Positions 1-52,585 of a stretch of DNA of 52,585 bases are shown piece after piece. The stretch is from an uncultured Clostridia bacterium (lineage in GTDB: Bacteria; Bacillota; Clostridia; Oscillospirales; Ruminococcaceae). The translations under genes and the position numbers were made by a program. The stretch spans positions 1 through 52,585 of the forward strand of contig CALZUA010000023.1 of NCBI GenBank assembly GCA_945829235.1. The letters run 5' to 3'. A model generated the notes under the pieces. The model saw only the letters and a list, made by a program, of their open reading frames with translations, ran no database searches and was not told the DNA's origin. The number at the start of each line of letters is the position of its first letter. Position 1 is the first letter of the stretch.

Positions 1-450
1 CAGCTCGACAATGTTTACGGAAAAACCGTCGGCGATATCGTAAAATCCAACTGCGGTATGAAAATGTTTATCGGTTCAAACGATATCGAAACCTGCAAGG
101 AATTCTCGGAGCTTTGCGGCAACTGCACCGTTTCCACAACCAGCGTTTCGCGCTCTATGGGAACGAAAGAGGGCGAGGCAAGCTACAGCACGTCCATTCA
201 GACGCGCCCGCTTATCTACCCGTCCGAGTTGCAGAAAATCAACAACAAAACCGATACGGGTAACGCGATTATCGTTACTTTTGGTAACTACCCGCTGAAA
301 ACAAAATTCACGCCGAGCTACAAGTGCGATTTGTATAAGTTTGGCACGATGGATTTATCCGAGGTACGGAGCAACGCGTTCTTCCCCGACGAGGTTTACT
401 ACGACCTTACCGAGAGAAACGAGAAAGTGCTCGGAACAACCGAAAACTAA
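1..450 (+). CDS. Type IV coupling protein VirD4/TraG, C-terminal part (5' end outside window)
   Basis: The reading frame is open from the first base and ends in TAA at 448-450, giving the last 149 residues of a longer protein. The text IFIGSND-like (MFIGSNDIETCKEFSELCG), the TTSVSRS segment and RPLIYPSEL are typical of the end of the VirD4/TraG/TcpA-like ATPase that brings relaxase-bound DNA to a conjugation channel. The Walker motifs would lie upstream and cannot be seen. It leads directly into the operon: the next gene starts 20 bases later. The family call rests on the conserved C-terminal ATPase segment and on the VirB4 and TrbL-like neighbours. Confidence 0.85.
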   Translation, partial: QLDNVYGKTVGDIVKSNCGMKMFIGSNDIETCKEFSELCGNCTVSTTSVSRSMGTKEGEASYSTSIQTRPLIYPSELQKINNKTDTGNAIIVTFGNYPLKTKFTPSYKCDLYKFGTMDLSEVRSNAFFPDEVYYDLTERNEKVLGTTEN

Positions 451-469
451 TCTCCGAAAGGAAAATGGT

Positions 470-1951
470 ATGTTTAAGAAAATTCTGGCTACGGCGCTTG
501 CCTGCGCTGTTTTTGGAACAGTTTCGCTTACCGCGTTTGCCGAGTCGGGCGAAAATTCCGCTCAGTCCGTGGAAAGCGCGCCGAAAATTGAATATATCTA
601 CTCGGAGATTGTCGAGAACAAAATCCCGTCCCACAGTCTTTACGAGGAAATTCTCGCGAAGCAAATCGTGTTTTACAGCAACGTTTCAAACGGCGCTGTT
701 ATCGATTATCCCGTTGAGCTTGACCTGCCCGATACCGTAACCGTTACGCTTGAAAAAGACGGCAAAAAGTCCGAATACAAGCGCGGCGAACCGCTCGAAA
801 AGGTGGGAAAATACTCGCTCACTATGATGGTTGATGGCAAAAATTTGCTCGGCGGTAACGAGAACGAGGTTTACTACGGGCTGTTTCGCTTTTGGATAAC
901 GGAAGCGTCTGAGGAGGGCGAGTCCGGTGATAATTCGGACGATGAGGACTCGGATTATTCGGATTTTTCCGAGGACGAAAGCTCGGACAGCTCGGACGTG
1001 AGCGGTGAAAGCGATTATTCCGACACAAGCTCCGATGGCTCCAACACAAGCTCCGATGGCTCCGACACAAGCTCCGACAGCTCGGGCGGAGAGGGCGAAA
1101 AACCGTCAAAGCCCGATGATAAAGAGCCCGAGGAGCAGGGGATTTTGCTCCCGAAAAACGACAAAGCAAGCCTTCTTTCGCAGTACGCAACAAGTGAAAA
1201 AATCCGCGTTGTCACGGACGGGGGAACGGAGTTTTATTGCAATATTCCCGCGGGAACGGTAACCACGAATGATGTTAAATTTGAGTTAACGGACGATATC
1301 GAGTACAAACTGCTGAAAGACGGCGAGGAACAGACGAGCTATGCTTTTGGCAATGCGTTGACCGAAAAGGGCGAATACACGCTCCTTATCAACGATGGCG
1401 ACGACGAAAATCCCGCGAAATTCGAGTTCGCGATTATCGGACAATACGCCGGTGCAATCACGAAGTACACCGTTCCGGACGGCTGTAAAATCGAAAAGGC
1501 AATGTTCGGGAAAAGCGAAATCCGTGCGAACGGAAACTCGGTTGACCTCGGAAAAGAGGGTGAGTACACCTTCGATATTTCCTGCGGACTTTACAAGTGG
1601 ACGGAGAGCTTCACTCTCGACAACACGCCGCCCGAGTTCAAGGTGAACGGGCTTGACGACGAGGGAAAAGCTCAGGGTGTGACGGTTTTCATCGAGCTTA
1701 TTTCGGACGATATCGACACCTACACGATTATCAAGGACGGAGAACCCATCAGAAAAAGCCTCGAGCTTACGGACGCGGGCAAGTATTATGTGACCGTTTA
1801 CGACAAGGCGGGAAACAGCTTCTCGCAGACCTTTGATATCATTTATCAGATGAACGCAATGGCGATTGTTGCCGTTGCTCTCGGCGGTGCGCTGATTATC
1901 GCGGGAGTTGTGTTCTTTATTATCACGCGCAAGAAATTCAACATCAGATAA
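470..1951 (+). CDS. Membrane-anchored surface protein with acidic Ser/Asp linker and Ig-like modules
   Basis: 493 residues. The ATG at 470 is chosen because it follows an AGGA site and gives a clean signal peptide (about residues 1-24, ending TAFA). A longer in-frame start at 341 would run through the preceding gene. After a first globular part (25-140) comes a very acidic Ser/Asp-rich linker (about 142-224) with short tandem repeats. Then follow beta-rich modules; a later one has the DNTPPEF and YDKAGN signatures seen in Ig-like/Big-type surface domains. A single membrane helix (about 463-485) and a short basic tail (RKKFNIR) close the protein, so most of it should face outward. The protein at 9716 has the same plan. 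A role as adhesin or surface part of the mating apparatus is inferred from operon position only. Confidence 0.7.
   Translation: MFKKILATALACAVFGTVSLTAFAESGENSAQSVESAPKIEYIYSEIVENKIPSHSLYEEILAKQIVFYSNVSNGAVIDYPVELDLPDTVTVTLEKDGKKSEYKRGEPLEKVGKYSLTMMVDGKNLLGGNENEVYYGLFRFWITEASEEGESGDNSDDEDSDYSDFSEDESSDSSDVSGESDYSDTSSDGSNTSSDGSDTSSDSSGGEGEKPSKPDDKEPEEQGILLPKNDKASLLSQYATSEKIRVVTDGGTEFYCNIPAGTVTTNDVKFELTDDIEYKLLKDGEEQTSYAFGNALTEKGEYTLLINDGDDENPAKFEFAIIGQYAGAITKYTVPDGCKIEKAMFGKSEIRANGNSVDLGKEGEYTFDISCGLYKWTESFTLDNTPPEFKVNGLDDEGKAQGVTVFIELISDDIDTYTIIKDGEPIRKSLELTDAGKYYVTVYDKAGNSFSQTFDIIYQMNAMAIVAVALGGALIIAGVVFFIITRKKFNIR
1019..1080 (+). repeat. In-frame 18-bp tandem repeat in Ser/Asp linker
   Basis: About three copies of an 18-bp unit (ACAAGCTCCGATGGCTCC and close variants) encode repeated TSSDGS/TSSDS. 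Because the unit is a multiple of three, copy-number change would alter linker length without a frameshift. Confidence 0.75.
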
Positions 1952-1990
1952 CACAAGCTTTTTGAGAGATTTTGAGAGGAGGTGAACAGA

Positions 1991-3589
1991 ATGACTCCGG
2001 TGCTGCTGGACAGTTTGGGCTGGGTATCAACCGTTACCGACGCGATTGCGGACACGCTGAGCTGGGCTTTTAGCCTTTTCTCCTCGCTGGTTACATATCT
2101 GTTCAACTTCTTGTTTTCCGTGGCGCTTCAGGGCATTGTTATAATGTTCGGCGTGGTTTTGCAGTGGATTCTGTTTTACCTTCTGCACATTGTCGATGTA
2201 TTTCAGGAATTCTTCGACGTTTTTGCGGGAACGCAAACCGTGAAAAAAGACGGCAATGAAATGTATCTTCTCGATGTTTTTCTCACCAACGACGGTGTTA
2301 AACAGGCGCTGATTGCGGTAACGTTTATCGGCGTTGCGATTTGCTTCATCTTCACGATTTACTCGGTTGCGAAATCGATGGGCTCTTATGCGCTCGAGCA
2401 CAAGCGACCGATTAGCGACGTTATGAAAACGGCACTGAAATCGTGTATTGCGTTTATGATAGTGCCGATTATGATGTACTTCGGTTCGCAGCTCTCTTCG
2501 GCAATTCTGGTTTCGACGGAAAACGCGATAATCGGAGTAACCGGCTCGGACGAAAGCCCGAAGCTATCGACGATTTTGTTCCTCTCGGGAACCTTCGGCG
2601 ATGACGATGAGCCAAACGCGTCCTTTACATCGGGAAAACGCGCCGATTATTTCAACGGCAAAAAGAGCATCTATAACCCGGGCGATTATCTTGTTGATTT
2701 TAATATGTATCCCTCGCTTGACCTCGAAAATATTCAGGCAGTTTTCCAGAGTCAGGCAGACGATGTGAAGGTTTCCGATAAGACGGCAAACGGTATCAAG
2801 GATAAAAAGGACATTGATACGGATTTCTCGCTTGATGACCTTTCCAAAAACGCAAAGACGTTCCCGAACCTGTTCGAGAGCCTTTACAACTATCCGGTGG
2901 TTTATCTCGCAAGTATCGGCGTAATTCTGATAATGCTTTGCTCGATGTTCGTGTTTATCCGAAAGATTATCGAGTTAGTCATTCTGTACGTCACATCGCC
3001 GCTGTTTGTTTCCACAATGCCGCTTGACGGAGGCACAACCTTCAAAAGATGGCGCGAGATGTTTATAGGAAAGCTGTTTTCGGGATTTGGAATTGTAATT
3101 GCGATGAACCTCGTGATGATTTTTATCCCGATGATAATGAGCTCGAACTTCTCGTTCTCGGATAACATCGCGCTTGATATTACTATTAAAATAGTCTTTG
3201 TGGTTGGCTGTATGTACGCGGCTTGGAAGTCCAACACGACAATTCTCGAGGTAATAAATCCCGAGGTTGCCGCGGCAGACCGCGCTTCGGCGATGGTTGT
3301 CGCGGGAATGGTGAAGATGGCTGCGAACACCGCTAAAGACGCGGCAATGGCTGCGGTTACAGGCGGAGGAAGTCTTGCTGCCAAAGGCGTTGCAAAAGCG
3401 GCAGGAAGTGCGGCAAAGAGTGCGGCTTCTGCGGCAGGAAACGCTGCTAAGGGTGCGGCAGGCGGCTCCGGAAATGCCTTTACGGGCGGCGGAGGCGGCG
3501 GTCTTGGAAATGTCGCTAAAATAGGCAAGAGTTTGGGCGGCTCATCGGGCGGTTCCGACAATAAAGAAGATGAACAAAAGAAACAGTAA
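1991..3589 (+). CDS. TrbL/VirB6-like conjugation membrane protein (copy 1)
   Basis: 532 residues. The ATG at 1991 is preferred because AGGAGGTG at 1977-1984 lies six bases before it; a GTG at 1982 overlaps that site. There are several long hydrophobic helices in the N-terminal half, a soluble loop (about 190-300), then more helices with the conserved segment ILYVTSPLFVSTMPLDGG followed by FKRWREMF. The same segment occurs in the next protein. The C-terminal 100 residues are Ala/Gly-rich, low complexity and presumably cytoplasmic. VirB6/TrbL proteins form the inner-membrane channel of type IV secretion systems. The family call rests on topology, the shared motif and the VirD4/VirB4 neighbours. 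Confidence 0.72.
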   Translation: MTPVLLDSLGWVSTVTDAIADTLSWAFSLFSSLVTYLFNFLFSVALQGIVIMFGVVLQWILFYLLHIVDVFQEFFDVFAGTQTVKKDGNEMYLLDVFLTNDGVKQALIAVTFIGVAICFIFTIYSVAKSMGSYALEHKRPISDVMKTALKSCIAFMIVPIMMYFGSQLSSAILVSTENAIIGVTGSDESPKLSTILFLSGTFGDDDEPNASFTSGKRADYFNGKKSIYNPGDYLVDFNMYPSLDLENIQAVFQSQADDVKVSDKTANGIKDKKDIDTDFSLDDLSKNAKTFPNLFESLYNYPVVYLASIGVILIMLCSMFVFIRKIIELVILYVTSPLFVSTMPLDGGTTFKRWREMFIGKLFSGFGIVIAMNLVMIFIPMIMSSNFSFSDNIALDITIKIVFVVGCMYAAWKSNTTILEVINPEVAAADRASAMVVAGMVKMAANTAKDAAMAAVTGGGSLAAKGVAKAAGSAAKSAASAAGNAAKGAAGGSGNAFTGGGGGGLGNVAKIGKSLGGSSGGSDNKEDEQKKQ

Positions 3590-3616
3590 GATTAAGCTGA
3601 GAGGAGGTTTTCGATA

Positions 3617-5914
3617 ATGCCGATACAATCGCTCGGAATTTTTGACAGTGTTTTCGACTGGGTTTGCGACAAGATTTTTGACCCGATTATTAGTTGGCTG
3701 TCGAAAATACTCAATTCCATTTTTGACTGGATTTTGAACACAATCGTAATACCTGTCCTGATGCCGGTTTTCGAGTTTTTGTGGAATATAATCATCGCGA
3801 ATATTGCCGATCTTTTCTTCACATTTATTTACAACGGCTTCTGTCAATTCCTATTGCTGTTAGACCAACTGCAAAGCGGATTTGACGTGCTTATCGGGCT
3901 AAAGGATATCACATATTACTCCGAAGCCACGGGCGAGGACACGCAGACAACGCTTTTGCAGTACTTTATGAACAACGATATTATCCGCAACGCCGTGCTT
4001 TCGATAACCTTTATCGCGCTCGGCTTGTCGATAATCTTCGCGATTTACTCAGTTATGCGTTCGACGCTTGACTTTGATTTCGAGGGGAAACGTCCCGTCG
4101 GAAAAGTGCTGAATGCTGTCGGAAAAACGATGATTGCGTTTTTGCTTGTACCGACGATTTGTTTTGTCGGAGTAAGCCTCGTTTCAATCGTGCTCAAGCA
4201 GACCTGCTCGGCTATCAGCGGCGGCTCAGACGCCTCGCTCGGACGGTGGGTTCTGGCGATTTCGTCAATTGACGCGGGACGCGGAAATCCGCCCACTCCG
4301 TTCACCAACCCAAGCACAAATCAGATGAACGAGCCGTGGAATTCGCTTCTCTACAACGGAATGAATTATATCACATTCGGCACGAAAATTCACATCTCAC
4401 ATATTGACTATCTTATCGGCTATGCTTCGATAATCTTTATGATGATTGTGATGATTGCCTGCTTGTTTACGTTCATCAAGCGAATTTTCGATGTCATCAT
4501 TCTGTACATAACCTCGCCGTATTTCGTGTCAACAATTGTCCTTGATGACGGCGAAAAGTTCAAGAAATGGCGAGAAAGCTTTATCGCGAGAATTCTGATA
4601 GGCTTTGGCTCGGTTATCGGACTGCGAATTTTCCTGATGATGGTGCCCGTGATAATGAGCGACGAGCTGAAAATTTTCGACTCGGTTGCGGGAGATATAA
4701 CGGGCGGCTATGTAATCAGACTTGTGTTTGTTCTGGGCGGAATGTTCGCGGTTTACAAGTCCTCGACGCTGCTCACGGGAATTATCAGCTCGAGTGTTGC
4801 CGCAGAGGAGAATATGAACAATGCGCTTCTCGGCGGAATGGTTGCGGGCGGTATGATGAAGGGCGCGAAAGCTGTTGCCGGCGCGGGACTTAGCGCGTTC
4901 AGCAAGCTAAGCTCAAAGTCAAAGTCAAAGACCTCAACAAGCTCTATAAGCTCCAAGAAAGATAAATCCTCAAAGTTTACGGGAGGCACAAACGCGTTCA
5001 AGGCTCAGGATTACTCGAAGAACTTCAAATCCGATTTCGCGGGCAGTCTTGGGCTGAAGAAGGACCAAATCAACGACGATTACATCAGCAAGAATGTTCT
5101 TGACGCGGAAAAGGCGAAGGAGGAAGGAAAGAATCTCAATCCTCTTGCAAAGCTCGATGGGCTTGAGAACTTTGATTTCGATGACGATTATATCTCCGAT
5201 GCAGTTTTAATGGGCAAAGACGGCGATTTCACCGGAAATGCCGATACAACCGGCATTCAGCACTTTGGCGAGAAGGGCAACACGCCCGACATTGTCGATA
5301 AGTTTGAATTGTCGAAGGACGCTATCAAAATGAACGGTGAGCAGGTTGCCGATGGTGCTGTAAACAAGACGAATGATTTCAACCTCAGCGACGACTTGTT
5401 CAACAACGACTATTCTTCTCTTCTCGATGATGATGATGACAATGATGATTCGGATGAGGGTTCGGCTCATTTTGACGGCAATATGCTTGACAACGTTGTG
5501 GACAATAATTACAAGTTCCACGAGTCTGCCGAGGTTGATAGTTCCGTTAAATTTATGGATAATGTTACCGACCTCAGTGAGCAGATTAAAAACAAGAATT
5601 ATATGCCACAGACTGAAATTGATGCTAAGCACAATGCTGAAGAAATTCAGAGAAGACAGGCGGCAAGAGCTCAGCGTTTGCAGAATAAGTTCTCTGACAA
5701 TCAGACAAATGCCGATGCAGTAAAGACCGCAAGCACGACTTCGGCAAGCACGGCGTCTGCACAGAAAACCGCTTCCGAAATAGCAAAGAACACAAGCACG
5801 ACTTCGACAAGTGCGACAACTGTACAGAATACCGTTTCTGAAAAAACAAAGACGGTTGACCCTGTTTCATCGGTCAAGAAGAACGACCACAAAAACGACA
5901 GCGGCAAATTTTAA
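3617..5914 (+). CDS. TrbL/VirB6-like conjugation membrane protein with long soluble tail (copy 2)
   Basis: 765 residues; AGGAGG at 3602-3607 supports the ATG at 3617. The first 410 residues parallel the upstream protein: N-terminal amphipathic and hydrophobic helices, NDIIRNAVLSITFIALG, and ITSPYFVSTIVLDDGEKFKKWRESF, matching the PLFVSTMPLDGG-FKRWREMF block there. The remaining 350 residues are soluble and unlike copy 1: Ser/Lys-rich, then acidic with a run of Asp, then Thr/Ser/Ala-rich with repeated TSTTSTSA-type text. The tail may contact cytoplasmic ATPases or substrates (inference). The two copies probably arose by duplication and could form a mixed channel. Confidence 0.7.
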   Translation: MPIQSLGIFDSVFDWVCDKIFDPIISWLSKILNSIFDWILNTIVIPVLMPVFEFLWNIIIANIADLFFTFIYNGFCQFLLLLDQLQSGFDVLIGLKDITYYSEATGEDTQTTLLQYFMNNDIIRNAVLSITFIALGLSIIFAIYSVMRSTLDFDFEGKRPVGKVLNAVGKTMIAFLLVPTICFVGVSLVSIVLKQTCSAISGGSDASLGRWVLAISSIDAGRGNPPTPFTNPSTNQMNEPWNSLLYNGMNYITFGTKIHISHIDYLIGYASIIFMMIVMIACLFTFIKRIFDVIILYITSPYFVSTIVLDDGEKFKKWRESFIARILIGFGSVIGLRIFLMMVPVIMSDELKIFDSVAGDITGGYVIRLVFVLGGMFAVYKSSTLLTGIISSSVAAEENMNNALLGGMVAGGMMKGAKAVAGAGLSAFSKLSSKSKSKTSTSSISSKKDKSSKFTGGTNAFKAQDYSKNFKSDFAGSLGLKKDQINDDYISKNVLDAEKAKEEGKNLNPLAKLDGLENFDFDDDYISDAVLMGKDGDFTGNADTTGIQHFGEKGNTPDIVDKFELSKDAIKMNGEQVADGAVNKTNDFNLSDDLFNNDYSSLLDDDDDNDDSDEGSAHFDGNMLDNVVDNNYKFHESAEVDSSVKFMDNVTDLSEQIKNKNYMPQTEIDAKHNAEEIQRRQAARAQRLQNKFSDNQTNADAVKTASTTSASTASAQKTASEIAKNTSTTSTSATTVQNTVSEKTKTVDPVSSVKKNDHKNDSGKF

Positions 5915-5931
5915 CGAAAAGGTGATTAGCA

Positions 5932-8616
5932 ATGCGAATAATTCCAAAGAAAACCAAGGTTGAAACCGAGCTTTTCAAGGGCGTTTCTATTATTGACGTG
6001 CTTGTGGGGCTTTTCGGCGCATTTGTTTGCGTTGCGCTGATTACCTCGAATATCCCGTTCAAATGGTGGATTGCAATCGGTGTGTTTGTGGTGTTCGTGT
6101 TCCTTATGATGCCGCTTGACGATGAAAAGATTTATATGCTCTTTATCCACTTTTTGCGGCATTTTGCGATACCTCACGTCTTTTTTAGAAAGAAAAAGAG
6201 CGGCGCAATCAGCGTTGAGGACATCACCCCTTTCACCGGCATCGACGACCGCTACATAAGCTACAACAAGGAGTATTATGCAACGGTTATCGAAATACCG
6301 TCGATTGAGTTTCGCTTTTTGACGGAGTTTCGGCAGGACTCGATTATCGACCACAACATCGGCTCGATTATCCGCACAATCGGTCAGGACCAGACAGGCG
6401 CGTTCGTTAAAATCGACCGCCCCGTGATTTACGATGAATATATCCGCACGGAACACAAGAAAATCGATGACCTCAAACAAGCGTATCTTGACGATATCAT
6501 CAGCGAAGATGAGCTTACAACGCGCGTTGAGATAATCTACGGCAGAATTGAGGAAATCAAGAAGATAAACTATGACGATAAGGTTTATCGCCCGTTTCAC
6601 TATCTCGTGCTGTTCGATAAGAAAAAACCGATTTTGTCCGAGATGACGAGAAATGCTGTCGGGCAGTTCAGAGCCGCGGGACTTGACGCTCATCAGCTCA
6701 AGGGCAAAGACCTTGCGATTTTCCTGAAATATCAGTACAGTCAGGTTTTCGATGAGCGCGAGGTTGACAAAATCAAGCCCGAGGATTATCTTGATTGGAT
6801 TATCCCGAAGAAGATTGAGCTTACCGGCAGAACCGTGAAATATGACGGGCTTATTACGCACAATCTGAAAATTCTCGATTACCCGTCTGTTGTGGGTAAC
6901 GCGTGGGGTTATCGTCTGTTCAACGTGCCGAATACGCGCGTTGTGATGAAATTCAAGCCGGTTGAACGGTATCAGTCAATCAAGCGTATCGACCGTTCTC
7001 TCGAGGAACTCCGCGGTCAGGCGGGGCAGACCGGCAAGGTTTCCCGCTTGATGGAAATCAACGAGAATATCGAGTCGCTTGCTGAGTTGCTCTCGATGCT
7101 CCAGAGCGAAAACGAGTCGCTCTACGATGTCAACACTTACATTACGATTTATGATTACGAGCTCACCGAGCGCACAAAACGCGCTTCCGAGGGCAATTCA
7201 ACGGCTGCTTCGTCAACCTACGTTTCGCTCAAAAAGAACGTCAAGCGTATTCTCGCGGAAGCGGGCTTTAAGACGCAGGATTTGTTTATGCAGACGTTTG
7301 ACGTGTACACAAGCTCGCATATTTCGGCTTATGACGCGTTCACGAAAAAGAGCCGCGGCATTCACTCCTCGTCTATCGCGGCGGCTTTCCCGTTTGTTTT
7401 CCCGTACCTTCAGGACAAGGACGGAATGTGCTTCGGTACAACCGGCGGCAACCCCGTTTTCGTCAACTTCTTCCAGCGCGACAGCGAGCGCGTAAACAGC
7501 AATATGGCGATTATCGGTAAGTCAGGTTCCGGTAAATCGTTTGCAACTAAAACTATTTTGTCCAACCTCGCCGCCGACAACAGCAAAATCTTTATTCTCG
7601 ACCCCGAGAACGAGTACGGCGGGCTTGCGAAAAAGCTCAAGGGCAAGATGATTGACGTGGGAAAAGCAACCGAGGGTACTCTCAATCCGTTCCAGATTAT
7701 CACGGGCGTTTCCGATGATGAGGAGGGCGCGTCAAACAGCTTTAACGCTCATTTGCAGTTCCTCGAGGAGTTTTTCAAGCAGATTTTGCCCGAAACCGAA
7801 AACGATGCGCTTGAGTATCTGAACAACCTTTTCCCGAGAATTTACGCGGAAAAGGGTATCGACGCGTACACCGACCTCTCGACGCTTTCGCCCGAGGATT
7901 ATCCGGTTTTCGATGACCTTTACGACAAGATTTTGACGGACTTCCAGCGCGCTTCCAGCGAGTACAACAAGAACAATCTGCGTATTTTGCTCAACTATGT
8001 GTCGAAATTCTCGACGGGCGGCAGAAACTCGCACTTGTGGAACAGCCCGTCCTCGATTACCACGAAGGAGAACTGCATCGCGTTCAACTTCCAGTCGCTC
8101 CTTGCAAACCGTAACAACACGATTGCAAACGCGCAGATGCTTTTGGTGCTGAAGTATCTCGATAACGAGATTATCAAAAACCGCGACTATAATATCCTTC
8201 ACCACGCGAACAGAAAAATCATCATTGTAATCGATGAGGCGCACGTTTTCATCGATGAGAAATACCCGATTGCGCTCGACTTTATGTACCAGCTTGCAAA
8301 GCGTATCCGTAAGTACAACGGTATGCAGATTATCATCACGCAAAACGTCAAGGACTTTGTCGGCACTGAGGAACTCGCGCGAAAGTCCACGGCGATTATC
8401 AACGCGTGCCAATACTCGTTTATTTTCGCGCTTGCGCCGAATGATATGAACGACTTGTGCAAGCTGTACGAAAAAGCCGGCGAAATCAACGAAACCGAGC
8501 AAGACCAGATTATCAACAACCCGAGAGGTCGCGCGTTTGTTGTCACAGCGCCGTCTAACCGAACCTGCGTTGATATCGTGGCGTCCGAGGATTTGCAGGA
8601 ACTTTTCAAAGAATAA
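5932..8616 (+). CDS. VirB4-type conjugation ATPase with fused N-terminal PrgI-like membrane domain
   Basis: 894 residues. Walker A is GKSGSGKS at 529-536 and Walker B is IIIVIDEAH with D768-E769, the layout of VirB4/TraC ATPases that energise type IV secretion. The ITQNVKDFVG and NACQYSFIFALAPND stretches further down also fit the family. The first 90 residues hold two membrane helices (about 20-60) after a basic start (RIIPKK), then a segment ending FFRKKK; this resembles the small PrgI protein that is usually encoded separately just upstream of virB4. A weak ribosome site (AAAAGG) precedes the ATG, 17 bases after the TrbL-like gene. The VirB4 call is firm; the PrgI fusion is by pattern. Confidence 0.9.
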   Translation: MRIIPKKTKVETELFKGVSIIDVLVGLFGAFVCVALITSNIPFKWWIAIGVFVVFVFLMMPLDDEKIYMLFIHFLRHFAIPHVFFRKKKSGAISVEDITPFTGIDDRYISYNKEYYATVIEIPSIEFRFLTEFRQDSIIDHNIGSIIRTIGQDQTGAFVKIDRPVIYDEYIRTEHKKIDDLKQAYLDDIISEDELTTRVEIIYGRIEEIKKINYDDKVYRPFHYLVLFDKKKPILSEMTRNAVGQFRAAGLDAHQLKGKDLAIFLKYQYSQVFDEREVDKIKPEDYLDWIIPKKIELTGRTVKYDGLITHNLKILDYPSVVGNAWGYRLFNVPNTRVVMKFKPVERYQSIKRIDRSLEELRGQAGQTGKVSRLMEINENIESLAELLSMLQSENESLYDVNTYITIYDYELTERTKRASEGNSTAASSTYVSLKKNVKRILAEAGFKTQDLFMQTFDVYTSSHISAYDAFTKKSRGIHSSSIAAAFPFVFPYLQDKDGMCFGTTGGNPVFVNFFQRDSERVNSNMAIIGKSGSGKSFATKTILSNLAADNSKIFILDPENEYGGLAKKLKGKMIDVGKATEGTLNPFQIITGVSDDEEGASNSFNAHLQFLEEFFKQILPETENDALEYLNNLFPRIYAEKGIDAYTDLSTLSPEDYPVFDDLYDKILTDFQRASSEYNKNNLRILLNYVSKFSTGGRNSHLWNSPSSITTKENCIAFNFQSLLANRNNTIANAQMLLVLKYLDNEIIKNRDYNILHHANRKIIIVIDEAHVFIDEKYPIALDFMYQLAKRIRKYNGMQIIITQNVKDFVGTEELARKSTAIINACQYSFIFALAPNDMNDLCKLYEKAGEINETEQDQIINNPRGRAFVVTAPSNRTCVDIVASEDLQELFKE

Positions 8617-8618
8617 TT

Positions 8619-9296
8619 ATGAAAAAATTTGCACTGTTAATTATCGCGGCGGTTTTGCTTTTGAGCGGTTGCGAAACACCAAAAGAGCCGTTGCTTAAAA
8701 GCGGAAAGCTTCGCGCGGCGGTTACGTTTGAGCTGGAAAATTCCGAGGAAATTGCCGAACACATCGCAAAAGAGCTTGGCGCGCCGCTTGAGATAAGCAA
8801 AACGGACAGAAGCGCGGCGCTTGAAATGGTTGCAAACGGCAGAGCTGACATAGCTGTCGGCGCGTTCAGCGACTCAAATTCCCCCGGCTTGAACTATCTG
8901 ATGACAATGCCCATCGCGGAAAACAGAATTTATATCGTCTGCGGCGGCGAATTCACGGTTACCGGTTCAACCGACCTCACGGGGCGGGTTGTCGGCGCTT
9001 CCGCGGAGCTTCCCGAGAGCATTCTGCGTTCGCTTATTTCAATCGTGGCGGACGGAAATCTGATTTGCAACAACGCGAAAACTGCGGCGGAGTTGCTCAA
9101 ATCGGGCGATATCCACGCTTACGTCTGCTTTGAGAAAGAGGCAGTGGAGCTTATTTCGGGGAATAACGGGCTGAGGTGCTGTATTCCCGCGGACATTGAG
9201 CCGGAGCGTTACGGAGTTGTGGTGTCGAAGACCAAAACCGCTTTATTCGGCGCAGTAAACGGAATTGTCGGTAAAATGATTACAGGAGAAAAGTGA
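8619..9296 (+). CDS. Lipoprotein related to periplasmic solute-binding proteins (SBP family 3-like)
   Basis: 225 residues, starting two bases after the VirB4 stop, so probably translationally coupled. The N-terminus is a lipoprotein signal with lipobox LLSGC (Cys18). The body has features of amino-acid type binding proteins: SGKLRAAVTFE at the start, an ADIAVGAFSDS segment, LTGRVVGAS, and a hinge-like return to a second lobe with AELLKSGDIHAYVCFE. It is at the short end for the family and no ABC transporter genes are adjacent, so transport seems unlikely. In this operon it might sense a small ligand or serve as a surface part of the mating machinery (inference). Confidence 0.6.
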   Translation: MKKFALLIIAAVLLLSGCETPKEPLLKSGKLRAAVTFELENSEEIAEHIAKELGAPLEISKTDRSAALEMVANGRADIAVGAFSDSNSPGLNYLMTMPIAENRIYIVCGGEFTVTGSTDLTGRVVGASAELPESILRSLISIVADGNLICNNAKTAAELLKSGDIHAYVCFEKEAVELISGNNGLRCCIPADIEPERYGVVVSKTKTALFGAVNGIVGKMITGEK

Positions 9297-9297
9297 T

Positions 9298-9726
9298 ATG
9301 GGATATTTTGACGACCCGAAGCACAGAGCGAAGTGGGAGAAGGAGCTTTCCGCGCTCCGTATGGAAAAAGCGCGTATTCAAGCGGGTTTGCCGCCTGTCG
9401 AGGAGCAACGCACGGCTTCCAAAAATCTCGAAAAAATTGTTCCCGAGAACGATTTTGTTGATGAGGAACAGCTTGGCTTTGCCGATGAACAACAGCGTGA
9501 TGTTGCCGAAGAAAATCTCAAAGAAACAACGTTTTACCGCGCGTCCGAAAAGGAAGCAAAATCTCCCGCAAAACCGCGTCCGGAGCGCATTCACGGCGAC
9601 AGCGAATATCGCGTGAAGATAACCTTTGAGGAGCTTCTCCGCGAGGCGAATATGTATGAGCCGCCAAAGCTCACGCAAAAGCCGCGTGAGATGACGCGTC
9701 AAAAAGAGGTTTCACATGAGCTTTAA
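9298..9726 (+). CDS. Small charged cytoplasmic protein of unknown function
   Basis: 142 residues, very rich in Glu, Lys and Arg, with no signal or membrane segment. AGGAGAA lies just before the ATG, which falls one base after the upstream stop. The N-terminal 40 residues look like one amphipathic helix and the middle is predicted disordered (many Glu, Gln, Pro). I do not recognise a family. Its last 11 bases overlap the start of the next gene, so it is a true member of the operon. An adaptor role in the secretion apparatus is possible but unsupported. Confidence 0.6.
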   Translation: MGYFDDPKHRAKWEKELSALRMEKARIQAGLPPVEEQRTASKNLEKIVPENDFVDEEQLGFADEQQRDVAEENLKETTFYRASEKEAKSPAKPRPERIHGDSEYRVKITFEELLREANMYEPPKLTQKPREMTRQKEVSHEL

Positions 9727-10954
9727 AAAAGCGTTTTCAGCGCTCGTTATTGCGGTTTTGACGGCGGTTTTGCTTAGCTTTCAGTGCTTTGCGGAAAGCT
9801 CATTGCAGGAGGAAAAACCGAGCTTTTCGAGCGATATGTCGCCGGTTACGCGCAGTTATGACGAGGAATCGATGATGTTTTTGTACACGTTTTCCGATGG
9901 CGCGATGTTTTACGCGTCCGAGAGCCTGACCGACGGCGAAAATTCCGCAACGGTTTTGCTTGTGGGAAGCGAGGAGGACGACATCTTAATTCTCGTGAAC
10001 GGCGCAAACGGCTCTCTTGAGCAATCGAGCGAGTATTTTCTCACGGAAAAAGGCGCTTACGAGGTTTCGGTTTCGCATATTCTGCGCAACAGCAACGAGC
10101 CGGTTCAGGCGCGTTTTGGCGTGACAATCGGCGAGCAATCTGCTGAAACCGAGAAAAAGACGGTTACGGGGCGAGTTGTGCTTGAGAGCATTGACGGCGA
10201 GAATTTCCGGCATACTTTCATCAACGGCACGGAGTTTGTCACAAACGTGCTTGACGGGGAAACGGTGAGTTTTATCCCGAAGCTGTCGATACCGGACTCG
10301 GCGCTCTGCTCGATAACGCGCGACGGAAATGTTTTCTCGATGCCGTCAAGCGGGCTTATCACAGAGGACGGCGCGTATAAAATGGAAATCTCCTGCTTTG
10401 ATGACGAGGGGCGAATGGAGAAGCGTTATTTCTCGTTCAACCTGTTTACAAGCGCGACAAACCGGCTTGGCGTTTATCAGCCGCCTTATGGATATGAGTT
10501 GACCTCGGTTAAGCTTAACGGCGAGAGCGTGCCCCTTGAGGACAAGAATTTTGCCGTGTTAAAAGGCGAGGGCGAGTATTTTGTTGAATACAAAAACGGC
10601 GCGTTGACGAGGAGCGTTCGGCTTTCGCGTGATACCACGCCGCCCGTGCTTTTTTTCAACGGAACAACCGATGTTGTTTTCAGCGAGAAAATTGTTGTTA
10701 CAGCGGACACGGAATGTACGCTTCGCGTGACCAAAAACGGGCAGATTTTGGGTAATGCAACCGAGCTTCTCGGCGCGGGAATTTACCGCATAACAGCAAC
10801 CGATAAGGCGGGAAATACAACCTCTGCGCGCGTGGAAATCAAGGCGATTTCCGCGATAAATCCGCTTGATTTTATCATAATTTTTGGCGTGCTTGTGGTT
10901 GGCGGTTTGGTTTATTTCTTCATTCAGAAGAACAGAAAGATGACGGTGAGGTAA
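9716..10954 (+). CDS. Membrane-anchored surface protein with Ig-like modules, paralogue of the protein at 470
   Basis: 412 residues. Signal peptide (about 1-27, ending CFAES), three or four beta-rich modules and a C-terminal membrane helix (about 382-402) with a basic tail (KNRKMTVR). DTTPPVLFFNG and ATDKAGN parallel DNTPPEF and YDKAGN in the protein at 470, and both have the order signal, modules, helix, basic tail. It lacks the acidic linker of the other copy. It overlaps the preceding gene by 11 bases and abuts the next one with no gap. Two such paralogues within one conjugation operon suggest a surface role in mating-pair contact; this is inference from context. Confidence 0.68.
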   Translation: MSFKKAFSALVIAVLTAVLLSFQCFAESSLQEEKPSFSSDMSPVTRSYDEESMMFLYTFSDGAMFYASESLTDGENSATVLLVGSEEDDILILVNGANGSLEQSSEYFLTEKGAYEVSVSHILRNSNEPVQARFGVTIGEQSAETEKKTVTGRVVLESIDGENFRHTFINGTEFVTNVLDGETVSFIPKLSIPDSALCSITRDGNVFSMPSSGLITEDGAYKMEISCFDDEGRMEKRYFSFNLFTSATNRLGVYQPPYGYELTSVKLNGESVPLEDKNFAVLKGEGEYFVEYKNGALTRSVRLSRDTTPPVLFFNGTTDVVFSEKIVVTADTECTLRVTKNGQILGNATELLGAGIYRITATDKAGNTTSARVEIKAISAINPLDFIIIFGVLVVGGLVYFFIQKNRKMTVR

Positions 10955-12490
10955 ATGCGGATTTCGCTTAAAAAAAGGATATTTGCGGTTTTGCTTTGCT
11001 GTTGTGTTGTGTTTACGAGCGGCTGTTTTCCCATTCATTCAATTTTGAGTGACCAGTACTATGATTATGGTGCGAGCGGTACATTAGATATGTACTGTTC
11101 TATGATGAGCGATAAAAATCAGGCTGTTACCGGCGAATATCCCGATGGACAGAGAGCGTTTAAATTCAAAAACTGCACCTACGAGGCGGATATCTCGGAT
11201 TTCAAGCTGATTGACGTTGCCGGAGATGTTTGTCTTTACTACTACACGGGCATAAAAGTGCTCGACGAAAGCGGCGAGAACAAAAAAGGCTACTACGACA
11301 GGACAACCGCAAAGCTCAAATATTTCTGGACGATTGCCGGATACAACTTTAATACCGGCAATTATTTTGAGATTCATAATCAGGAGTATTATCCCGCAAA
11401 TGGTGACTCGGGCAAAATGAGCGGAAATCCCGTTATTCGTTATACGAACACTTATTATCGGGATTATGTAATCAATGTCGGATATTTTTTTATCAAATTT
11501 TCCGTAAACTGTTATACTGACAAGCCTAAAGAATTTATGTTCGACAATAAAGAAATCTGGAAGCTGAGCAACGACAACAAGAAAGAAATCCGCGAAAAGC
11601 TCGGAATAAAGGGCGACAACAACAATTTCTGCTGCACGGACCTTGCGGTAAAAAATAGGAATGAAGAAAAATATGCGGCGACGTTTATGACGCTTCCGAA
11701 TGATGACAGTTTCAATCAGAAAAACGTTATGTTTGAGGTTGAGCTGAAAAGCGAGGTCAAGGACAACAAAACCGTGAGAGAAATCGTTTTGAGGAAAAAG
11801 GAGAGCAACGTTAAAACCGTACAAGGCGGAAATATTCTTTCCTCAAACCCAACTTCGGGTAACTGCATTTACGTTATAACTTCAAACAGTAAAGATAGGG
11901 AAAAAATCAAGTTCGGTATCGATAACCGTGACCGCAGAACAAGATTTGAAATTGAGATTGGCAAGACAACCGATGAAAACAATGTTTTGCAGTCGTTCTC
12001 GGTCAAGGATTATACCGATAAAGACAGTGACGGAAACGAGTATGTTTCGGACGAGGAATCAAGGCTGGAGCTTGTGTTCAAGAACAGGATTGAATATTAC
12101 AAAATTGAGCGATACTACCAGGGTCTCGTTATTGAATACAGAGCGATTCACCTGAAAACCTACAAACTCAACGAATTCTGCTCAACCTATCTATCATCGG
12201 ACGATATCCCGTCAATCCTTGATTTCTCGTGGGGAGTTAACATCTCGTCAACAACGGACGGAATGCGAAATATTTTTGAATCGGGAAACACAAACTGGTC
12301 GTCCCGAAGCGGCGCGGCTTATTGCTCCGCGCGATACGGCGGGAAAACGCTGGTTATCGGCTTTGACGGATTTACGTTCGACAAAACCGTGCGATACTTT
12401 GACGATGACGGAAACGAAACAGGTATGTCCCAATCAAAGAGCGAATTTACGATGGCACAATTACCGTTTGCAACGGTTAGAATTGTATAA
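10955..12490 (+). CDS. Large lipoprotein of unknown function
   Basis: 511 residues, starting at the base after the preceding TAA. The N-terminus (RISLKKRIFAVLLCCCVVFTSGC) is a lipoprotein signal with Cys24 as lipid site. The mature part is rich in Tyr, Asn, Asp and Lys, has no further membrane segment, and looks like a beta-rich extracellular protein. I recognise no family or catalytic motif. It is bracketed by a surface protein and regulators inside the conjugation operon, so a surface accessory role is likely but unproven. Confidence 0.65.
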   Translation: MRISLKKRIFAVLLCCCVVFTSGCFPIHSILSDQYYDYGASGTLDMYCSMMSDKNQAVTGEYPDGQRAFKFKNCTYEADISDFKLIDVAGDVCLYYYTGIKVLDESGENKKGYYDRTTAKLKYFWTIAGYNFNTGNYFEIHNQEYYPANGDSGKMSGNPVIRYTNTYYRDYVINVGYFFIKFSVNCYTDKPKEFMFDNKEIWKLSNDNKKEIREKLGIKGDNNNFCCTDLAVKNRNEEKYAATFMTLPNDDSFNQKNVMFEVELKSEVKDNKTVREIVLRKKESNVKTVQGGNILSSNPTSGNCIYVITSNSKDREKIKFGIDNRDRRTRFEIEIGKTTDENNVLQSFSVKDYTDKDSDGNEYVSDEESRLELVFKNRIEYYKIERYYQGLVIEYRAIHLKTYKLNEFCSTYLSSDDIPSILDFSWGVNISSTTDGMRNIFESGNTNWSSRSGAAYCSARYGGKTLVIGFDGFTFDKTVRYFDDDGNETGMSQSKSEFTMAQLPFATVRIV

Positions 12491-12503
12491 AAGGAGAATG
12501 ATT

Positions 12504-12800
12504 ATGACATTAAACACAAATTTGGACGGAACAACCCTCACGATTGAGATTATCGGCAGACTTGACACCACGACTGCGCCTGTTCTGGAAGAGGAAATCA
12601 CGAAGTCAATCAGCGGAATTAAAACGCTCGTGCTGGATTTCGGACAGCTTGAATACATCTCGTCTGCGGGACTGCGCGTGCTTTTGAAATCGCAGAAAAC
12701 GATGATGAAGCAAGGCAAAATGATTATCGTAAACGCGAGCGAAACCATCAGAGAGGTTTTCGAGCTTACGGGATTTATGGATATTCTGACGCTCGGTTAA
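12504..12800 (+). CDS. STAS-domain anti-sigma factor antagonist (SpoIIAA/RsbV-like)
   Basis: 98 residues. The ATG at 12504 is chosen because AAGGAG at 12491-12496 is seven bases upstream; the ATG at 12498 is too close. The whole protein is one STAS domain: beta-rich N-terminus (IEIIGRLDTTTAP), then LVLDFGQLEYISSAGLRVLL, where Ser53/Ser54 match the phosphorylated serine of SpoIIAA-type antagonists. In partner switching, a kinase phosphorylates this serine and a PP2C phosphatase removes the phosphate. The kinase candidate is the next gene; the only PP2C in the window is at 32702. Confidence 0.9.
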   Translation: MTLNTNLDGTTLTIEIIGRLDTTTAPVLEEEITKSISGIKTLVLDFGQLEYISSAGLRVLLKSQKTMMKQGKMIIVNASETIREVFELTGFMDILTLG

Positions 12801-12829
12801 TCGAAGAGTTCACTTTCGGAGGGGTAACT

Positions 12830-13237
12830 ATGGAAAAAATGAGATTTAACGCCGAAACCATAAATCTCAACGAGGTGCTTGCGTTTATCGACAGCAAGCT
12901 CGAAGCGAACGATTGCCCGATGAAAACGCAGATGCAGATTGATGTTGCCGCCGAGGAAATTTTTGTGAATGTAGCGCACTATTCCTATCACCCCGAAATC
13001 GGAATTGTTGAGGTTTGCGTTGAATTCGAGGAAAATCCGCGCAGGGTGTTTGTCACGTTTATCGACAGCGGCAGACCGTTCAATCCTCTTGAAAAGCCCG
13101 ATCCCGATGTAACTCTTTCCGCAGAGGAACGTGAAATCGGCGGGCTGGGGATTTATATGGTCAAAAAAACGATGGACGATGTGATTTACGAGTTTTCGGA
13201 CGGACAAAATCATCTCACAATGGTCAAAAATCTTTGA
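12830..13237 (+). CDS. RsbW/SpoIIAB-like serine kinase (anti-sigma ATPase domain)
   Basis: 135 residues, one GHKL ATPase domain. The N box is DVAAEEIFVNVAHYSY (Glu and Asn for Mg-ATP), the G1 box is FIDSGRPFNP and the G2 box is GGLGIYMVKK. This is the layout of RsbW/SpoIIAB proteins, which phosphorylate a STAS antagonist and bind a sigma factor or other partner. GGAGG lies before the ATG and the gene follows the STAS gene by 29 bases. No sigma-B-type factor is next to it, so its target is open: the ECF factor at 40787, a factor outside the window, or a non-sigma output. Confidence 0.88.
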   Translation: MEKMRFNAETINLNEVLAFIDSKLEANDCPMKTQMQIDVAAEEIFVNVAHYSYHPEIGIVEVCVEFEENPRRVFVTFIDSGRPFNPLEKPDPDVTLSAEEREIGGLGIYMVKKTMDDVIYEFSDGQNHLTMVKNL

Positions 13238-13257
13238 TTGTTTCGGTGGAGGTCATT

Positions 13258-14814
13258 ATGCGAAGGAAAATCCTCTCGGCAGTGCTGGCGTTTGTGATGA
13301 TAGGAACGGCGGTGACAGGTTGCACAAACAGCGAAAAAACAAGCTCGCCCGATTTGCAGAAATTTGTCGAAACAATGAGCAAGGAGAACTTTGTTCAAGA
13401 GGGAAGCTTTGTTGCTCTTGACACGATTGAGCTTGCAAGTCAAAAACAGCTTATCTCCTGCTTCGGAAATAACGCGGGTTCGGCGTATGTTGTGCCTTTC
13501 CTCCCGCCCGCGCCAAATCAAGCGCCCTCCGCAGGTGTTCATAACGCGGTGTATGACTGGGCGGACGAAAAGCCGTCCGTTTACTATGACGAAAACAAAG
13601 CCGATAATTACCCCGCAAATCCTTATTTCAGCCCTGTCGGCTGGTCGTATAAGCTCGCGGAAAACGAGGCGGTTGTGCTGGTTGGAGAGCTTCCGCCCGA
13701 GTGCAAATACTATTCGTTTATCAACTACATTTTCTTCAGCGAGATAAAGAGCGGCAAGGATTACAGCAAGGAAAAGGGCTTCTTTCAAATAGGCACGGAG
13801 GAAACCGGCTTTTATCACCCCATTTTCGGCAGCCTCGGCGCGCCGATAAATCCCGTGAACATCAAGTCGCAGGGCGGCGAGAAGTACGGTTCAAGGTTCG
13901 CGATAATTGTTACCGGCGACAAGAATACTTTCACCAAGACAAAGAACGCGCTTATTTCTGCGGGAATTGCCGAGAATATCATAAACGAAAGCCCGCTCCC
14001 CGCGGCAACGCTGAATATGGGACTTGAAAAGGGCAAGGACACCTTCACCACGCTTATGCGAATTTCTCAGCCTACAAATCAGACCGATTATGAGAGCTAC
14101 ATAAATTCGCTCGGCGAGAAATTCAAGGTTTATCGTATTACACCCAAAGACGAAAATGCCGAAAAATCGCCTTATAAAGCGGAATATGCAAGAGAACGCG
14201 GCACGGGAAAAAGCGAGGTTTCCATTCTTCCCGACGCGCCGCAGACGCTTGATGAAATCCGCGCAAAGCTGATTGAGGAGTATGGCGCAGATTACACCTA
14301 CGAGGAGCTTTCGGCGGAAATTGCCGTTCCCGAGGGTATGACCGCGTATTTGAACGACACCAACGCGCAGGGCGATAACCGCGACACAACTTATCTTATG
14401 ACGCGAGATTTCACACTCAATTCCGATGAGGATTTTGTCGTTGTGTACGGCGTAAATCACACCAAAACCAAAAAGGCAACCTATTCAAACACGGTTCTGT
14501 ACAGCCGACCGATGCTGAACGGAATTGCAAGCGTTTATGACAGTCTTTACGAGGGTTCTTCGGAAAAATACCTTGACGCGTCGCACGAAAACCGCGACAG
14601 CTATTACGTCTACAAATTTGCCAGAAAGCAAACCGATGATTATACAAGGGTTATCGAGTACAGCGAGGGCAATGAAAAAGGCGAGTATTACGGCGCGGAT
14701 AACGGCGACACGCTGTTGCTTGCATATCGCGCCTACCTTGAGCCGGAAACGGGCGTTGGCGCGTCGTATTACGAGATAATCTATGACCGCGCGATTGTTT
14801 TTCACAAGAAATAA
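13258..14814 (+). CDS. Lipoprotein of unknown function, last gene of the conjugation operon
   Basis: 518 residues. The ATG at 13258 follows GGTGGAGGT and gives a proper lipoprotein signal ending TAVTGC (Cys22); an upstream in-frame TTG at 13234 would overlap the previous stop and spoil the signal. The mature protein is soluble and outside the membrane, with Tyr-rich segments such as LPPECKYYSFINYIFF and DEDFVVVYGVNH. I recognise no certain family. A terminator follows 18 bases after the stop, so this gene closes the operon. Confidence 0.65.
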   Translation: MRRKILSAVLAFVMIGTAVTGCTNSEKTSSPDLQKFVETMSKENFVQEGSFVALDTIELASQKQLISCFGNNAGSAYVVPFLPPAPNQAPSAGVHNAVYDWADEKPSVYYDENKADNYPANPYFSPVGWSYKLAENEAVVLVGELPPECKYYSFINYIFFSEIKSGKDYSKEKGFFQIGTEETGFYHPIFGSLGAPINPVNIKSQGGEKYGSRFAIIVTGDKNTFTKTKNALISAGIAENIINESPLPAATLNMGLEKGKDTFTTLMRISQPTNQTDYESYINSLGEKFKVYRITPKDENAEKSPYKAEYARERGTGKSEVSILPDAPQTLDEIRAKLIEEYGADYTYEELSAEIAVPEGMTAYLNDTNAQGDNRDTTYLMTRDFTLNSDEDFVVVYGVNHTKTKKATYSNTVLYSRPMLNGIASVYDSLYEGSSEKYLDASHENRDSYYVYKFARKQTDDYTRVIEYSEGNEKGEYYGADNGDTLLLAYRAYLEPETGVGASYYEIIYDRAIVFHKK

Positions 14815-14832
14815 TTCGTGTGCATACCTCAA

Positions 14833-14865
14833 GCCCTCTGCTGTAATGGCAGGGGGCGAGTTTTT
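14833..14865 (+). terminator. Rho-independent terminator of the conjugation operon
   Basis: Stem GCCCTCTGC / GCAGGGGGC (one G-T pair) with a 7-base loop, followed by GAGTTTTT. Confidence 0.75.
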
Positions 14866-14874
14866 GCGAAAAAG

Positions 14875-14904
14875 TGTTACAAAACAAATAATTTTTCGTA
14901 TAAA
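14875..14904 (+). promoter_or_regulatory. ECF-type promoter A (TGTTAC-N16-CGTATAAA)
   Basis: TGTTAC at 14875-14880, exactly 16 bases, then CGTATAAA at 14897-14904, 38 bases before the ATG at 14943. A CGTA-type -10 with a -35 containing AC and a 16-bp spacer is the known style of ECF sigma promoters (for example Bacillus sigma-W). Three related sites occur in this window at 16267, 40059 and 43060. No good sigma-A promoter is seen in the same gap. Confidence 0.65.
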
Positions 14905-14942
14905 ACAGTGAAAGAAAAATAACAAGTTTTGGAGGCGGAATT

Positions 14943-16220
14943 ATGGCTAATGATACGGAAAAATTGTTTGATGAAATTCTTTCTGATGCGGCTAAAACTG
15001 TTTTGGATAATTTCCCCGAAGAGCTGAAAGTTTCAAATATGATGGGCGGACAGAGGGTTCGCACGGCTAATTCATTCTATAAAGAGCTGAACGGCTTTTT
15101 TGAAACAAACGGCGTTTATACCGAGGAAGAACAAATAGATGAACAAACGAGAAATATGTCCCGCGCAACGCTTTTTACCGTTGATGTTTTGAACAGCTTG
15201 TATCTCACGAACAGATTAAGCGACTATATTGATAATTACTTTGAAAATCCGGAAAACGAGCATCTCTATGCCAATGAAGAAGAAAAAAATCAACTCAAGA
15301 GTGACCTGAAAAAGCGTGTTGAGGACACGTTTGAGGTGAAAACGAACTCGCAGGAAGCAAAGGATTACGCGCAGTCCCTCAAGGACGGCTTTAGTGCGGA
15401 TTCGTATGAAAAGGGCATGAGCTGGGTTTATAACATAAACCAGTCTTTGACATATCAGGGCGGTATGAATCAGCTTACCTCATCGCAGGATTATTTTCAG
15501 GAAGCTCCCGACAGCATTGTGAGAAAAATCGTTGACGGAATAAACGCTCACTCCGCTGAAATAGCGCAGGAAGAAAAGCCGGTTACAAAAGGTATCCGCG
15601 GTTTTTCGGTTGCTTACGGTATCGGCAATGGAAAAGATGTAAATCCCGCTGATTTTGTTAAGCATTTCAAAAATTCGACTCTTTCCGATGATGAGAAACG
15701 CTGGGCAATAAATGTTTACAGAGATTCTTTGATTGACGACCGAAATGTCAAGAAAGATAATCGTTTTAATATCGGTTTGGGTGATATTAAGGTTGACGGA
15801 AAGCCGATGTTTACAAAAGAACAGCTTCGTGATGCCACAAAATCCGATGAGATGATTTGCGAGGTTATCGCAAGGGCGATGTCGGGAGAGAAAGTTACCG
15901 CAAATCTTACCGATGACAAAGAATATTTGCTGTCGCCGAAGATTGAAAATCACGGCAAGGAAAAAGAGAAGCATTGGTATGACTTTATCGTTGATTTTTT
16001 CAAATCCCATTTTGGCGGCGGCTCAGAAAAGGAAAAGGCCGCCAAGATTGACGATATGAAAACGGAGATTGAGAACACGCAGACAAAATACGCTGATTCG
16101 GTTTCCCGCCGCGAGAAGATTACGTTTAATGACCTTTTTGGAAAAAGCGCTCTTGACAAGGTAACTTCCGCTTCTAAACAACAGCCGCAGAAAACCAACA
16201 CTCTCGGCAAAACAAAATAA
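14943..16220 (+). CDS. Unrecognised protein, first of three paralogues with an LS-DEK-WA module
   Basis: 425 residues; GGAGG nine bases before the ATG. No signal peptide or clear membrane helix, so cytoplasmic. The N-terminal part (about 1-150) is helical and similar in layout to the next protein: both have LSDYIDNYF or HKQIDDYF followed by an EEEK-containing helix. One copy of the shared module lies at about 240-330: TLSDDEKRWA (from 246), then VDGKPMFTKEQL, then a helix ending ARAMSGEKVTANL. The C-terminal 90 residues are charged with a coiled-coil-like stretch. It stands between its own ECF-type promoter and a terminator, so is a single transcription unit. Function unknown; adjacency to the conjugation operon suggests element cargo or a secreted substrate (inference). 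Confidence 0.7.
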   Translation: MANDTEKLFDEILSDAAKTVLDNFPEELKVSNMMGGQRVRTANSFYKELNGFFETNGVYTEEEQIDEQTRNMSRATLFTVDVLNSLYLTNRLSDYIDNYFENPENEHLYANEEEKNQLKSDLKKRVEDTFEVKTNSQEAKDYAQSLKDGFSADSYEKGMSWVYNINQSLTYQGGMNQLTSSQDYFQEAPDSIVRKIVDGINAHSAEIAQEEKPVTKGIRGFSVAYGIGNGKDVNPADFVKHFKNSTLSDDEKRWAINVYRDSLIDDRNVKKDNRFNIGLGDIKVDGKPMFTKEQLRDATKSDEMICEVIARAMSGEKVTANLTDDKEYLLSPKIENHGKEKEKHWYDFIVDFFKSHFGGGSEKEKAAKIDDMKTEIENTQTKYADSVSRREKITFNDLFGKSALDKVTSASKQQPQKTNTLGKTK

Positions 16221-16224
16221 AATC

Positions 16225-16257
16225 AATCCCGAATGTTTTGAGCATTCGGGATTTTTT
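16225..16257 (+). terminator. Rho-independent terminator
   Basis: Perfect 11-bp stem AATCCCGAATG / CATTCGGGATT with a 7-base loop and a T run. Confidence 0.9.
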
Positions 16258-16266
16258 CGGAAATTC

Positions 16267-16296
16267 TGTTACAAAAAAGAAAGGCTTTCGTATAAA
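16267..16296 (+). promoter_or_regulatory. ECF-type promoter B (TGTTAC-N16-CGTATAAA)
   Basis: TGTTAC at 16267-16272, 16 bases, CGTATAAA at 16289-16296, then TAATCAGAAA. It lies 35 bases before the ATG at 16332 and has the same spacing as promoter A. Confidence 0.65.
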
Positions 16297-16331
16297 TAAT
16301 CAGAAACAAATAATTCGTAGGAGGTAATACT

Positions 16332-18839
16332 ATGGATAAAAGGTATAATAATTTAAACAAGACCATTTTGGACAAAGTTTTTGATGGTGCAAAGAAAAGC
16401 TTTGATTTTTCTATGGAGTTTAAAAGCGGCAATGATAGCGTAAATGCCAGCTTTGAGGATTATTTTGAAGATACTTTTGCAAGAATTCAGCTTATGGGCA
16501 ACAAGTCCGAGAGCAAGGGATTTGCCGGCGCGGAGGCTTTTGCTCTTAACGCGTTTAATGTCGTGGCACATACCCGCGAACTGCATAAGCAGATTGATGA
16601 TTACTTTGCGAATGAGGTTAACCAAACTCTGCTTGATGCGTATGGTATGAATGAGGAAGAAAAGACTGCTTATCGCAAGGAGCTCAAGGAAAAGGTTTCC
16701 GACTCGATTGGTTTCAAGGGGAACACTCCAGAAGAAAACGCTTTTATTGATAAGATTAACGCCGCTTTTGATATGAATCAGGGCAACAGCAACGCCGATT
16801 ATCTGAAAGAAACACTTAATTATCTCTCGAACGTTAGCAGATATATCGAAAACGGCGCAAGTCAAAAGGACGCGCTTACTACGGCTTTCAATGACGCGTC
16901 TTTTACAGGCGGCAATATCGATATCGCCACGGTGCTTTCAAGTGAGATTTCCATACTTGCTGACTCACTCGGCAAAGATGAAGAGAAGAACGACTTGTAT
17001 ATGAAGGATATTTCTGCAAACTATGTGGATGAAATCGATAATAGAGAGGTTTCTCCCGAATCGTTCAGCTATAGTTATGAGAAAAATCCCCAAAACCTGA
17101 CGAAGGATGAAAAAGCCTGGGCACAAAAGGCTTTTGGCAGAATTATTTTCAACACAATGGATATGGAAAGCGGCTGGGACGTTTTCAATATGGATTTGAC
17201 AAACTTCCGTGCCAACGGCGAGCAGATTATTTCTGATGAAGAATTTCAAAATGCCAAAAACCAGACCGGCGCTCTCAATCCCGAAAAGTTAGAGGAGTTT
17301 CAAGAGAAGATTGTCGCAAAGATGGCTTCCGGAGCGGAGATTTCGGTTATTGACAGAACACCCGAAAAAGCCGTTAATATAAATCTTGCGGAAATTAAGG
17401 CGAAAACACCGGCAGAAAAATTCCTTTTCGGTTATCCCGACTCTCTTACTGCCGCCGACAAGCAGTGGGCGCAAGATGTGACCGCAAATCTGATTAACTA
17501 CAACGGCGGTATGGTTGAAGTGAACAGATTTTATGCCGACGGCAAGCAGATTATTCCGAACGATGAAAATAGTAAGAATTTGTCGTTTGAGGATTGCTCA
17601 AGATTGATTGCCCAGAAGATTGCGTCCGGAGCGGAAATAGCTGTCAGAGTGTCTGCGTTTAATCAGGAACTCGAATTGATGACGATGGACGCGCAGGATA
17701 TGGCGGCAATCAATCCCGAAAAGGCTCCCGTTACGCTCGAGTCGTTCGCTGCGCATTTCAAAGCTGACCCCAACAATCTTACTCCCGAGGAAAAGGAGTG
17801 GGCGCGCGAGGCTTATGACAAGATGTTCTTAAGTTCGATGGATTTGTCGAACGGCTGGGACCCCAGTACCGTAAATATACAGGCTTTCTGTGCGAACGGT
17901 CAGCGAATCATCTCTGATGAGGAATTAGCAAAAACCGGCCCCGAAGATGTTGACAATTTGAAAGCAAAGATTGTTTTCAGTCTTGCTTCGGGTGATAAAG
18001 TTACCGTTCGCCGTGAGATTGAAGAGAAATCTGTATCGTTTGACTTGTCAAGCATCAAGGTGAGCCACGAAATCGACAAAGAACAGGCTGAACCTACCAA
18101 AGACGAGCCCGCCAAAACCGAGCCCGCCAAGACCGAGCCCGCCAAGACCGAACCCGCCAAGACCGAGCCCACCAAGACCGAACCTGCCAAGACCGAGCCC
18201 GCTAAAACCGAACCCACCAAGACCGAGCCTGCTAAAACCGAACCCGCTAAAACCGAGCGAGCTAAAGTTATTCGTTTTAAAACCGACCCCGCAAAAACAG
18301 ACCCTTCCAAAAAACAGCCCGCAAAAATTCCCGCAAAAAACATAAGTCGTAAGAATATTAACGCCAGAATGCTCCGATTGAAAAAGCAAATGCTTCAAAG
18401 ACAACGTATCGCGGCAAATATGGCGAAGGTGCAAAATGCGGTGAAGAATGCACAGAAAAATGCATCGATAAATGCACAGAGAAATGCACAGAGAAATGCA
18501 CAGAAAAATTCGGCGAAGACCACGATAAATCAGAAGCCTTCTTTTATCGAGAATTTTATGCGTAAGATATTGGTAAGTCTTGTTAAGGGATTTTTGGGCA
18601 TAGACCTTGACGAGGTAATAAACAAGCAGAAAGAAGCCGAAAAGTCTGCTGACAAGACAGATGAAAAGAAAAAGACCGAGTCTTCCCGCACGAAAACAGA
18701 TTTCAACGAGCTTATGAAAAAGGAAGCCGAAGCAAGCGGGAAAAAACTTCCCACTGAAAAGACCTTTGCAAAAACCAACGAAAAGGTCAATGAAAAGACC
18801 AATGAAAAGACGCTGACGCAAAAAGGTTTGGCAAAGTAA
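16332..18839 (+). CDS. Unrecognised large protein with three LT-DEK-WA modules and AKTEP repeats
   Basis: 835 residues; AGGAGG precedes the ATG. The helical N-terminus (1-170) resembles the preceding protein. Three copies of the shared module follow, starting near residues 254 (NLTKDEKAWA), 370 (SLTAADKQWA) and 481 (NLTPEEKEWA). Each continues with a loop such as ANGEQIISDEE and ends in a helix-strand KIVAKMASGAEISV. Then come eleven five-residue repeats EPAKT (about 587-641), a basic Asn/Gln/Ala repeat region (about 705-730), a short hydrophobic stretch (about 745-758) and a Lys/Glu/Thr-rich tail. No known catalytic motif is visible. Transcription from promoter B probably continues into the next gene, since only 44 bases and no terminator lie between. 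Confidence 0.7.
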   Translation: MDKRYNNLNKTILDKVFDGAKKSFDFSMEFKSGNDSVNASFEDYFEDTFARIQLMGNKSESKGFAGAEAFALNAFNVVAHTRELHKQIDDYFANEVNQTLLDAYGMNEEEKTAYRKELKEKVSDSIGFKGNTPEENAFIDKINAAFDMNQGNSNADYLKETLNYLSNVSRYIENGASQKDALTTAFNDASFTGGNIDIATVLSSEISILADSLGKDEEKNDLYMKDISANYVDEIDNREVSPESFSYSYEKNPQNLTKDEKAWAQKAFGRIIFNTMDMESGWDVFNMDLTNFRANGEQIISDEEFQNAKNQTGALNPEKLEEFQEKIVAKMASGAEISVIDRTPEKAVNINLAEIKAKTPAEKFLFGYPDSLTAADKQWAQDVTANLINYNGGMVEVNRFYADGKQIIPNDENSKNLSFEDCSRLIAQKIASGAEIAVRVSAFNQELELMTMDAQDMAAINPEKAPVTLESFAAHFKADPNNLTPEEKEWAREAYDKMFLSSMDLSNGWDPSTVNIQAFCANGQRIISDEELAKTGPEDVDNLKAKIVFSLASGDKVTVRREIEEKSVSFDLSSIKVSHEIDKEQAEPTKDEPAKTEPAKTEPAKTEPAKTEPTKTEPAKTEPAKTEPTKTEPAKTEPAKTERAKVIRFKTDPAKTDPSKKQPAKIPAKNISRKNINARMLRLKKQMLQRQRIAANMAKVQNAVKNAQKNASINAQRNAQRNAQKNSAKTTINQKPSFIENFMRKILVSLVKGFLGIDLDEVINKQKEAEKSADKTDEKKKTESSRTKTDFNELMKKEAEASGKKLPTEKTFAKTNEKVNEKTNEKTLTQKGLAK
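18091..18255 (+). repeat. 15-bp tandem repeat encoding EPAKT/EPTKT
   Basis: Eleven consecutive 15-bp units (GAGCCCGCCAAGACC and close variants) code for EP[A/T]K[T/D]. The units differ at silent third positions, so the array is not freshly expanded. The product would be an extended Pro/Lys/Glu linker. Confidence 0.9.
18446..18509 (+). repeat. 12-15-bp tandem repeat encoding NAQRNAQKN
   Basis: Repeated AAATGCACAGAG units, in frame, give Asn-Ala-Gln-Arg/Lys repeats, probably a basic helical or disordered segment. Confidence 0.8.
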
Positions 18840-18883
18840 ATTGCTTGTCGATAAACCCTGACTAAATAACGGAGGAAGAAGAT

Positions 18884-21800
18884 ATGGAAAAGAAAACCAT
18901 CAAGAACTTTGAGGATTTTAAGAGAATCGCTGTCGAAAAGGCGTTCGGCGAGAAAGCCGAGTTCAGCCAAAAAATGTGGGAGGAATCGTTGAAGAAGCGC
19001 TATGAAAACGATGAAATCTCATTCCGCGTAAGCGAATTTGACAACGGAAATATTATTCGCGACAAGGGCGTTCTGGAGCTGTTTTCCAATATGGAACGTC
19101 TTGATGATTACATAAAAAATGAGAAAGACCTTGCGCATAAAACAGCCGCAGTTGCGACAAGACATGTTATTTCGGCGGGTTTGAACGATTTGCTTAATCA
19201 GTACACCTATTCGGGTATTGATGAAGTCTATGACCAAATAGCGGAAGAATATGATATCTCCGAAGAAGTTGCACAGGCTTATCAGAATACCCGCAACCAA
19301 TATCTTCAGGCAAGTGAAAATCGTAATCGAAACATTCCTTTGAGTGAAGCTTCTCTCGGACAGCTTAACGCACAGGAAAAAACCGATGTGTACAACAAGG
19401 TCGTAAGTTCGTTTTTTGACACCGAGGTCTGGAAAGACGAAAACGGAAACGTTATCCGGCCGAGCAAGGCGGCAAACGAAGTTCTTGGCGATGTAACCGC
19501 CTATGCCTTGCAAATGGATAATGACGCAGTGCTTGGTGATAATGAGTATCACGAAGTGAGTGTTTACGATGATGAATTCGAGAAAGAGTATGTCGAGGAA
19601 TTAACGAAAGAATTTGCTTCCGAAAAAGATATATTCAAGGAGTCGGAAATTGCTCAAAGAATCAGGGATTTCAAAGATAATTTTGTGGATTTCTCTATGA
19701 CAGGCAACAGGCAGGATTTGGACGAGGTTTATCTGACGCTTGACAAAAGCCCGCTTGCTGATATCAGAATGGAAGAGTTTGTTAAAAATCAGAAAGCCGA
19801 TAAGCTCTCCCATATCGAATTGGATTGGGCTGAATCCAACTTAGACAGAATGGTGAACAGCCTTTATACAAAAGATGAGCTTCGCGCGCTTAAGCAGGCG
19901 GGAATTGACCCCGCGATGGGCATTTTGGTTGACGGAAAGCCCGTAAACTGGTACGGTAAAGGAAGCCATAGGTTTGATACTCAATTCAAGGGAAATAATC
20001 CGCTTGAAAACGCAAAAGTCAAGGCTGAGATAGTATCAAAGGCTCTTCAAGGCTCGAAAATCGATATCTGCAAGTATAAGATTAACGACAGGGGCGAGGT
20101 TGAGTCTGATAAAATTGTACCCGTAAAAACGGACGCAACCATAAAAGAGAGAAAGTGGTCTTTCATTCGCTGGCTTATGGAGTTCTTTAACTTTAGATCC
20201 AAAACAGAGATGTTGGATAAAATCAAGGACGCTAACGAAGCGAAAAGAGATTACACCGACTATTACAACCAAAAAAGAGAGTATGAAAAGCAGGTGGCTG
20301 AGGGTAAAACCGGAATCGAAGCACCGGAAAAGCCCAGGTCGATTGATGACGCTGAAAGAAGAGTTGTGACAACAAAAGCCAGAGCCACAATCGCCATGAA
20401 AGAAGAATACTATGACCGTTTTGCAAAAGACTTTTTTGGCGAGATAGCTGTTGACGGCAAAGTCTTTCGCGGATTTAATCTGCGGGAAGCATTCCAATAT
20501 ACCGACGCTAGTGGTTCTATAAATCCTGCATTACTGACAATGACCAGAAAACCCACAGTGGTTCATATGGCTCTCCTTTATGGTATGTCGAAGGGGCATT
20601 CGCTGAACGAGATGCTTGATATCAAAAACGGCGAGCTTCGCAAGAAAATCGGTAAAGAATTTGTGGAAGAACTTCACGTTAAATCATACGACTGGTACTT
20701 GGAATCCACGAACAAGAATTTGTACAAACAATTCCAAGAATTAAAGGAAATTTGGCAAGAAGAGGATAAAGAGAAATCCGAAGAAGCCAAGAAAGCCAAG
20801 CAAGCCGGAAAAACCGAAGAAACTAAGAAAGAAAAGGAAGCAAGGGTGAAAAAGGACGCCGATAAGCTTGAGAGAGAAGTGAGGAAGGCGGAGATTATGA
20901 ACAACCTCAAGGATTCTCAGAAAAGCTATGGCAAATATCTTATCGACAGAAGGGAAAAGCTCGAAAGGTTCTGTCTGGAAAGCGCGGAAGCGTTTAAAAA
21001 ACAGCCGATTGGCGTCGTAAGTCCCTTCGACACAGAAGCGTTTATTCAGAATTATCCCATGCTTTCTATGATGGGTTCAATGGCGAAGGATTGGAGTCAG
21101 TCGCTTGCAATCTTTGAGCGTGAAACAATTAAAGATGGCGATAAGGAGGTTGAAATCCCTATATCCAAATATAATTGGTTTAAGCTCAATGAAAATGATG
21201 AGCAGAGATTAAATTTCGGATATGACAATGCCGATAAACAACTCATCAATCAGGTAAACGAAAGAGCTTGCACGGTCTACGATTATTGTGGCGATTTGAA
21301 TAATTTAACTCTTATCTCGTTCTTTGCAGACAATTACTTCGGTTTCCTTACAGACGAGAATTACGCAACAATAGATTATACTAACGAAGAATTCAGGCTC
21401 TCAAGGGCAGCAAAAGGAAAGGCTGCGGTTCAATATGCTTCCGAACGGATAAACGAAGGCAGTACAATCGGTGACATTATCGAAAATACAGAAATGTGTA
21501 CAACACTCGGCGGAGTTTTTAGGAGTTCTGCTGACACCGATGTCGAGACAAACGTGATGGAAGCTGACCTTGAATTTACTTTATATAACGACAATCCCGA
21601 AACGTCAAATATGAAGTTTGTCAATCCCGATAAGCTTATAGGGGACGTAAGGGAAGGTCAGTTTGTTTCGCCGACTGATGTCTATGCGGGAGACCTTGTT
21701 GAGCAGTACACTGAAAATGGTGTACAAAAAGAAAAGGTAAACAGACTCTTTTTTGTTCCTATCGCCGATGAAGAACGGAAAGCCAAAGAAATGATGGAAG

Positions 21801-22111
21801 AATTGATAGGTCCGTTTAAGGCAGATGAAGACACAAGCGTGCTTGACGCTCATAAGAGAATTTTAGATATTGAGAATAACATCGAAAAAGCCCCCGAGAG
21901 TTACGCCGAGAAAGCTCCCGAGAGTAACGTCAAAATCTCTGAATTCGAAGACGATGAGGAAGTTGCCTCCGAGAAGCGACTGATTTCATTTGACGAGATT
22001 ACCCAAAGCGAGAAGCCAAAGCAGACCACAAAGCAGACCGAAAAGCAAACCGAAAAGCAGACGACTGCACAAAAGCAAACTCCAGAAAAGACGTCTGAAA
22101 TTAAACACTAA
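18884..22111 (+). CDS. Unrecognised 1075-residue protein, third paralogue of the module family
   Basis: 1075 residues; GGAGGAAGAAG precedes the ATG. No signal peptide; largely helical and charged. The N-terminal 140 residues resemble those of the two upstream proteins (for example ERLDDYIKNEKD at the place of LSDYIDNYF). A divergent copy of the shared module starts near residue 306: KLSHIELDWAE, then VDGKPVNWYGKG, then VKAEIVSKALQGSKIDI. The middle is unique, with a Lys/Glu-rich coiled coil (about 620-680). Further parts such as ISFFADNYFGFLTDENY (about 805-825) match nothing I know. The tail is Lys/Gln/Thr-rich. Co-transcribed with the gene before and closed by a strong terminator. Function unknown. 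Confidence 0.7.
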   Translation: MEKKTIKNFEDFKRIAVEKAFGEKAEFSQKMWEESLKKRYENDEISFRVSEFDNGNIIRDKGVLELFSNMERLDDYIKNEKDLAHKTAAVATRHVISAGLNDLLNQYTYSGIDEVYDQIAEEYDISEEVAQAYQNTRNQYLQASENRNRNIPLSEASLGQLNAQEKTDVYNKVVSSFFDTEVWKDENGNVIRPSKAANEVLGDVTAYALQMDNDAVLGDNEYHEVSVYDDEFEKEYVEELTKEFASEKDIFKESEIAQRIRDFKDNFVDFSMTGNRQDLDEVYLTLDKSPLADIRMEEFVKNQKADKLSHIELDWAESNLDRMVNSLYTKDELRALKQAGIDPAMGILVDGKPVNWYGKGSHRFDTQFKGNNPLENAKVKAEIVSKALQGSKIDICKYKINDRGEVESDKIVPVKTDATIKERKWSFIRWLMEFFNFRSKTEMLDKIKDANEAKRDYTDYYNQKREYEKQVAEGKTGIEAPEKPRSIDDAERRVVTTKARATIAMKEEYYDRFAKDFFGEIAVDGKVFRGFNLREAFQYTDASGSINPALLTMTRKPTVVHMALLYGMSKGHSLNEMLDIKNGELRKKIGKEFVEELHVKSYDWYLESTNKNLYKQFQELKEIWQEEDKEKSEEAKKAKQAGKTEETKKEKEARVKKDADKLEREVRKAEIMNNLKDSQKSYGKYLIDRREKLERFCLESAEAFKKQPIGVVSPFDTEAFIQNYPMLSMMGSMAKDWSQSLAIFERETIKDGDKEVEIPISKYNWFKLNENDEQRLNFGYDNADKQLINQVNERACTVYDYCGDLNNLTLISFFADNYFGFLTDENYATIDYTNEEFRLSRAAKGKAAVQYASERINEGSTIGDIIENTEMCTTLGGVFRSSADTDVETNVMEADLEFTLYNDNPETSNMKFVNPDKLIGDVREGQFVSPTDVYAGDLVEQYTENGVQKEKVNRLFFVPIADEERKAKEMMEELIGPFKADEDTSVLDAHKRILDIENNIEKAPESYAEKAPESNVKISEFEDDEEVASEKRLISFDEITQSEKPKQTTKQTEKQTEKQTTAQKQTPEKTSEIKH

Positions 22112-22115
22112 GCTA

Positions 22116-22153
22116 AAAAAATGATGTACTCTTTGTAGGGTACATCATTTTTT
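22116..22153 (+). terminator. Rho-independent terminator
   Basis: Perfect 14-bp stem AAAAAATGATGTAC / GTACATCATTTTTT with a 10-base loop; the A/T tracts make it potentially bidirectional. Confidence 0.9.
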
Positions 22154-22259
22154 GTATAATTGATAAATTGGTGATAAAGTACAATATACCGCACGTCTTT
22201 GATACCCTAACCCTAGAATGGAGATTTTACTGTCAAATTTCAATGGATAATAAATGTTC

Positions 22260-22288
22260 TTGACATTAAAACGGAAATGCATTATAAT
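22260..22288 (+). promoter_or_regulatory. Sigma-A promoter of the NTPase/HEPN-like island
   Basis: TTGACA at 22260-22265, 17-bp spacer, TATAAT at 22283-22288, both consensus. It lies 24 bases before the TTG start at 22313. Confidence 0.9.
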
Positions 22289-22312
22289 AAAAATAATTAA
22301 AGAGGAGCACTT

Positions 22313-25300
22313 TTGAGTGTTAGAAAGGATATTGCTATGTTAAACAATGAGGAATTTGACATCCTTGCTAAAGAAATACGAGGCGGGTTCGGGTTTCGGA
22401 AAAAGTTTTTGTTCATAGGCGAAGGCTTCAAAGAGTCACAGTTGCCCGATAAGTTGTGCAGGCAGCGTTGGTCCGGGGTTATTACAACTTCGGATAGCGA
22501 AAAACTTACGGAATTGTTCAAGGAAAAAGACAGAGAAATTGTGTGCATTTTCGATGAGAAAATGACAATTGAACCGAATACCGAAAAAATGCCCATAGTC
22601 TATCTTCACAAAATTGATGAGTCGAGTGAAGGGTACTGCGAAGAAGATAGTAGCTTTGGCAATAGCTTTGTCGGAGTATTATCTAATGTTATGAAAAAAA
22701 TTGGAGATGTAACCAGCGTTATATACACCATCGGTCTATATGAAGACGAGCTTAAAAAATACGACCTTAGAATCCGCGACCTGAGCCAGGAAATAACCAC
22801 ATATTATATGGGACAAAAAAAACTCCCTAAAATTGCAATAAATAATTTAAAAGTCTATACAGAGGAACTGGCGGATTTTTTTGCAGAATCTGATTTGCTT
22901 GATGACGATGATGATTTTGAGCAAAACTTAACCGATAAAAATATATTTTATAAAAACGGAAAATGTGTATCTTTATCTGACGAGGAACTCATGAATACGC
23001 GCAGATACTTTACACTTGCGACAAGTGGTATTGTTGAGGGAAACCGTCCGATAGGTGATATTCAATTAAGCCTTGCTTTTGAAAATTTCTTGAAGCTTTC
23101 TCCTACTGATGGTCCGCAATGGTACGGGTATCTACCCGAAACAAGTTTCAATGTAAAAAGGCCGTTTGAAGACGCTTTGTTTAAAATGGTAACACAGGCT
23201 CTGAAGGGAGAACTTTTCAATACATCAAAAAGATATGATCCCACAAAGCCGATAGTTTTGATGGGACCTCCTGCATCGAGCAAAAGTATAACTCTGGGTT
23301 CGTTGGCGTATAAGGTTTTTATGCAACATGATAATCCTGTAATTTTCATAAAAAACTATGACATAGATTTTTCCATTGATAGTAAAATTTTTGTTATGTT
23401 GGAAGGCTTGATGGAAAAAATCGATAAATTGAATGGCGATGCCAAAACCTTGCTTATTTGGGACGGTTCGTCAAATAAAGACACACTTAGTATGGCAAAC
23501 ACTCTTGCGAATAACCTTTCCAATAGAGGACGTAAATTTGTGTTGGTGTGCAGCTCATACAAATACTACAAGCCTAATGTCAATGAATTCGACATGTGCT
23601 TTGATAACACAAAGCGAAGCTGGGAAACTTGGAATGACAAAAAACACAAGGATAGTACGTTGTATGTTAGGGTGTATCGCAGAAATCAGGATTTCATAAT
23701 AGAATCCGATAGAGATGTAACTCCCGGTGAAATCGAGGAGATAAAAGTCAGATATAAAAAATATGCCGGCATCGATATTGACAAAGATAACCTGAAATCC
23801 GTGTTAGATGGTGGCACAGACGGCAAAGATATTTTTATGTATTTTTATCATCTGGCATATTTCCTCAGAAATCCTTTGAAAAGAAGTCTAATTGACGAAC
23901 AAAACAACTTTTCAAAAATGTACGACAACGAGTTGCGTGAGATATTTGAAAAGAAATCCGGTTTCAGATTTGATGACATTTGTCCCGAGCTTCTCGAGGA
24001 GCTTGGACTTTCCGAAGATGATATAAACTCCGATGCGGAGGATGTGTATCCTAAAGAGCGCTTTAGGAGATTTCAGGAGTGTATTGCGCTGTTTAGCCAG
24101 TATAAGATTAAAGTTCCGCATGAATTTGCAATGGCGGTATTGGACATTGATACCACAGGCGTTGCATACAGCACAGACAACTATAAAATTTACAGATTTG
24201 TTGAAGAGGATATACCGTGGATTCGCTGTGCTCTGACCGACGGTGAGCTCTTTTTTGAATTCAGAAATACAGAGGAAGCGAGGCTGTATATTCAAAATCA
24301 ATTTGAAGCAACAGAAAATGGCTTCGAGGAATGTATGAATCTGATACTGTCCTTGTTTGATGTATATATAAATTCTAAACAGCTGAGCAGAACTATAGTA
24401 AAATGCTTCTCGGAACTGGTGAAGCAATTGGGGCCAAACAGGGAAATGGTACTGGATTCGAGCAATGAATTCTCTGACGGATTTAGAAAATACTTCAAAA
24501 ATCATATGGACATGATAATCGATAAGCTCGAAGAGGTGATAAATGAAAAATTAGATTATGAGTACAGCTTGACATTAAACAAAATAACGCTGTGTCGCGA
24601 ATACTATGGCGATAAAGACTTTCTTTTGCGTGGTCGTGATGAAACAGACGACAAGAATAAATATGAAGAAAATATGGCTATGCTGGAAAAAACAATATGC
24701 TATACTGACGGGCGGATAAGGGATATTAAAAGCTCGAACTATTCGTGTGACTACGAGATACAAAAAAACCAAATGATAACCGAGCTTGCAAACTGCAACG
24801 TTGCTTTGTTTGAACGTCAAAAAAATTATCTTAAATCCTGTAAAGATAATAATGTGATGCCTGCGGATAAATGGAGTACTCTCGGTTTAAGATCTGATTT
24901 TGAAGATTTGTTTGATAATCTTATTCAAATTATCAGTTCGGAACCACGAAACGGATTTTTTTACAATGCTGTTTTTAAGCTGTACGAAAGTTATAGCGAA
25001 ACCGTTAAAATGAAAGGCGAAACGGTAGATTACGATATTTTGAGCCGCCTTGAAAACATAATCGAGAACAGCATCATCATCGATATTATAAATCGCGGAG
25101 CACACGGTAAAGATGAAGTGGGAACGCATATTAACCGAATCAAAGAGGATATGTGTGGTTCCATGGTAACGCTTGACGGAGTTTTGAACAACAGCGATGA
25201 TATTGCCGGCTTTTTGGAGTTCCACAAAAAGATGTTGGAGAAGGGAGATGCCTCGTCCATCTGCTTTATTGCCAATGCAGAGTTGCTGAGAAACAAAATC

Positions 25301-26005
25301 ATTGGGCAAGACAAATCCTCCTGCAAAAAAGAATTTACTCAAGATGAACTGGAAATTTGCAAAAAAGTTCGCAAATTTATGATAGATAATTGCGACATTG
25401 TGAAAAACGATCATAACGCGCTTCGTATCCTGTTCAGAGTTTGTTGGATATGCAACGAGAAAGAAGATCCTTATTCCGACTTCTACACGGAATTCCGCCC
25501 AACACATATGAATTTAGAGCAGTGGGAGGAAATAAACGATATATGCTGTTATTATGTTAAAAAATGTCCGGAAAACTATAGGTCATACTTCATCACTTAT
25601 ATCTATGCTCTTTCAAAAGTTCAGATTGCGCTTATTTCAGGAAATAATGTCGCGGCTGGGTTTGAAGATTGCAAAGTTATTATTAAAAATATCCCTGAAA
25701 AAAATTTTTCAGGCTCAAAAAGAATGTTTGCACCGTTCATGATTTGTAAAGAAAATGGCTGTCCGTTTACCTTTAATTTCATGGTTGAGGACGTAAATCA
25801 GAAAAACAGCGGATATTTGGTTTTGTGGAATAATCCGGACTTATCCGATTTGAAAATTAAATTTAGGATACGGGCGGAGAATTTAGATCGCAACAGCATA
25901 CCCGAACAGGGGGAAATTATAAACGATCTTGCCATAGGCTTGTCGTACACCTCATTCTCGGTATGCAGAAAGGACATCAATTCGAGGGGAGGGAGAAAGT
26001 TATGA
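22313..26005 (+). CDS. Large STAND-like P-loop NTPase, candidate anti-phage defence protein
   Basis: 1230 residues from TTG at 22313, which has AGAGGAG five bases upstream; an ATG at 22337 with AAAGGA is the alternative. A Walker A-like motif GPPASSKS (318-325) has Ser where Gly normally precedes Lys. A Walker B-like LLIWDGSS (Asp384) is followed by KFVLVCSSY, as in STAND/AAA+ NTPases. The N-terminal 170 residues (FLFIGEGF, then W-SGVITTSDSEKL, then MPIVYLHK) vaguely resemble a degenerate SIR2-type domain. The C-terminal 800 residues are helical, with little similarity I can name, and could be a sensor. Base composition is clearly AT-richer than the flanks. It overlaps the next gene by ATGA, so the two are coupled. 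Defence is an inference from architecture. Confidence 0.65.
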   Translation: MSVRKDIAMLNNEEFDILAKEIRGGFGFRKKFLFIGEGFKESQLPDKLCRQRWSGVITTSDSEKLTELFKEKDREIVCIFDEKMTIEPNTEKMPIVYLHKIDESSEGYCEEDSSFGNSFVGVLSNVMKKIGDVTSVIYTIGLYEDELKKYDLRIRDLSQEITTYYMGQKKLPKIAINNLKVYTEELADFFAESDLLDDDDDFEQNLTDKNIFYKNGKCVSLSDEELMNTRRYFTLATSGIVEGNRPIGDIQLSLAFENFLKLSPTDGPQWYGYLPETSFNVKRPFEDALFKMVTQALKGELFNTSKRYDPTKPIVLMGPPASSKSITLGSLAYKVFMQHDNPVIFIKNYDIDFSIDSKIFVMLEGLMEKIDKLNGDAKTLLIWDGSSNKDTLSMANTLANNLSNRGRKFVLVCSSYKYYKPNVNEFDMCFDNTKRSWETWNDKKHKDSTLYVRVYRRNQDFIIESDRDVTPGEIEEIKVRYKKYAGIDIDKDNLKSVLDGGTDGKDIFMYFYHLAYFLRNPLKRSLIDEQNNFSKMYDNELREIFEKKSGFRFDDICPELLEELGLSEDDINSDAEDVYPKERFRRFQECIALFSQYKIKVPHEFAMAVLDIDTTGVAYSTDNYKIYRFVEEDIPWIRCALTDGELFFEFRNTEEARLYIQNQFEATENGFEECMNLILSLFDVYINSKQLSRTIVKCFSELVKQLGPNREMVLDSSNEFSDGFRKYFKNHMDMIIDKLEEVINEKLDYEYSLTLNKITLCREYYGDKDFLLRGRDETDDKNKYEENMAMLEKTICYTDGRIRDIKSSNYSCDYEIQKNQMITELANCNVALFERQKNYLKSCKDNNVMPADKWSTLGLRSDFEDLFDNLIQIISSEPRNGFFYNAVFKLYESYSETVKMKGETVDYDILSRLENIIENSIIIDIINRGAHGKDEVGTHINRIKEDMCGSMVTLDGVLNNSDDIAGFLEFHKKMLEKGDASSICFIANAELLRNKIIGQDKSSCKKEFTQDELEICKKVRKFMIDNCDIVKNDHNALRILFRVCWICNEKEDPYSDFYTEFRPTHMNLEQWEEINDICCYYVKKCPENYRSYFITYIYALSKVQIALISGNNVAAGFEDCKVIIKNIPEKNFSGSKRMFAPFMICKENGCPFTFNFMVEDVNQKNSGYLVLWNNPDLSDLKIKFRIRAENLDRNSIPEQGEIINDLAIGLSYTSFSVCRKDINSRGGRKL

Positions 26006-27027
26006 GCATTCTTTTTGAAAATGATGAGGCAAACATAATCAATGACGACGTTAAGAGCAAGATTAGCCCTAACTTGTTTGTCTTTTGCAATTACGAGCCC
26101 ACCCCTAAAATTACTGATGATATCTGCGGACTTTTTTTGCTCAAGGTCAGCAACTTTTATAAATTGCTTGTTGATTCGGGGTGGGTAGTAAAGAAGCTCG
26201 GTTATATTTACAGCGGTAAAGAAAGTTCCAACTCCAAGTTCCTACCGTTTTCCAATAAGGACGTTGAAAATATTTATAAAATCGTGAGGGATTTGAGGAC
26301 GGGCTTTTTTCATAACATCTCCGATAAAAATGGTGATAATTTAGTTATTAACCATATCAAAGGCTGGTTCGACCTGCACACGAAAAAAGATGGAATTGAT
26401 TATAAGGAATGCATTGAAGCTATCGATGGCGATGCTGAAACAATCATTGATGTTTGCAAAAAATTCGTAGAATGCGTTGAGAAAATGTCGGACGCTGACA
26501 GGGAAGCCGCTATTGAGAGATGGAAAAGCGTCATTATCGAGCATTACACGCAAAAACAGGATATGTTTTTCAATATGCTTAGAAGCTACTACTTTTCCAA
26601 ACATCCCGAAATAACCTCCCAACAATGGAACAAAAAAGCGGAAGGATATAGAATAGTTCTCAGCTATTTTACCTATGATTTAAAGCAGTACAATGATAAA
26701 ATTAAAAATATTCCGTCAACGTTAAAGGAAACAATTAAATTAAAAGATAATTATTCAATTGAGAGTCGTACTGTCGGGGAAAACAGGGCAAAATACTTGT
26801 TTGATAGCGAAGATATCAATTTGCTTTATCCAAAAGATGACAACGAAAAAAAGAAGCTTGTTGACAAGTTCTTTGAAAATGAGCTTGAGAATGCTATTAA
26901 CGACATACTTAAAATTGCTCCCGAATGCTCACTGTTGCCGCAAAATATATTTAATGAAGTTTTCGACAAAACTAAAACCAAATTCAAGTTCTTTAATTGT
27001 GATTTTGCCAGATTCGATTTTACATAA
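26002..27027 (+). CDS. Protein with a HEPN-like Rx4H motif, partner of the NTPase
   Basis: 341 residues. The ATG at 26002 overlaps the upstream stop (ATGA) and has GGGAGGGAGAAAG before it. Mostly helical, cytoplasmic. The segment IVRDLRTGFFHN holds Arg99 and His104 in R-x4-H spacing after a long helix, the pattern of HEPN ribonucleases (Rx4-6H), often seen as effectors in toxin-antitoxin and abortive-infection systems. The rest (for example the ITSQQWNKKAEGYRI segment) is not recognised. AT-rich like its partner. The motif is short and could be chance; the two-gene layout with a STAND-like NTPase makes it more credible. Confidence 0.6.
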   Translation: MSILFENDEANIINDDVKSKISPNLFVFCNYEPTPKITDDICGLFLLKVSNFYKLLVDSGWVVKKLGYIYSGKESSNSKFLPFSNKDVENIYKIVRDLRTGFFHNISDKNGDNLVINHIKGWFDLHTKKDGIDYKECIEAIDGDAETIIDVCKKFVECVEKMSDADREAAIERWKSVIIEHYTQKQDMFFNMLRSYYFSKHPEITSQQWNKKAEGYRIVLSYFTYDLKQYNDKIKNIPSTLKETIKLKDNYSIESRTVGENRAKYLFDSEDINLLYPKDDNEKKKLVDKFFENELENAINDILKIAPECSLLPQNIFNEVFDKTKTKFKFFNCDFARFDFT

Positions 27028-27100
27028 ACAGTGCGCTTATACAATTGTGAATTATCAGGTTTTTATTCGTTGAAACGGCAGAGATTATAAGTAAAGCAAC

Positions 27101-27138
27101 CGACCGCAGAAAGATTTTATCTGCGGTCGATTTGTTTA
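27101..27138 (+). terminator. Rho-independent terminator after the NTPase/HEPN-like island
   Basis: Perfect 10-bp stem CGACCGCAGA / TCTGCGGTCG with a 9-base loop, then ATTTGTTTATG; the T tract is interrupted. Confidence 0.75.
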
Positions 27139-27223
27139 TGTACAAATTATATCAAACACCCTTCACATAATCTTTTCCCGTACTTTTTCGACAACCAAAA
27201 AATTTTTTAAAAAATTTCCAAAT

Positions 27224-27274
27224 ACCTATTGACAAAGTAGGCAAATAGTGATATAATCATATTAACCTACTAAA
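27224..27274 (+). promoter_or_regulatory. Sigma-A promoter of the sulfur operon with ACCTA(C/T)T operator-like repeats
   Basis: TTGACA at 27229-27234, 17-bp spacer, TATAAT at 27252-27257. The -35 sits inside CCTATTGACAAAGTAGG (27225-27241), which has inverted CCTA/TAGG ends. A second ACCTACTAA at 27265-27273 lies near the expected transcription start. An Rrf2-type regulator is encoded in the same operon and is the obvious candidate to bind here; binding is inferred. Confidence 0.7.
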
Positions 27275-27306
27275 CAGATGGGAAAATTCAATTGAGGAGG
27301 TTGCTT

Positions 27307-27387
27307 ATGACAAGCCTGAGAATTACCCGTTTTAACGAACGATGTCCGAGGATTTCCCTTGTTGATTTGTATAGCCGAATGTGTTGA
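27307..27387 (+). CDS. 26-residue leader peptide ending in VDLYSRMC, upstream of metY-cysK
   Basis: ATG at 27307 preceded by a strong GAGGAGG site (27295-27301); 26 codons, then TGA. The peptide has two cysteines (residues 13 and 26), the second as last residue, and is rich in Arg. The ending VDLYSRMC recalls the short leader peptides (pattern VDL-x-R-...-C) annotated upstream of sulfur genes in actinomycetes, and cysteine codons would allow attenuation by cysteine supply. It ends 50 bases before metY. I do not see a clear terminator hairpin between them, so a translational or transcript-stability mechanism is as likely as attenuation. Confidence 0.6.
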   Translation: MTSLRITRFNERCPRISLVDLYSRMC

Positions 27388-27437
27388 CGGCGAGAACTTA
27401 CAATTAAAATTATCAGAAATTACAGGAGGAAATCATT

Positions 27438-28739
27438 ATGTCCGATATTAAAAACCCCGAAAACTGGAGCTTTGAAACCAAACAGCTCCACGTTGGTCAG
27501 GAAACCGCTGACCCCGCGACCGATGCGCGCGCCGTGCCGATTTACGCGAGCACCTCTTACGTTTTCCACAACTCTCAGCACGCCGCAGACCGCTTTGGAC
27601 TGCGTGACGCGGGCAATATTTACGGCAGACTCACAAACCCCACTCAGGATATTTTCGAGCGCAGAATTGCCGCTCTCGAGGGCGGTACAGCCGCTCTGGC
27701 AACCGCTTCGGGCGCTGCCGCGATAAACTACACAATCTTGGCTCTTGCGAGAAGCGGCGAGCACATTGTCGCTTCAAAGACAATTTACGGCGGTACATAC
27801 AACCTTCTCGCGCACACGCTCCCGCTTTCTTCGGGAATTACAACAACGTTTGTTGACCCCGACGAGGAAAACGCTTTCGAGAACGCAATTCAGCCGAACA
27901 CCAAGGCGATTTACATCGAAACTCTCGGCAACCCGAATTCCAACATTATCGATATCGAGGAAGTGGCAAAGGTTGCGCATAAGCACGGAATCCCGCTTGT
28001 TGTTGACTCAACGTTTGCGACGCCTTATCTTATCAACCCGCTGAAATACGGCGCGGATATTGTCGTTCACTCGGCAACCAAGTTTATCGGCGGTCACGGC
28101 ACGGCAATCGGCGGTGTTATCGTTGACGGCGGCTTCGACTGGGCGGCTTCGGGCAGGTATCCGTGGATTTCCGAGCCGAATGACAGCTATCACGGCGTTT
28201 CGTTCGCACAAGCCGCGGGAAAAGCCGCTTTCGTTACATACATTCGCGCAATTTTGCTTCGCGACACGGGAGCAACGCTCTCGCCGTTCCACGCGTTTAT
28301 CTTCCTGCAGGGACTTGAAACGTTGTCGCTTCGTGTTGAACGGCACGTTGAGAACGCGCTGAAAATTGTTCAATATCTCAACAATCACCCGCAGGTTGAG
28401 GCGGTTCATCACCCGTCGCTTGAAACCGAGCCAAGCCACAAGCTGTACAAGAAATATTTCCCGAACGGCGGCGGTTCGATTTTCACCTTTGAAATCAAGG
28501 GCGACGATAAAACCGCGCAGAAATTCATCGATAATCTCGGCATTTTCTCGCTTCTCGCGAATGTTGCCGATGTAAAATCGCTGGTTATTCACCCCGCGAG
28601 CACAACCCACTCACAGCTCACCGAGGAAGAGCTCGCCGAGCAGGGTATCAAGCCCAACACCATTCGCCTTTCGATAGGCATTGAGAACATAAACGACCTT
28701 ATTGCCGCGCTTGACGCCGCATTTAAAGCTGTTCAGTAA
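27438..28739 (+). CDS. metY: O-acetylhomoserine sulfhydrylase (aminocarboxypropyltransferase)
   Basis: 433 residues, full length for the family. A cytoplasmic PLP enzyme of the Cys/Met metabolism class that makes homocysteine from O-acetylhomoserine and sulfide. Visible family signatures: IYASTSYVF near the start, [22 protein letters not shown], and the PLP-lysine in [11 protein letters not shown] (Lys215). The C-terminus ends with the usual [17 protein letters not shown]-like text. ACAGGAGG precedes the ATG. First enzyme of a three-gene sulfur operon followed after 23 bases by cysK. Confidence 0.95.
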
Positions 28740-28762
28740 TTATTTTTAAAGGAGAGATTATT

Positions 28763-29695
28763 ATGTCTAACATTTACAAATCCGCTGATGAACTTATCGG
28801 CAAAACCCCGCTTCTTGAGCTTGCTCACATTGAAAAGGAGCTTGGACTTAACGCGAAGCTTATCGCAAAGCTTGAGTATTTCAACCCCGCAGGTTCTGTC
28901 AAGGACAGAATTGCCAAGGCGATGATTGATGACGCGGAGGCAAAGGGCGTGCTCACGAAGGACTCCGTTATCATCGAGCCTACAAGCGGTAATACAGGAA
29001 TCGGTCTTGCGTCTGTTGCGGCGGCGCGCGGTTATCGCATTATCATTGTAATGCCTGAAACGATGTCTGTTGAGCGCAGACAGCTGATGAAAGCGTACGG
29101 CGCGGAGCTTGTCCTCACCGAAGGCGCAAAGGGAATGAAGGGCGCGATTGCCAAAGCGGAGGAGCTTGCCAAGGAAATCCCGGGCGGCTTTATCCCGTCG
29201 CAGTTCACCAACCCCGCTAACCCCGAGGCTCACCGCAAAACTACTGCTCCCGAGATTTGGGAGGACACGGACGGCGCGGTTGATATCTTTGTCGCGGGCG
29301 TTGGTACGGGCGGTACAATCACGGGTATCGGCGAGTATCTGAAGGCAAAAAATCCGAACGTAAAGGTTGTCGCGGTTGAGCCGAAGAGCTCTCCCGTTCT
29401 CTCGGAGGGAGTTGCGGGAGCGCACAAAATTCAGGGTATCGGCGCGGGCTTTGTTCCCGAAATTCTCAACACCAAGGTTTACGATGAAATCATAACTGTT
29501 GCCAACGAGGACGCTTTTGAAACGGGAAAACTCATCGGCAGAAAAGAGGGTGTTCTTGTGGGAATTTCCTCGGGAGCGGCTGTTCACGCGGCAATAGAGC
29601 TTGCAAAGCGTCCCGAAAACGCGGGCAAGAACATTGTCGTTCTGCTTCCCGACACGGGCGACAGATACCTGTCAACACCGCTGTTTGCGGATTGA
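28763..29695 (+). CDS. cysK: Cysteine synthase A (O-acetylserine sulfhydrylase)
   Basis: 310 residues, usual length. PLP-lysine Lys47 in NPAGSVKDR, the substrate loop [11 protein letters not shown] (about 73-83), the GTGGT phosphate-binding loop (about 179-183) and the GISSGAA signature (about 268-274). It makes cysteine from O-acetylserine and sulfide. AAAGGAGAG lies before the ATG. It sits between metY and an Rrf2 regulator, three bases from the latter. Confidence 0.96.
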
Positions 29696-29698
29696 TTT

Positions 29699-30109
29699 AT
29701 GATAACGACACGCGGACGTTATGCATTGCGGGTTCTCATCGACCTTGCCGAGCACCCGAGCGAAAACTACACGCCGATGAAGGAAATCGCGGCGCGGCAA
29801 GGACTTTCGCAGAAGTATCTCGAGCAGATTATGCCGGTTCTCATCAAGAACAAAATCGTTGACGGAATGAGCGGAAAAGGCGGCGGATATCGGCTTGTCC
29901 GCTCACCCGAGGAGTATGTTGTCGGGGAAATTCTCTCGCTCACCGAGGGCAGTCTGGCGCCGGTTTCCTGCCTTGAGTGCAAGGACGAGAAATGCGAGCG
30001 CTCCGAGGACTGCCGAACGCTCCCGATGTGGAAAAAGTACAGCGAGCTGACCAAGGATTTTTTCAACGGGATAACTTTAGCCGACCTTATGAAACCCGAA
30101 AATTATTAA
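29699..30109 (+). CDS. Rrf2-family transcription regulator, CymR/IscR-like
   Basis: 136 residues. N-terminal winged helix typical of Rrf2 (TTRGRYALRVLIDLAEH, then QKYLEQIMPVLIKNKIV and GKGGGYRL). CymR of this family controls cysteine genes with CysK as co-regulator, and the gene follows cysK by three bases, so a CymR-like role is likely. Unlike CymR as commonly described it has a cluster of four cysteines (91, 94, 99, 105) at the position of the IscR cluster ligands, so an Fe-S or redox input is possible. A candidate operator overlaps the operon promoter. Confidence 0.88.
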   Translation: MITTRGRYALRVLIDLAEHPSENYTPMKEIAARQGLSQKYLEQIMPVLIKNKIVDGMSGKGGGYRLVRSPEEYVVGEILSLTEGSLAPVSCLECKDEKCERSEDCRTLPMWKKYSELTKDFFNGITLADLMKPENY

Positions 30110-30113
30110 AATT

Positions 30114-30146
30114 AACAGGCGTTCTTATCGGGGAACGCCTGTTTTT
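30114..30146. terminator. Terminator between convergent sulfur operon and lysis cassette
   Basis: Perfect 11-bp stem AACAGGCGTTC / GAACGCCTGTT with an 8-base loop and T tract on the plus strand. The minus strand also has a short A/T flank, so it may serve both convergent units. Confidence 0.88.
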
Positions 30147-30147
30147 G

Positions 30148-30795
30148 TTATTTCTCGACCTCAACTATAAACCCGTCAAAGCCGGCTTTTTTCGCTTTTT
30201 CGAGATAATTCTCGGCATTTGTTTTCGAGGAAAACGCGCCGATTTGCACGCGGTAAAGTTTGGCGTTTTCGGCAACGCCAAGCCGTTTGTTCACGTCATC
30301 GGCAATCTGTCCCATGCGCTCGTAAAGGTAAGTTCCCGGGCAAGATTTTCCCGAGTGAAACCAGCGGTGTACGGTCATATTTTGCTTGTCAACTTGACCG
30401 ATTAACGACTTGTCCGCGCGCCAAAGCAGTTTCTTGATATCGTTTCGCTTGCAAATGTCCGTGAGCAAATCAATCATCGCGGCGTAAACTTTTTCGTTCA
30501 CCGCAAACGGCTCTTTGGTATCAGACGCGCACTCGATTGTAATCGCGCGGTTGTCGTTCGCGGCACTTGAACTGCAATACGACCTGTCCTTTTCCTCAAC
30601 GTACATTGCAATTCTGCCGTCCTTGCCGATACCGTAATTCGAGCTTGCCGCTTTCGTCTGAAACAGCTCCCCGAGCGGTTCTACGTTGCATTGTCCGACT
30701 ACACAATGTATCGTGATTGTATCGATTTTGTGGTTACGCGGACTGTCCTTATGCGGTGAAATCTTGGTGTAAGAAACGAGCGGCGAATTACTCAT
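30148..30795 (-). CDS. N-acetylmuramoyl-L-alanine amidase with C-terminal SPOR domain (endolysin-like)
   Basis: 215 residues. The ATG at 30795 follows AAGGAAGTGG; a longer frame to 30855 lacks such a site. Amidase_2-type features: ITIHCVVG near residue 30 (Zn His), AASSNYGIGKDGRIAMYV, NDNRAITIECA, and the second metal site around VHRWFHSGKSCPG. The last 45 residues (KLYRVQIGAFSSKTNAENYLEKAKKAGFDGF) form a SPOR domain that binds denuded peptidoglycan. No signal peptide, so release would need the holin encoded just upstream, whose end it overlaps by 8 bases. Typical phage endolysin, but no phage structural genes are nearby. Confidence 0.9.
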   Translation of the reverse strand: MSNSPLVSYTKISPHKDSPRNHKIDTITIHCVVGQCNVEPLGELFQTKAASSNYGIGKDGRIAMYVEEKDRSYCSSSAANDNRAITIECASDTKEPFAVNEKVYAAMIDLLTDICKRNDIKKLLWRADKSLIGQVDKQNMTVHRWFHSGKSCPGTYLYERMGQIADDVNKRLGVAENAKLYRVQIGAFSSKTNAENYLEKAKKAGFDGFIVEVEK

Positions 30796-31000
30796 CTGTA
30801 CCACTTCCTTTGTTCCCGCCGTCTGCCAAGCCTTCTCCGAGAACGTACCCGACAACCGCCGCGCCCGACATTATCGCGCCGGTGATTTTATCGGCAGTTT
30901 CCTGCGTTCCCCCGAAGATAATCACAAGCCCCGCGACAAATCCAGCGATTGAAACCCATAATTTGCGGCTCGTCAGCTTGCGCTTCCAGTCAATTTTCAT
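30788..31000 (-). CDS. Phage-type holin
   Basis: 70 residues. Starts MKIDWKRKLTSRKLWVS, then a hydrophobic helix (AGFVAGLVIIFGG), a short loop and a second weaker helix (AAVVGYVLGEGLAD), ending in a small polar tail. This is the layout of small Firmicute phage holins (MKINWKVRxKNKxFW-type starts). Holins make membrane lesions that let the amidase reach the wall. Overlaps the upstream XhlA-like gene by 11 bases and the amidase gene by 8. Confidence 0.85.
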   Translation of the reverse strand: MKIDWKRKLTSRKLWVSIAGFVAGLVIIFGGTQETADKITGAIMSGAAVVGYVLGEGLADGGNKGSGTDE

Positions 31001-31223
31001 AGCGTTTCACCTCGCAGTCCAAATTCTTGATTTTCTCGTCCTGAACCTCGTTGTGCCGCTCCAGAGCGTAAACGCGCTCGATGACTCGGTTGTGCTTGTT
31101 GACCTTTTCTTCAAGCTGTTGCAGGCGATAGGCGGTGAGGCGAGATGACGCGATGATTCCGCCGAAGCTCCCGATTAACGTGAAAAGCCCCGAAATTATT
31201 GCAACAATAATTGCGCTGTCCAT
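30990..31223 (-). CDS. XhlA-like holin-associated small membrane protein
   Basis: 77 residues from the ATG at 31223, which has AAAAGGAGG upstream. One N-terminal hydrophobic helix (AIIVAIISGLFTLIGSFGGIIA), then a long charged coiled coil (YRLQQLEEKVNKHNRVIERVYALERH) ending in a basic tail. This is the architecture of hemolysin XhlA/BhlA-type proteins that sit before holin and amidase genes in Bacillus-type prophages. First gene of the three-gene cassette. Confidence 0.78.
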   Translation of the reverse strand: MDSAIIVAIISGLFTLIGSFGGIIASSRLTAYRLQQLEEKVNKHNRVIERVYALERHNEVQDEKIKNLDCEVKRYEN

Positions 31224-31267
31224 TAAAATCCTCCTTTTTGTAAATTTCAGCATTTTGCTGTAATTGT

Positions 31268-31300
31268 ATTATAAATCGGGAGGAACTGCAAAAAACTGCA
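31268..31300 (-). promoter_or_regulatory. Promoter of the lysis cassette with double TGCAGTT box
   Basis: Read on the minus strand: TGCAGTTTTTTGCAGTT (31300 to 31284), 10 bases, TATAAT (31273 to 31268). No consensus -35 is present; the double box lies where it would be. The same element with the same spacing precedes the replication-like gene at 44524. The -10 lies 45 bases before the XhlA-like ATG. Confidence 0.7.
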
Positions 31301-31346
31301 TGTTTCACTAAATGATAAAAGCTGAACTTTTGACACAGCCGTTTGT

Positions 31347-31800
31347 TTATCCGAAGCACCTAGCGGCGCTTATATCAACGCAGAAATTTGGGATTTTATA
31401 CAGCGCGAGAACCTCGGTTATCCCGTTTTCCCGAATGTAATCCGTGACTTTTCCCGTGAAAAACCGCAGGTCGATAAGGTGCGTTTCCTTGTAATCATCA
31501 ACAACAAACTGCCCGAAACAATTCGCGTAGGAGTCCTTGATTATCAGGATTTTTCCGTTGCCGTTGCCGTTGGTTTTGGTAACAGCTTGGTTTGAGTTGA
31601 AGAACACGGCTTTCTTCCGGTTTACTCTCGGGCTTGCTCTCGGGTTGAACAGGCTTGCTCTCAGGGGTTGAAGCATCGCTTGTTGAGGAGCTTTCGGAGG
31701 GCGCGGAGCTGTTTTCCTTGTTGTCGGAATTTTTGTCTTTCTGTACATATAACGACCGAGGAAAAGAAAATGTCGGAAAAATTTTTGTTTTTTCCGACAA
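31347..31800 (-). pseudogene. Remnant of a DHHW/SGNH-type extracellular protein
   Basis: The 3' part encodes NGNGKILIIKDSYANCFGQF and LIDLRFFTGKVTDYIRENG, text typical of the C-terminal half of DHHW-family (AlgX-like SGNH) proteins. A Ser/Pro/Glu/Lys-rich linker (ESKPVQPESKPESKPEES) that normally follows the signal anchor lies just upstream in another frame. The middle of the gene with the DHHW and catalytic motifs is missing and the joined ends are out of frame, so this is a deleted, dead gene. Confidence 0.65.
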
Positions 31801-31808
31801 ATTTTTTT
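31771..31808. terminator. Bidirectional hairpin terminator
   Basis: Stem TGTCGGAAAAA / TTTTTCCGACA followed by AATTTTTTT on the plus strand. On the minus strand it lies right after the stop codon of the decayed anti-sigma gene. Confidence 0.75.
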
Positions 31809-32200
31809 ATTTGATTTTCCGGTAAATCTCGGTAATACTCTCAGCGGTTGTTTCATCTCCGTTTGACAGGATAAACGTCACCGCGCCGTTCGTCCATTTC
31901 AGCTTGAAATAGTTGAACTCGATTCCGCGAATTGTTTCGAAAATCGCATCGGTTTGCGCGTCAACTTTGTCGCTTTTAATCAGCGTTCCGTTGATGCCGG
32001 AGAAATCGCCGCTTTGCTATGACGCGCGCAAGCAGTAGGATTTCCCGCTGTATGTGAAGTCAACCTGCGCGATGCTCCCGTCAAGGATTGAGTAAGCGAT
32101 ATCCTCGGAGCCGGCGGGCGCGTCTGCGCGGAAATGAAGCTGTTGTTCAAAGTCATCGGCGCAGTTTACCGTCATAAACGGGTTTGGAATTTCAACTCCG
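31808..32200 (-). pseudogene. C-terminal fragment of an anti-sigma-like protein (DUF4367 type), with in-frame TAG
   Basis: The minus-strand frame reads NPFMTVNCADDFEQQLHF, IAYSILDGSIAQVDFTYSG, YCLRAS, a TAG stop at 32017-32019, then SGDFSGINGTLI and a normal end FILSNGDE-TTAESITEIYRKIK. This is the extracytoplasmic domain commonly fused to anti-sigma factors in Ruminococcus-type genomes. The N-terminal and membrane parts are absent. The nonsense codon and missing start make it a pseudogene. It follows a decayed ECF sigma gene, the normal order for such pairs. Confidence 0.65.
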
Positions 32201-32442
32201 CTACTTTAATTTCCTTGAAAGAACCTTGCAGAGATTTATCGCGGTTACCGTCAACCATTTTCGCTCGTGAACCTCATCGGTGAACTCAAAATCCTCGTTC
32301 AGCACCTTCACAAACACGTCCTCGGTGCAATCCTCGGCATCAGCTGTCGATTTCATATAAGTCATACATAATCGATAGATGTATTTCCAGTGGCGCTCGT
32401 AAAACGCCTCAATTCTTCATCAGTCTTGAAAGTTGTTTCCAT
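32201..32442 (-). pseudogene. Frameshifted and truncated ECF sigma factor
   Basis: AGGAGG (32451-32456, minus) and ATG at 32442 start METTFKTDEEL, after which a one-base shift leads to the frame EAFYERHWKYIYRLCMTYMK, AEDCTEDVFVKVL and KWLTVTAINLCK. This is sigma region 2 of an ECF factor with the usual domain order. Region 4 is lost and the frame ends in TAG at 32201-32203. It runs directly into the anti-sigma fragment, so a deletion fused the two genes. Confidence 0.75.
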
Positions 32443-32614
32443 CGGAGAATCCTCCTAACATTATGATAACGATTGAAACAGTCGTTTTGTCGGGAAATTT
32501 CACAAAAAATATTGATTTTGACTAATTATACAATAAATTGAAAAATATGCAAATATTTCCGAAAAATTTCATATAGATTTGTGATATTTTGACAGAGAGT
32601 TCACGCGGTTTTGC
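32443..32614. other. AT-rich intergenic region, no gene seen
   Basis: Between the divergent decayed sigma gene and the PP2C promoter. It holds the ribosome site of the pseudogene and AT-rich stretches, with no convincing reading frame or hairpin. Confidence 0.6.
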
Positions 32615-32644
32615 TTGACAAGGACAGTGAAAATGTGGTATAAT
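32615..32644 (+). promoter_or_regulatory. Sigma-A promoter of the PP2C-exporter operon
   Basis: TTGACA at 32615-32620, 18-bp spacer, TATAAT at 32639-32644, 57 bases before the ATG at 32702. Confidence 0.88.
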
Positions 32645-32701
32645 AATATGTGTATTTGTACCATTTTGGACAATATTTAGTGAAGTTACGGAGAGAAGAA
32701 A

Positions 32702-35146
32702 ATGACTACTTTTTTAAAGCTTGTTGTTAGTGGACTGCTTCCGGTAGCGGTTAGCGTTATTTTATACATAATCGACAAAAACACCGCGTTCGGCAAGATG
32801 AAATATATCCCGAAGCAGATTGTGTTCGGGTTGATTTTTGGACTGCTTGCGGTTTGTGCGACAGAGTTTGGCGTTGACATGGGCGGCGCTATCATCAACG
32901 TCCGCGACAGCGCGCCGATTTGCGCGGGACTTATCTTCGGTGCGCCCGCGGGTATAATTTCGGGCGTTATCGGCGGCGTGGAGCGCTGGTTTTCAACGCT
33001 GTGGGGCGGCGGCGAGTACACAAGGCTTGCGTGTACCGTCGCAACAATCCTCGCGGGACTTTTTGCGGCGGTTTGCCGAAAATATATGTTCGACAACAAA
33101 AAGCCGTCTTGGTATTTCGGGCTTGCTATCGGTATGATAACCGAGGTTATCCATATGCTGATGATTTTCCTCACGAATATGTCCGATGTACACCACGCGT
33201 TTTCTTTCGTGGAATTCTGCTCGATACCGATGGTTTCGCTCAACAGCCTCTCGGTAATGCTTGCGGTACTTTTGATTTCAATTCTCGGCAACCCAAAGCA
33301 AAAAAAGCATCAAGAGCTGAAAAAAATCTCGCAGACCTTTCAGCGCTGGTTGCTGGTGTGCTTGGTTATCGGATTTTTGTGTACAACGGTTTTCTCGTGG
33401 GTGCTCCAGACGCAGTTGTCCGAGAGTGACGCGGAAAATCTTATCAGGCTCAACCTCGCTGACGTTAAACAGGACATCTCGGACGCGTCGGACAAGAATT
33501 TGCTCTCAATAACGAGAACGGTTGCCGAGGAGATAAACCGCACGGGCGCTTCCGACAGCAACTCGCTCAAGGTGCTTGGCAAAAGGCTTGATATTGCCGA
33601 GATAAATGTTATCGACAAAAACGGCATTATTTCTGCGTCAACCTACGATGATTTCCTCAATTTCAATATGAACGGCGGCGAGCAATCCGCGGAGTTCCTC
33701 GTCCTGCTTGACGGCAAAACAACCGAGTATGTTCAAAGCTATCAGCCCACCGCGTCAAATCCCGATATTTGGCGAAAGTACGCGGGTGTTGTGCTGGAGA
33801 GGGGCGGCTTTGTGCAGGTTGCCTATGACGCGGAGCGCTTTCAGAAGGATATCGACGAGCAGGTTCTCGGGGCAACCCGAAACCGTCATATCGGCGAGAA
33901 CGGCTTTATCATTATTGCCGATGAGAACCGAAATATTGTTAGCAGTCGTTCGGACGAAGATGAAATTCCGCACGATTTCTCGGGGAGTAAGTTCGATAGG
34001 GAGAACATTTTCGAGGAACAGCGCGCGGTCTGCGAAATTGGCGGCAAGCAGTATTTTATGATGTTCACGACAACCGAGGGCTATTACATAATCGCGTTTA
34101 TGCCTGTTGATGAGGCGGTGTTCTCGCGCGATGTTTCGGTTTACGTCACCGTGTTTATGGAGTTCATCATATTCGGAATGTTGTTTGTGCTGGTTTATGT
34201 CCTCATCAAAAAGCTGGTTGTGGACAACATCGACCGCGTGAACGACTCGCTTGCTCAAATCACAAACGGCGACCTGAACGTAGTGGTTGACGTTCGCTCA
34301 AACTCGGAGTTTGCGTCGCTCTCCGATGATATAAACTCAACCGTTGTCACGCTCAAGCGCTACATCGCCGAAGCCGCCGCGCGTATTGACAAGGAGCTGG
34401 AATTTGCGAAGGAAATTCAGCACTCCGCGCTCCCGAGCGTTTTCCCGCCGTTCCCGAACAAGACGGAATTTGAGATTTTCGCGTCAATGGATACCGCGAA
34501 GGAAGTCGGCGGCGATTTCTACGATTTTTACTTTGTCGGTGAGGATAAACTGGCGTTTCTGATTGCGGACGTTTCGGGCAAGGGAATACCCGCGGCAATG
34601 TTTATGATGACCTCAAAAACCTTGCTCAAGAGCTTTGCGGAAACGGGTTGCGAGGTGAACGAGGTGTTTACCGCCGCCAACGCAAAGCTCTGCGAAAACA
34701 ATGACGCGGGAATGTTCGTAACGGCTTGGATGGGCGTTCTTGACATCAAAACGGGGCTTGTTGAGTTTGCAAACGCAGGTCACAACCCGCCGCTCGTCCG
34801 GCATAAGGACGGCAGTTTTGAGTACCTGAAATCCCGCGCGGGCTTTGTTCTGGCGGGAATGGAGGGCTTGAAATACCGTAAAAACGAGCTTGCACTCGGA
34901 GCGGGTGACGAGATTTTCCTGTACACCGACGGCGTGACCGAGGCAACAAACTCGAACAACGAGCTGTACGGTGAAGAACGGCTGTTGAATTTTATGAACA
35001 CCTTGCACGATTTGCCCGCAGAAGCTGTCTGCAAAGCGGTTAAGGCTGATGTGGACGCGTTTGTCGGAGAAGCACCTCAGTTTGACGATATCACAATGGT
35101 TTATCTGAGATTTAACGGCGAACAAAAGGGAGAGCAAGATGGATAA
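32702..35146 (+). CDS. Membrane PP2C-type serine phosphatase: 5TM-LytS-like, sensor, HAMP, SpoIIE domain
   Basis: 814 residues. Residues 1-190 are a multi-helix domain of the 5TM-LYT type (NVRDSAPICAGLIFGAPAGI is its signature). A further helix (about 218-240) leads to an extracytoplasmic sensor region (about 240-470), another helix, a HAMP-like linker (ITNGDLNVVVDVRSNSEFASL) and a SpoIIE/RsbU phosphatase domain (about 565-810). Metal-binding motifs are GGDFYDF (near 603), DVSGKGIPAAMF, YTDGVTEA and FDDITM. Such enzymes dephosphorylate STAS antagonists, freeing a partner from an RsbW-like kinase. AGAGAAGAAA precedes the ATG; the last 8 bases overlap the next gene, so it is co-expressed with the peptide exporter. 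Candidate partners lie at 12504 and 12830. Confidence 0.9.
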   Translation: MTTFLKLVVSGLLPVAVSVILYIIDKNTAFGKMKYIPKQIVFGLIFGLLAVCATEFGVDMGGAIINVRDSAPICAGLIFGAPAGIISGVIGGVERWFSTLWGGGEYTRLACTVATILAGLFAAVCRKYMFDNKKPSWYFGLAIGMITEVIHMLMIFLTNMSDVHHAFSFVEFCSIPMVSLNSLSVMLAVLLISILGNPKQKKHQELKKISQTFQRWLLVCLVIGFLCTTVFSWVLQTQLSESDAENLIRLNLADVKQDISDASDKNLLSITRTVAEEINRTGASDSNSLKVLGKRLDIAEINVIDKNGIISASTYDDFLNFNMNGGEQSAEFLVLLDGKTTEYVQSYQPTASNPDIWRKYAGVVLERGGFVQVAYDAERFQKDIDEQVLGATRNRHIGENGFIIIADENRNIVSSRSDEDEIPHDFSGSKFDRENIFEEQRAVCEIGGKQYFMMFTTTEGYYIIAFMPVDEAVFSRDVSVYVTVFMEFIIFGMLFVLVYVLIKKLVVDNIDRVNDSLAQITNGDLNVVVDVRSNSEFASLSDDINSTVVTLKRYIAEAAARIDKELEFAKEIQHSALPSVFPPFPNKTEFEIFASMDTAKEVGGDFYDFYFVGEDKLAFLIADVSGKGIPAAMFMMTSKTLLKSFAETGCEVNEVFTAANAKLCENNDAGMFVTAWMGVLDIKTGLVEFANAGHNPPLVRHKDGSFEYLKSRAGFVLAGMEGLKYRKNELALGAGDEIFLYTDGVTEATNSNNELYGEERLLNFMNTLHDLPAEAVCKAVKADVDAFVGEAPQFDDITMVYLRFNGEQKGEQDG

Positions 35147-35624
35147 CAAGTCAGAAAGCCAGATTTTCAGACAAAAGAGCGTGGAGCGGATTTCCTCGCC
35201 CGAACAGCTCAACGACTATGTTCGCGTGTCAAACCCCGCGGTGTGGATGGTTTTGGCGGCGGTTGCGTTTATCCTCGCGGGCGTGTGCATCTGGGGAATT
35301 TTCGGGCGGCTGGAAACGGTTATCGATACTGCGGGTGTGTGCCGTGACGGGAAGATAACCTGTTACGTTGCCGATGAGAGAATAAAATCGGTGAATGTCG
35401 GAATGAAGGTTGACGTTAACGGCGGGAAATATGAGATTTTGGAGATTGCCAAAAAGCCGATTGAGGTGGACGAGAATTTCGATTCCTACGCAATGTATGT
35501 CGGTGAACTCAAGGAAGGCGAATGGGTGTACGAGGTGACGGCAAAAGCGCCGATTGAAAACGGAACCTACAATGTGAAAATTACCACGGAAAGCGTTTCA
35601 CCGATTGCTTTTGTGATGAATTGA
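35139..35624 (+). CDS. Short HlyD/NHLM-type secretion accessory protein
   Basis: 161 residues. An N-terminal cytoplasmic segment starting with SQIFRQKSVERISSPEQLNDYVRVSNP is the usual start of NHLM bacteriocin-system membrane fusion proteins. One membrane helix follows (about 35-57), then a small outside beta domain (GVCRDGKITCYVADERIKSVNVGMKV and a C-terminal beta part). Family members are about 400 residues with lipoyl and coiled-coil segments; these are absent and the sequence shows no frameshift, so it looks like a minimal form. It overlaps the phosphatase gene by 8 bases and precedes the C39 transporter by 4. Confidence 0.72.
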   Translation: MDNKSESQIFRQKSVERISSPEQLNDYVRVSNPAVWMVLAAVAFILAGVCIWGIFGRLETVIDTAGVCRDGKITCYVADERIKSVNVGMKVDVNGGKYEILEIAKKPIEVDENFDSYAMYVGELKEGEWVYEVTAKAPIENGTYNVKITTESVSPIAFVMN

Positions 35625-35628
35625 GGAA

Positions 35629-37821
35629 ATGCCGATGAAGGAAAAAAAGTTTGCCGTCAAAAAGCCCGTCACAAAGGGCGCGTGCAAGGTTCCCGTGGTA
35701 ATGCAGATGGAGGCGCTCGAGTGCGGAGCGGCTTGTCTTGCGATGGTTCTCGCGTATTACGGGAAGTGGATTCCGCTGGAGCAGGTGCGCTCGGACTGCG
35801 GTGTATCGCGTGACGGCTCAAATGCAAGAAATATCCTCCGCGCCGCGAGAAGCTACGGTTTAACCGCAAAGGGCTACCGCTACGAGCCGGAGGATTTGCG
35901 TAAAGTCGGGAAATTCCCGTGCATTATCCACTGGGAGTTCAACCACTTTGTCGTGCTGAACGGCTTTCGCGGCGACAAGGCTGTTATCAACGACCCCGCG
36001 CGCGGCACTGTAAGCGTGTCGATGAAAACGTTTGACGAGGCGTTCACGGGGATTTGCATGATGTTCGAGCCGACCGCGGAGTTTCAGCCGAGCGGCAAGC
36101 CAAAGTCAATGCTCACGTTTGCGAAAAGCAGGCTCAAGGGCGCGGGAACAGCGGTCAAGTTTTTCGTGCTCACCTCGCTTATAACCTCGCTTATCGGCGT
36201 GATAAATCCCGCGTTTTCGAGAGTTTTTCTCGACCGTTTGCTCACGGGTGAAAACCCCGAGTGGTTCTTGCCGTTTATAATAATGCTGTCGGGATTTGCG
36301 ATAATTCAGCTTGTCGCGGCGTGGATAGGTGCGGTGTACTCGCTTCGGATAAACGGAAAGCTCGATATCGTGGGAAGTTCATCGTTTATGTGGCAGGTTC
36401 TGAGAATGCCGATGGAGTTTTTCTCGCAACGTATGGCGGGAGATATCCAACAGCGCCAGTCCTCGAACGCAAGCATCGCCAAAAATCTCGTGAGCACCTT
36501 CGCGCCGCTTGCGCTGAACACGATTATGATGGTTTTCTATCTTGTCGTGATGTTGCGGTACAGCGTTTTGCTCACGTTAATCGGCGTAGCTTCAATCTTC
36601 GTCAACCTGCTTGTATCAAACATTATCTCGAAAAAACGCGTGAACATAACCCGAGTTCAGATGCGTGACGCGGGAAAGCTCGCGGGAACAACCGTTTCGG
36701 GTATCGAGATGATTGAAACGATAAAGGCGAGCGGCGCGGAAAACGGATTTTTCGAGAAATGGTCGGGCTATCAGGCAAGTGTGAATACTCAACAAGTCAA
36801 ATTCGCGCGGCTTGACCAGATGCTTGGAATGATTCCGTCCCTCGTAAACTCGCTCACGAGCGTTGCCGTGATGATGATAGGCGTTTTTCTCGCGATGAAC
36901 GGGCAGTTCACGGTCGGTATGATTATGGCGTTTCAGGGCTTTCTGACTTCGTTCACAGCGCCCGCGATGAGCCTTATTTCATCGGGACAGACGCTTCAGG
37001 AAATGCGAACCGAAATGGAGCGCGTTGAGGACGTTATGAAATACCCGACAGACGTGAATTACGATAATGACGCGGTTTCCGAGGACACGAAGTACAAAAA
37101 GCTCTCGGGAAATATCGAGATGAAAAACGTGACTTTCGGTTACTCAAAGCTTGCCGAGCCGCTGATAACCGACTTTAACCTCACGCTTAAACCGGGGAGC
37201 AGAGTTGCGTTTGTGGGAAGCTCGGGTTGCGGAAAATCCACGCTTGCGAAGCTGATTTCGGGGCTGTATAAGCCGTGGAGCGGCGAGATTTTGTTTGACG
37301 GGAAGCTGATTTCCGATATCGACAGAAGCGTGTTCACAGGCTCGCTTGCGGTTGTTGACCAAGACATAATTTTGTTCGAGGACACGATTGCCGCGAATAT
37401 CAAGATGTGGGACGACACAATCGAGGATTTTGAGATGATTATGGCGGCGCGCGACGCGCATTTGCATGAGGATATTATGCAACGCGAGGGCGGTTATCGG
37501 TACAAAATAACCGAGGACGGCAAGGACTTTTCGGGCGGACAGCGTCAGCGTATGGAGATTGCGCGAGTGCTTGCACAGGACCCCACGATTATCATTCTTG
37601 ACGAGGCGACAAGCGCTCTTGACGCGAAAACCGAGAGCGAGGTTGTGCAGTCGATAAAGGACAGAGGGATAACCTGCATTGTTGTCGCGCACAGGCTTTC
37701 CACAATCCGCGACTGCGATGAAATTATCGTGATGGATTACGGAAAGGTTGTCGAGCGCGGCACGCACGATGAGCTTTACGCAAAGGGCGGGCTGTACACA
37801 CAGCTTGTATCAAACGAGTAA
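35629..37821 (+). CDS. NHLM-type peptidase-containing ABC exporter (C39 peptidase, TM, ATPase)
   Basis: 730 residues. N-terminal C39 peptidase: catalytic Cys32 in MEALECGAACLAMVLAYYG, His in HWEFNHFVVLNG and Asp in INDPARG. This domain cuts leader peptides after double-Gly type sites (here SGG or AGG). Six membrane helices (about 165-450) and an ATPase follow: Walker A GSSGCGKS (530-537), signature FSGGQRQRMEIARVLA and Walker B TIIILDEATSALD. The closely spaced genes, the HlyD-like gene before and the second ABC gene after match the NHLM bacteriocin export cassette. Substrates are presumably the small leader peptides from 40128 on. Confidence 0.93.
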   Translation: MPMKEKKFAVKKPVTKGACKVPVVMQMEALECGAACLAMVLAYYGKWIPLEQVRSDCGVSRDGSNARNILRAARSYGLTAKGYRYEPEDLRKVGKFPCIIHWEFNHFVVLNGFRGDKAVINDPARGTVSVSMKTFDEAFTGICMMFEPTAEFQPSGKPKSMLTFAKSRLKGAGTAVKFFVLTSLITSLIGVINPAFSRVFLDRLLTGENPEWFLPFIIMLSGFAIIQLVAAWIGAVYSLRINGKLDIVGSSSFMWQVLRMPMEFFSQRMAGDIQQRQSSNASIAKNLVSTFAPLALNTIMMVFYLVVMLRYSVLLTLIGVASIFVNLLVSNIISKKRVNITRVQMRDAGKLAGTTVSGIEMIETIKASGAENGFFEKWSGYQASVNTQQVKFARLDQMLGMIPSLVNSLTSVAVMMIGVFLAMNGQFTVGMIMAFQGFLTSFTAPAMSLISSGQTLQEMRTEMERVEDVMKYPTDVNYDNDAVSEDTKYKKLSGNIEMKNVTFGYSKLAEPLITDFNLTLKPGSRVAFVGSSGCGKSTLAKLISGLYKPWSGEILFDGKLISDIDRSVFTGSLAVVDQDIILFEDTIAANIKMWDDTIEDFEMIMAARDAHLHEDIMQREGGYRYKITEDGKDFSGGQRQRMEIARVLAQDPTIIILDEATSALDAKTESEVVQSIKDRGITCIVVAHRLSTIRDCDEIIVMDYGKVVERGTHDELYAKGGLYTQLVSNE

Positions 37822-37833
37822 GGGGGCGGAAAT

Positions 37834-40047
37834 ATGGGCTGGTTTGACGAGCAAATCAAACAGCGCAAGCAAAACGACAACTATGTTTTCGCCGATACTT
37901 TTATAAATATGGCGGGCGCGATTATGGGGAAAAAGCTCTCCCAAGCGCTCAACGATGACCGAATTGTCACAAAGGACGCGATTGACGAGATTTTGAAATA
38001 TTATCACGTCAAAACGCGCGATGTCCCGAGCGACATCAAGGATATGAACGACACGCTTGAGTTTCTGCTCCGACCTTACGGGATAATGCGCAGAAATGTT
38101 GTTCTCTCGGACGGTTGGTACAAGGACGCTGTCGGGGCGATGCTTGCGACAATGAAAGAGGACGGGCGTATTGTCGCGCTTATCCCGACGGGACTTTCGG
38201 GGTACAGCTATTTCGACTACAAAACGGGCAAGAAAAAGAAAATCAACCGCAAAAGCCAAAAGCTCTTTGATGAGGAGGCAATCGCGTTTTACAAGCCGTT
38301 TCCGCTGAAGGAGCTGGGCTTTTCGGGGCTGATGAAGTACATTGTCGGCACGCTCTGCCCCGCGGATTTTGTCACAATCGGCATAGCGGCGCTGGTTGTG
38401 GCGTTGCTCGGAATGTTTGTGCCGCGCCTCAACAACATCATTTTCGGGACGGTTATCACCTCGGGGAGCAATCAGCTTTTCTTCGCGATAACAGCATTTT
38501 TGGTGTGCGTGACAATCGGCACGATGCTGATGAACTCGGTTCAGTCGCTCCTCACCGCGCGCGTCAAAACCAAAATGAGCATCTCGGTACAGGCGGCGAC
38601 AATGATGCGGATTTTGTCGCTCCCGACCGACTTTTTCAAGAAATTCAGCTCGGGCGAGCTCGCCGAGAAAGCGCAGTACATAAACTCAATCTGCGATTTA
38701 CTGGTATCGGTTTTGTTTTCAACGGGACTTACATCGGTGTTCTCGCTTGTGTATATTTGGCAGATTTTCGTGTTTGCGCCGAGTCTTGTTGTACCGGCGC
38801 TGATTATTATTCTGGTAACGGTTGTGTTGTCGGTAATCTCGGCGGTTGTTCAGATGAAGATTACGCTTCAACAAATGGAGTTGTCCGATAAAGCAAGCGG
38901 CTTGAGCTACTCGCTTATCAGCGGCGTGCAGAAAATCAAGCTCTCCGGCTCGGAGAAGCGCGCGTTTGCGAAATGGGGAAATCTCTACGCAAAGCAGGCT
39001 CAGCTCACCTACAACCCGCCGATGTTCCTCAAGGTGAACGCGGTTTTGAACACGGCGGTTTCGCTTATCGGAACGATTGTGATGTATTATATGGCGGTGA
39101 GCACGAACATTTCGGTTGCCGATTACTACGCGTTCAACAGCGCTTATGGAATGGTTTCGGGCGCGTTTATGTCGCTTGCGGGAATTGCGCTCACGGTTTC
39201 ACAGCTCAAGCCGATTATGGAAATCGTCAAGCCGATTTTGCAGACCGTCCCCGAGATTTCCGAGGGAAAACAGGTTGTCACGCGGCTTTCGGGCGGGATT
39301 GAGCTGGACAACATTTCGTTCCGTTATAATGAAAATATGCCGCTTGTGCTGGACGGTTTGTCGCTGAAAATTCGCGCGGGGCAGTATGTGGCGATTGTCG
39401 GGAAAACGGGCTGCGGAAAATCCACGCTTATGCGAATACTTCTCGGCTTTGAGAAGCCGCAGAAGGGCGAGGTTTATTACGATGGCAAGTCGATTAACAC
39501 CATTGACCTCAAGTCGCTCCGCAGAAAAATGGGCGTTGTTATGCAAAACGGCAAGCTGTTTCAGGGGAGCATTTATTCAAATATCGTGATATCCGCGCCG
39601 TGGCTCACGCTTGACGAGGCTTGGGAAGCGGCTGAGAAGGCGGGAATTGCCGAGGATATCCGCAGAATGCCGATGGGAATGTCAACCGAAATCAGCGAAG
39701 GCTCGGGCGGTATTTCCGGCGGACAGCGCCAACGATTGCTGATTGCGCGGGCGATTGCACCGAAGCCGAAAATCCTGATGTTTGACGAGGCAACAAGCGC
39801 TCTCGACAACATCACGCAGAAAAAGGTTTCCGAGTCGCTTGACGCGCTGAAATGCACGAGAATTGTTATCGCGCACAGATTATCAACGATTAAGCAGTGC
39901 GACAGGATTATTGTTCTCGACAAGGGCAAAATCATCGAGGACGGAACCTATGATGAACTTATCGCCAAAGACGGATTTTTCGCGGAGCTTGTTGCCCGTC
40001 AGCGGCTTGACGATGCCGATGAAAAAGAAAAAGTAAAAAATTCTTGA
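37834..40047 (+). CDS. NHLM-type ABC transporter, second subunit (no peptidase)
   Basis: 737 residues; GGGGGCGGAAAT before the ATG, 12 bases after the peptidase transporter. The N-terminal 160 residues are soluble and lack Cys-His peptidase motifs, as in the second NHLM ABC protein (NHLM ABC transporter, ATP-binding protein). Membrane helices lie at about 170-470. ATPase: Walker A GKTGCGKS (523-530), signature ISGGQRQRLLIARAIA, Walker B ILMFDEATSALD. It probably pairs with the C39 transporter as a heterodimer. The C-terminal tail is charged (DDADEKEKVKNS). Confidence 0.92.
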   Translation: MGWFDEQIKQRKQNDNYVFADTFINMAGAIMGKKLSQALNDDRIVTKDAIDEILKYYHVKTRDVPSDIKDMNDTLEFLLRPYGIMRRNVVLSDGWYKDAVGAMLATMKEDGRIVALIPTGLSGYSYFDYKTGKKKKINRKSQKLFDEEAIAFYKPFPLKELGFSGLMKYIVGTLCPADFVTIGIAALVVALLGMFVPRLNNIIFGTVITSGSNQLFFAITAFLVCVTIGTMLMNSVQSLLTARVKTKMSISVQAATMMRILSLPTDFFKKFSSGELAEKAQYINSICDLLVSVLFSTGLTSVFSLVYIWQIFVFAPSLVVPALIIILVTVVLSVISAVVQMKITLQQMELSDKASGLSYSLISGVQKIKLSGSEKRAFAKWGNLYAKQAQLTYNPPMFLKVNAVLNTAVSLIGTIVMYYMAVSTNISVADYYAFNSAYGMVSGAFMSLAGIALTVSQLKPIMEIVKPILQTVPEISEGKQVVTRLSGGIELDNISFRYNENMPLVLDGLSLKIRAGQYVAIVGKTGCGKSTLMRILLGFEKPQKGEVYYDGKSINTIDLKSLRRKMGVVMQNGKLFQGSIYSNIVISAPWLTLDEAWEAAEKAGIAEDIRRMPMGMSTEISEGSGGISGGQRQRLLIARAIAPKPKILMFDEATSALDNITQKKVSESLDALKCTRIVIAHRLSTIKQCDRIIVLDKGKIIEDGTYDELIAKDGFFAELVARQRLDDADEKEKVKNS

Positions 40048-40058
40048 AAAAATATTAT

Positions 40059-40084
40059 CCCTTCGGCGAAATTCATCGTATAAA
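40059..40084 (+). promoter_or_regulatory. ECF-type promoter C (weak -35, CGTATAAA -10)
   Basis: CGTATAAA at 40077-40084 followed by GATACAGAAG, closely like promoters B and D. The -35 region reads TTATCCC, one base offset from the TTAC of the others. CCCTTC / GAAGGG (40059-40064 and 40091-40096) form an inverted repeat around it. 43 bases before the peptide gene at 40128; the operon includes an ECF sigma gene. Confidence 0.55.
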
Positions 40085-40127
40085 GATACAGAAGGGCAAA
40101 AAATATTGACCACAAGGAGGATTTACA

Positions 40128-40349
40128 ATGGAGAACAATGAAATTTTTGCAAAACTGAAAGAGGCGAAATCAGCGGAGGAACTCGTTGAAATCGCAAAGG
40201 CAAACGGTGCGGAAATCACCGCGGAGAACGCACAAAAGCTGTTCTCGCAGATTAGCGGCGGAGAGATTTCCGACGAGGAGTTGGAGGAAATTTCAGGCGG
40301 GATAGTTTATCATAATTTAAGACCTCATAATAAAAAAAAGAGAAGATAA
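40128..40349 (+). CDS. Nif11-like leader peptide precursor 1
   Basis: 73 residues; AAGGAGG before the ATG. A Nif11-type helical leader (EIFAKLKEAKSAEELVEIAK, then NAQKLFSQISGGEISDEELEEISGG) is followed by a core of 15 residues, IVYHNLRPHNKKKRR. The SGG end of the leader is the expected cut site for the C39 domain encoded 2.3 kb upstream. The core is very basic, has no Cys and no Ser/Thr, so lanthionine or azoline modification is not possible. The leader is almost identical to that of the next gene. Probably a secreted cationic peptide or signal (inference). Confidence 0.85.
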   Translation: MENNEIFAKLKEAKSAEELVEIAKANGAEITAENAQKLFSQISGGEISDEELEEISGGIVYHNLRPHNKKKRR

Positions 40350-40383
40350 TTTAATAAAACATTTTTTGAGAGGAGAATTTACT

Positions 40384-40575
40384 ATGGCAAACGAAATTTT
40401 TGAAAAGCTGAAGGCGGCGAAATCAGCGGAGGAACTCGTTGAAATCGCAAAGGCAAACGGTGCGGAAATCACCGCGGAGAACGCACAAAAGCTGTTCTCG
40501 CAGATTAGCGGCGGCGAGTTGTCCGACGATGATTTGGAGAAAATCGCGGGCGGAAGATTTCACATCGGAAAATGA
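40384..40575 (+). CDS. Nif11-like leader peptide precursor 2
   Basis: 63 residues from ATG at 40384 (GAGAGGAG upstream). The leader is nearly identical to precursor 1 over about 45 residues, at DNA level too, pointing to recent duplication. It ends KIAGG, leaving a core of only six residues, RFHIGK. Such a short core suggests a signalling peptide or a degenerate copy. Confidence 0.8.
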   Translation: MANEIFEKLKAAKSAEELVEIAKANGAEITAENAQKLFSQISGGELSDDDLEKIAGGRFHIGK

Positions 40576-40598
40576 TAAAAAAATTGAGGTGAGCCGGT

Positions 40599-40787
40599 AT
40601 GGAGAATAAAATCAAGGCTTTGTTTGAATTTCAGAGATTTTCGGGCAACAAGCGTCTTGAAGCGATGATAAACGACACCGAAAGCCGTTATAAGGACGAG
40701 CTGTCCGACGAAGATGTGGAGAATGTCAGCGCGGCGGGAAGCGGTTTACCGAAGAAAAAAACTCTCGGAAATACGGAGAACAAGTGA
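40599..40787 (+). CDS. Leader-peptide-like small protein 3, overlapping the sigma gene
   Basis: 62 residues; TTGAGGTGAG before the ATG. The N-terminal half (KIKALFEFQRFSGNKRLEAMI) differs from the Nif11 leaders, but ELSDEDVENVSAAGSG matches the leader end of the others, with AAGSG in place of SGG. The tail (LPKKKTLGNTENK) is basic and lacks Cys. Its stop overlaps the sigma factor start (TGATG), so its translation would feed into that of the sigma factor. It could be a precursor or a regulatory peptide. Confidence 0.7.
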   Translation: MENKIKALFEFQRFSGNKRLEAMINDTESRYKDELSDEDVENVSAAGSGLPKKKTLGNTENK

Positions 40788-41281
40788 TGATTTGCTCTGA
40801 AGAAGAAAAGAACAAAATCTATACCGATTTCCACAAAAAAGTGACGCGGTATGTAACAGGAAAAATCCCAAATCCTCAAGATGCTGAGGATTTGGTTTCC
40901 TGCGTTTTTATGAAGGTTTTTCAAAAGCTGGACACCTTCGATGAGAGCAAGGCTTCGCTCTCAACGTGGATTTTCACGATAACCCGCAACACCGTCTACG
41001 ATTTTTACGCCACCCGAAAGGATTTCTCGGAACTGCCCGAGGATATCGCAACCGACAGCAATATTGACGAAAATCTGCTGAACGAGGAAACGCTCGAACA
41101 GCTTGCGGACGCGCTTGAAAGCCTTGACGAGCGTTCGCGGGACTTGATAATCCTGCATTATTACAGCGGTTTAACATTGAAGGAAATTGCCGACAGAATG
41201 CAAATGTCCTACCCAAACGCAAAGGTTATACATAAGAAAGCGCTTCGCGCAATGCAGGCGTTTTTGGGCGACTTGAACTGA
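40787..41281 (+). CDS. ECF-type RNA polymerase sigma factor
   Basis: 164 residues from ATG at 40787, which overlaps the preceding stop; a GTG at 40784 is the alternative. Region 2: FHKKVTRYVTGKIPNPQDAEDLVSCVFMKVFQKL and TWIFTITRNTVYDFY. Region 4: LDERSRDLIILHYYSGLTLKEIADRMQMSYPNAKVIHKKAL. No anti-sigma gene adjoins it. It lies in a peptide operon with an ECF-like promoter (C), suggesting that it drives its own expression. The near-perfect promoters at 14875, 16267 and 43060 are the best candidates for its regulon in this window. Confidence 0.92.
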   Translation: MICSEEEKNKIYTDFHKKVTRYVTGKIPNPQDAEDLVSCVFMKVFQKLDTFDESKASLSTWIFTITRNTVYDFYATRKDFSELPEDIATDSNIDENLLNEETLEQLADALESLDERSRDLIILHYYSGLTLKEIADRMQMSYPNAKVIHKKALRAMQAFLGDLN

Positions 41282-41296
41282 AGAAAGGAACACACA

Positions 41297-43024
41297 ATGA
41301 GAAGAGTATCTATGAGGAAAATTTCAACTTTGCTTGTGAGCTTGATTATGCTTATGAGCATTACGCTTGTTTTGCCGTTCACGGCAAGCGCGGCGGACGT
41401 TACGGATTTTACGATAAAAATTGTACATACAAACGATATCCACGCGCGCGTTGTCGAGAACGCGGACGGCAAGATTATCGGAATGGAGCGCCTCGGCGGG
41501 ATTATTGACGACTACAGCAAGGACGCGGATATAAGTCTTGCGCTGGATTCGGGCGATATGTTCCACGGGCAGTCGATTGCGACGCTTGTTCAGGGCGAGT
41601 CGATTGCGCGGCTTATGAAGGAGTGCGGCTATGACGCGATGACGGCGGGCAACCACGACTGGAGCTACGGCAAGGACAGATTGAAGGAGCTTGTCGAGAT
41701 GTCGGGCGCGGAGATGCTTTGCGGAAATGTTGTCGATGAAAACGGAAATCCGTTTTTCGGGTACGACTGCATAATGCCGGAAGTCGTCAAGGACGGAAAA
41801 ACGCTTACCGTGGGCGTTTTCGGGCTGATTGACCCTGCGGTTTATTCGTCAACGGCACCGTCAAACGTCGCGGGACTTACCTTTACAGACCCCGTTGAAT
41901 TCGCGAACAAAGCCGCCAAAGCGATTAAAGACAAGGGCTGCGATGTGGTAATCGCGCTTGCTCACACATATAAGCCCGAAGAGCTTGCAAAGCAGGTTGA
42001 CGGCGTGGATTTGTGGCTTTGCGGTCACGAGCATATCGATATCAACACCACCGTTACCACTCCGAATGGCTCTACGGCTATTGTTATCGAGAACGGCTAT
42101 TATTTGTATCAAGTCGGGCTGATTGAGCTGAACGTTGCGATGAACGAAAGCGGCGAGATTACGGCTGTCGATTACAACAGAACTGCGCTTGATTACGAGA
42201 AAGCGTCCGCATACGAGAAAAACGCCGATGTAACGGCATTGCTTGACGAGATAAACAAGGAGCAGAGCGTGATTTTGAACAAGGTTGTCGGTTCTTCTCC
42301 CGCGGAGCTTGACGGTGTTTGGGAACACCTGAGAATTGACGAAACCAACCTCGGCAGAGCGGTTACGGCGGCTTATCTCAAGGCAACCGGCGCGGACGTT
42401 GCTTTTGAAAACGCGGGCGGAATCCGAGCAAGCGTGAAGGCGGGCGAGATAACTTACGGCGATATAATCAGCGTAAGTCCTTACGGCAACTACATTGTCA
42501 CAAAGCAGGTTACCGGAAAACAGCTCAGGGAAATCCTCGAAACCTCGATTGATATCCAGCTTCAGTGCATCGCGGCAAACGACAGCGGAATTTACGATGC
42601 GTGGCCGAAATCTTCGGGAAGCTATCTGCAAACGGGCGGAATGACGGTTGAGTACAACCCGAGCCTTGAAGCGGGCAAGCGCGTTGTATCGGTAAAGGTT
42701 GGCGAGGAGCCGCTTGACGAGAATAAGCTGTATACGGTTGCCACGAACAATTTTGTTGCGGTATCGAAATATTACCCTCAGCTTGCCGAGGCGGCGGAAA
42801 CAGGCGAATTTTGCGCTTGTGACGAGGCGCTGATTGAGTTCTTCAAGCAGGACAGCGCGGCAATCGAGCAGGCGGTCAACAAGCAGGGAATGATTAAAAC
42901 GAGCAAACCCGCCGACAGCGATGTTCCTCCGACAGGCGTTGAGGATATAACCGTTTGGGTTGCTTTGGCGGCGGCTGTTTTGGCGGCAACGCTTGCGGTT
43001 GGCAAAAAGTTGCGTGCAAAATAA
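41297..43024 (+). CDS. Secreted, membrane-anchored 5'-nucleotidase / UshA-family metallophosphoesterase
   Basis: 575 residues; GAAAGGAA before the ATG, 15 bases after the sigma gene. Signal peptide (about 1-36, ending ASA). Metallophosphatase motifs: VHTNDIHAR, LALDSGDMFHG, GNHDWSYG, IALAHTYK and CGHEHID. The C-terminal nucleotidase domain follows (ENAGGIRASVKAGEITYGD and ISVSPYGNYIV). PPTGVEDITVWVALAAAVLAATLAVGKKLRAK is a membrane helix with a basic tail, so it stays on the cell surface. It hydrolyses nucleotides outside the cell. Its place inside the sigma/peptide locus is unusual; phosphate or nucleoside salvage at the surface, or turning over a nucleotide signal, are possible links. Confidence 0.9.
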   Translation: MRRVSMRKISTLLVSLIMLMSITLVLPFTASAADVTDFTIKIVHTNDIHARVVENADGKIIGMERLGGIIDDYSKDADISLALDSGDMFHGQSIATLVQGESIARLMKECGYDAMTAGNHDWSYGKDRLKELVEMSGAEMLCGNVVDENGNPFFGYDCIMPEVVKDGKTLTVGVFGLIDPAVYSSTAPSNVAGLTFTDPVEFANKAAKAIKDKGCDVVIALAHTYKPEELAKQVDGVDLWLCGHEHIDINTTVTTPNGSTAIVIENGYYLYQVGLIELNVAMNESGEITAVDYNRTALDYEKASAYEKNADVTALLDEINKEQSVILNKVVGSSPAELDGVWEHLRIDETNLGRAVTAAYLKATGADVAFENAGGIRASVKAGEITYGDIISVSPYGNYIVTKQVTGKQLREILETSIDIQLQCIAANDSGIYDAWPKSSGSYLQTGGMTVEYNPSLEAGKRVVSVKVGEEPLDENKLYTVATNNFVAVSKYYPQLAEAAETGEFCACDEALIEFFKQDSAAIEQAVNKQGMIKTSKPADSDVPPTGVEDITVWVALAAAVLAATLAVGKKLRAK

Positions 43025-43059
43025 GTTTGCCGAAAAACACGAATTTTTTCAAAAAGCAT

Positions 43060-43089
43060 TATTACCTAGGCGGTTTTCAATCGTATAAA
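43060..43089 (+). promoter_or_regulatory. ECF-type promoter D (TTAC-N16-CGTATAAA)
   Basis: TTAC at 43062-43065, exactly 16 bases, CGTATAAA at 43082-43089, then TTAACAGAAA. It lies 46 bases before the peptide gene at 43136. Confidence 0.62.
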
Positions 43090-43135
43090 TTAACAGAAAG
43101 GCAAAACAACCAAGTTAAATTAAGGAGGAATTTCT

Positions 43136-43405
43136 ATGAAAACACTGGAACAGTTTTTTAGCGAGATCGAAACAAACGATGAGCTTTTTGACAAGCTCAT
43201 AACGATAACAAATGATGAGGCTCTTGAAACGTTCCTCAACGAGAACTCTGTTTCGGGAACAACCGACGAGTTCAAGGCGCTTGTAGTTGCACAGGCGAGA
43301 GGCGAGCTTACCGATGAAGAGCTTGAACAAGTATCAGGAGGATCCGACTTTTTGTCAAGTCAACTTAGAAAAATGCTTTACTCTTATCGCAAAGATCGGC
43401 GTTAA
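43136..43405 (+). CDS. Leader peptide precursor 4
   Basis: 89 residues; AAGGAGG before the ATG. The leader (MKTLEQFFSEIETNDELFDKL, then GELTDEELEQVSGG) ends in SGG and is followed by the 20-residue core SDFLSSQLRKMLYSYRKDRR. The core is basic and could form an amphipathic helix, with no Cys. The leader differs from the Nif11 leaders at 40128 but ends in the same (E/D)EELE-x-(V/I)SGG pattern, so the same exporter probably serves it. Confidence 0.82.
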   Translation: MKTLEQFFSEIETNDELFDKLITITNDEALETFLNENSVSGTTDEFKALVVAQARGELTDEELEQVSGGSDFLSSQLRKMLYSYRKDRR

Positions 43406-43430
43406 CTTCAACAAACAAGGATGAATTATT

Positions 43431-43713
43431 ATGAAAACAATCGAACAGTTCTGGAGCGAGGTTAAGGCAGACAAGGAGCTTGAACAAAAGCTCACAGCGG
43501 TTAAGGACTAGTGGGGAGCTTGGCGAGTTCTTAAAGGCAAACGAGGTCGAGGGAACAATCGAGCAGTTCCGTGAGCTTGTTGAAAAGTCAAGAGCGACCG
43601 GCGAGTTGTCCGACGAGGAGCTTGAAGCGGTTTCGGGCGGAAAAAGCTTCTGGCAATCGCTTCAGGATTTCTTTTCAAATATCGACCCGTTGTTTATGTT
43701 AATGGGAATGTAA
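43431..43713 (+). pseudogene. Leader peptide precursor 5, interrupted by a frameshift
   Basis: ATG at 43431 starts MKTIEQFWSEVKADKELEQK, closely like precursor 4, but runs into TAG after 26 codons. One base on, the frame continues as GELGEFLKANEVEGTIEQF and GELSDEELEAVSGG, then a hydrophobic core of 23 residues rich in Phe, Leu and Met. Removing one base near 43507 restores a full precursor. Either the gene is dead, the base is a sequence error, or the shift is programmed; nothing like a slippery site is evident. Confidence 0.75.
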
Positions 43714-43774
43714 ATCGACAGCTTGAACAGCGAAGCGCGGCAAATCGCGATTTGCCTAAAAGAAAGGGTTTATT

Positions 43775-43948
43775 ATGTGGGATACCATCAGACTTATTTT
43801 GAACATTTTAACCATCGTATTCGGCGTTGCAAGCGTAATTATCGCGCTTGTAAGACCGCCGAAGACAAATCAGTCAAGGACAGTCCAGATTGTAGTGTCT
43901 GTGATACTTATAATTTACGGCATTGTTTCGCTGATAACGGGCAGATAA
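43775..43948 (+). CDS. Small two-helix membrane protein, possible immunity protein
   Basis: 57 residues; AAAGAAAGGG before the ATG at 43775. Two hydrophobic helices (IRLILNILTIVFGVASVIIALV and VQIVVSVILIIYGIVSLIT) are joined by a short basic loop (RPPKTNQSRT). It lies between two precursor genes in the same operon. Small multi-helix membrane proteins at this place often protect the producer against its own peptide; here this is inferred only from position and topology. A longer frame on the same strand (from 43723) has an implausible composition and is rejected. Confidence 0.6.
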   Translation: MWDTIRLILNILTIVFGVASVIIALVRPPKTNQSRTVQIVVSVILIIYGIVSLITGR

Positions 43949-43978
43949 TATCGGAAATTGTTGAGAAAGGAGAGTTCT

Positions 43979-44260
43979 ATGAATAACGAAAAAATTGTTG
44001 TAAAGTCGCTTGCGGAGCGGTTTGACGCGGAGGAGCTGAAAGCGCTCGGCAACTCGGACACCGCCGAGGCTTTGAAAGCTACGGCAAGCGAAATGGGCAG
44101 GACGCTCACCGATGACGAGGCAAACGCGCTCTTTGCGGTGCTTTCGGCAACGAGTGAAAACGGCGAGTTGTCCGACGAAGATATGGAAGCGGTTGCGGGC
44201 GGTTATTTCCTCAGCATCGATTCCACCAAAAAGGGTCCTTCCGGATTAAAATGGCTTTAA
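43979..44260 (+). CDS. Leader peptide precursor 6
   Basis: 93 residues from ATG at 43979 (AAAGGAGAG upstream). A long leader with LSDEDMEAVAGG at its end, then the 18-residue core YFLSIDSTKKGPSGLKWL. The AGG end and the upstream acidic helix match the other precursors. The core has Ser and Thr but no Cys. Last gene before a terminator. Confidence 0.8.
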   Translation: MNNEKIVVKSLAERFDAEELKALGNSDTAEALKATASEMGRTLTDDEANALFAVLSATSENGELSDEDMEAVAGGYFLSIDSTKKGPSGLKWL

Positions 44261-44282
44261 TTAAACAAAATCACCCGCTCGA

Positions 44283-44297
44283 TTAACCGGCGGTTAA
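44283..44297. repeat. Palindrome TTAACCGGCGGTTAA
   Basis: Perfect 6-bp arms around GGC in the gap after precursor 6. It is too short for a terminator and may be an operator; its role is unknown. Confidence 0.4.
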
Positions 44298-44357
44298 TAA
44301 GAAATATGGACGCAAACCCGCATTACAAAAGGAATTGTAGTGCAAAAAACAACGATT

Positions 44358-44390
44358 AAAGGACGCTTTTTAATGAGAGCGTCCTTTTTC
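44358..44390 (+). terminator. Rho-independent terminator of the peptide operon
   Basis: Perfect 10-bp stem AAAGGACGCT / AGCGTCCTTT with a 10-base loop and T run. Confidence 0.9.
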
Positions 44391-44467
44391 TTTGCAATTT
44401 AATAGAAACATCTGTTCAGACAACACGGAGAGCGAATTTGCCGCATTTCAGCCGACTACCGAAAGTG

Positions 44468-44500
44468 TGCAGTTTTTTGCAGTTGCGGTTGTTTTATAAT
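44468..44500 (+). promoter_or_regulatory. Promoter with double TGCAGTT box before the replication-like gene
   Basis: TGCAGTTTTTTGCAGTT at 44468-44484, 10 bases, TATAAT at 44495-44500, 24 bases before the ATG at 44524. Identical in boxes and spacing to the lysis cassette promoter at 31268-31300 on the other strand. No separate -35 is apparent. Confidence 0.7.
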
Positions 44501-44523
44501 TAGTGAAAAGGAGGTTGAAACTT

Positions 44524-45549
44524 ATGTCAACAGTATTCAGAGTTGAGAAAAACGCAAATTTCACGGTTATGTCGAACACGCACCTGAAAGACAGGCGGCT
44601 CTCCTACAAGGCAAAGGGGTTGCTGTCGGTAATTTTGAGCCTGCCGCCCGATTGGGACTATACGGTCACAGGTCTTTCTGTTATCGCCGCTGACGGTGTT
44701 GACAGCGTAAAGAGCGCTGTAAAGGAGCTTGAGCGGTACGGTTACGTTACCCGAACACAGCTCCGTGACGAGCGTGGACGAATGTCACAAAACGAGTACA
44801 GAGTGTACGAAAACCCCGCCGATAACCCCGATTTTGTTCAACCCGAGCAGGCATCGCCCGAGCAGGTACCACCTGAGCAGGTACCACCTGAGCAGGTACC
44901 ACCTGAGCAGGTACCACCTGAGCAGTACGCTCCTGTTAATAACGCAACTGAGCAAAAGCCGAGCCGTTCTTCGCCGAGGAAAAGAAGCAGTTTTTCTGTA
45001 TCTCCGTCAGCGGAAAATCCGTCAACGGTTACTCCGACAGCGGACAACACGCAAGCGGACACTATTATAAAATTAAATAAAAATATATCAAATACCGACA
45101 AATCAATCCACTCATTCACTCCCGCGCAGACGCGTGAGGATAGGATTGAATTGATTGACAAAGGCAAAAATATTTCGTCTTTTGCCGAAAGGGAGCTATA
45201 CCGCGAGATTATCCGCGGGAATATCTGCTATGATGAAAAATACGCTCACAGTTTCAGCAACAAACAAGAGGTTGACGAGTTGGTTTCGATAATGACGGAC
45301 GTGGTTTGCTCAAGCTCACCGACTGTTCGCGTAAACGGTGAAGCGGTATCGCACGAGGTTGTCAAGAGCCGTTTCCTGAAGCTCACCGATGAAGAAATCG
45401 ACTACGTTCTGCACGCTTTACATAACAATTCCAAACGTATCGGGAATATGCGCTCTTACCTCATCACAACGCTCTATAACTCCAAGTCAACGGTAGGCAA
45501 TTACTACGCAAATATGGCTTTCAACGACATTCGCGAGGGAGTTGTTTGA
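44524..45549 (+). CDS. Replication-initiator-like / DnaD-type helix-turn-helix protein
   Basis: 341 residues from ATG at 44524, with AAAGGAGG at 44508-44515. The N-terminal domain (FRVEKNANFTVMSNTHLKDRRLSYKAKGLLSVILSLPPDWDYTVTGLSVI, then SAVKELERYGYV) is the winged helix found in replication initiators of Firmicute plasmids and integrative elements and in phage replisome organisers. A Pro/Glu/Gln linker (about 108-134) is encoded by perfect 15-bp repeats. The C-terminal domain (about 220-335: ISSFAERELYREIIRGNI, then RIGNMRSYLITTLYNS) resembles the DUF6017 domain seen in such proteins. Its promoter matches that of the lysis cassette. Function in element replication is likely but not certain. 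Confidence 0.75.
   Translation: MSTVFRVEKNANFTVMSNTHLKDRRLSYKAKGLLSVILSLPPDWDYTVTGLSVIAADGVDSVKSAVKELERYGYVTRTQLRDERGRMSQNEYRVYENPADNPDFVQPEQASPEQVPPEQVPPEQVPPEQVPPEQYAPVNNATEQKPSRSSPRKRSSFSVSPSAENPSTVTPTADNTQADTIIKLNKNISNTDKSIHSFTPAQTREDRIELIDKGKNISSFAERELYREIIRGNICYDEKYAHSFSNKQEVDELVSIMTDVVCSSSPTVRVNGEAVSHEVVKSRFLKLTDEEIDYVLHALHNNSKRIGNMRSYLITTLYNSKSTVGNYYANMAFNDIREGVV
44845..44925 (+). repeat. 15-bp direct repeats within the replication-like gene (iteron-like)
   Basis: Four perfect copies of GAGCAGGTACCACCT (44860-44919), with a partial copy after and a diverged one before. They encode EQVPP. Copies are identical even at silent positions, and each holds GGTACC within a near-palindrome. 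Confidence 0.88.
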
Positions 45550-45557
45550 AATTGATA

Positions 45558-45614
45558 GACTTGTTCAAGTCAATAGCAATAGGTTATTGCATTTTGTGAA
45601 ATTTGTGGTATAAT
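45558..45614 (+). promoter_or_regulatory. Promoter of the LytTR gene with two inverted repeats
   Basis: TTGCAT at 45587-45592, 16-bp spacer, TATAAT at 45609-45614. GACTTGTTCAAGTC (45558-45571) is a perfect inverted repeat and GCAATA-GGT-TATTGC (45576-45590) overlaps the -35, both operator-like. Confidence 0.6.
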
Positions 45615-45657
45615 AGAATTAAGCAGTTAATCCACAAAAACGAAACGAGGTAAAAAA

Positions 45658-46446
45658 ATGACCGACAAAACCATATCCTTTATGTCAGGCAGAAAGCATT
45701 ACACTATCCCCATTAACGACATTTTGTATATCTTGATGAAAAAGCAGGACGCTTATGTTCACCTGTCCGACGGGAGCGTGCTTAAAACGCGAAAGACCTT
45801 TGCCGAGTTTCAGGACGAGCTTGGCGATGATTTTATCAGAATACACAGAGGCGGTCTTGTTGCGGCAAAGGCTGTTCACAGCGTAAACAAACTAATTATG
45901 CTAAGCAACGGCGATTCTCTCGAGTATTCCTCACAGCACCGTAATGAGATTATGGAGAAATTCCGCAGGAAACAGCGTGCCATTATTGACGCACTTGCGG
46001 ACAACGACAACCCCACGGAAAACGAGGAATATCACAAGCATTATCAGTGCTTTGACGCAATCCCGATTGCGTTCACGGACATCGAGATGATTTTTGATGA
46101 GGAAAGTCAGGCGGTGGACTGGATTTTCCGCTACGGAAACGAGGCTCTCGCAAAGCTTGAGGGTTGTCCGCTTGAAGTGATGATAGGCAACACCTTTCAC
46201 AGCATTTTCCCGAATATGGACAAGAAGTGGCTGAGAAGCTATGAGCGCGCGGTGCTTTACGGCGAAAAGCTGGAGCTTATCGATTACAGCCCCGAAATCG
46301 ACAAGTATCTGCGGATAATCTGTTTCCCGACATTCAAGGGGCACTGCGGCTGTTTGCTGTTCGACATCTCGGAAATGAGAATATCTTGTGAAAAAAATAT
46401 GACTGAACAGGCAGTTTTGATGTACTTAAGGAAAATTATGGAATAA
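45658..46446 (+). CDS. LytTR-type DNA-binding protein with C-terminal PAS-like domain
   Basis: 262 residues; ACGAGGTAA before the ATG. The N-terminal 105 residues are a LytTR domain: ISFMSGRKHYTIPINDILYI, VHLSDGSVLKTRKTFAEF, FIRIHRGGLVAAKAV and LEYSSQHRNEI. A PAS-like domain follows (about 125-245): AIPIAFTDIEMIFDEE, WIFRYGNEALAKLEG, GNTFHSIFP and a closing RIICFPTFKGHCGCLLFDISE. Most LytTR regulators carry the DNA-binding part at the C-terminus after a receiver domain; here it leads and no receiver is present. Could bind the inverted repeats at its own promoter or the TGCAGTT boxes; unproven. Confidence 0.85.
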   Translation: MTDKTISFMSGRKHYTIPINDILYILMKKQDAYVHLSDGSVLKTRKTFAEFQDELGDDFIRIHRGGLVAAKAVHSVNKLIMLSNGDSLEYSSQHRNEIMEKFRRKQRAIIDALADNDNPTENEEYHKHYQCFDAIPIAFTDIEMIFDEESQAVDWIFRYGNEALAKLEGCPLEVMIGNTFHSIFPNMDKKWLRSYERAVLYGEKLELIDYSPEIDKYLRIICFPTFKGHCGCLLFDISEMRISCEKNMTEQAVLMYLRKIME

Positions 46447-46616
46447 ATCCCACAGCCCCGACCACAAACAGCACGCGGTACACCGGTCCTTTCACAATCA
46501 CCGCTACAACAACCGTCAAGGCAATCGGTTGCGAACTCCATACCGCGCAGGAAAGCCTCAATCCAAGCGCCTTTTCACGGTCGAAGCCGCGCAGACCGCA
46601 AAGTTTTTTCAGCCGA
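46447..46616 (-). pseudogene. Scrambled gene remnants including a second copy of part of the glycosyltransferase gene
   Basis: 46525-46600 repeats 46768-46844 inside the adjacent glycosyltransferase gene with few changes and a one-base indel that breaks its frame. Next to it, 46450-46530 read on the minus strand gives a hydrophobic fragment (ALTVVVAVIVKG, then YRVLFVVGAVGFI), like the end of a membrane protein. No intact gene is present. Confidence 0.55.
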
Positions 46617-47306
46617 CTATTTCCCGTTGCCGAAGAAAATGTATCGGATATGCCGCAGACCGTCCCGTATTGACCGAAGATGCGGCTTGCCGCTTCGCCC
46701 GTCGGGGCTTAGCGTAACGGGGATTTCCGCGATTTCAGCGCCGGAGAGAGCGAATTTCCCGATAATCTCGGTCGCGAACTCCATACCGCCGCAGGAAAGC
46801 CCCAGCCCAAGCGCCTTTTCACGGTCGAAGCCGCGCAGACCGCAGTGAAAATCCCTGACCTTAGTGTGAAAGCGCACCCTGCCCAGAAACGACAGAAAAG
46901 GCACGCCGATATATCTGTGCGAAAAGGGCATTGCACCGGGCGCGATATTGTCAAGACGACAGCCCATAACAAGCGGATATCCCTCGCGGAGCTTTTCGAC
47001 AAAACCGTTAAGGTGCAGAAAATCATAGCTCATATCGCAGTCGCCCATGATGATGTACTTACCGCGGGCAACGTTTATTCCGCCGATAAGCGCATTTCCG
47101 TAGCCGCGCTTTTCTATGTTCACCACGCGTGCTCCCGCTTCTTGCGCGAGAGAAGCGGAATTGTCCGTACTGCCGTTGTCCGCAACCAGCACCTCGCCGC
47201 AAACATCGTTTTCCTCCAGAAACTGCCGCGCCAGACGTACACATTGAGCAACGGTTTGCTGTTCATTCAAGCATGGCATAAGTATCGTCAGCTCAATTTC
47301 GTCCAC
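46617..47306 (-). CDS. Family 2 glycosyltransferase (DPM1/polyprenyl-phosphate type)
   Basis: 229 residues. GTG start at 47306 is preferred because AAAGGAGG lies eight bases upstream; a longer frame runs into the preceding gene with a Lys/Arg-rich, implausible start. GT-A fold: ELTILMPCLNEQQTVAQCV, VLVADNGSTDNS, GYGNALIGGINVARGKYIIMGDCDMSYDF (acid cluster for metal) and FHCGLRGFDREKAL. No membrane anchor is seen. Such enzymes transfer a sugar to undecaprenyl phosphate or a glycan. It overlaps the end of the membrane protein gene by 14 bases, which may use the lipid-linked sugar. Confidence 0.88.
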   Translation of the reverse strand: MDEIELTILMPCLNEQQTVAQCVRLARQFLEENDVCGEVLVADNGSTDNSASLAQEAGARVVNIEKRGYGNALIGGINVARGKYIIMGDCDMSYDFLHLNGFVEKLREGYPLVMGCRLDNIAPGAMPFSHRYIGVPFLSFLGRVRFHTKVRDFHCGLRGFDREKALGLGLSCGGMEFATEIIGKFALSGAEIAEIPVTLSPDGRSGKPHLRSIRDGLRHIRYIFFGNGK

Positions 47307-48624
47307 GCTTTTTCCCTCCTTTTGCGGGGGATTTTTTCTTTTTCGGGCGGAACTCCAGCGTGTACCACACTCCCGCAAATACCGCCAGAATGCTCGATGC
47401 AAGCGCGCGGTAGGTGAAAAATTCGTGCAGATAGGAGTGGTTGTTCAGCAGGAAAAATCTCGCGAAAGGCAGTGCGCCGAGTATTAGCATAATGAGGGTA
47501 AAATTGCGGTCAAATTTCTCGCGGTAACGGAACAGGTAGAATATTGCTCCGAGTACCACCGCCGATATCGCAAGCCCCGCCGCAAATGCTCTCCAATCAA
47601 CTCTGACCGTGCCGCCGAAAAGCGTCGAGATGTTTGCGGCGGGTGCGAGGAAAAACTGTGCAACGGGTGAAAGCTGTTCCGCTTCGCCGACAAATCTTTC
47701 CTCAACGGACGCGAGTGCTGTCACGAATTTGTTTTCACCCGTGACAATGCTCGCGGCTGTCCATTTCACGAGGAACGTTCCCGCGTAGGAAAGAAGCCAA
47801 GCCGCGCCGCATTTTACCGTCAGCAGAACGCTCTCTTTCAGCACGGGAAGCCGATTTTCCTGCTTTCGCATAATAAAAACAATTATCAGCGGAACAAGTA
47901 TCGTCAGCGTTTCGCAGGTGAGGAAATCGAAGAATGCTATCATCACGCCGGAGATTACCGAGAAAATCGAAAGTGCTCCGTCATTTCGTTCCATTATGAT
48001 ATAAAACGGAAGCAAAGCAAGCGTTACCAGCACGGCGGGCTGATATTCAAGAGAAATGCCGATGTTCCACATATGAACGCACAAAAACGCCGCCACAAGC
48101 GCGCCTGCCGCGAAATATTGCCGCTTTTTCAGCAACAGCGCCGCGTTTACCGCAAGCAGAACAAATGCTGTTATCGTGCCGATAAGCTTTATCCCGCCGA
48201 CATCGGTGAACAGCATCAGCGGGCGTATCACCGCGCCCATTCCGTGCCAGTAGCGCGAGTAGTCGGTATTTGGCGCGGCAGTTCCCTCAACGGCGCAGAA
48301 AAACCCCCAGTTCTCGCCGTAGTCATTTGTGCCGTCGTTGCCGTCATAATAGGCGGTGTTCAGCGCGGCTGAAAACGGCTCACCGCTTCCCATATTCCAC
48401 ACCACATTGAGCAAAATCGCATCGGCATAGTTGTCCTGAACAAGCCGCATTTGCGAGTCGTAAACGTAGGGGACTTTGTCCTTGAAAAACATCGCGCTTG
48501 AATACATATTGTCATAAATCCGCTCGTTCGGGATAGCCGCCGCGGCGGTGAGCGCCGTCCAGAGCGCCAGCACCGTCACCGCGAAAACAGCCGCGCGGCG
48601 TAATACAGCAGAAATTTTCTTCAT
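47293..48624 (-). CDS. Multi-pass membrane protein, possible GT-C type glycosyltransferase
   Basis: 443 residues. An N-terminal helix (about 10-32) is followed by a 100-residue outside loop (NERIYDNMYSSAMFF to SRYWHGMG), then about eight more helices, ending in a very basic tail (RPKKKKSPAKGGKKRGRN). The pattern of helix, large loop and helices resembles lipid-sugar dependent GT-C enzymes and is common next to DPM1-like proteins; no sure catalytic motif is seen. It overlaps the glycosyltransferase gene, so the two are coupled. A sigma-A promoter lies upstream on the minus strand. Confidence 0.7.
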   Translation of the reverse strand: MKKISAVLRRAAVFAVTVLALWTALTAAAAIPNERIYDNMYSSAMFFKDKVPYVYDSQMRLVQDNYADAILLNVVWNMGSGEPFSAALNTAYYDGNDGTNDYGENWGFFCAVEGTAAPNTDYSRYWHGMGAVIRPLMLFTDVGGIKLIGTITAFVLLAVNAALLLKKRQYFAAGALVAAFLCVHMWNIGISLEYQPAVLVTLALLPFYIIMERNDGALSIFSVISGVMIAFFDFLTCETLTILVPLIIVFIMRKQENRLPVLKESVLLTVKCGAAWLLSYAGTFLVKWTAASIVTGENKFVTALASVEERFVGEAEQLSPVAQFFLAPAANISTLFGGTVRVDWRAFAAGLAISAVVLGAIFYLFRYREKFDRNFTLIMLILGALPFARFFLLNNHSYLHEFFTYRALASSILAVFAGVWYTLEFRPKKKKSPAKGGKKRGRN

Positions 48625-48653
48625 ATAATACCTCGCAAGAATAAACTGTTTCC

Positions 48654-48683
48654 ATTATATCACACAATCGGCTTTTATGTCAA
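48654..48683 (-). promoter_or_regulatory. Sigma-A promoter of the membrane protein/glycosyltransferase operon
   Basis: On the minus strand TTGACA (48683 to 48678), 18-bp spacer, TATAAT (48659 to 48654), 29 bases before the ATG at 48624. Divergent from the dockerin gene promoter. Confidence 0.85.
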
Positions 48684-48755
48684 TACAAAATCCTCATGAG
48701 CCTGAACTTCTCTTCACCTTTTTGGGTGAACTGCGATTAAAATGCAAAAAAGTAC

Positions 48756-48784
48756 TTGACACGAATTTGTTTTTGTTATATAAT
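48756..48784 (+). promoter_or_regulatory. Sigma-A promoter of the dockerin gene
   Basis: TTGACA at 48756-48761, 17-bp spacer, TATAAT at 48779-48784. It lies inside a longer possible frame from 48677 and so supports the later start at 48833. Confidence 0.9.
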
Positions 48785-48832
48785 GGAACTAACCATAAGG
48801 TTAACTTATCAGAAAGAAAGGAAGATTTACTT

Positions 48833-51226
48833 ATGTTTAAGAAAAGGCTAAAAGGGCTGCTTGCGATGGTGCTTGCCGGCTCGATAGCAACAACGGCGAT
48901 TCCGCTTTCGGCGTCGGCGGCGATTTGCGGTGATATCAGTGTAGTGAACGCAAACAACACAGATAATCAAAATATAGAAGGCGTTCTTAACGGTTACAGT
49001 CGATATCTCAACGCAAACAATTTGTGGGCTATATACTACCACGAGCAAAACGAGCTGGGCCTCCTAACAAAGAAACTTGAATGCGTAGAAGGTAATGAAC
49101 TGGCGAATAAGTTGAACACAATGAATAATTCATCGAATTGTACTGAGGTCAAAATCAGATACTATCACGACATACTTTTTACCACGGCAGATTTTACGGG
49201 CGGTACGGCGGCAGTAAAGATTGGTGATATGAAATTATATCATCCCGATACTTTCCCATTTGATTTCAGTACTGTTGTAAGCCAAATAACTGTTGACCCG
49301 TTAAAGGAGATAACTTCTTGGACTGCGTGGTATAACAGAGATAGAGAAAATACCACAAATGTATCTACTTATCAATACACAAGCTCAAATAGCGCACAAT
49401 CCTCAACATTTGTTAACCAAACATCTACGCAAATCAACGCTGATGTTATAAAGGATTTATATCAAGGTAATATTGATTCGCTAAACTACGGCAAAACCAT
49501 CATCGAGCTTAAAACCGCGTACAAGACCTTTAATCTCCCCGTTCTGAACACTGTTCTCCAACAGGAAAAAGACGCGGAGGGCAACGACAAAACAGTCTCG
49601 ATTACAAATGGAGATACCGCTAATATTGACGGCTATCTGGAGGATTTTTACCTGTGCTACATAGACAGGACCAACAATATCGTTAAGATTAGTGATAACA
49701 CAATGAGTACCAAAAGTGACGTTTGGGATAAGCTTGGCGATTTTATAAGCGGAATCACAAATTTTGACGAACGCAATCTTTGCCTTGTCAGAAGCGTCAC
49801 TGCGAGGGTATACGGTCGCGGTAGAGAAGACGAACTATTCACCACAAAAGACTTTATTACCGGCAACATTGCCGGAAATTCTGCGTTAAGATACCTGTAT
49901 GAGGAAGCACCCGCCAAAAGCATTTGGAGAGTAGTAGCAAATGGTTCTGACAAGTGTTTTTTCGCAACAAAAGATAAAATTGGAGATGCAATCAACTCTT
50001 GTCTGACCTATAAGCCCAACGTAAGGGAGATTGCATTTACCGAGTATCCATTTATCTATGTGACCGGAACAACTCCCACTGCAGACGGCAGTATAGCTTC
50101 CGAAAATAAATTCTTAGCTGAGACATTGAAAGATGATTCGCTACAAACGATAAGCGAACTTTTGGCGGAGTTGGCTGAAGAAAAACCGCCGGCTTCGGGT
50201 AAAAAGTACGACGTGACCGGCTGGGAGCTTTGGAGCGCTGGTATAAACTGCGGCACACTTGTTAATTTAGAAAAAACCAATTTCAACACTAGCGGCGTCA
50301 CCGGCGTCACCGCAGATATGTTTGATAAGGCAGGTTCTAAGTACCCTGTAATTTATTTCCCGCAGGTTGACGAAACACAAAGCGGCGGCGGAAACAGCGG
50401 CGGCGGAAACGGCGGCGGCGGAAACGGCGGCAGTGGTAGCACCGGCGGCAATACCGGCGGCAACAGCGGCAACACCGGTAGCAACACCGGCGGAAACAGC
50501 GGCGGTTCATCGTCAAGACCTGAACCTTCCTACGATCCCAACAAGCCGATGATTGACGGCGTTGAAAAGAGCTGGTCTGATGTTGAAAAGGAGATAGGAA
50601 AGCTCCCCAAGGGCGGAACCAAAACTATCTCTCTGTTCGGCGATAGGAAAGTCCCTGCCGATGTTATCAAGGCAATCAAGGACAGCGAAGCGGTTGTTAC
50701 GTTCAAGATAAACAGCGCTTTCAGCTGGACGGTTGACGGTTCAACGCTCACGGACGGCGATATTCACGACTATGATTTCACGATTGAGATGGTGACGGCA
50801 ACAGGCACGGAAATTCTTCGCGGAGATGTCGGAACAAGCTTCATAATCGGCGAGATAACCGGCAATGCGTTGCTTAATATCAACTTTAAAAAAGGACACG
50901 AGCAGGAATTTGCAAATCTTTACAAAAAGGTTGACGGAAAGCTCGTTTTCGTGGATAACGTGAGGATTGATGAAAACGGCGCGGCAATCGGACTTGAGGT
51001 AAGTGAAGCGGGCGAATATGTTGTAATGCTCGGCAAGTTCAGCGACCGCGCTGGCGATATGGACAACGATGGCATTATGGACAAGAAGGATTCTTTCGCT
51101 GTCATCAATAATTTCCTCGAGATTGAGGAAGGCGCGAACCCGCTTGTTGCCGATATGAACGGCGATGGTAGAATCAACGCAAAAGACGCGCTTATTATCG
51201 TGCAAAAATTCCTCGGAATTGAATAA
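48833..51226 (+). CDS. Secreted dockerin-containing protein
   Basis: 797 residues; AAAGGAAG before the ATG at 48833. Signal peptide (about 1-28, ending ASA). A large unknown region (30-500) lacks recognisable glycoside hydrolase motifs. A Gly/Ser/Asn-rich linker (about 517-565) follows, then a beta domain (MIDGVEKSWSDVEKEIGKLPKGG to EAGEYVVMLGKFSD) common in Ruminococcus secreted proteins, and a C-terminal type I dockerin. The dockerin has two Ca-binding segments: DMDNDGIMDKKDSFAVINNFL and DMNGDGRINAKDALIIVQKFL. Dockerins attach proteins to cohesin scaffoldins on the cell surface, so this host probably builds a cellulosome-like assembly. The catalytic role, if any, is unknown. Confidence 0.85.
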   Translation: MFKKRLKGLLAMVLAGSIATTAIPLSASAAICGDISVVNANNTDNQNIEGVLNGYSRYLNANNLWAIYYHEQNELGLLTKKLECVEGNELANKLNTMNNSSNCTEVKIRYYHDILFTTADFTGGTAAVKIGDMKLYHPDTFPFDFSTVVSQITVDPLKEITSWTAWYNRDRENTTNVSTYQYTSSNSAQSSTFVNQTSTQINADVIKDLYQGNIDSLNYGKTIIELKTAYKTFNLPVLNTVLQQEKDAEGNDKTVSITNGDTANIDGYLEDFYLCYIDRTNNIVKISDNTMSTKSDVWDKLGDFISGITNFDERNLCLVRSVTARVYGRGREDELFTTKDFITGNIAGNSALRYLYEEAPAKSIWRVVANGSDKCFFATKDKIGDAINSCLTYKPNVREIAFTEYPFIYVTGTTPTADGSIASENKFLAETLKDDSLQTISELLAELAEEKPPASGKKYDVTGWELWSAGINCGTLVNLEKTNFNTSGVTGVTADMFDKAGSKYPVIYFPQVDETQSGGGNSGGGNGGGGNGGSGSTGGNTGGNSGNTGSNTGGNSGGSSSRPEPSYDPNKPMIDGVEKSWSDVEKEIGKLPKGGTKTISLFGDRKVPADVIKAIKDSEAVVTFKINSAFSWTVDGSTLTDGDIHDYDFTIEMVTATGTEILRGDVGTSFIIGEITGNALLNINFKKGHEQEFANLYKKVDGKLVFVDNVRIDENGAAIGLEVSEAGEYVVMLGKFSDRAGDMDNDGIMDKKDSFAVINNFLEIEEGANPLVADMNGDGRINAKDALIIVQKFLGIE

Positions 51227-51231
51227 AAAAT

Positions 51232-51263
51232 CGGGCGTGCAGAAATGTACGCCCGTTGTTCTT
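51232..51263 (+). terminator. Probable terminator after the dockerin gene
   Basis: 7-bp stem CGGGCGT / ACGCCCG with a 10-base loop and a T-rich flank (TTGTTCTT). Confidence 0.65.
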
Positions 51264-51304
51264 GCCGGAATTTGTTAAAACGAGAAAAGCTTCGGCTACT
51301 ATTA

Positions 51305-51371
51305 GATTGAGAGCGCGAACCCGCTTGTTGCCGATATGAACGGCGATGGTAAAATTAACGCAAAAGACACG
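51305..51371 (+). repeat. Duplicated fragment of the dockerin second Ca-binding repeat
   Basis: Matches 51121-51188 nearly base for base (GCGAACCCGCTTGTTGCC and the following GATATGAACGGCGATGGT). It encodes ANPLVADMNGDGKINAKD without the rest of a gene, so it is a stranded piece after the terminator. Confidence 0.8.
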
Positions 51372-51404
51372 GCTATGGTCGAGAACTCAAGCGGTTTCGC
51401 TTGG

Positions 51405-52585
51405 TTATTTTTCCTCCCCGAGCACGTCCTGTAAAGCGGACAAAATTTCCGCGATATTTATCGGCTTTGCGACAAACCCGTTCATACCCGCATCGAGAGC
51501 GGCTTTTTTGTCCTCGTCGAAAGCGTTTGCGGTCATTGCGACGATGGGGATATTCGCCTTCGCCTTGTCGGGCAACTTTCGGATAACCTCGGTTGCCTTG
51601 AAGCCGTTCATATTCGGCATCTGAATATCCATCAGCACAATGTCATAATACCCCGCCTCAGCCTTTTCCACCATATCAACGCACACAATTCCGTCAACCG
51701 CGCGTTCCACGGTGCAACCGACATTTTCGAGCAAAGCCGTGGCAATTTCCGCGTTCAAATCGTTGTCCTCGGCGAGCAAAATCCTGCGGTTGTTCAGCTC
51801 AAAGCTGTCTGCGGGAGCCAAAGCGTGTTGCTTTTCGGTCTGCGATTTATCGCAAATTCTGTACGAGATAACAACGGTGAATTTCGTGCCCTTTCCAAGC
51901 TCGCTTTCAACCTCAATCGTTCCTCCCATAAGCTCAACCAAGCTCTTTACAATCGGCAACCCAAGTCCCGTGCCGGCAATTTTGCTCTCGGTTGAGTTGT
52001 GTTCACGGACAAACGAGTCGAACAGGTGCGGCAGGAAGTCGGGGCTCATTCCGATACCGGTATCGGCAACCACAACCTTAAAGGTTGCACGTTTGGCATC
52101 GGTCTGCGGAAGCTCGGTCATTGAGATATCGATTTTCCCGCCGGCTGTTGTGTACTTAATCGCGTTGCTGATAAGGTTTGAGAAAATCTCGCGCACCTTT
52201 GTTTCGTCCAGATAAACGCACTCGTGTTGAATATCAACCGTGTAGCTATAGTTGAGATTTTTCTTCTTGATTTCCGCGTCAAATACGGACATAAACTCCT
52301 TGTTTGTGGCAACCAAGTCAACGGCTGTTTCGTCAAGCTCAGCTTTTCCGCTCTCAATTTTAGCCATTTCAAGAACGTTGTTGATAAGCGACAGCAAAAA
52401 GTCACCCGAGGATTTGATTTTCGTGAGGTAATCACGGAGCTTTTCCTTGTCGTCGATATCCTTCTCCATAAGCGCGGCAAAGCCGAGAATTGCGTTCATC
52501 GGTGTACGGATATCGTGGGACATATTGAAGAGGAAATCGGATTTCGCCTTGTTTGCGCGTTCAGCTTCAAGGGTTGATTTTGAGA
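51405..52585 (-). CDS. Hybrid sensor histidine kinase / response regulator (N-terminus outside window)
   Basis: The frame is open to the right edge; 393 residues are visible. An ATG at 52523 lies inside the H box and is not a start. Order: end of a coiled linker (EAERANKAKSDFLFN), HisKA with MSHDIRTPMNAILGFAALM (phospho-His), HATPase_c with IFSNLISNAIKYT (N box), VADTGIGMSPDFLPHLF (G1) and GTGLGLPIVKSLVELMGG (G2). A receiver domain follows: LLAEDNDLNAEIATALL, phospho-Asp in DIVLMDIQMPNMNG and Lys in FVAKPIN. The sensor part is beyond the window. Target unknown. Confidence 0.93.
   Translation of the reverse strand, partial: SKSTLEAERANKAKSDFLFNMSHDIRTPMNAILGFAALMEKDIDDKEKLRDYLTKIKSSGDFLLSLINNVLEMAKIESGKAELDETAVDLVATNKEFMSVFDAEIKKKNLNYSYTVDIQHECVYLDETKVREIFSNLISNAIKYTTAGGKIDISMTELPQTDAKRATFKVVVADTGIGMSPDFLPHLFDSFVREHNSTESKIAGTGLGLPIVKSLVELMGGTIEVESELGKGTKFTVVISYRICDKSQTEKQHALAPADSFELNNRRILLAEDNDLNAEIATALLENVGCTVERAVDGIVCVDMVEKAEAGYYDIVLMDIQMPNMNGFKATEVIRKLPDKAKANIPIVAMTANAFDEDKKAALDAGMNGFVAKPINIAEILSALQDVLGEEK

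What the first reader, a model, noticed from the sequence alone, without database searches (positions are those of the whole stretch)
14875..43089. Shared ECF-type promoter motif links large paralogues, peptide operons and an ECF sigma gene
TTAC-N16-CGTATAAA occurs before 14943, 16332 and 43136 with identical spacing; CGTATAAA with a weaker -35 also occurs before 40128. Sites B, C and D continue with N4-CAGAA. CGTATAA -10 elements belong to ECF promoters. The only intact ECF factor in the window (40787) is in the operon behind site C. This predicts one regulon spanning conjugation-linked cargo and secreted peptides, with autoregulation.
Basis: partly seen in the sequence, partly recalled or inferred. 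Interest (0 to 1): 0.8.

Follow-up and report, generated by a model that had tools for sequence, protein, structure and literature searches.

The report
Two ECF sigma regulons, not one
A promoter motif that looked like one gene-control circuit in a clostridial genome is most likely two look-alike circuits, one before genes of a transfer/secretion machine and one before small antimicrobial-type peptide genes, and the likely switch of the first lies just outside the stretch that was read.

Summary
In detail: TTAC-N16-CGTATAAA occurs three times in the window (0.03 expected), and N4-CAGAA follows at three of four sites. The one-regulon reading does not hold. Genome-wide, two promoter classes share CGTATAAA but differ in the -35.

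Class I, TGTTAC-N16-CGTATAAA (sites A, B), precedes a family of large proteins and a type IV secretion (T4SS) operon. Among 43 genomes of the genus it goes with another ECF gene (4 of 4 genomes with it, 1 of 39 without; P=4e-5), which lies on contig C4, about 7.6 kb upstream of the window.

Class II, TTATCCC-N15-CGTATAAA (site C; site D by context), precedes Nif11-leader peptide operons, a LanM operon and ECF genes, including the window's. Similar sites lie near ECF homologues in 16 of 29 loci of other Clostridia, so autoregulation is supported there.

By-products: class I proteins share a C-terminal R-x-K-x-S-F-x-E-L motif, perhaps a T4SS signal; the class II ECF is coupled to a small conserved protein resembling the peptide leader but ending in AAG. 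All evidence is comparative; no transcript was measured.

The parts
14875..14904 (+). Site A: class I promoter-like site TGTTAC-N16-CGTATAAA before 14943
16267..16296 (+). Site B: class I promoter-like site before 16332, followed by N4-CAGAA; same element before the 83% identical orthologue in G545
40055..40084 (+). Site C: class II promoter-like site TTATCCC-N15-CGTATAAA before the peptide/small protein/ECF genes
43060..43089 (+). Site D: TATTACC-N15-CGTATAAA before 43136; class II by spacer, downstream element and target, -35 alone undecided
14943..16220 (+). Class I cargo-type protein, 425 aa, C-terminal motif REKITFNDLFG
   Evidence: no Pfam or NCBIfam match
16332..18839 (+). Class I cargo-type protein, 835 aa, motif RTKTDFNELMK
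18884..22111 (+). Class I cargo-type protein, 1075 aa, 44 nt behind 16332, no site of its own; variant motif KRLISFDEITQ
1..14814 (+). T4SS operon continuing from the end of contig C4: VirD4 C-terminal part (58-450), VirB4-like (5932-8616), STAS (12504-12797), HATPase (12830-13237), accessory genes
35629..37821 (+). NHLM-type peptidase/permease/ATPase exporter ABC1 (TIGR03796, 957 bits, cut-off 853)
37834..40047 (+). NHLM-type exporter ABC2 (TIGR03797, 748 bits, cut-off 709)
40128..40349 (+). Nif11-leader peptide gene (TIGR03798, 32.5 bits, cut-off 32.3)
40384..40575 (+). Nif11-leader peptide gene (TIGR03798, 36.9 bits)
40599..40787 (+). Small 62-aa protein with a leader-like end in AAG, its stop overlapping the ECF start (TGATG)
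   Evidence: no family match (51, 52)
40787..41281 (+). ECF sigma factor (ECFw)
41297..43024 (+). 5'-nucleotidase-type secreted protein, same neighbour in G544
43136..43405 (+). GG-leader peptide gene behind site D (TIGR03798 27.2 bits, below the cut-off 32.3)

Best explanation
The CGTATAAA sites are ECF-type promoters of two sister regulons with a common -10 and different -35 elements. Class I (TGTTAC-N16-CGTATAAA; sites A, B) is most likely read by the ECF factor of contig C4 (ECFc4), encoded next to a LuxR/MalT-like regulator; it turns on a T4SS operon and a family of large cargo-type proteins sharing a C-terminal motif. Class II (TTATCCC-N15/16-CGTATAAA; site C, most likely D) is most likely read by the window's ECF (40787, ECFw) and its relatives; it turns on Nif11-leader peptide operons, a LanM operon elsewhere in the genome and the sigma gene itself. 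Shown: the sites, the two classes, their targets, and their co-occurrence with two ECF lineages. Inferred: binding, transcription starts, signals and the export of the cargo.
For: 18 of 18 TNNTMC-N16-CGTATAAA sites in the genome fall in one of the two classes, reversed pattern 2. Class I goes with ECFc4: 4 of 4 genomes with it, 1 of 39 without, P=4e-5; order-wide only G000 and G435 of 394 genomes have 2 or more sites, and only these two have an ECFc4 orthologue of 80% or more. 19 of 25 cargo genes have a class I-like site 43-106 nt upstream, 8 of them not used to define the motif. Class II: 11 core sites here against 30 in 147 other family genomes; same gene order around the site in G544; class II-like site near the ECF in 16 of 29 homologous loci, about 1.5 expected at the 5% control level; ECFw relatives group together (90/90) and ECFc4 orthologues apart (99/98). 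VirD4 spans the end of C4 and the start of the window.
Against: G528 has 6 class I sites without an ECFc4 hit. G545 has a class II site and no ECFw orthologue found, G549 an ECFw orthologue and no site in its short contig; the class II association rests on few genomes (P=0.01). G435 has one near-match (TTATCCG) not counted as class II. Sites D and C6 are intermediate in the -35. The downstream ACAGAAA element occurs in both classes. 13 of 29 homologous loci do not pass the control level. Two class II sites precede non-peptide genes. The 90/90 support of the ECFw group is below the program's star level. No expression data.
Confidence: 0.8

Rival explanations
1. One regulon: the 40787 sigma reads all four sites and autoregulates.
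For: Shared CGTATAAA, shared TTAC at A, B and D, shared downstream CAGAA at B, C and D.
Against: Class I in G435 and G542 without an ECFw orthologue; class II in G544 without class I; distinct -35s; no relative of 14943 or 16332 in the 30 ECFw-homologue loci.
Confidence: 0.06
2. Two sigmas with overlapping specificity: each mainly reads its own class, but intermediate sites such as D (TATTACC) and C6 (TGATACC) are read by both, linking the two programmes.
For: D scores -1.6 and C6 +1.7 on the -35 alone; identical -10; shared downstream element.
Against: Spacer, downstream element and target put both with class II.
Confidence: 0.25
3. TGTTAC or TTATCCC is bound by an activator (for class I the LuxR/MalT-like protein) and the -10 serves another sigma.
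For: The LuxR/MalT-like gene stands directly before ECFc4 in G000, G435 and G542.
Against: Fixed N16 or N15/16 spacing to the -10 is what a -35 gives; orthologues of ECFw have class II-like sites in other genera.
Confidence: 0.08
4. Chance matches in AT-rich intergenic DNA.
For: CGTATAAA alone is only mildly enriched in the window.
Against: The combined motifs exceed shuffles, reversed patterns and other genomes.
Confidence: 0.01

Closest known systems
ECF sigma regulons (for example Bacillus SigW/SigX type, with a CGTA-type -10; consensus recalled, not read here)
   Same: Region 2 and 4 sigma domains, bipartite -35/-10 with fixed spacing, a site ahead of the sigma operon.
   Different: -35 elements TGTTAC and TTATCCC rather than TGAAAC (recalled); no recognised anti-sigma gene; targets are T4SS/cargo and RiPP precursors.
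NHLM/Nif11 RiPP export systems
   Same: ABC1/ABC2 exporters above the NCBIfam cut-offs, Nif11-leader peptides, LanM on C3.
   Different: ECF factor with a co-translated AAG small protein in the operon, and a sigma-class promoter before separate peptide operons across the genome.
lah cluster of Lachnospiraceae C6A11 (PMC6363468; passages seen only)
   Same: Many Nif11-leader precursor peptides with a C39 exporter.
   Different: 'RNA polymerase' does not occur in that paper's main text; whether an ECF gene lies in that cluster was not checked.
ICE-type T4SS of Firmicutes (CD1115-type VirD4, Mbov_0397-type VirB4, Mbov_0395-type pilin)
   Same: VirD4 and pilin homologues above cut-off, VirB4 just below (556 against 590 bits).
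   Different: No PF03432 relaxase on contigs C4/C23 of G000, C8 of G435 or C7 of G542; own ECF factor; several cargo genes with a common C-terminal motif.

Membership tests
ECF sigma factor (ECFw, 40787) | Sigma70 regions 2 and 4 and no other domain | tested here: met
   59.9 and 46.1 bits over a 165-aa protein
ECF sigma factor (ECFw, 40787) | Promoter-like site of its own class ahead of its operon | tested here: met
   site C, no + strand terminator-like site before the ECF; 12 of 29 homologous loci have a site above control level ahead of the ECF, 4 more ahead of the small gene downstream
ECF sigma factor (ECFw, 40787) | Dedicated anti-sigma factor | tested here: inconclusive
   only a small AAG protein without family match is coupled; binding untested
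ECF sigma factor (ECFw, 40787) | Drives transcription from the motif | not testable with these tools
   needs start mapping or reporters
NHLM/Nif11 RiPP system | NHLM ABC1 and ABC2 exporters | tested here: met
   957 and 748 bits, above cut-offs
NHLM/Nif11 RiPP system | Nif11-type leader peptides | tested here: met
   40128 and 40384 above the cut-off; 43136 below
NHLM/Nif11 RiPP system | Modifying enzyme | tested here: inconclusive
   LanM behind a class II site on C3; none recognised among the window genes scanned
Conjugative T4SS / ICE | VirD4, VirB4 and pilin | tested here: met
   VirD4 and pilin above cut-off, VirB4 556 of 590 bits, in G542/G435 orthologues of the window operon
Conjugative T4SS / ICE | Relaxase in the element | tested here: inconclusive
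   PF03432 hits lie on other contigs in G000, G435 and G542; other relaxase families not searched

The most novel reading that the evidence does not exclude
Two sister ECF sigmas run two secretion programmes in one bacterium. ECFc4 controls a relaxase-less T4SS that exports a family of large proteins through a C-terminal R-x-K-x-S-F-x-E-L signal. ECFw is held by a co-translated peptide-leader mimic whose AAG end docks on the C39 exporter, so that export capacity or load sets sigma activity.
Probability: 0.13. Interest if true: 0.85.

Novelty: new variant of a known kind. Interest (0 to 1): 0.6.

Why it matters
It replaces a tempting one-circuit reading by two, names which of 34 sigma-like matches most likely drives each gene set, and gives a promoter signature that flags peptide (RiPP) operons and T4SS-linked genes in unstudied Clostridia. 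The C-terminal motif makes protein export by a Gram-positive T4SS testable, and the AAG protein is a candidate control for an ECF factor that has no recognised anti-sigma.

Tried and rejected
Considered and rejected: (a) one regulon, see rivals. (b) TTAC-N15-17-CGTATAA as the defining motif: 10 hits genome-wide, reversed pattern 1, but C12:17284 lies inside a reading frame, C4:74385 has N17 and overlaps the 3' end of a reading frame, and C3:67111 has CGTATAAT before a sensor kinase; none of the three fits either class. (c) N4-CAGAA as a class marker: it occurs in both classes. (d) Class I autoregulation: no exact class I site stands ahead of the LuxR/MalT-ECFc4 gene pair in G000; the nearest, C4:181525, points the other way.

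Led nowhere: viral contigs for 14943 (13 stretches matched a pattern, none a relative); plasmids for 14943 (no match); plasmids for ECFw (96 records, each under 60% identity); solved structures for ECFw (27 distinct sequences, sigma factors, best E 7e-11). Eight paper searches: in the listings shown, nothing on an ECF factor with Nif11/NHLM peptides or on T4SS cargo with a common C-terminal motif in Firmicutes. Structure prediction of the small protein never ran, nor that of 14943, so no fold evidence is used.

Cautions: genes in fetched loci come from a simple ORF picker of mine; starts are approximate. The spacer labels printed are inverted (printed 14 means 16, printed 16 means 14). The background list includes a second copy of the C4:174229 cargo gene and the six G528 class I sites. 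The C-terminal motif matrix was trained on the 24 proteins it is reported for. L101 was dropped because its match starts at base 2; 54 of 55 collected ECF sequences entered the tree. Near-identical C3 sites (three) were left out of the class II matrices. The output was cut and is not used for counts. Genus and order counts are of exact patterns.
Full report
OBSERVATION. CGTATAAA occurs five times in the window, all on the + strand, against 1.87 expected. TTAC-N15-17-CGTATAA occurs at 14877, 16269 and 43062, all with N16, against 0.03 expected. CGTATAAA-N4-CAGAA occurs at B, C and D, 3 of 5 genome-wide hits, reversed pattern 0. The window is the whole of contig C23 of a 3.23 Mb, 52-contig genome, which has 34 matches to sigma region 2 at E<=0.001; being the only ECF in the window is therefore a weak argument for owning the sites.

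TWO CLASSES. Side by side, the genome's sites form two families. Class I is TGTTAC-N16-CGTATAAA: A and B, three on C4, one on C13. Class II is TTATCCC-N15-CGTATAAA (9 of 12 exactly), often followed by N3-ACAGAAAGGCAAA: C and D, eight on C3, one on C6, one on C30. A pattern covering both, TNNTMC-N16-CGTATAAA, finds 18 sites here and 2 for the reversed pattern; all 18 are one class or the other. In leave-one-out scoring the class II sites are all positive in sum and the class I sites all negative, but on the -35 alone D scores -1.6 and C6 only +1.7. So the TTAC shared by A, B and D is partly misleading: A and B read TGTTAC, D reads TATTACC. For the class II core ATMCC-N15-CGTATAA this genome has 11 sites; 147 other genomes of the family have 30 in all, at most 4 in one.

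TARGETS. Class I: A, B, C4:181525, C4:186123 and C13:63131 stand directly before members of a family of large proteins that are linked by blastp, some only weakly. C4:188930 stands before the T4SS operon; its first genes (79 aa, pilin-like) were read in the orthologous loci of G435 and G542. The operon runs off the end of C4 into the window: VirD4 of G542 matches the end of C4 with residues 1-531 and the start of C23 with residues 514-662, at 93-94% identity. By this, the C4 ECF (C4:184238-184729) lies about 7.6 kb upstream of the window's first base. Class II: sites lead arrays of GG-leader peptides (Nif11 type, TIGR03798), a LanM operon with four such peptides (TIGR03897, 463 bits), a small-protein/ECF pair on C3, and in the window the peptide, small-protein, ECF and 5'-nucleotidase genes. 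Two class II sites have other neighbours: a secreted-type protein (L067:9867) and a SpoIIP-like gene (L069:6782). The exporters at 35629 and 37834 are the NHLM ABC1/ABC2 pair, both above cut-off.

WHICH SIGMA. In 43 genomes of the genus, orthologues of the C4 ECF (80% identity or more) occur in G000, G435, G542 and G545, and these have 6, 2, 2 and 5 class I sites. Of the other 39 only G528 has class I sites (6), with no ECFc4 hit at E<=1e-15; it is 83% complete, and one of its class I targets matches the cargo family distantly (21% over 413 aa). Fisher P=4e-5. Order-wide 7 of 394 genomes have any class I site; only G000 and G435 have two or more, five have one, and the reversed pattern gives 6 hits in all; G000 and G435 are also the only ones of the 394 with an ECFc4 orthologue of 80% or more. 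Orthologues of ECFw (55% or more) occur in G000, G544 and G549; TTATCCC-type class II sites in G000, G544 and G545 (P=0.01). G549's contig starts about 420 nt before the small gene, so its promoter may lie off the contig; G545 is 73% complete. A near-match in G435 (TTATCCG) was not counted. In G544 the order ABC2, class II site, peptides, small protein, ECF, 5'-nucleotidase is that of the window.

BEYOND THE GENUS. One scan of genome contigs gave 30 loci with ECFw homologues, mostly Lachnospiraceae MAGs. A fixed class II matrix gives 13 hits above 15 in 366 kb (29 loci) against 1 in the reversed sequences. With the spacer allowed to vary by one, 16 of 29 loci have a site above the 95% control level and 8 exceed all 87 control windows; 12 of the 16 lie 267-1059 nt ahead of the ECF gene, and four lie 511-585 nt after its start, 73-126 nt before the small gene, which in those loci follows the ECF. 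Queries 14943 and 16332 find nothing in the 30 loci. In a tree of 54 sequences ECFw, its orthologues, the genome contigs homologues and the divergent C3 ECF fall in one group of 37 (90/90, below the program's star level), the four ECFc4 orthologues in another (99/98).

PREDICTIONS CHECKED. For 25 cargo genes collected by homology and C-terminus, the 250 nt upstream were scored: 19 have a class I-like site at 18 or more, 43-106 nt ahead. Eight of the 19 were not among the exact sites that defined the motif, for example TGTTAC-N16-CGTATATA before C4:174229 and TGTAAC-N16-CGTATAAA before several G542 genes. The six misses are w18884, c4_13611, G435_3862, G542_10755, G545_426 and G545_4227; five of them lie 44-76 nt behind another cargo gene. 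Among 226 other genes those at 18 or more are the six selected G528 sites, a second copy of the C4:174229 gene and two T4SS pilin genes.

BY-PRODUCTS. (i) The 24 cargo proteins compared carry R-x-[KR]-x-[ST]-F-x-[DE]-L-[MI] or a variant 34-50 residues from the C-terminus (the matrix was trained on them). Of 228 other ORFs three pass the lowest cargo score: an untrained cargo homologue (L179:11338) and a 140-142-aa T4SS-operon protein in two genomes, with a third genome's copy just below. A T4SS export signal is the obvious guess; export is not shown. PF03432 relaxases lie on other contigs in G000, G435 and G542; other relaxase families were not searched. (ii) The small gene beside ECFw is found in 26 of 30 homologous loci, upstream of the ECF within about 140 nt in 22 and downstream in 4. 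The 30 sequences aligned (26 plus window, C3, G544, G549) all have AAG where the peptides have GG, after a leader-like LSDDDLE. Its stop overlaps the ECF start (TGATG). For the related LahT exporter the recognition motif lies in the last 13 residues of the leader (PMC6363468, passages seen), so a leader mimic that binds the C39 domain is a fair but untested hypothesis.

MECHANISM AND LIMITS. Most likely ECFc4 with polymerase reads class I, and ECFw with polymerase reads class II, including its own operon; no terminator-like site stands on the + strand between site C and the ECF. Inferred, not shown: binding, starts, signals, and the roles of the LuxR/MalT-like regulator (GerE 49 bits) and of the SpoIIE, STAS and HATPase genes near both systems. 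Cross-talk at site D remains open. No paper on this turned up in the listings of eight searches; most subscription papers are not in that library.

Noticed in passing
window 1-450 and end of G000:C4: VirD4 spans two contigs (G542 residues 1-531 on C4, 514-662 on C23), so the window follows C4 in the genome.
   Followed up: yes
window 9298-9726; L176:8918-9340; L166:8420-8860: A 140-146-aa T4SS-operon protein (MGYFDDP...) carries the same C-terminal motif as the cargo proteins.
   Followed up: partly
window 40599-40787 and homologues: Small protein beside the ECF with AAG in place of the GG of the peptide leaders in all 30 aligned sequences.
   Followed up: partly
window 32207-32404 (-): Remnant of a sigma region 2 (36.6 bits, 71-aa open frame) between exporter/phosphatase genes.
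   Followed up: no
window 43432-43713: A GG-leader peptide gene with an early in-frame stop, seen by eye in the sequence; left as it is.
   Followed up: no
window 43979-44260: Further GG-leader peptide ORF (93 aa, ends ...MEAVAGGYFLSIDSTKKGPSGLKWL).
   Followed up: no
G000:C3:107852-137000 (L066, L067): Large peptide island: LanM operon, SpoIIE/STAS/HATPase genes, NHLM-like exporters, divergent ECF, and an array of Nif11-like peptides with repeated class II sites.
   Followed up: partly
L158-L163 (G528): Six TGTTAC-N16-CGTATAAA sites in a genome without an ECFc4 hit; another ECF may read the same promoter there.
   Followed up: partly
G000:C27:3616 and G000:C29:35166: Two ECF genes with identical scores on two contigs, perhaps a duplicated segment.
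   Followed up: no
window 48677-51226: 849-aa protein with a dockerin type I domain.
   Followed up: no
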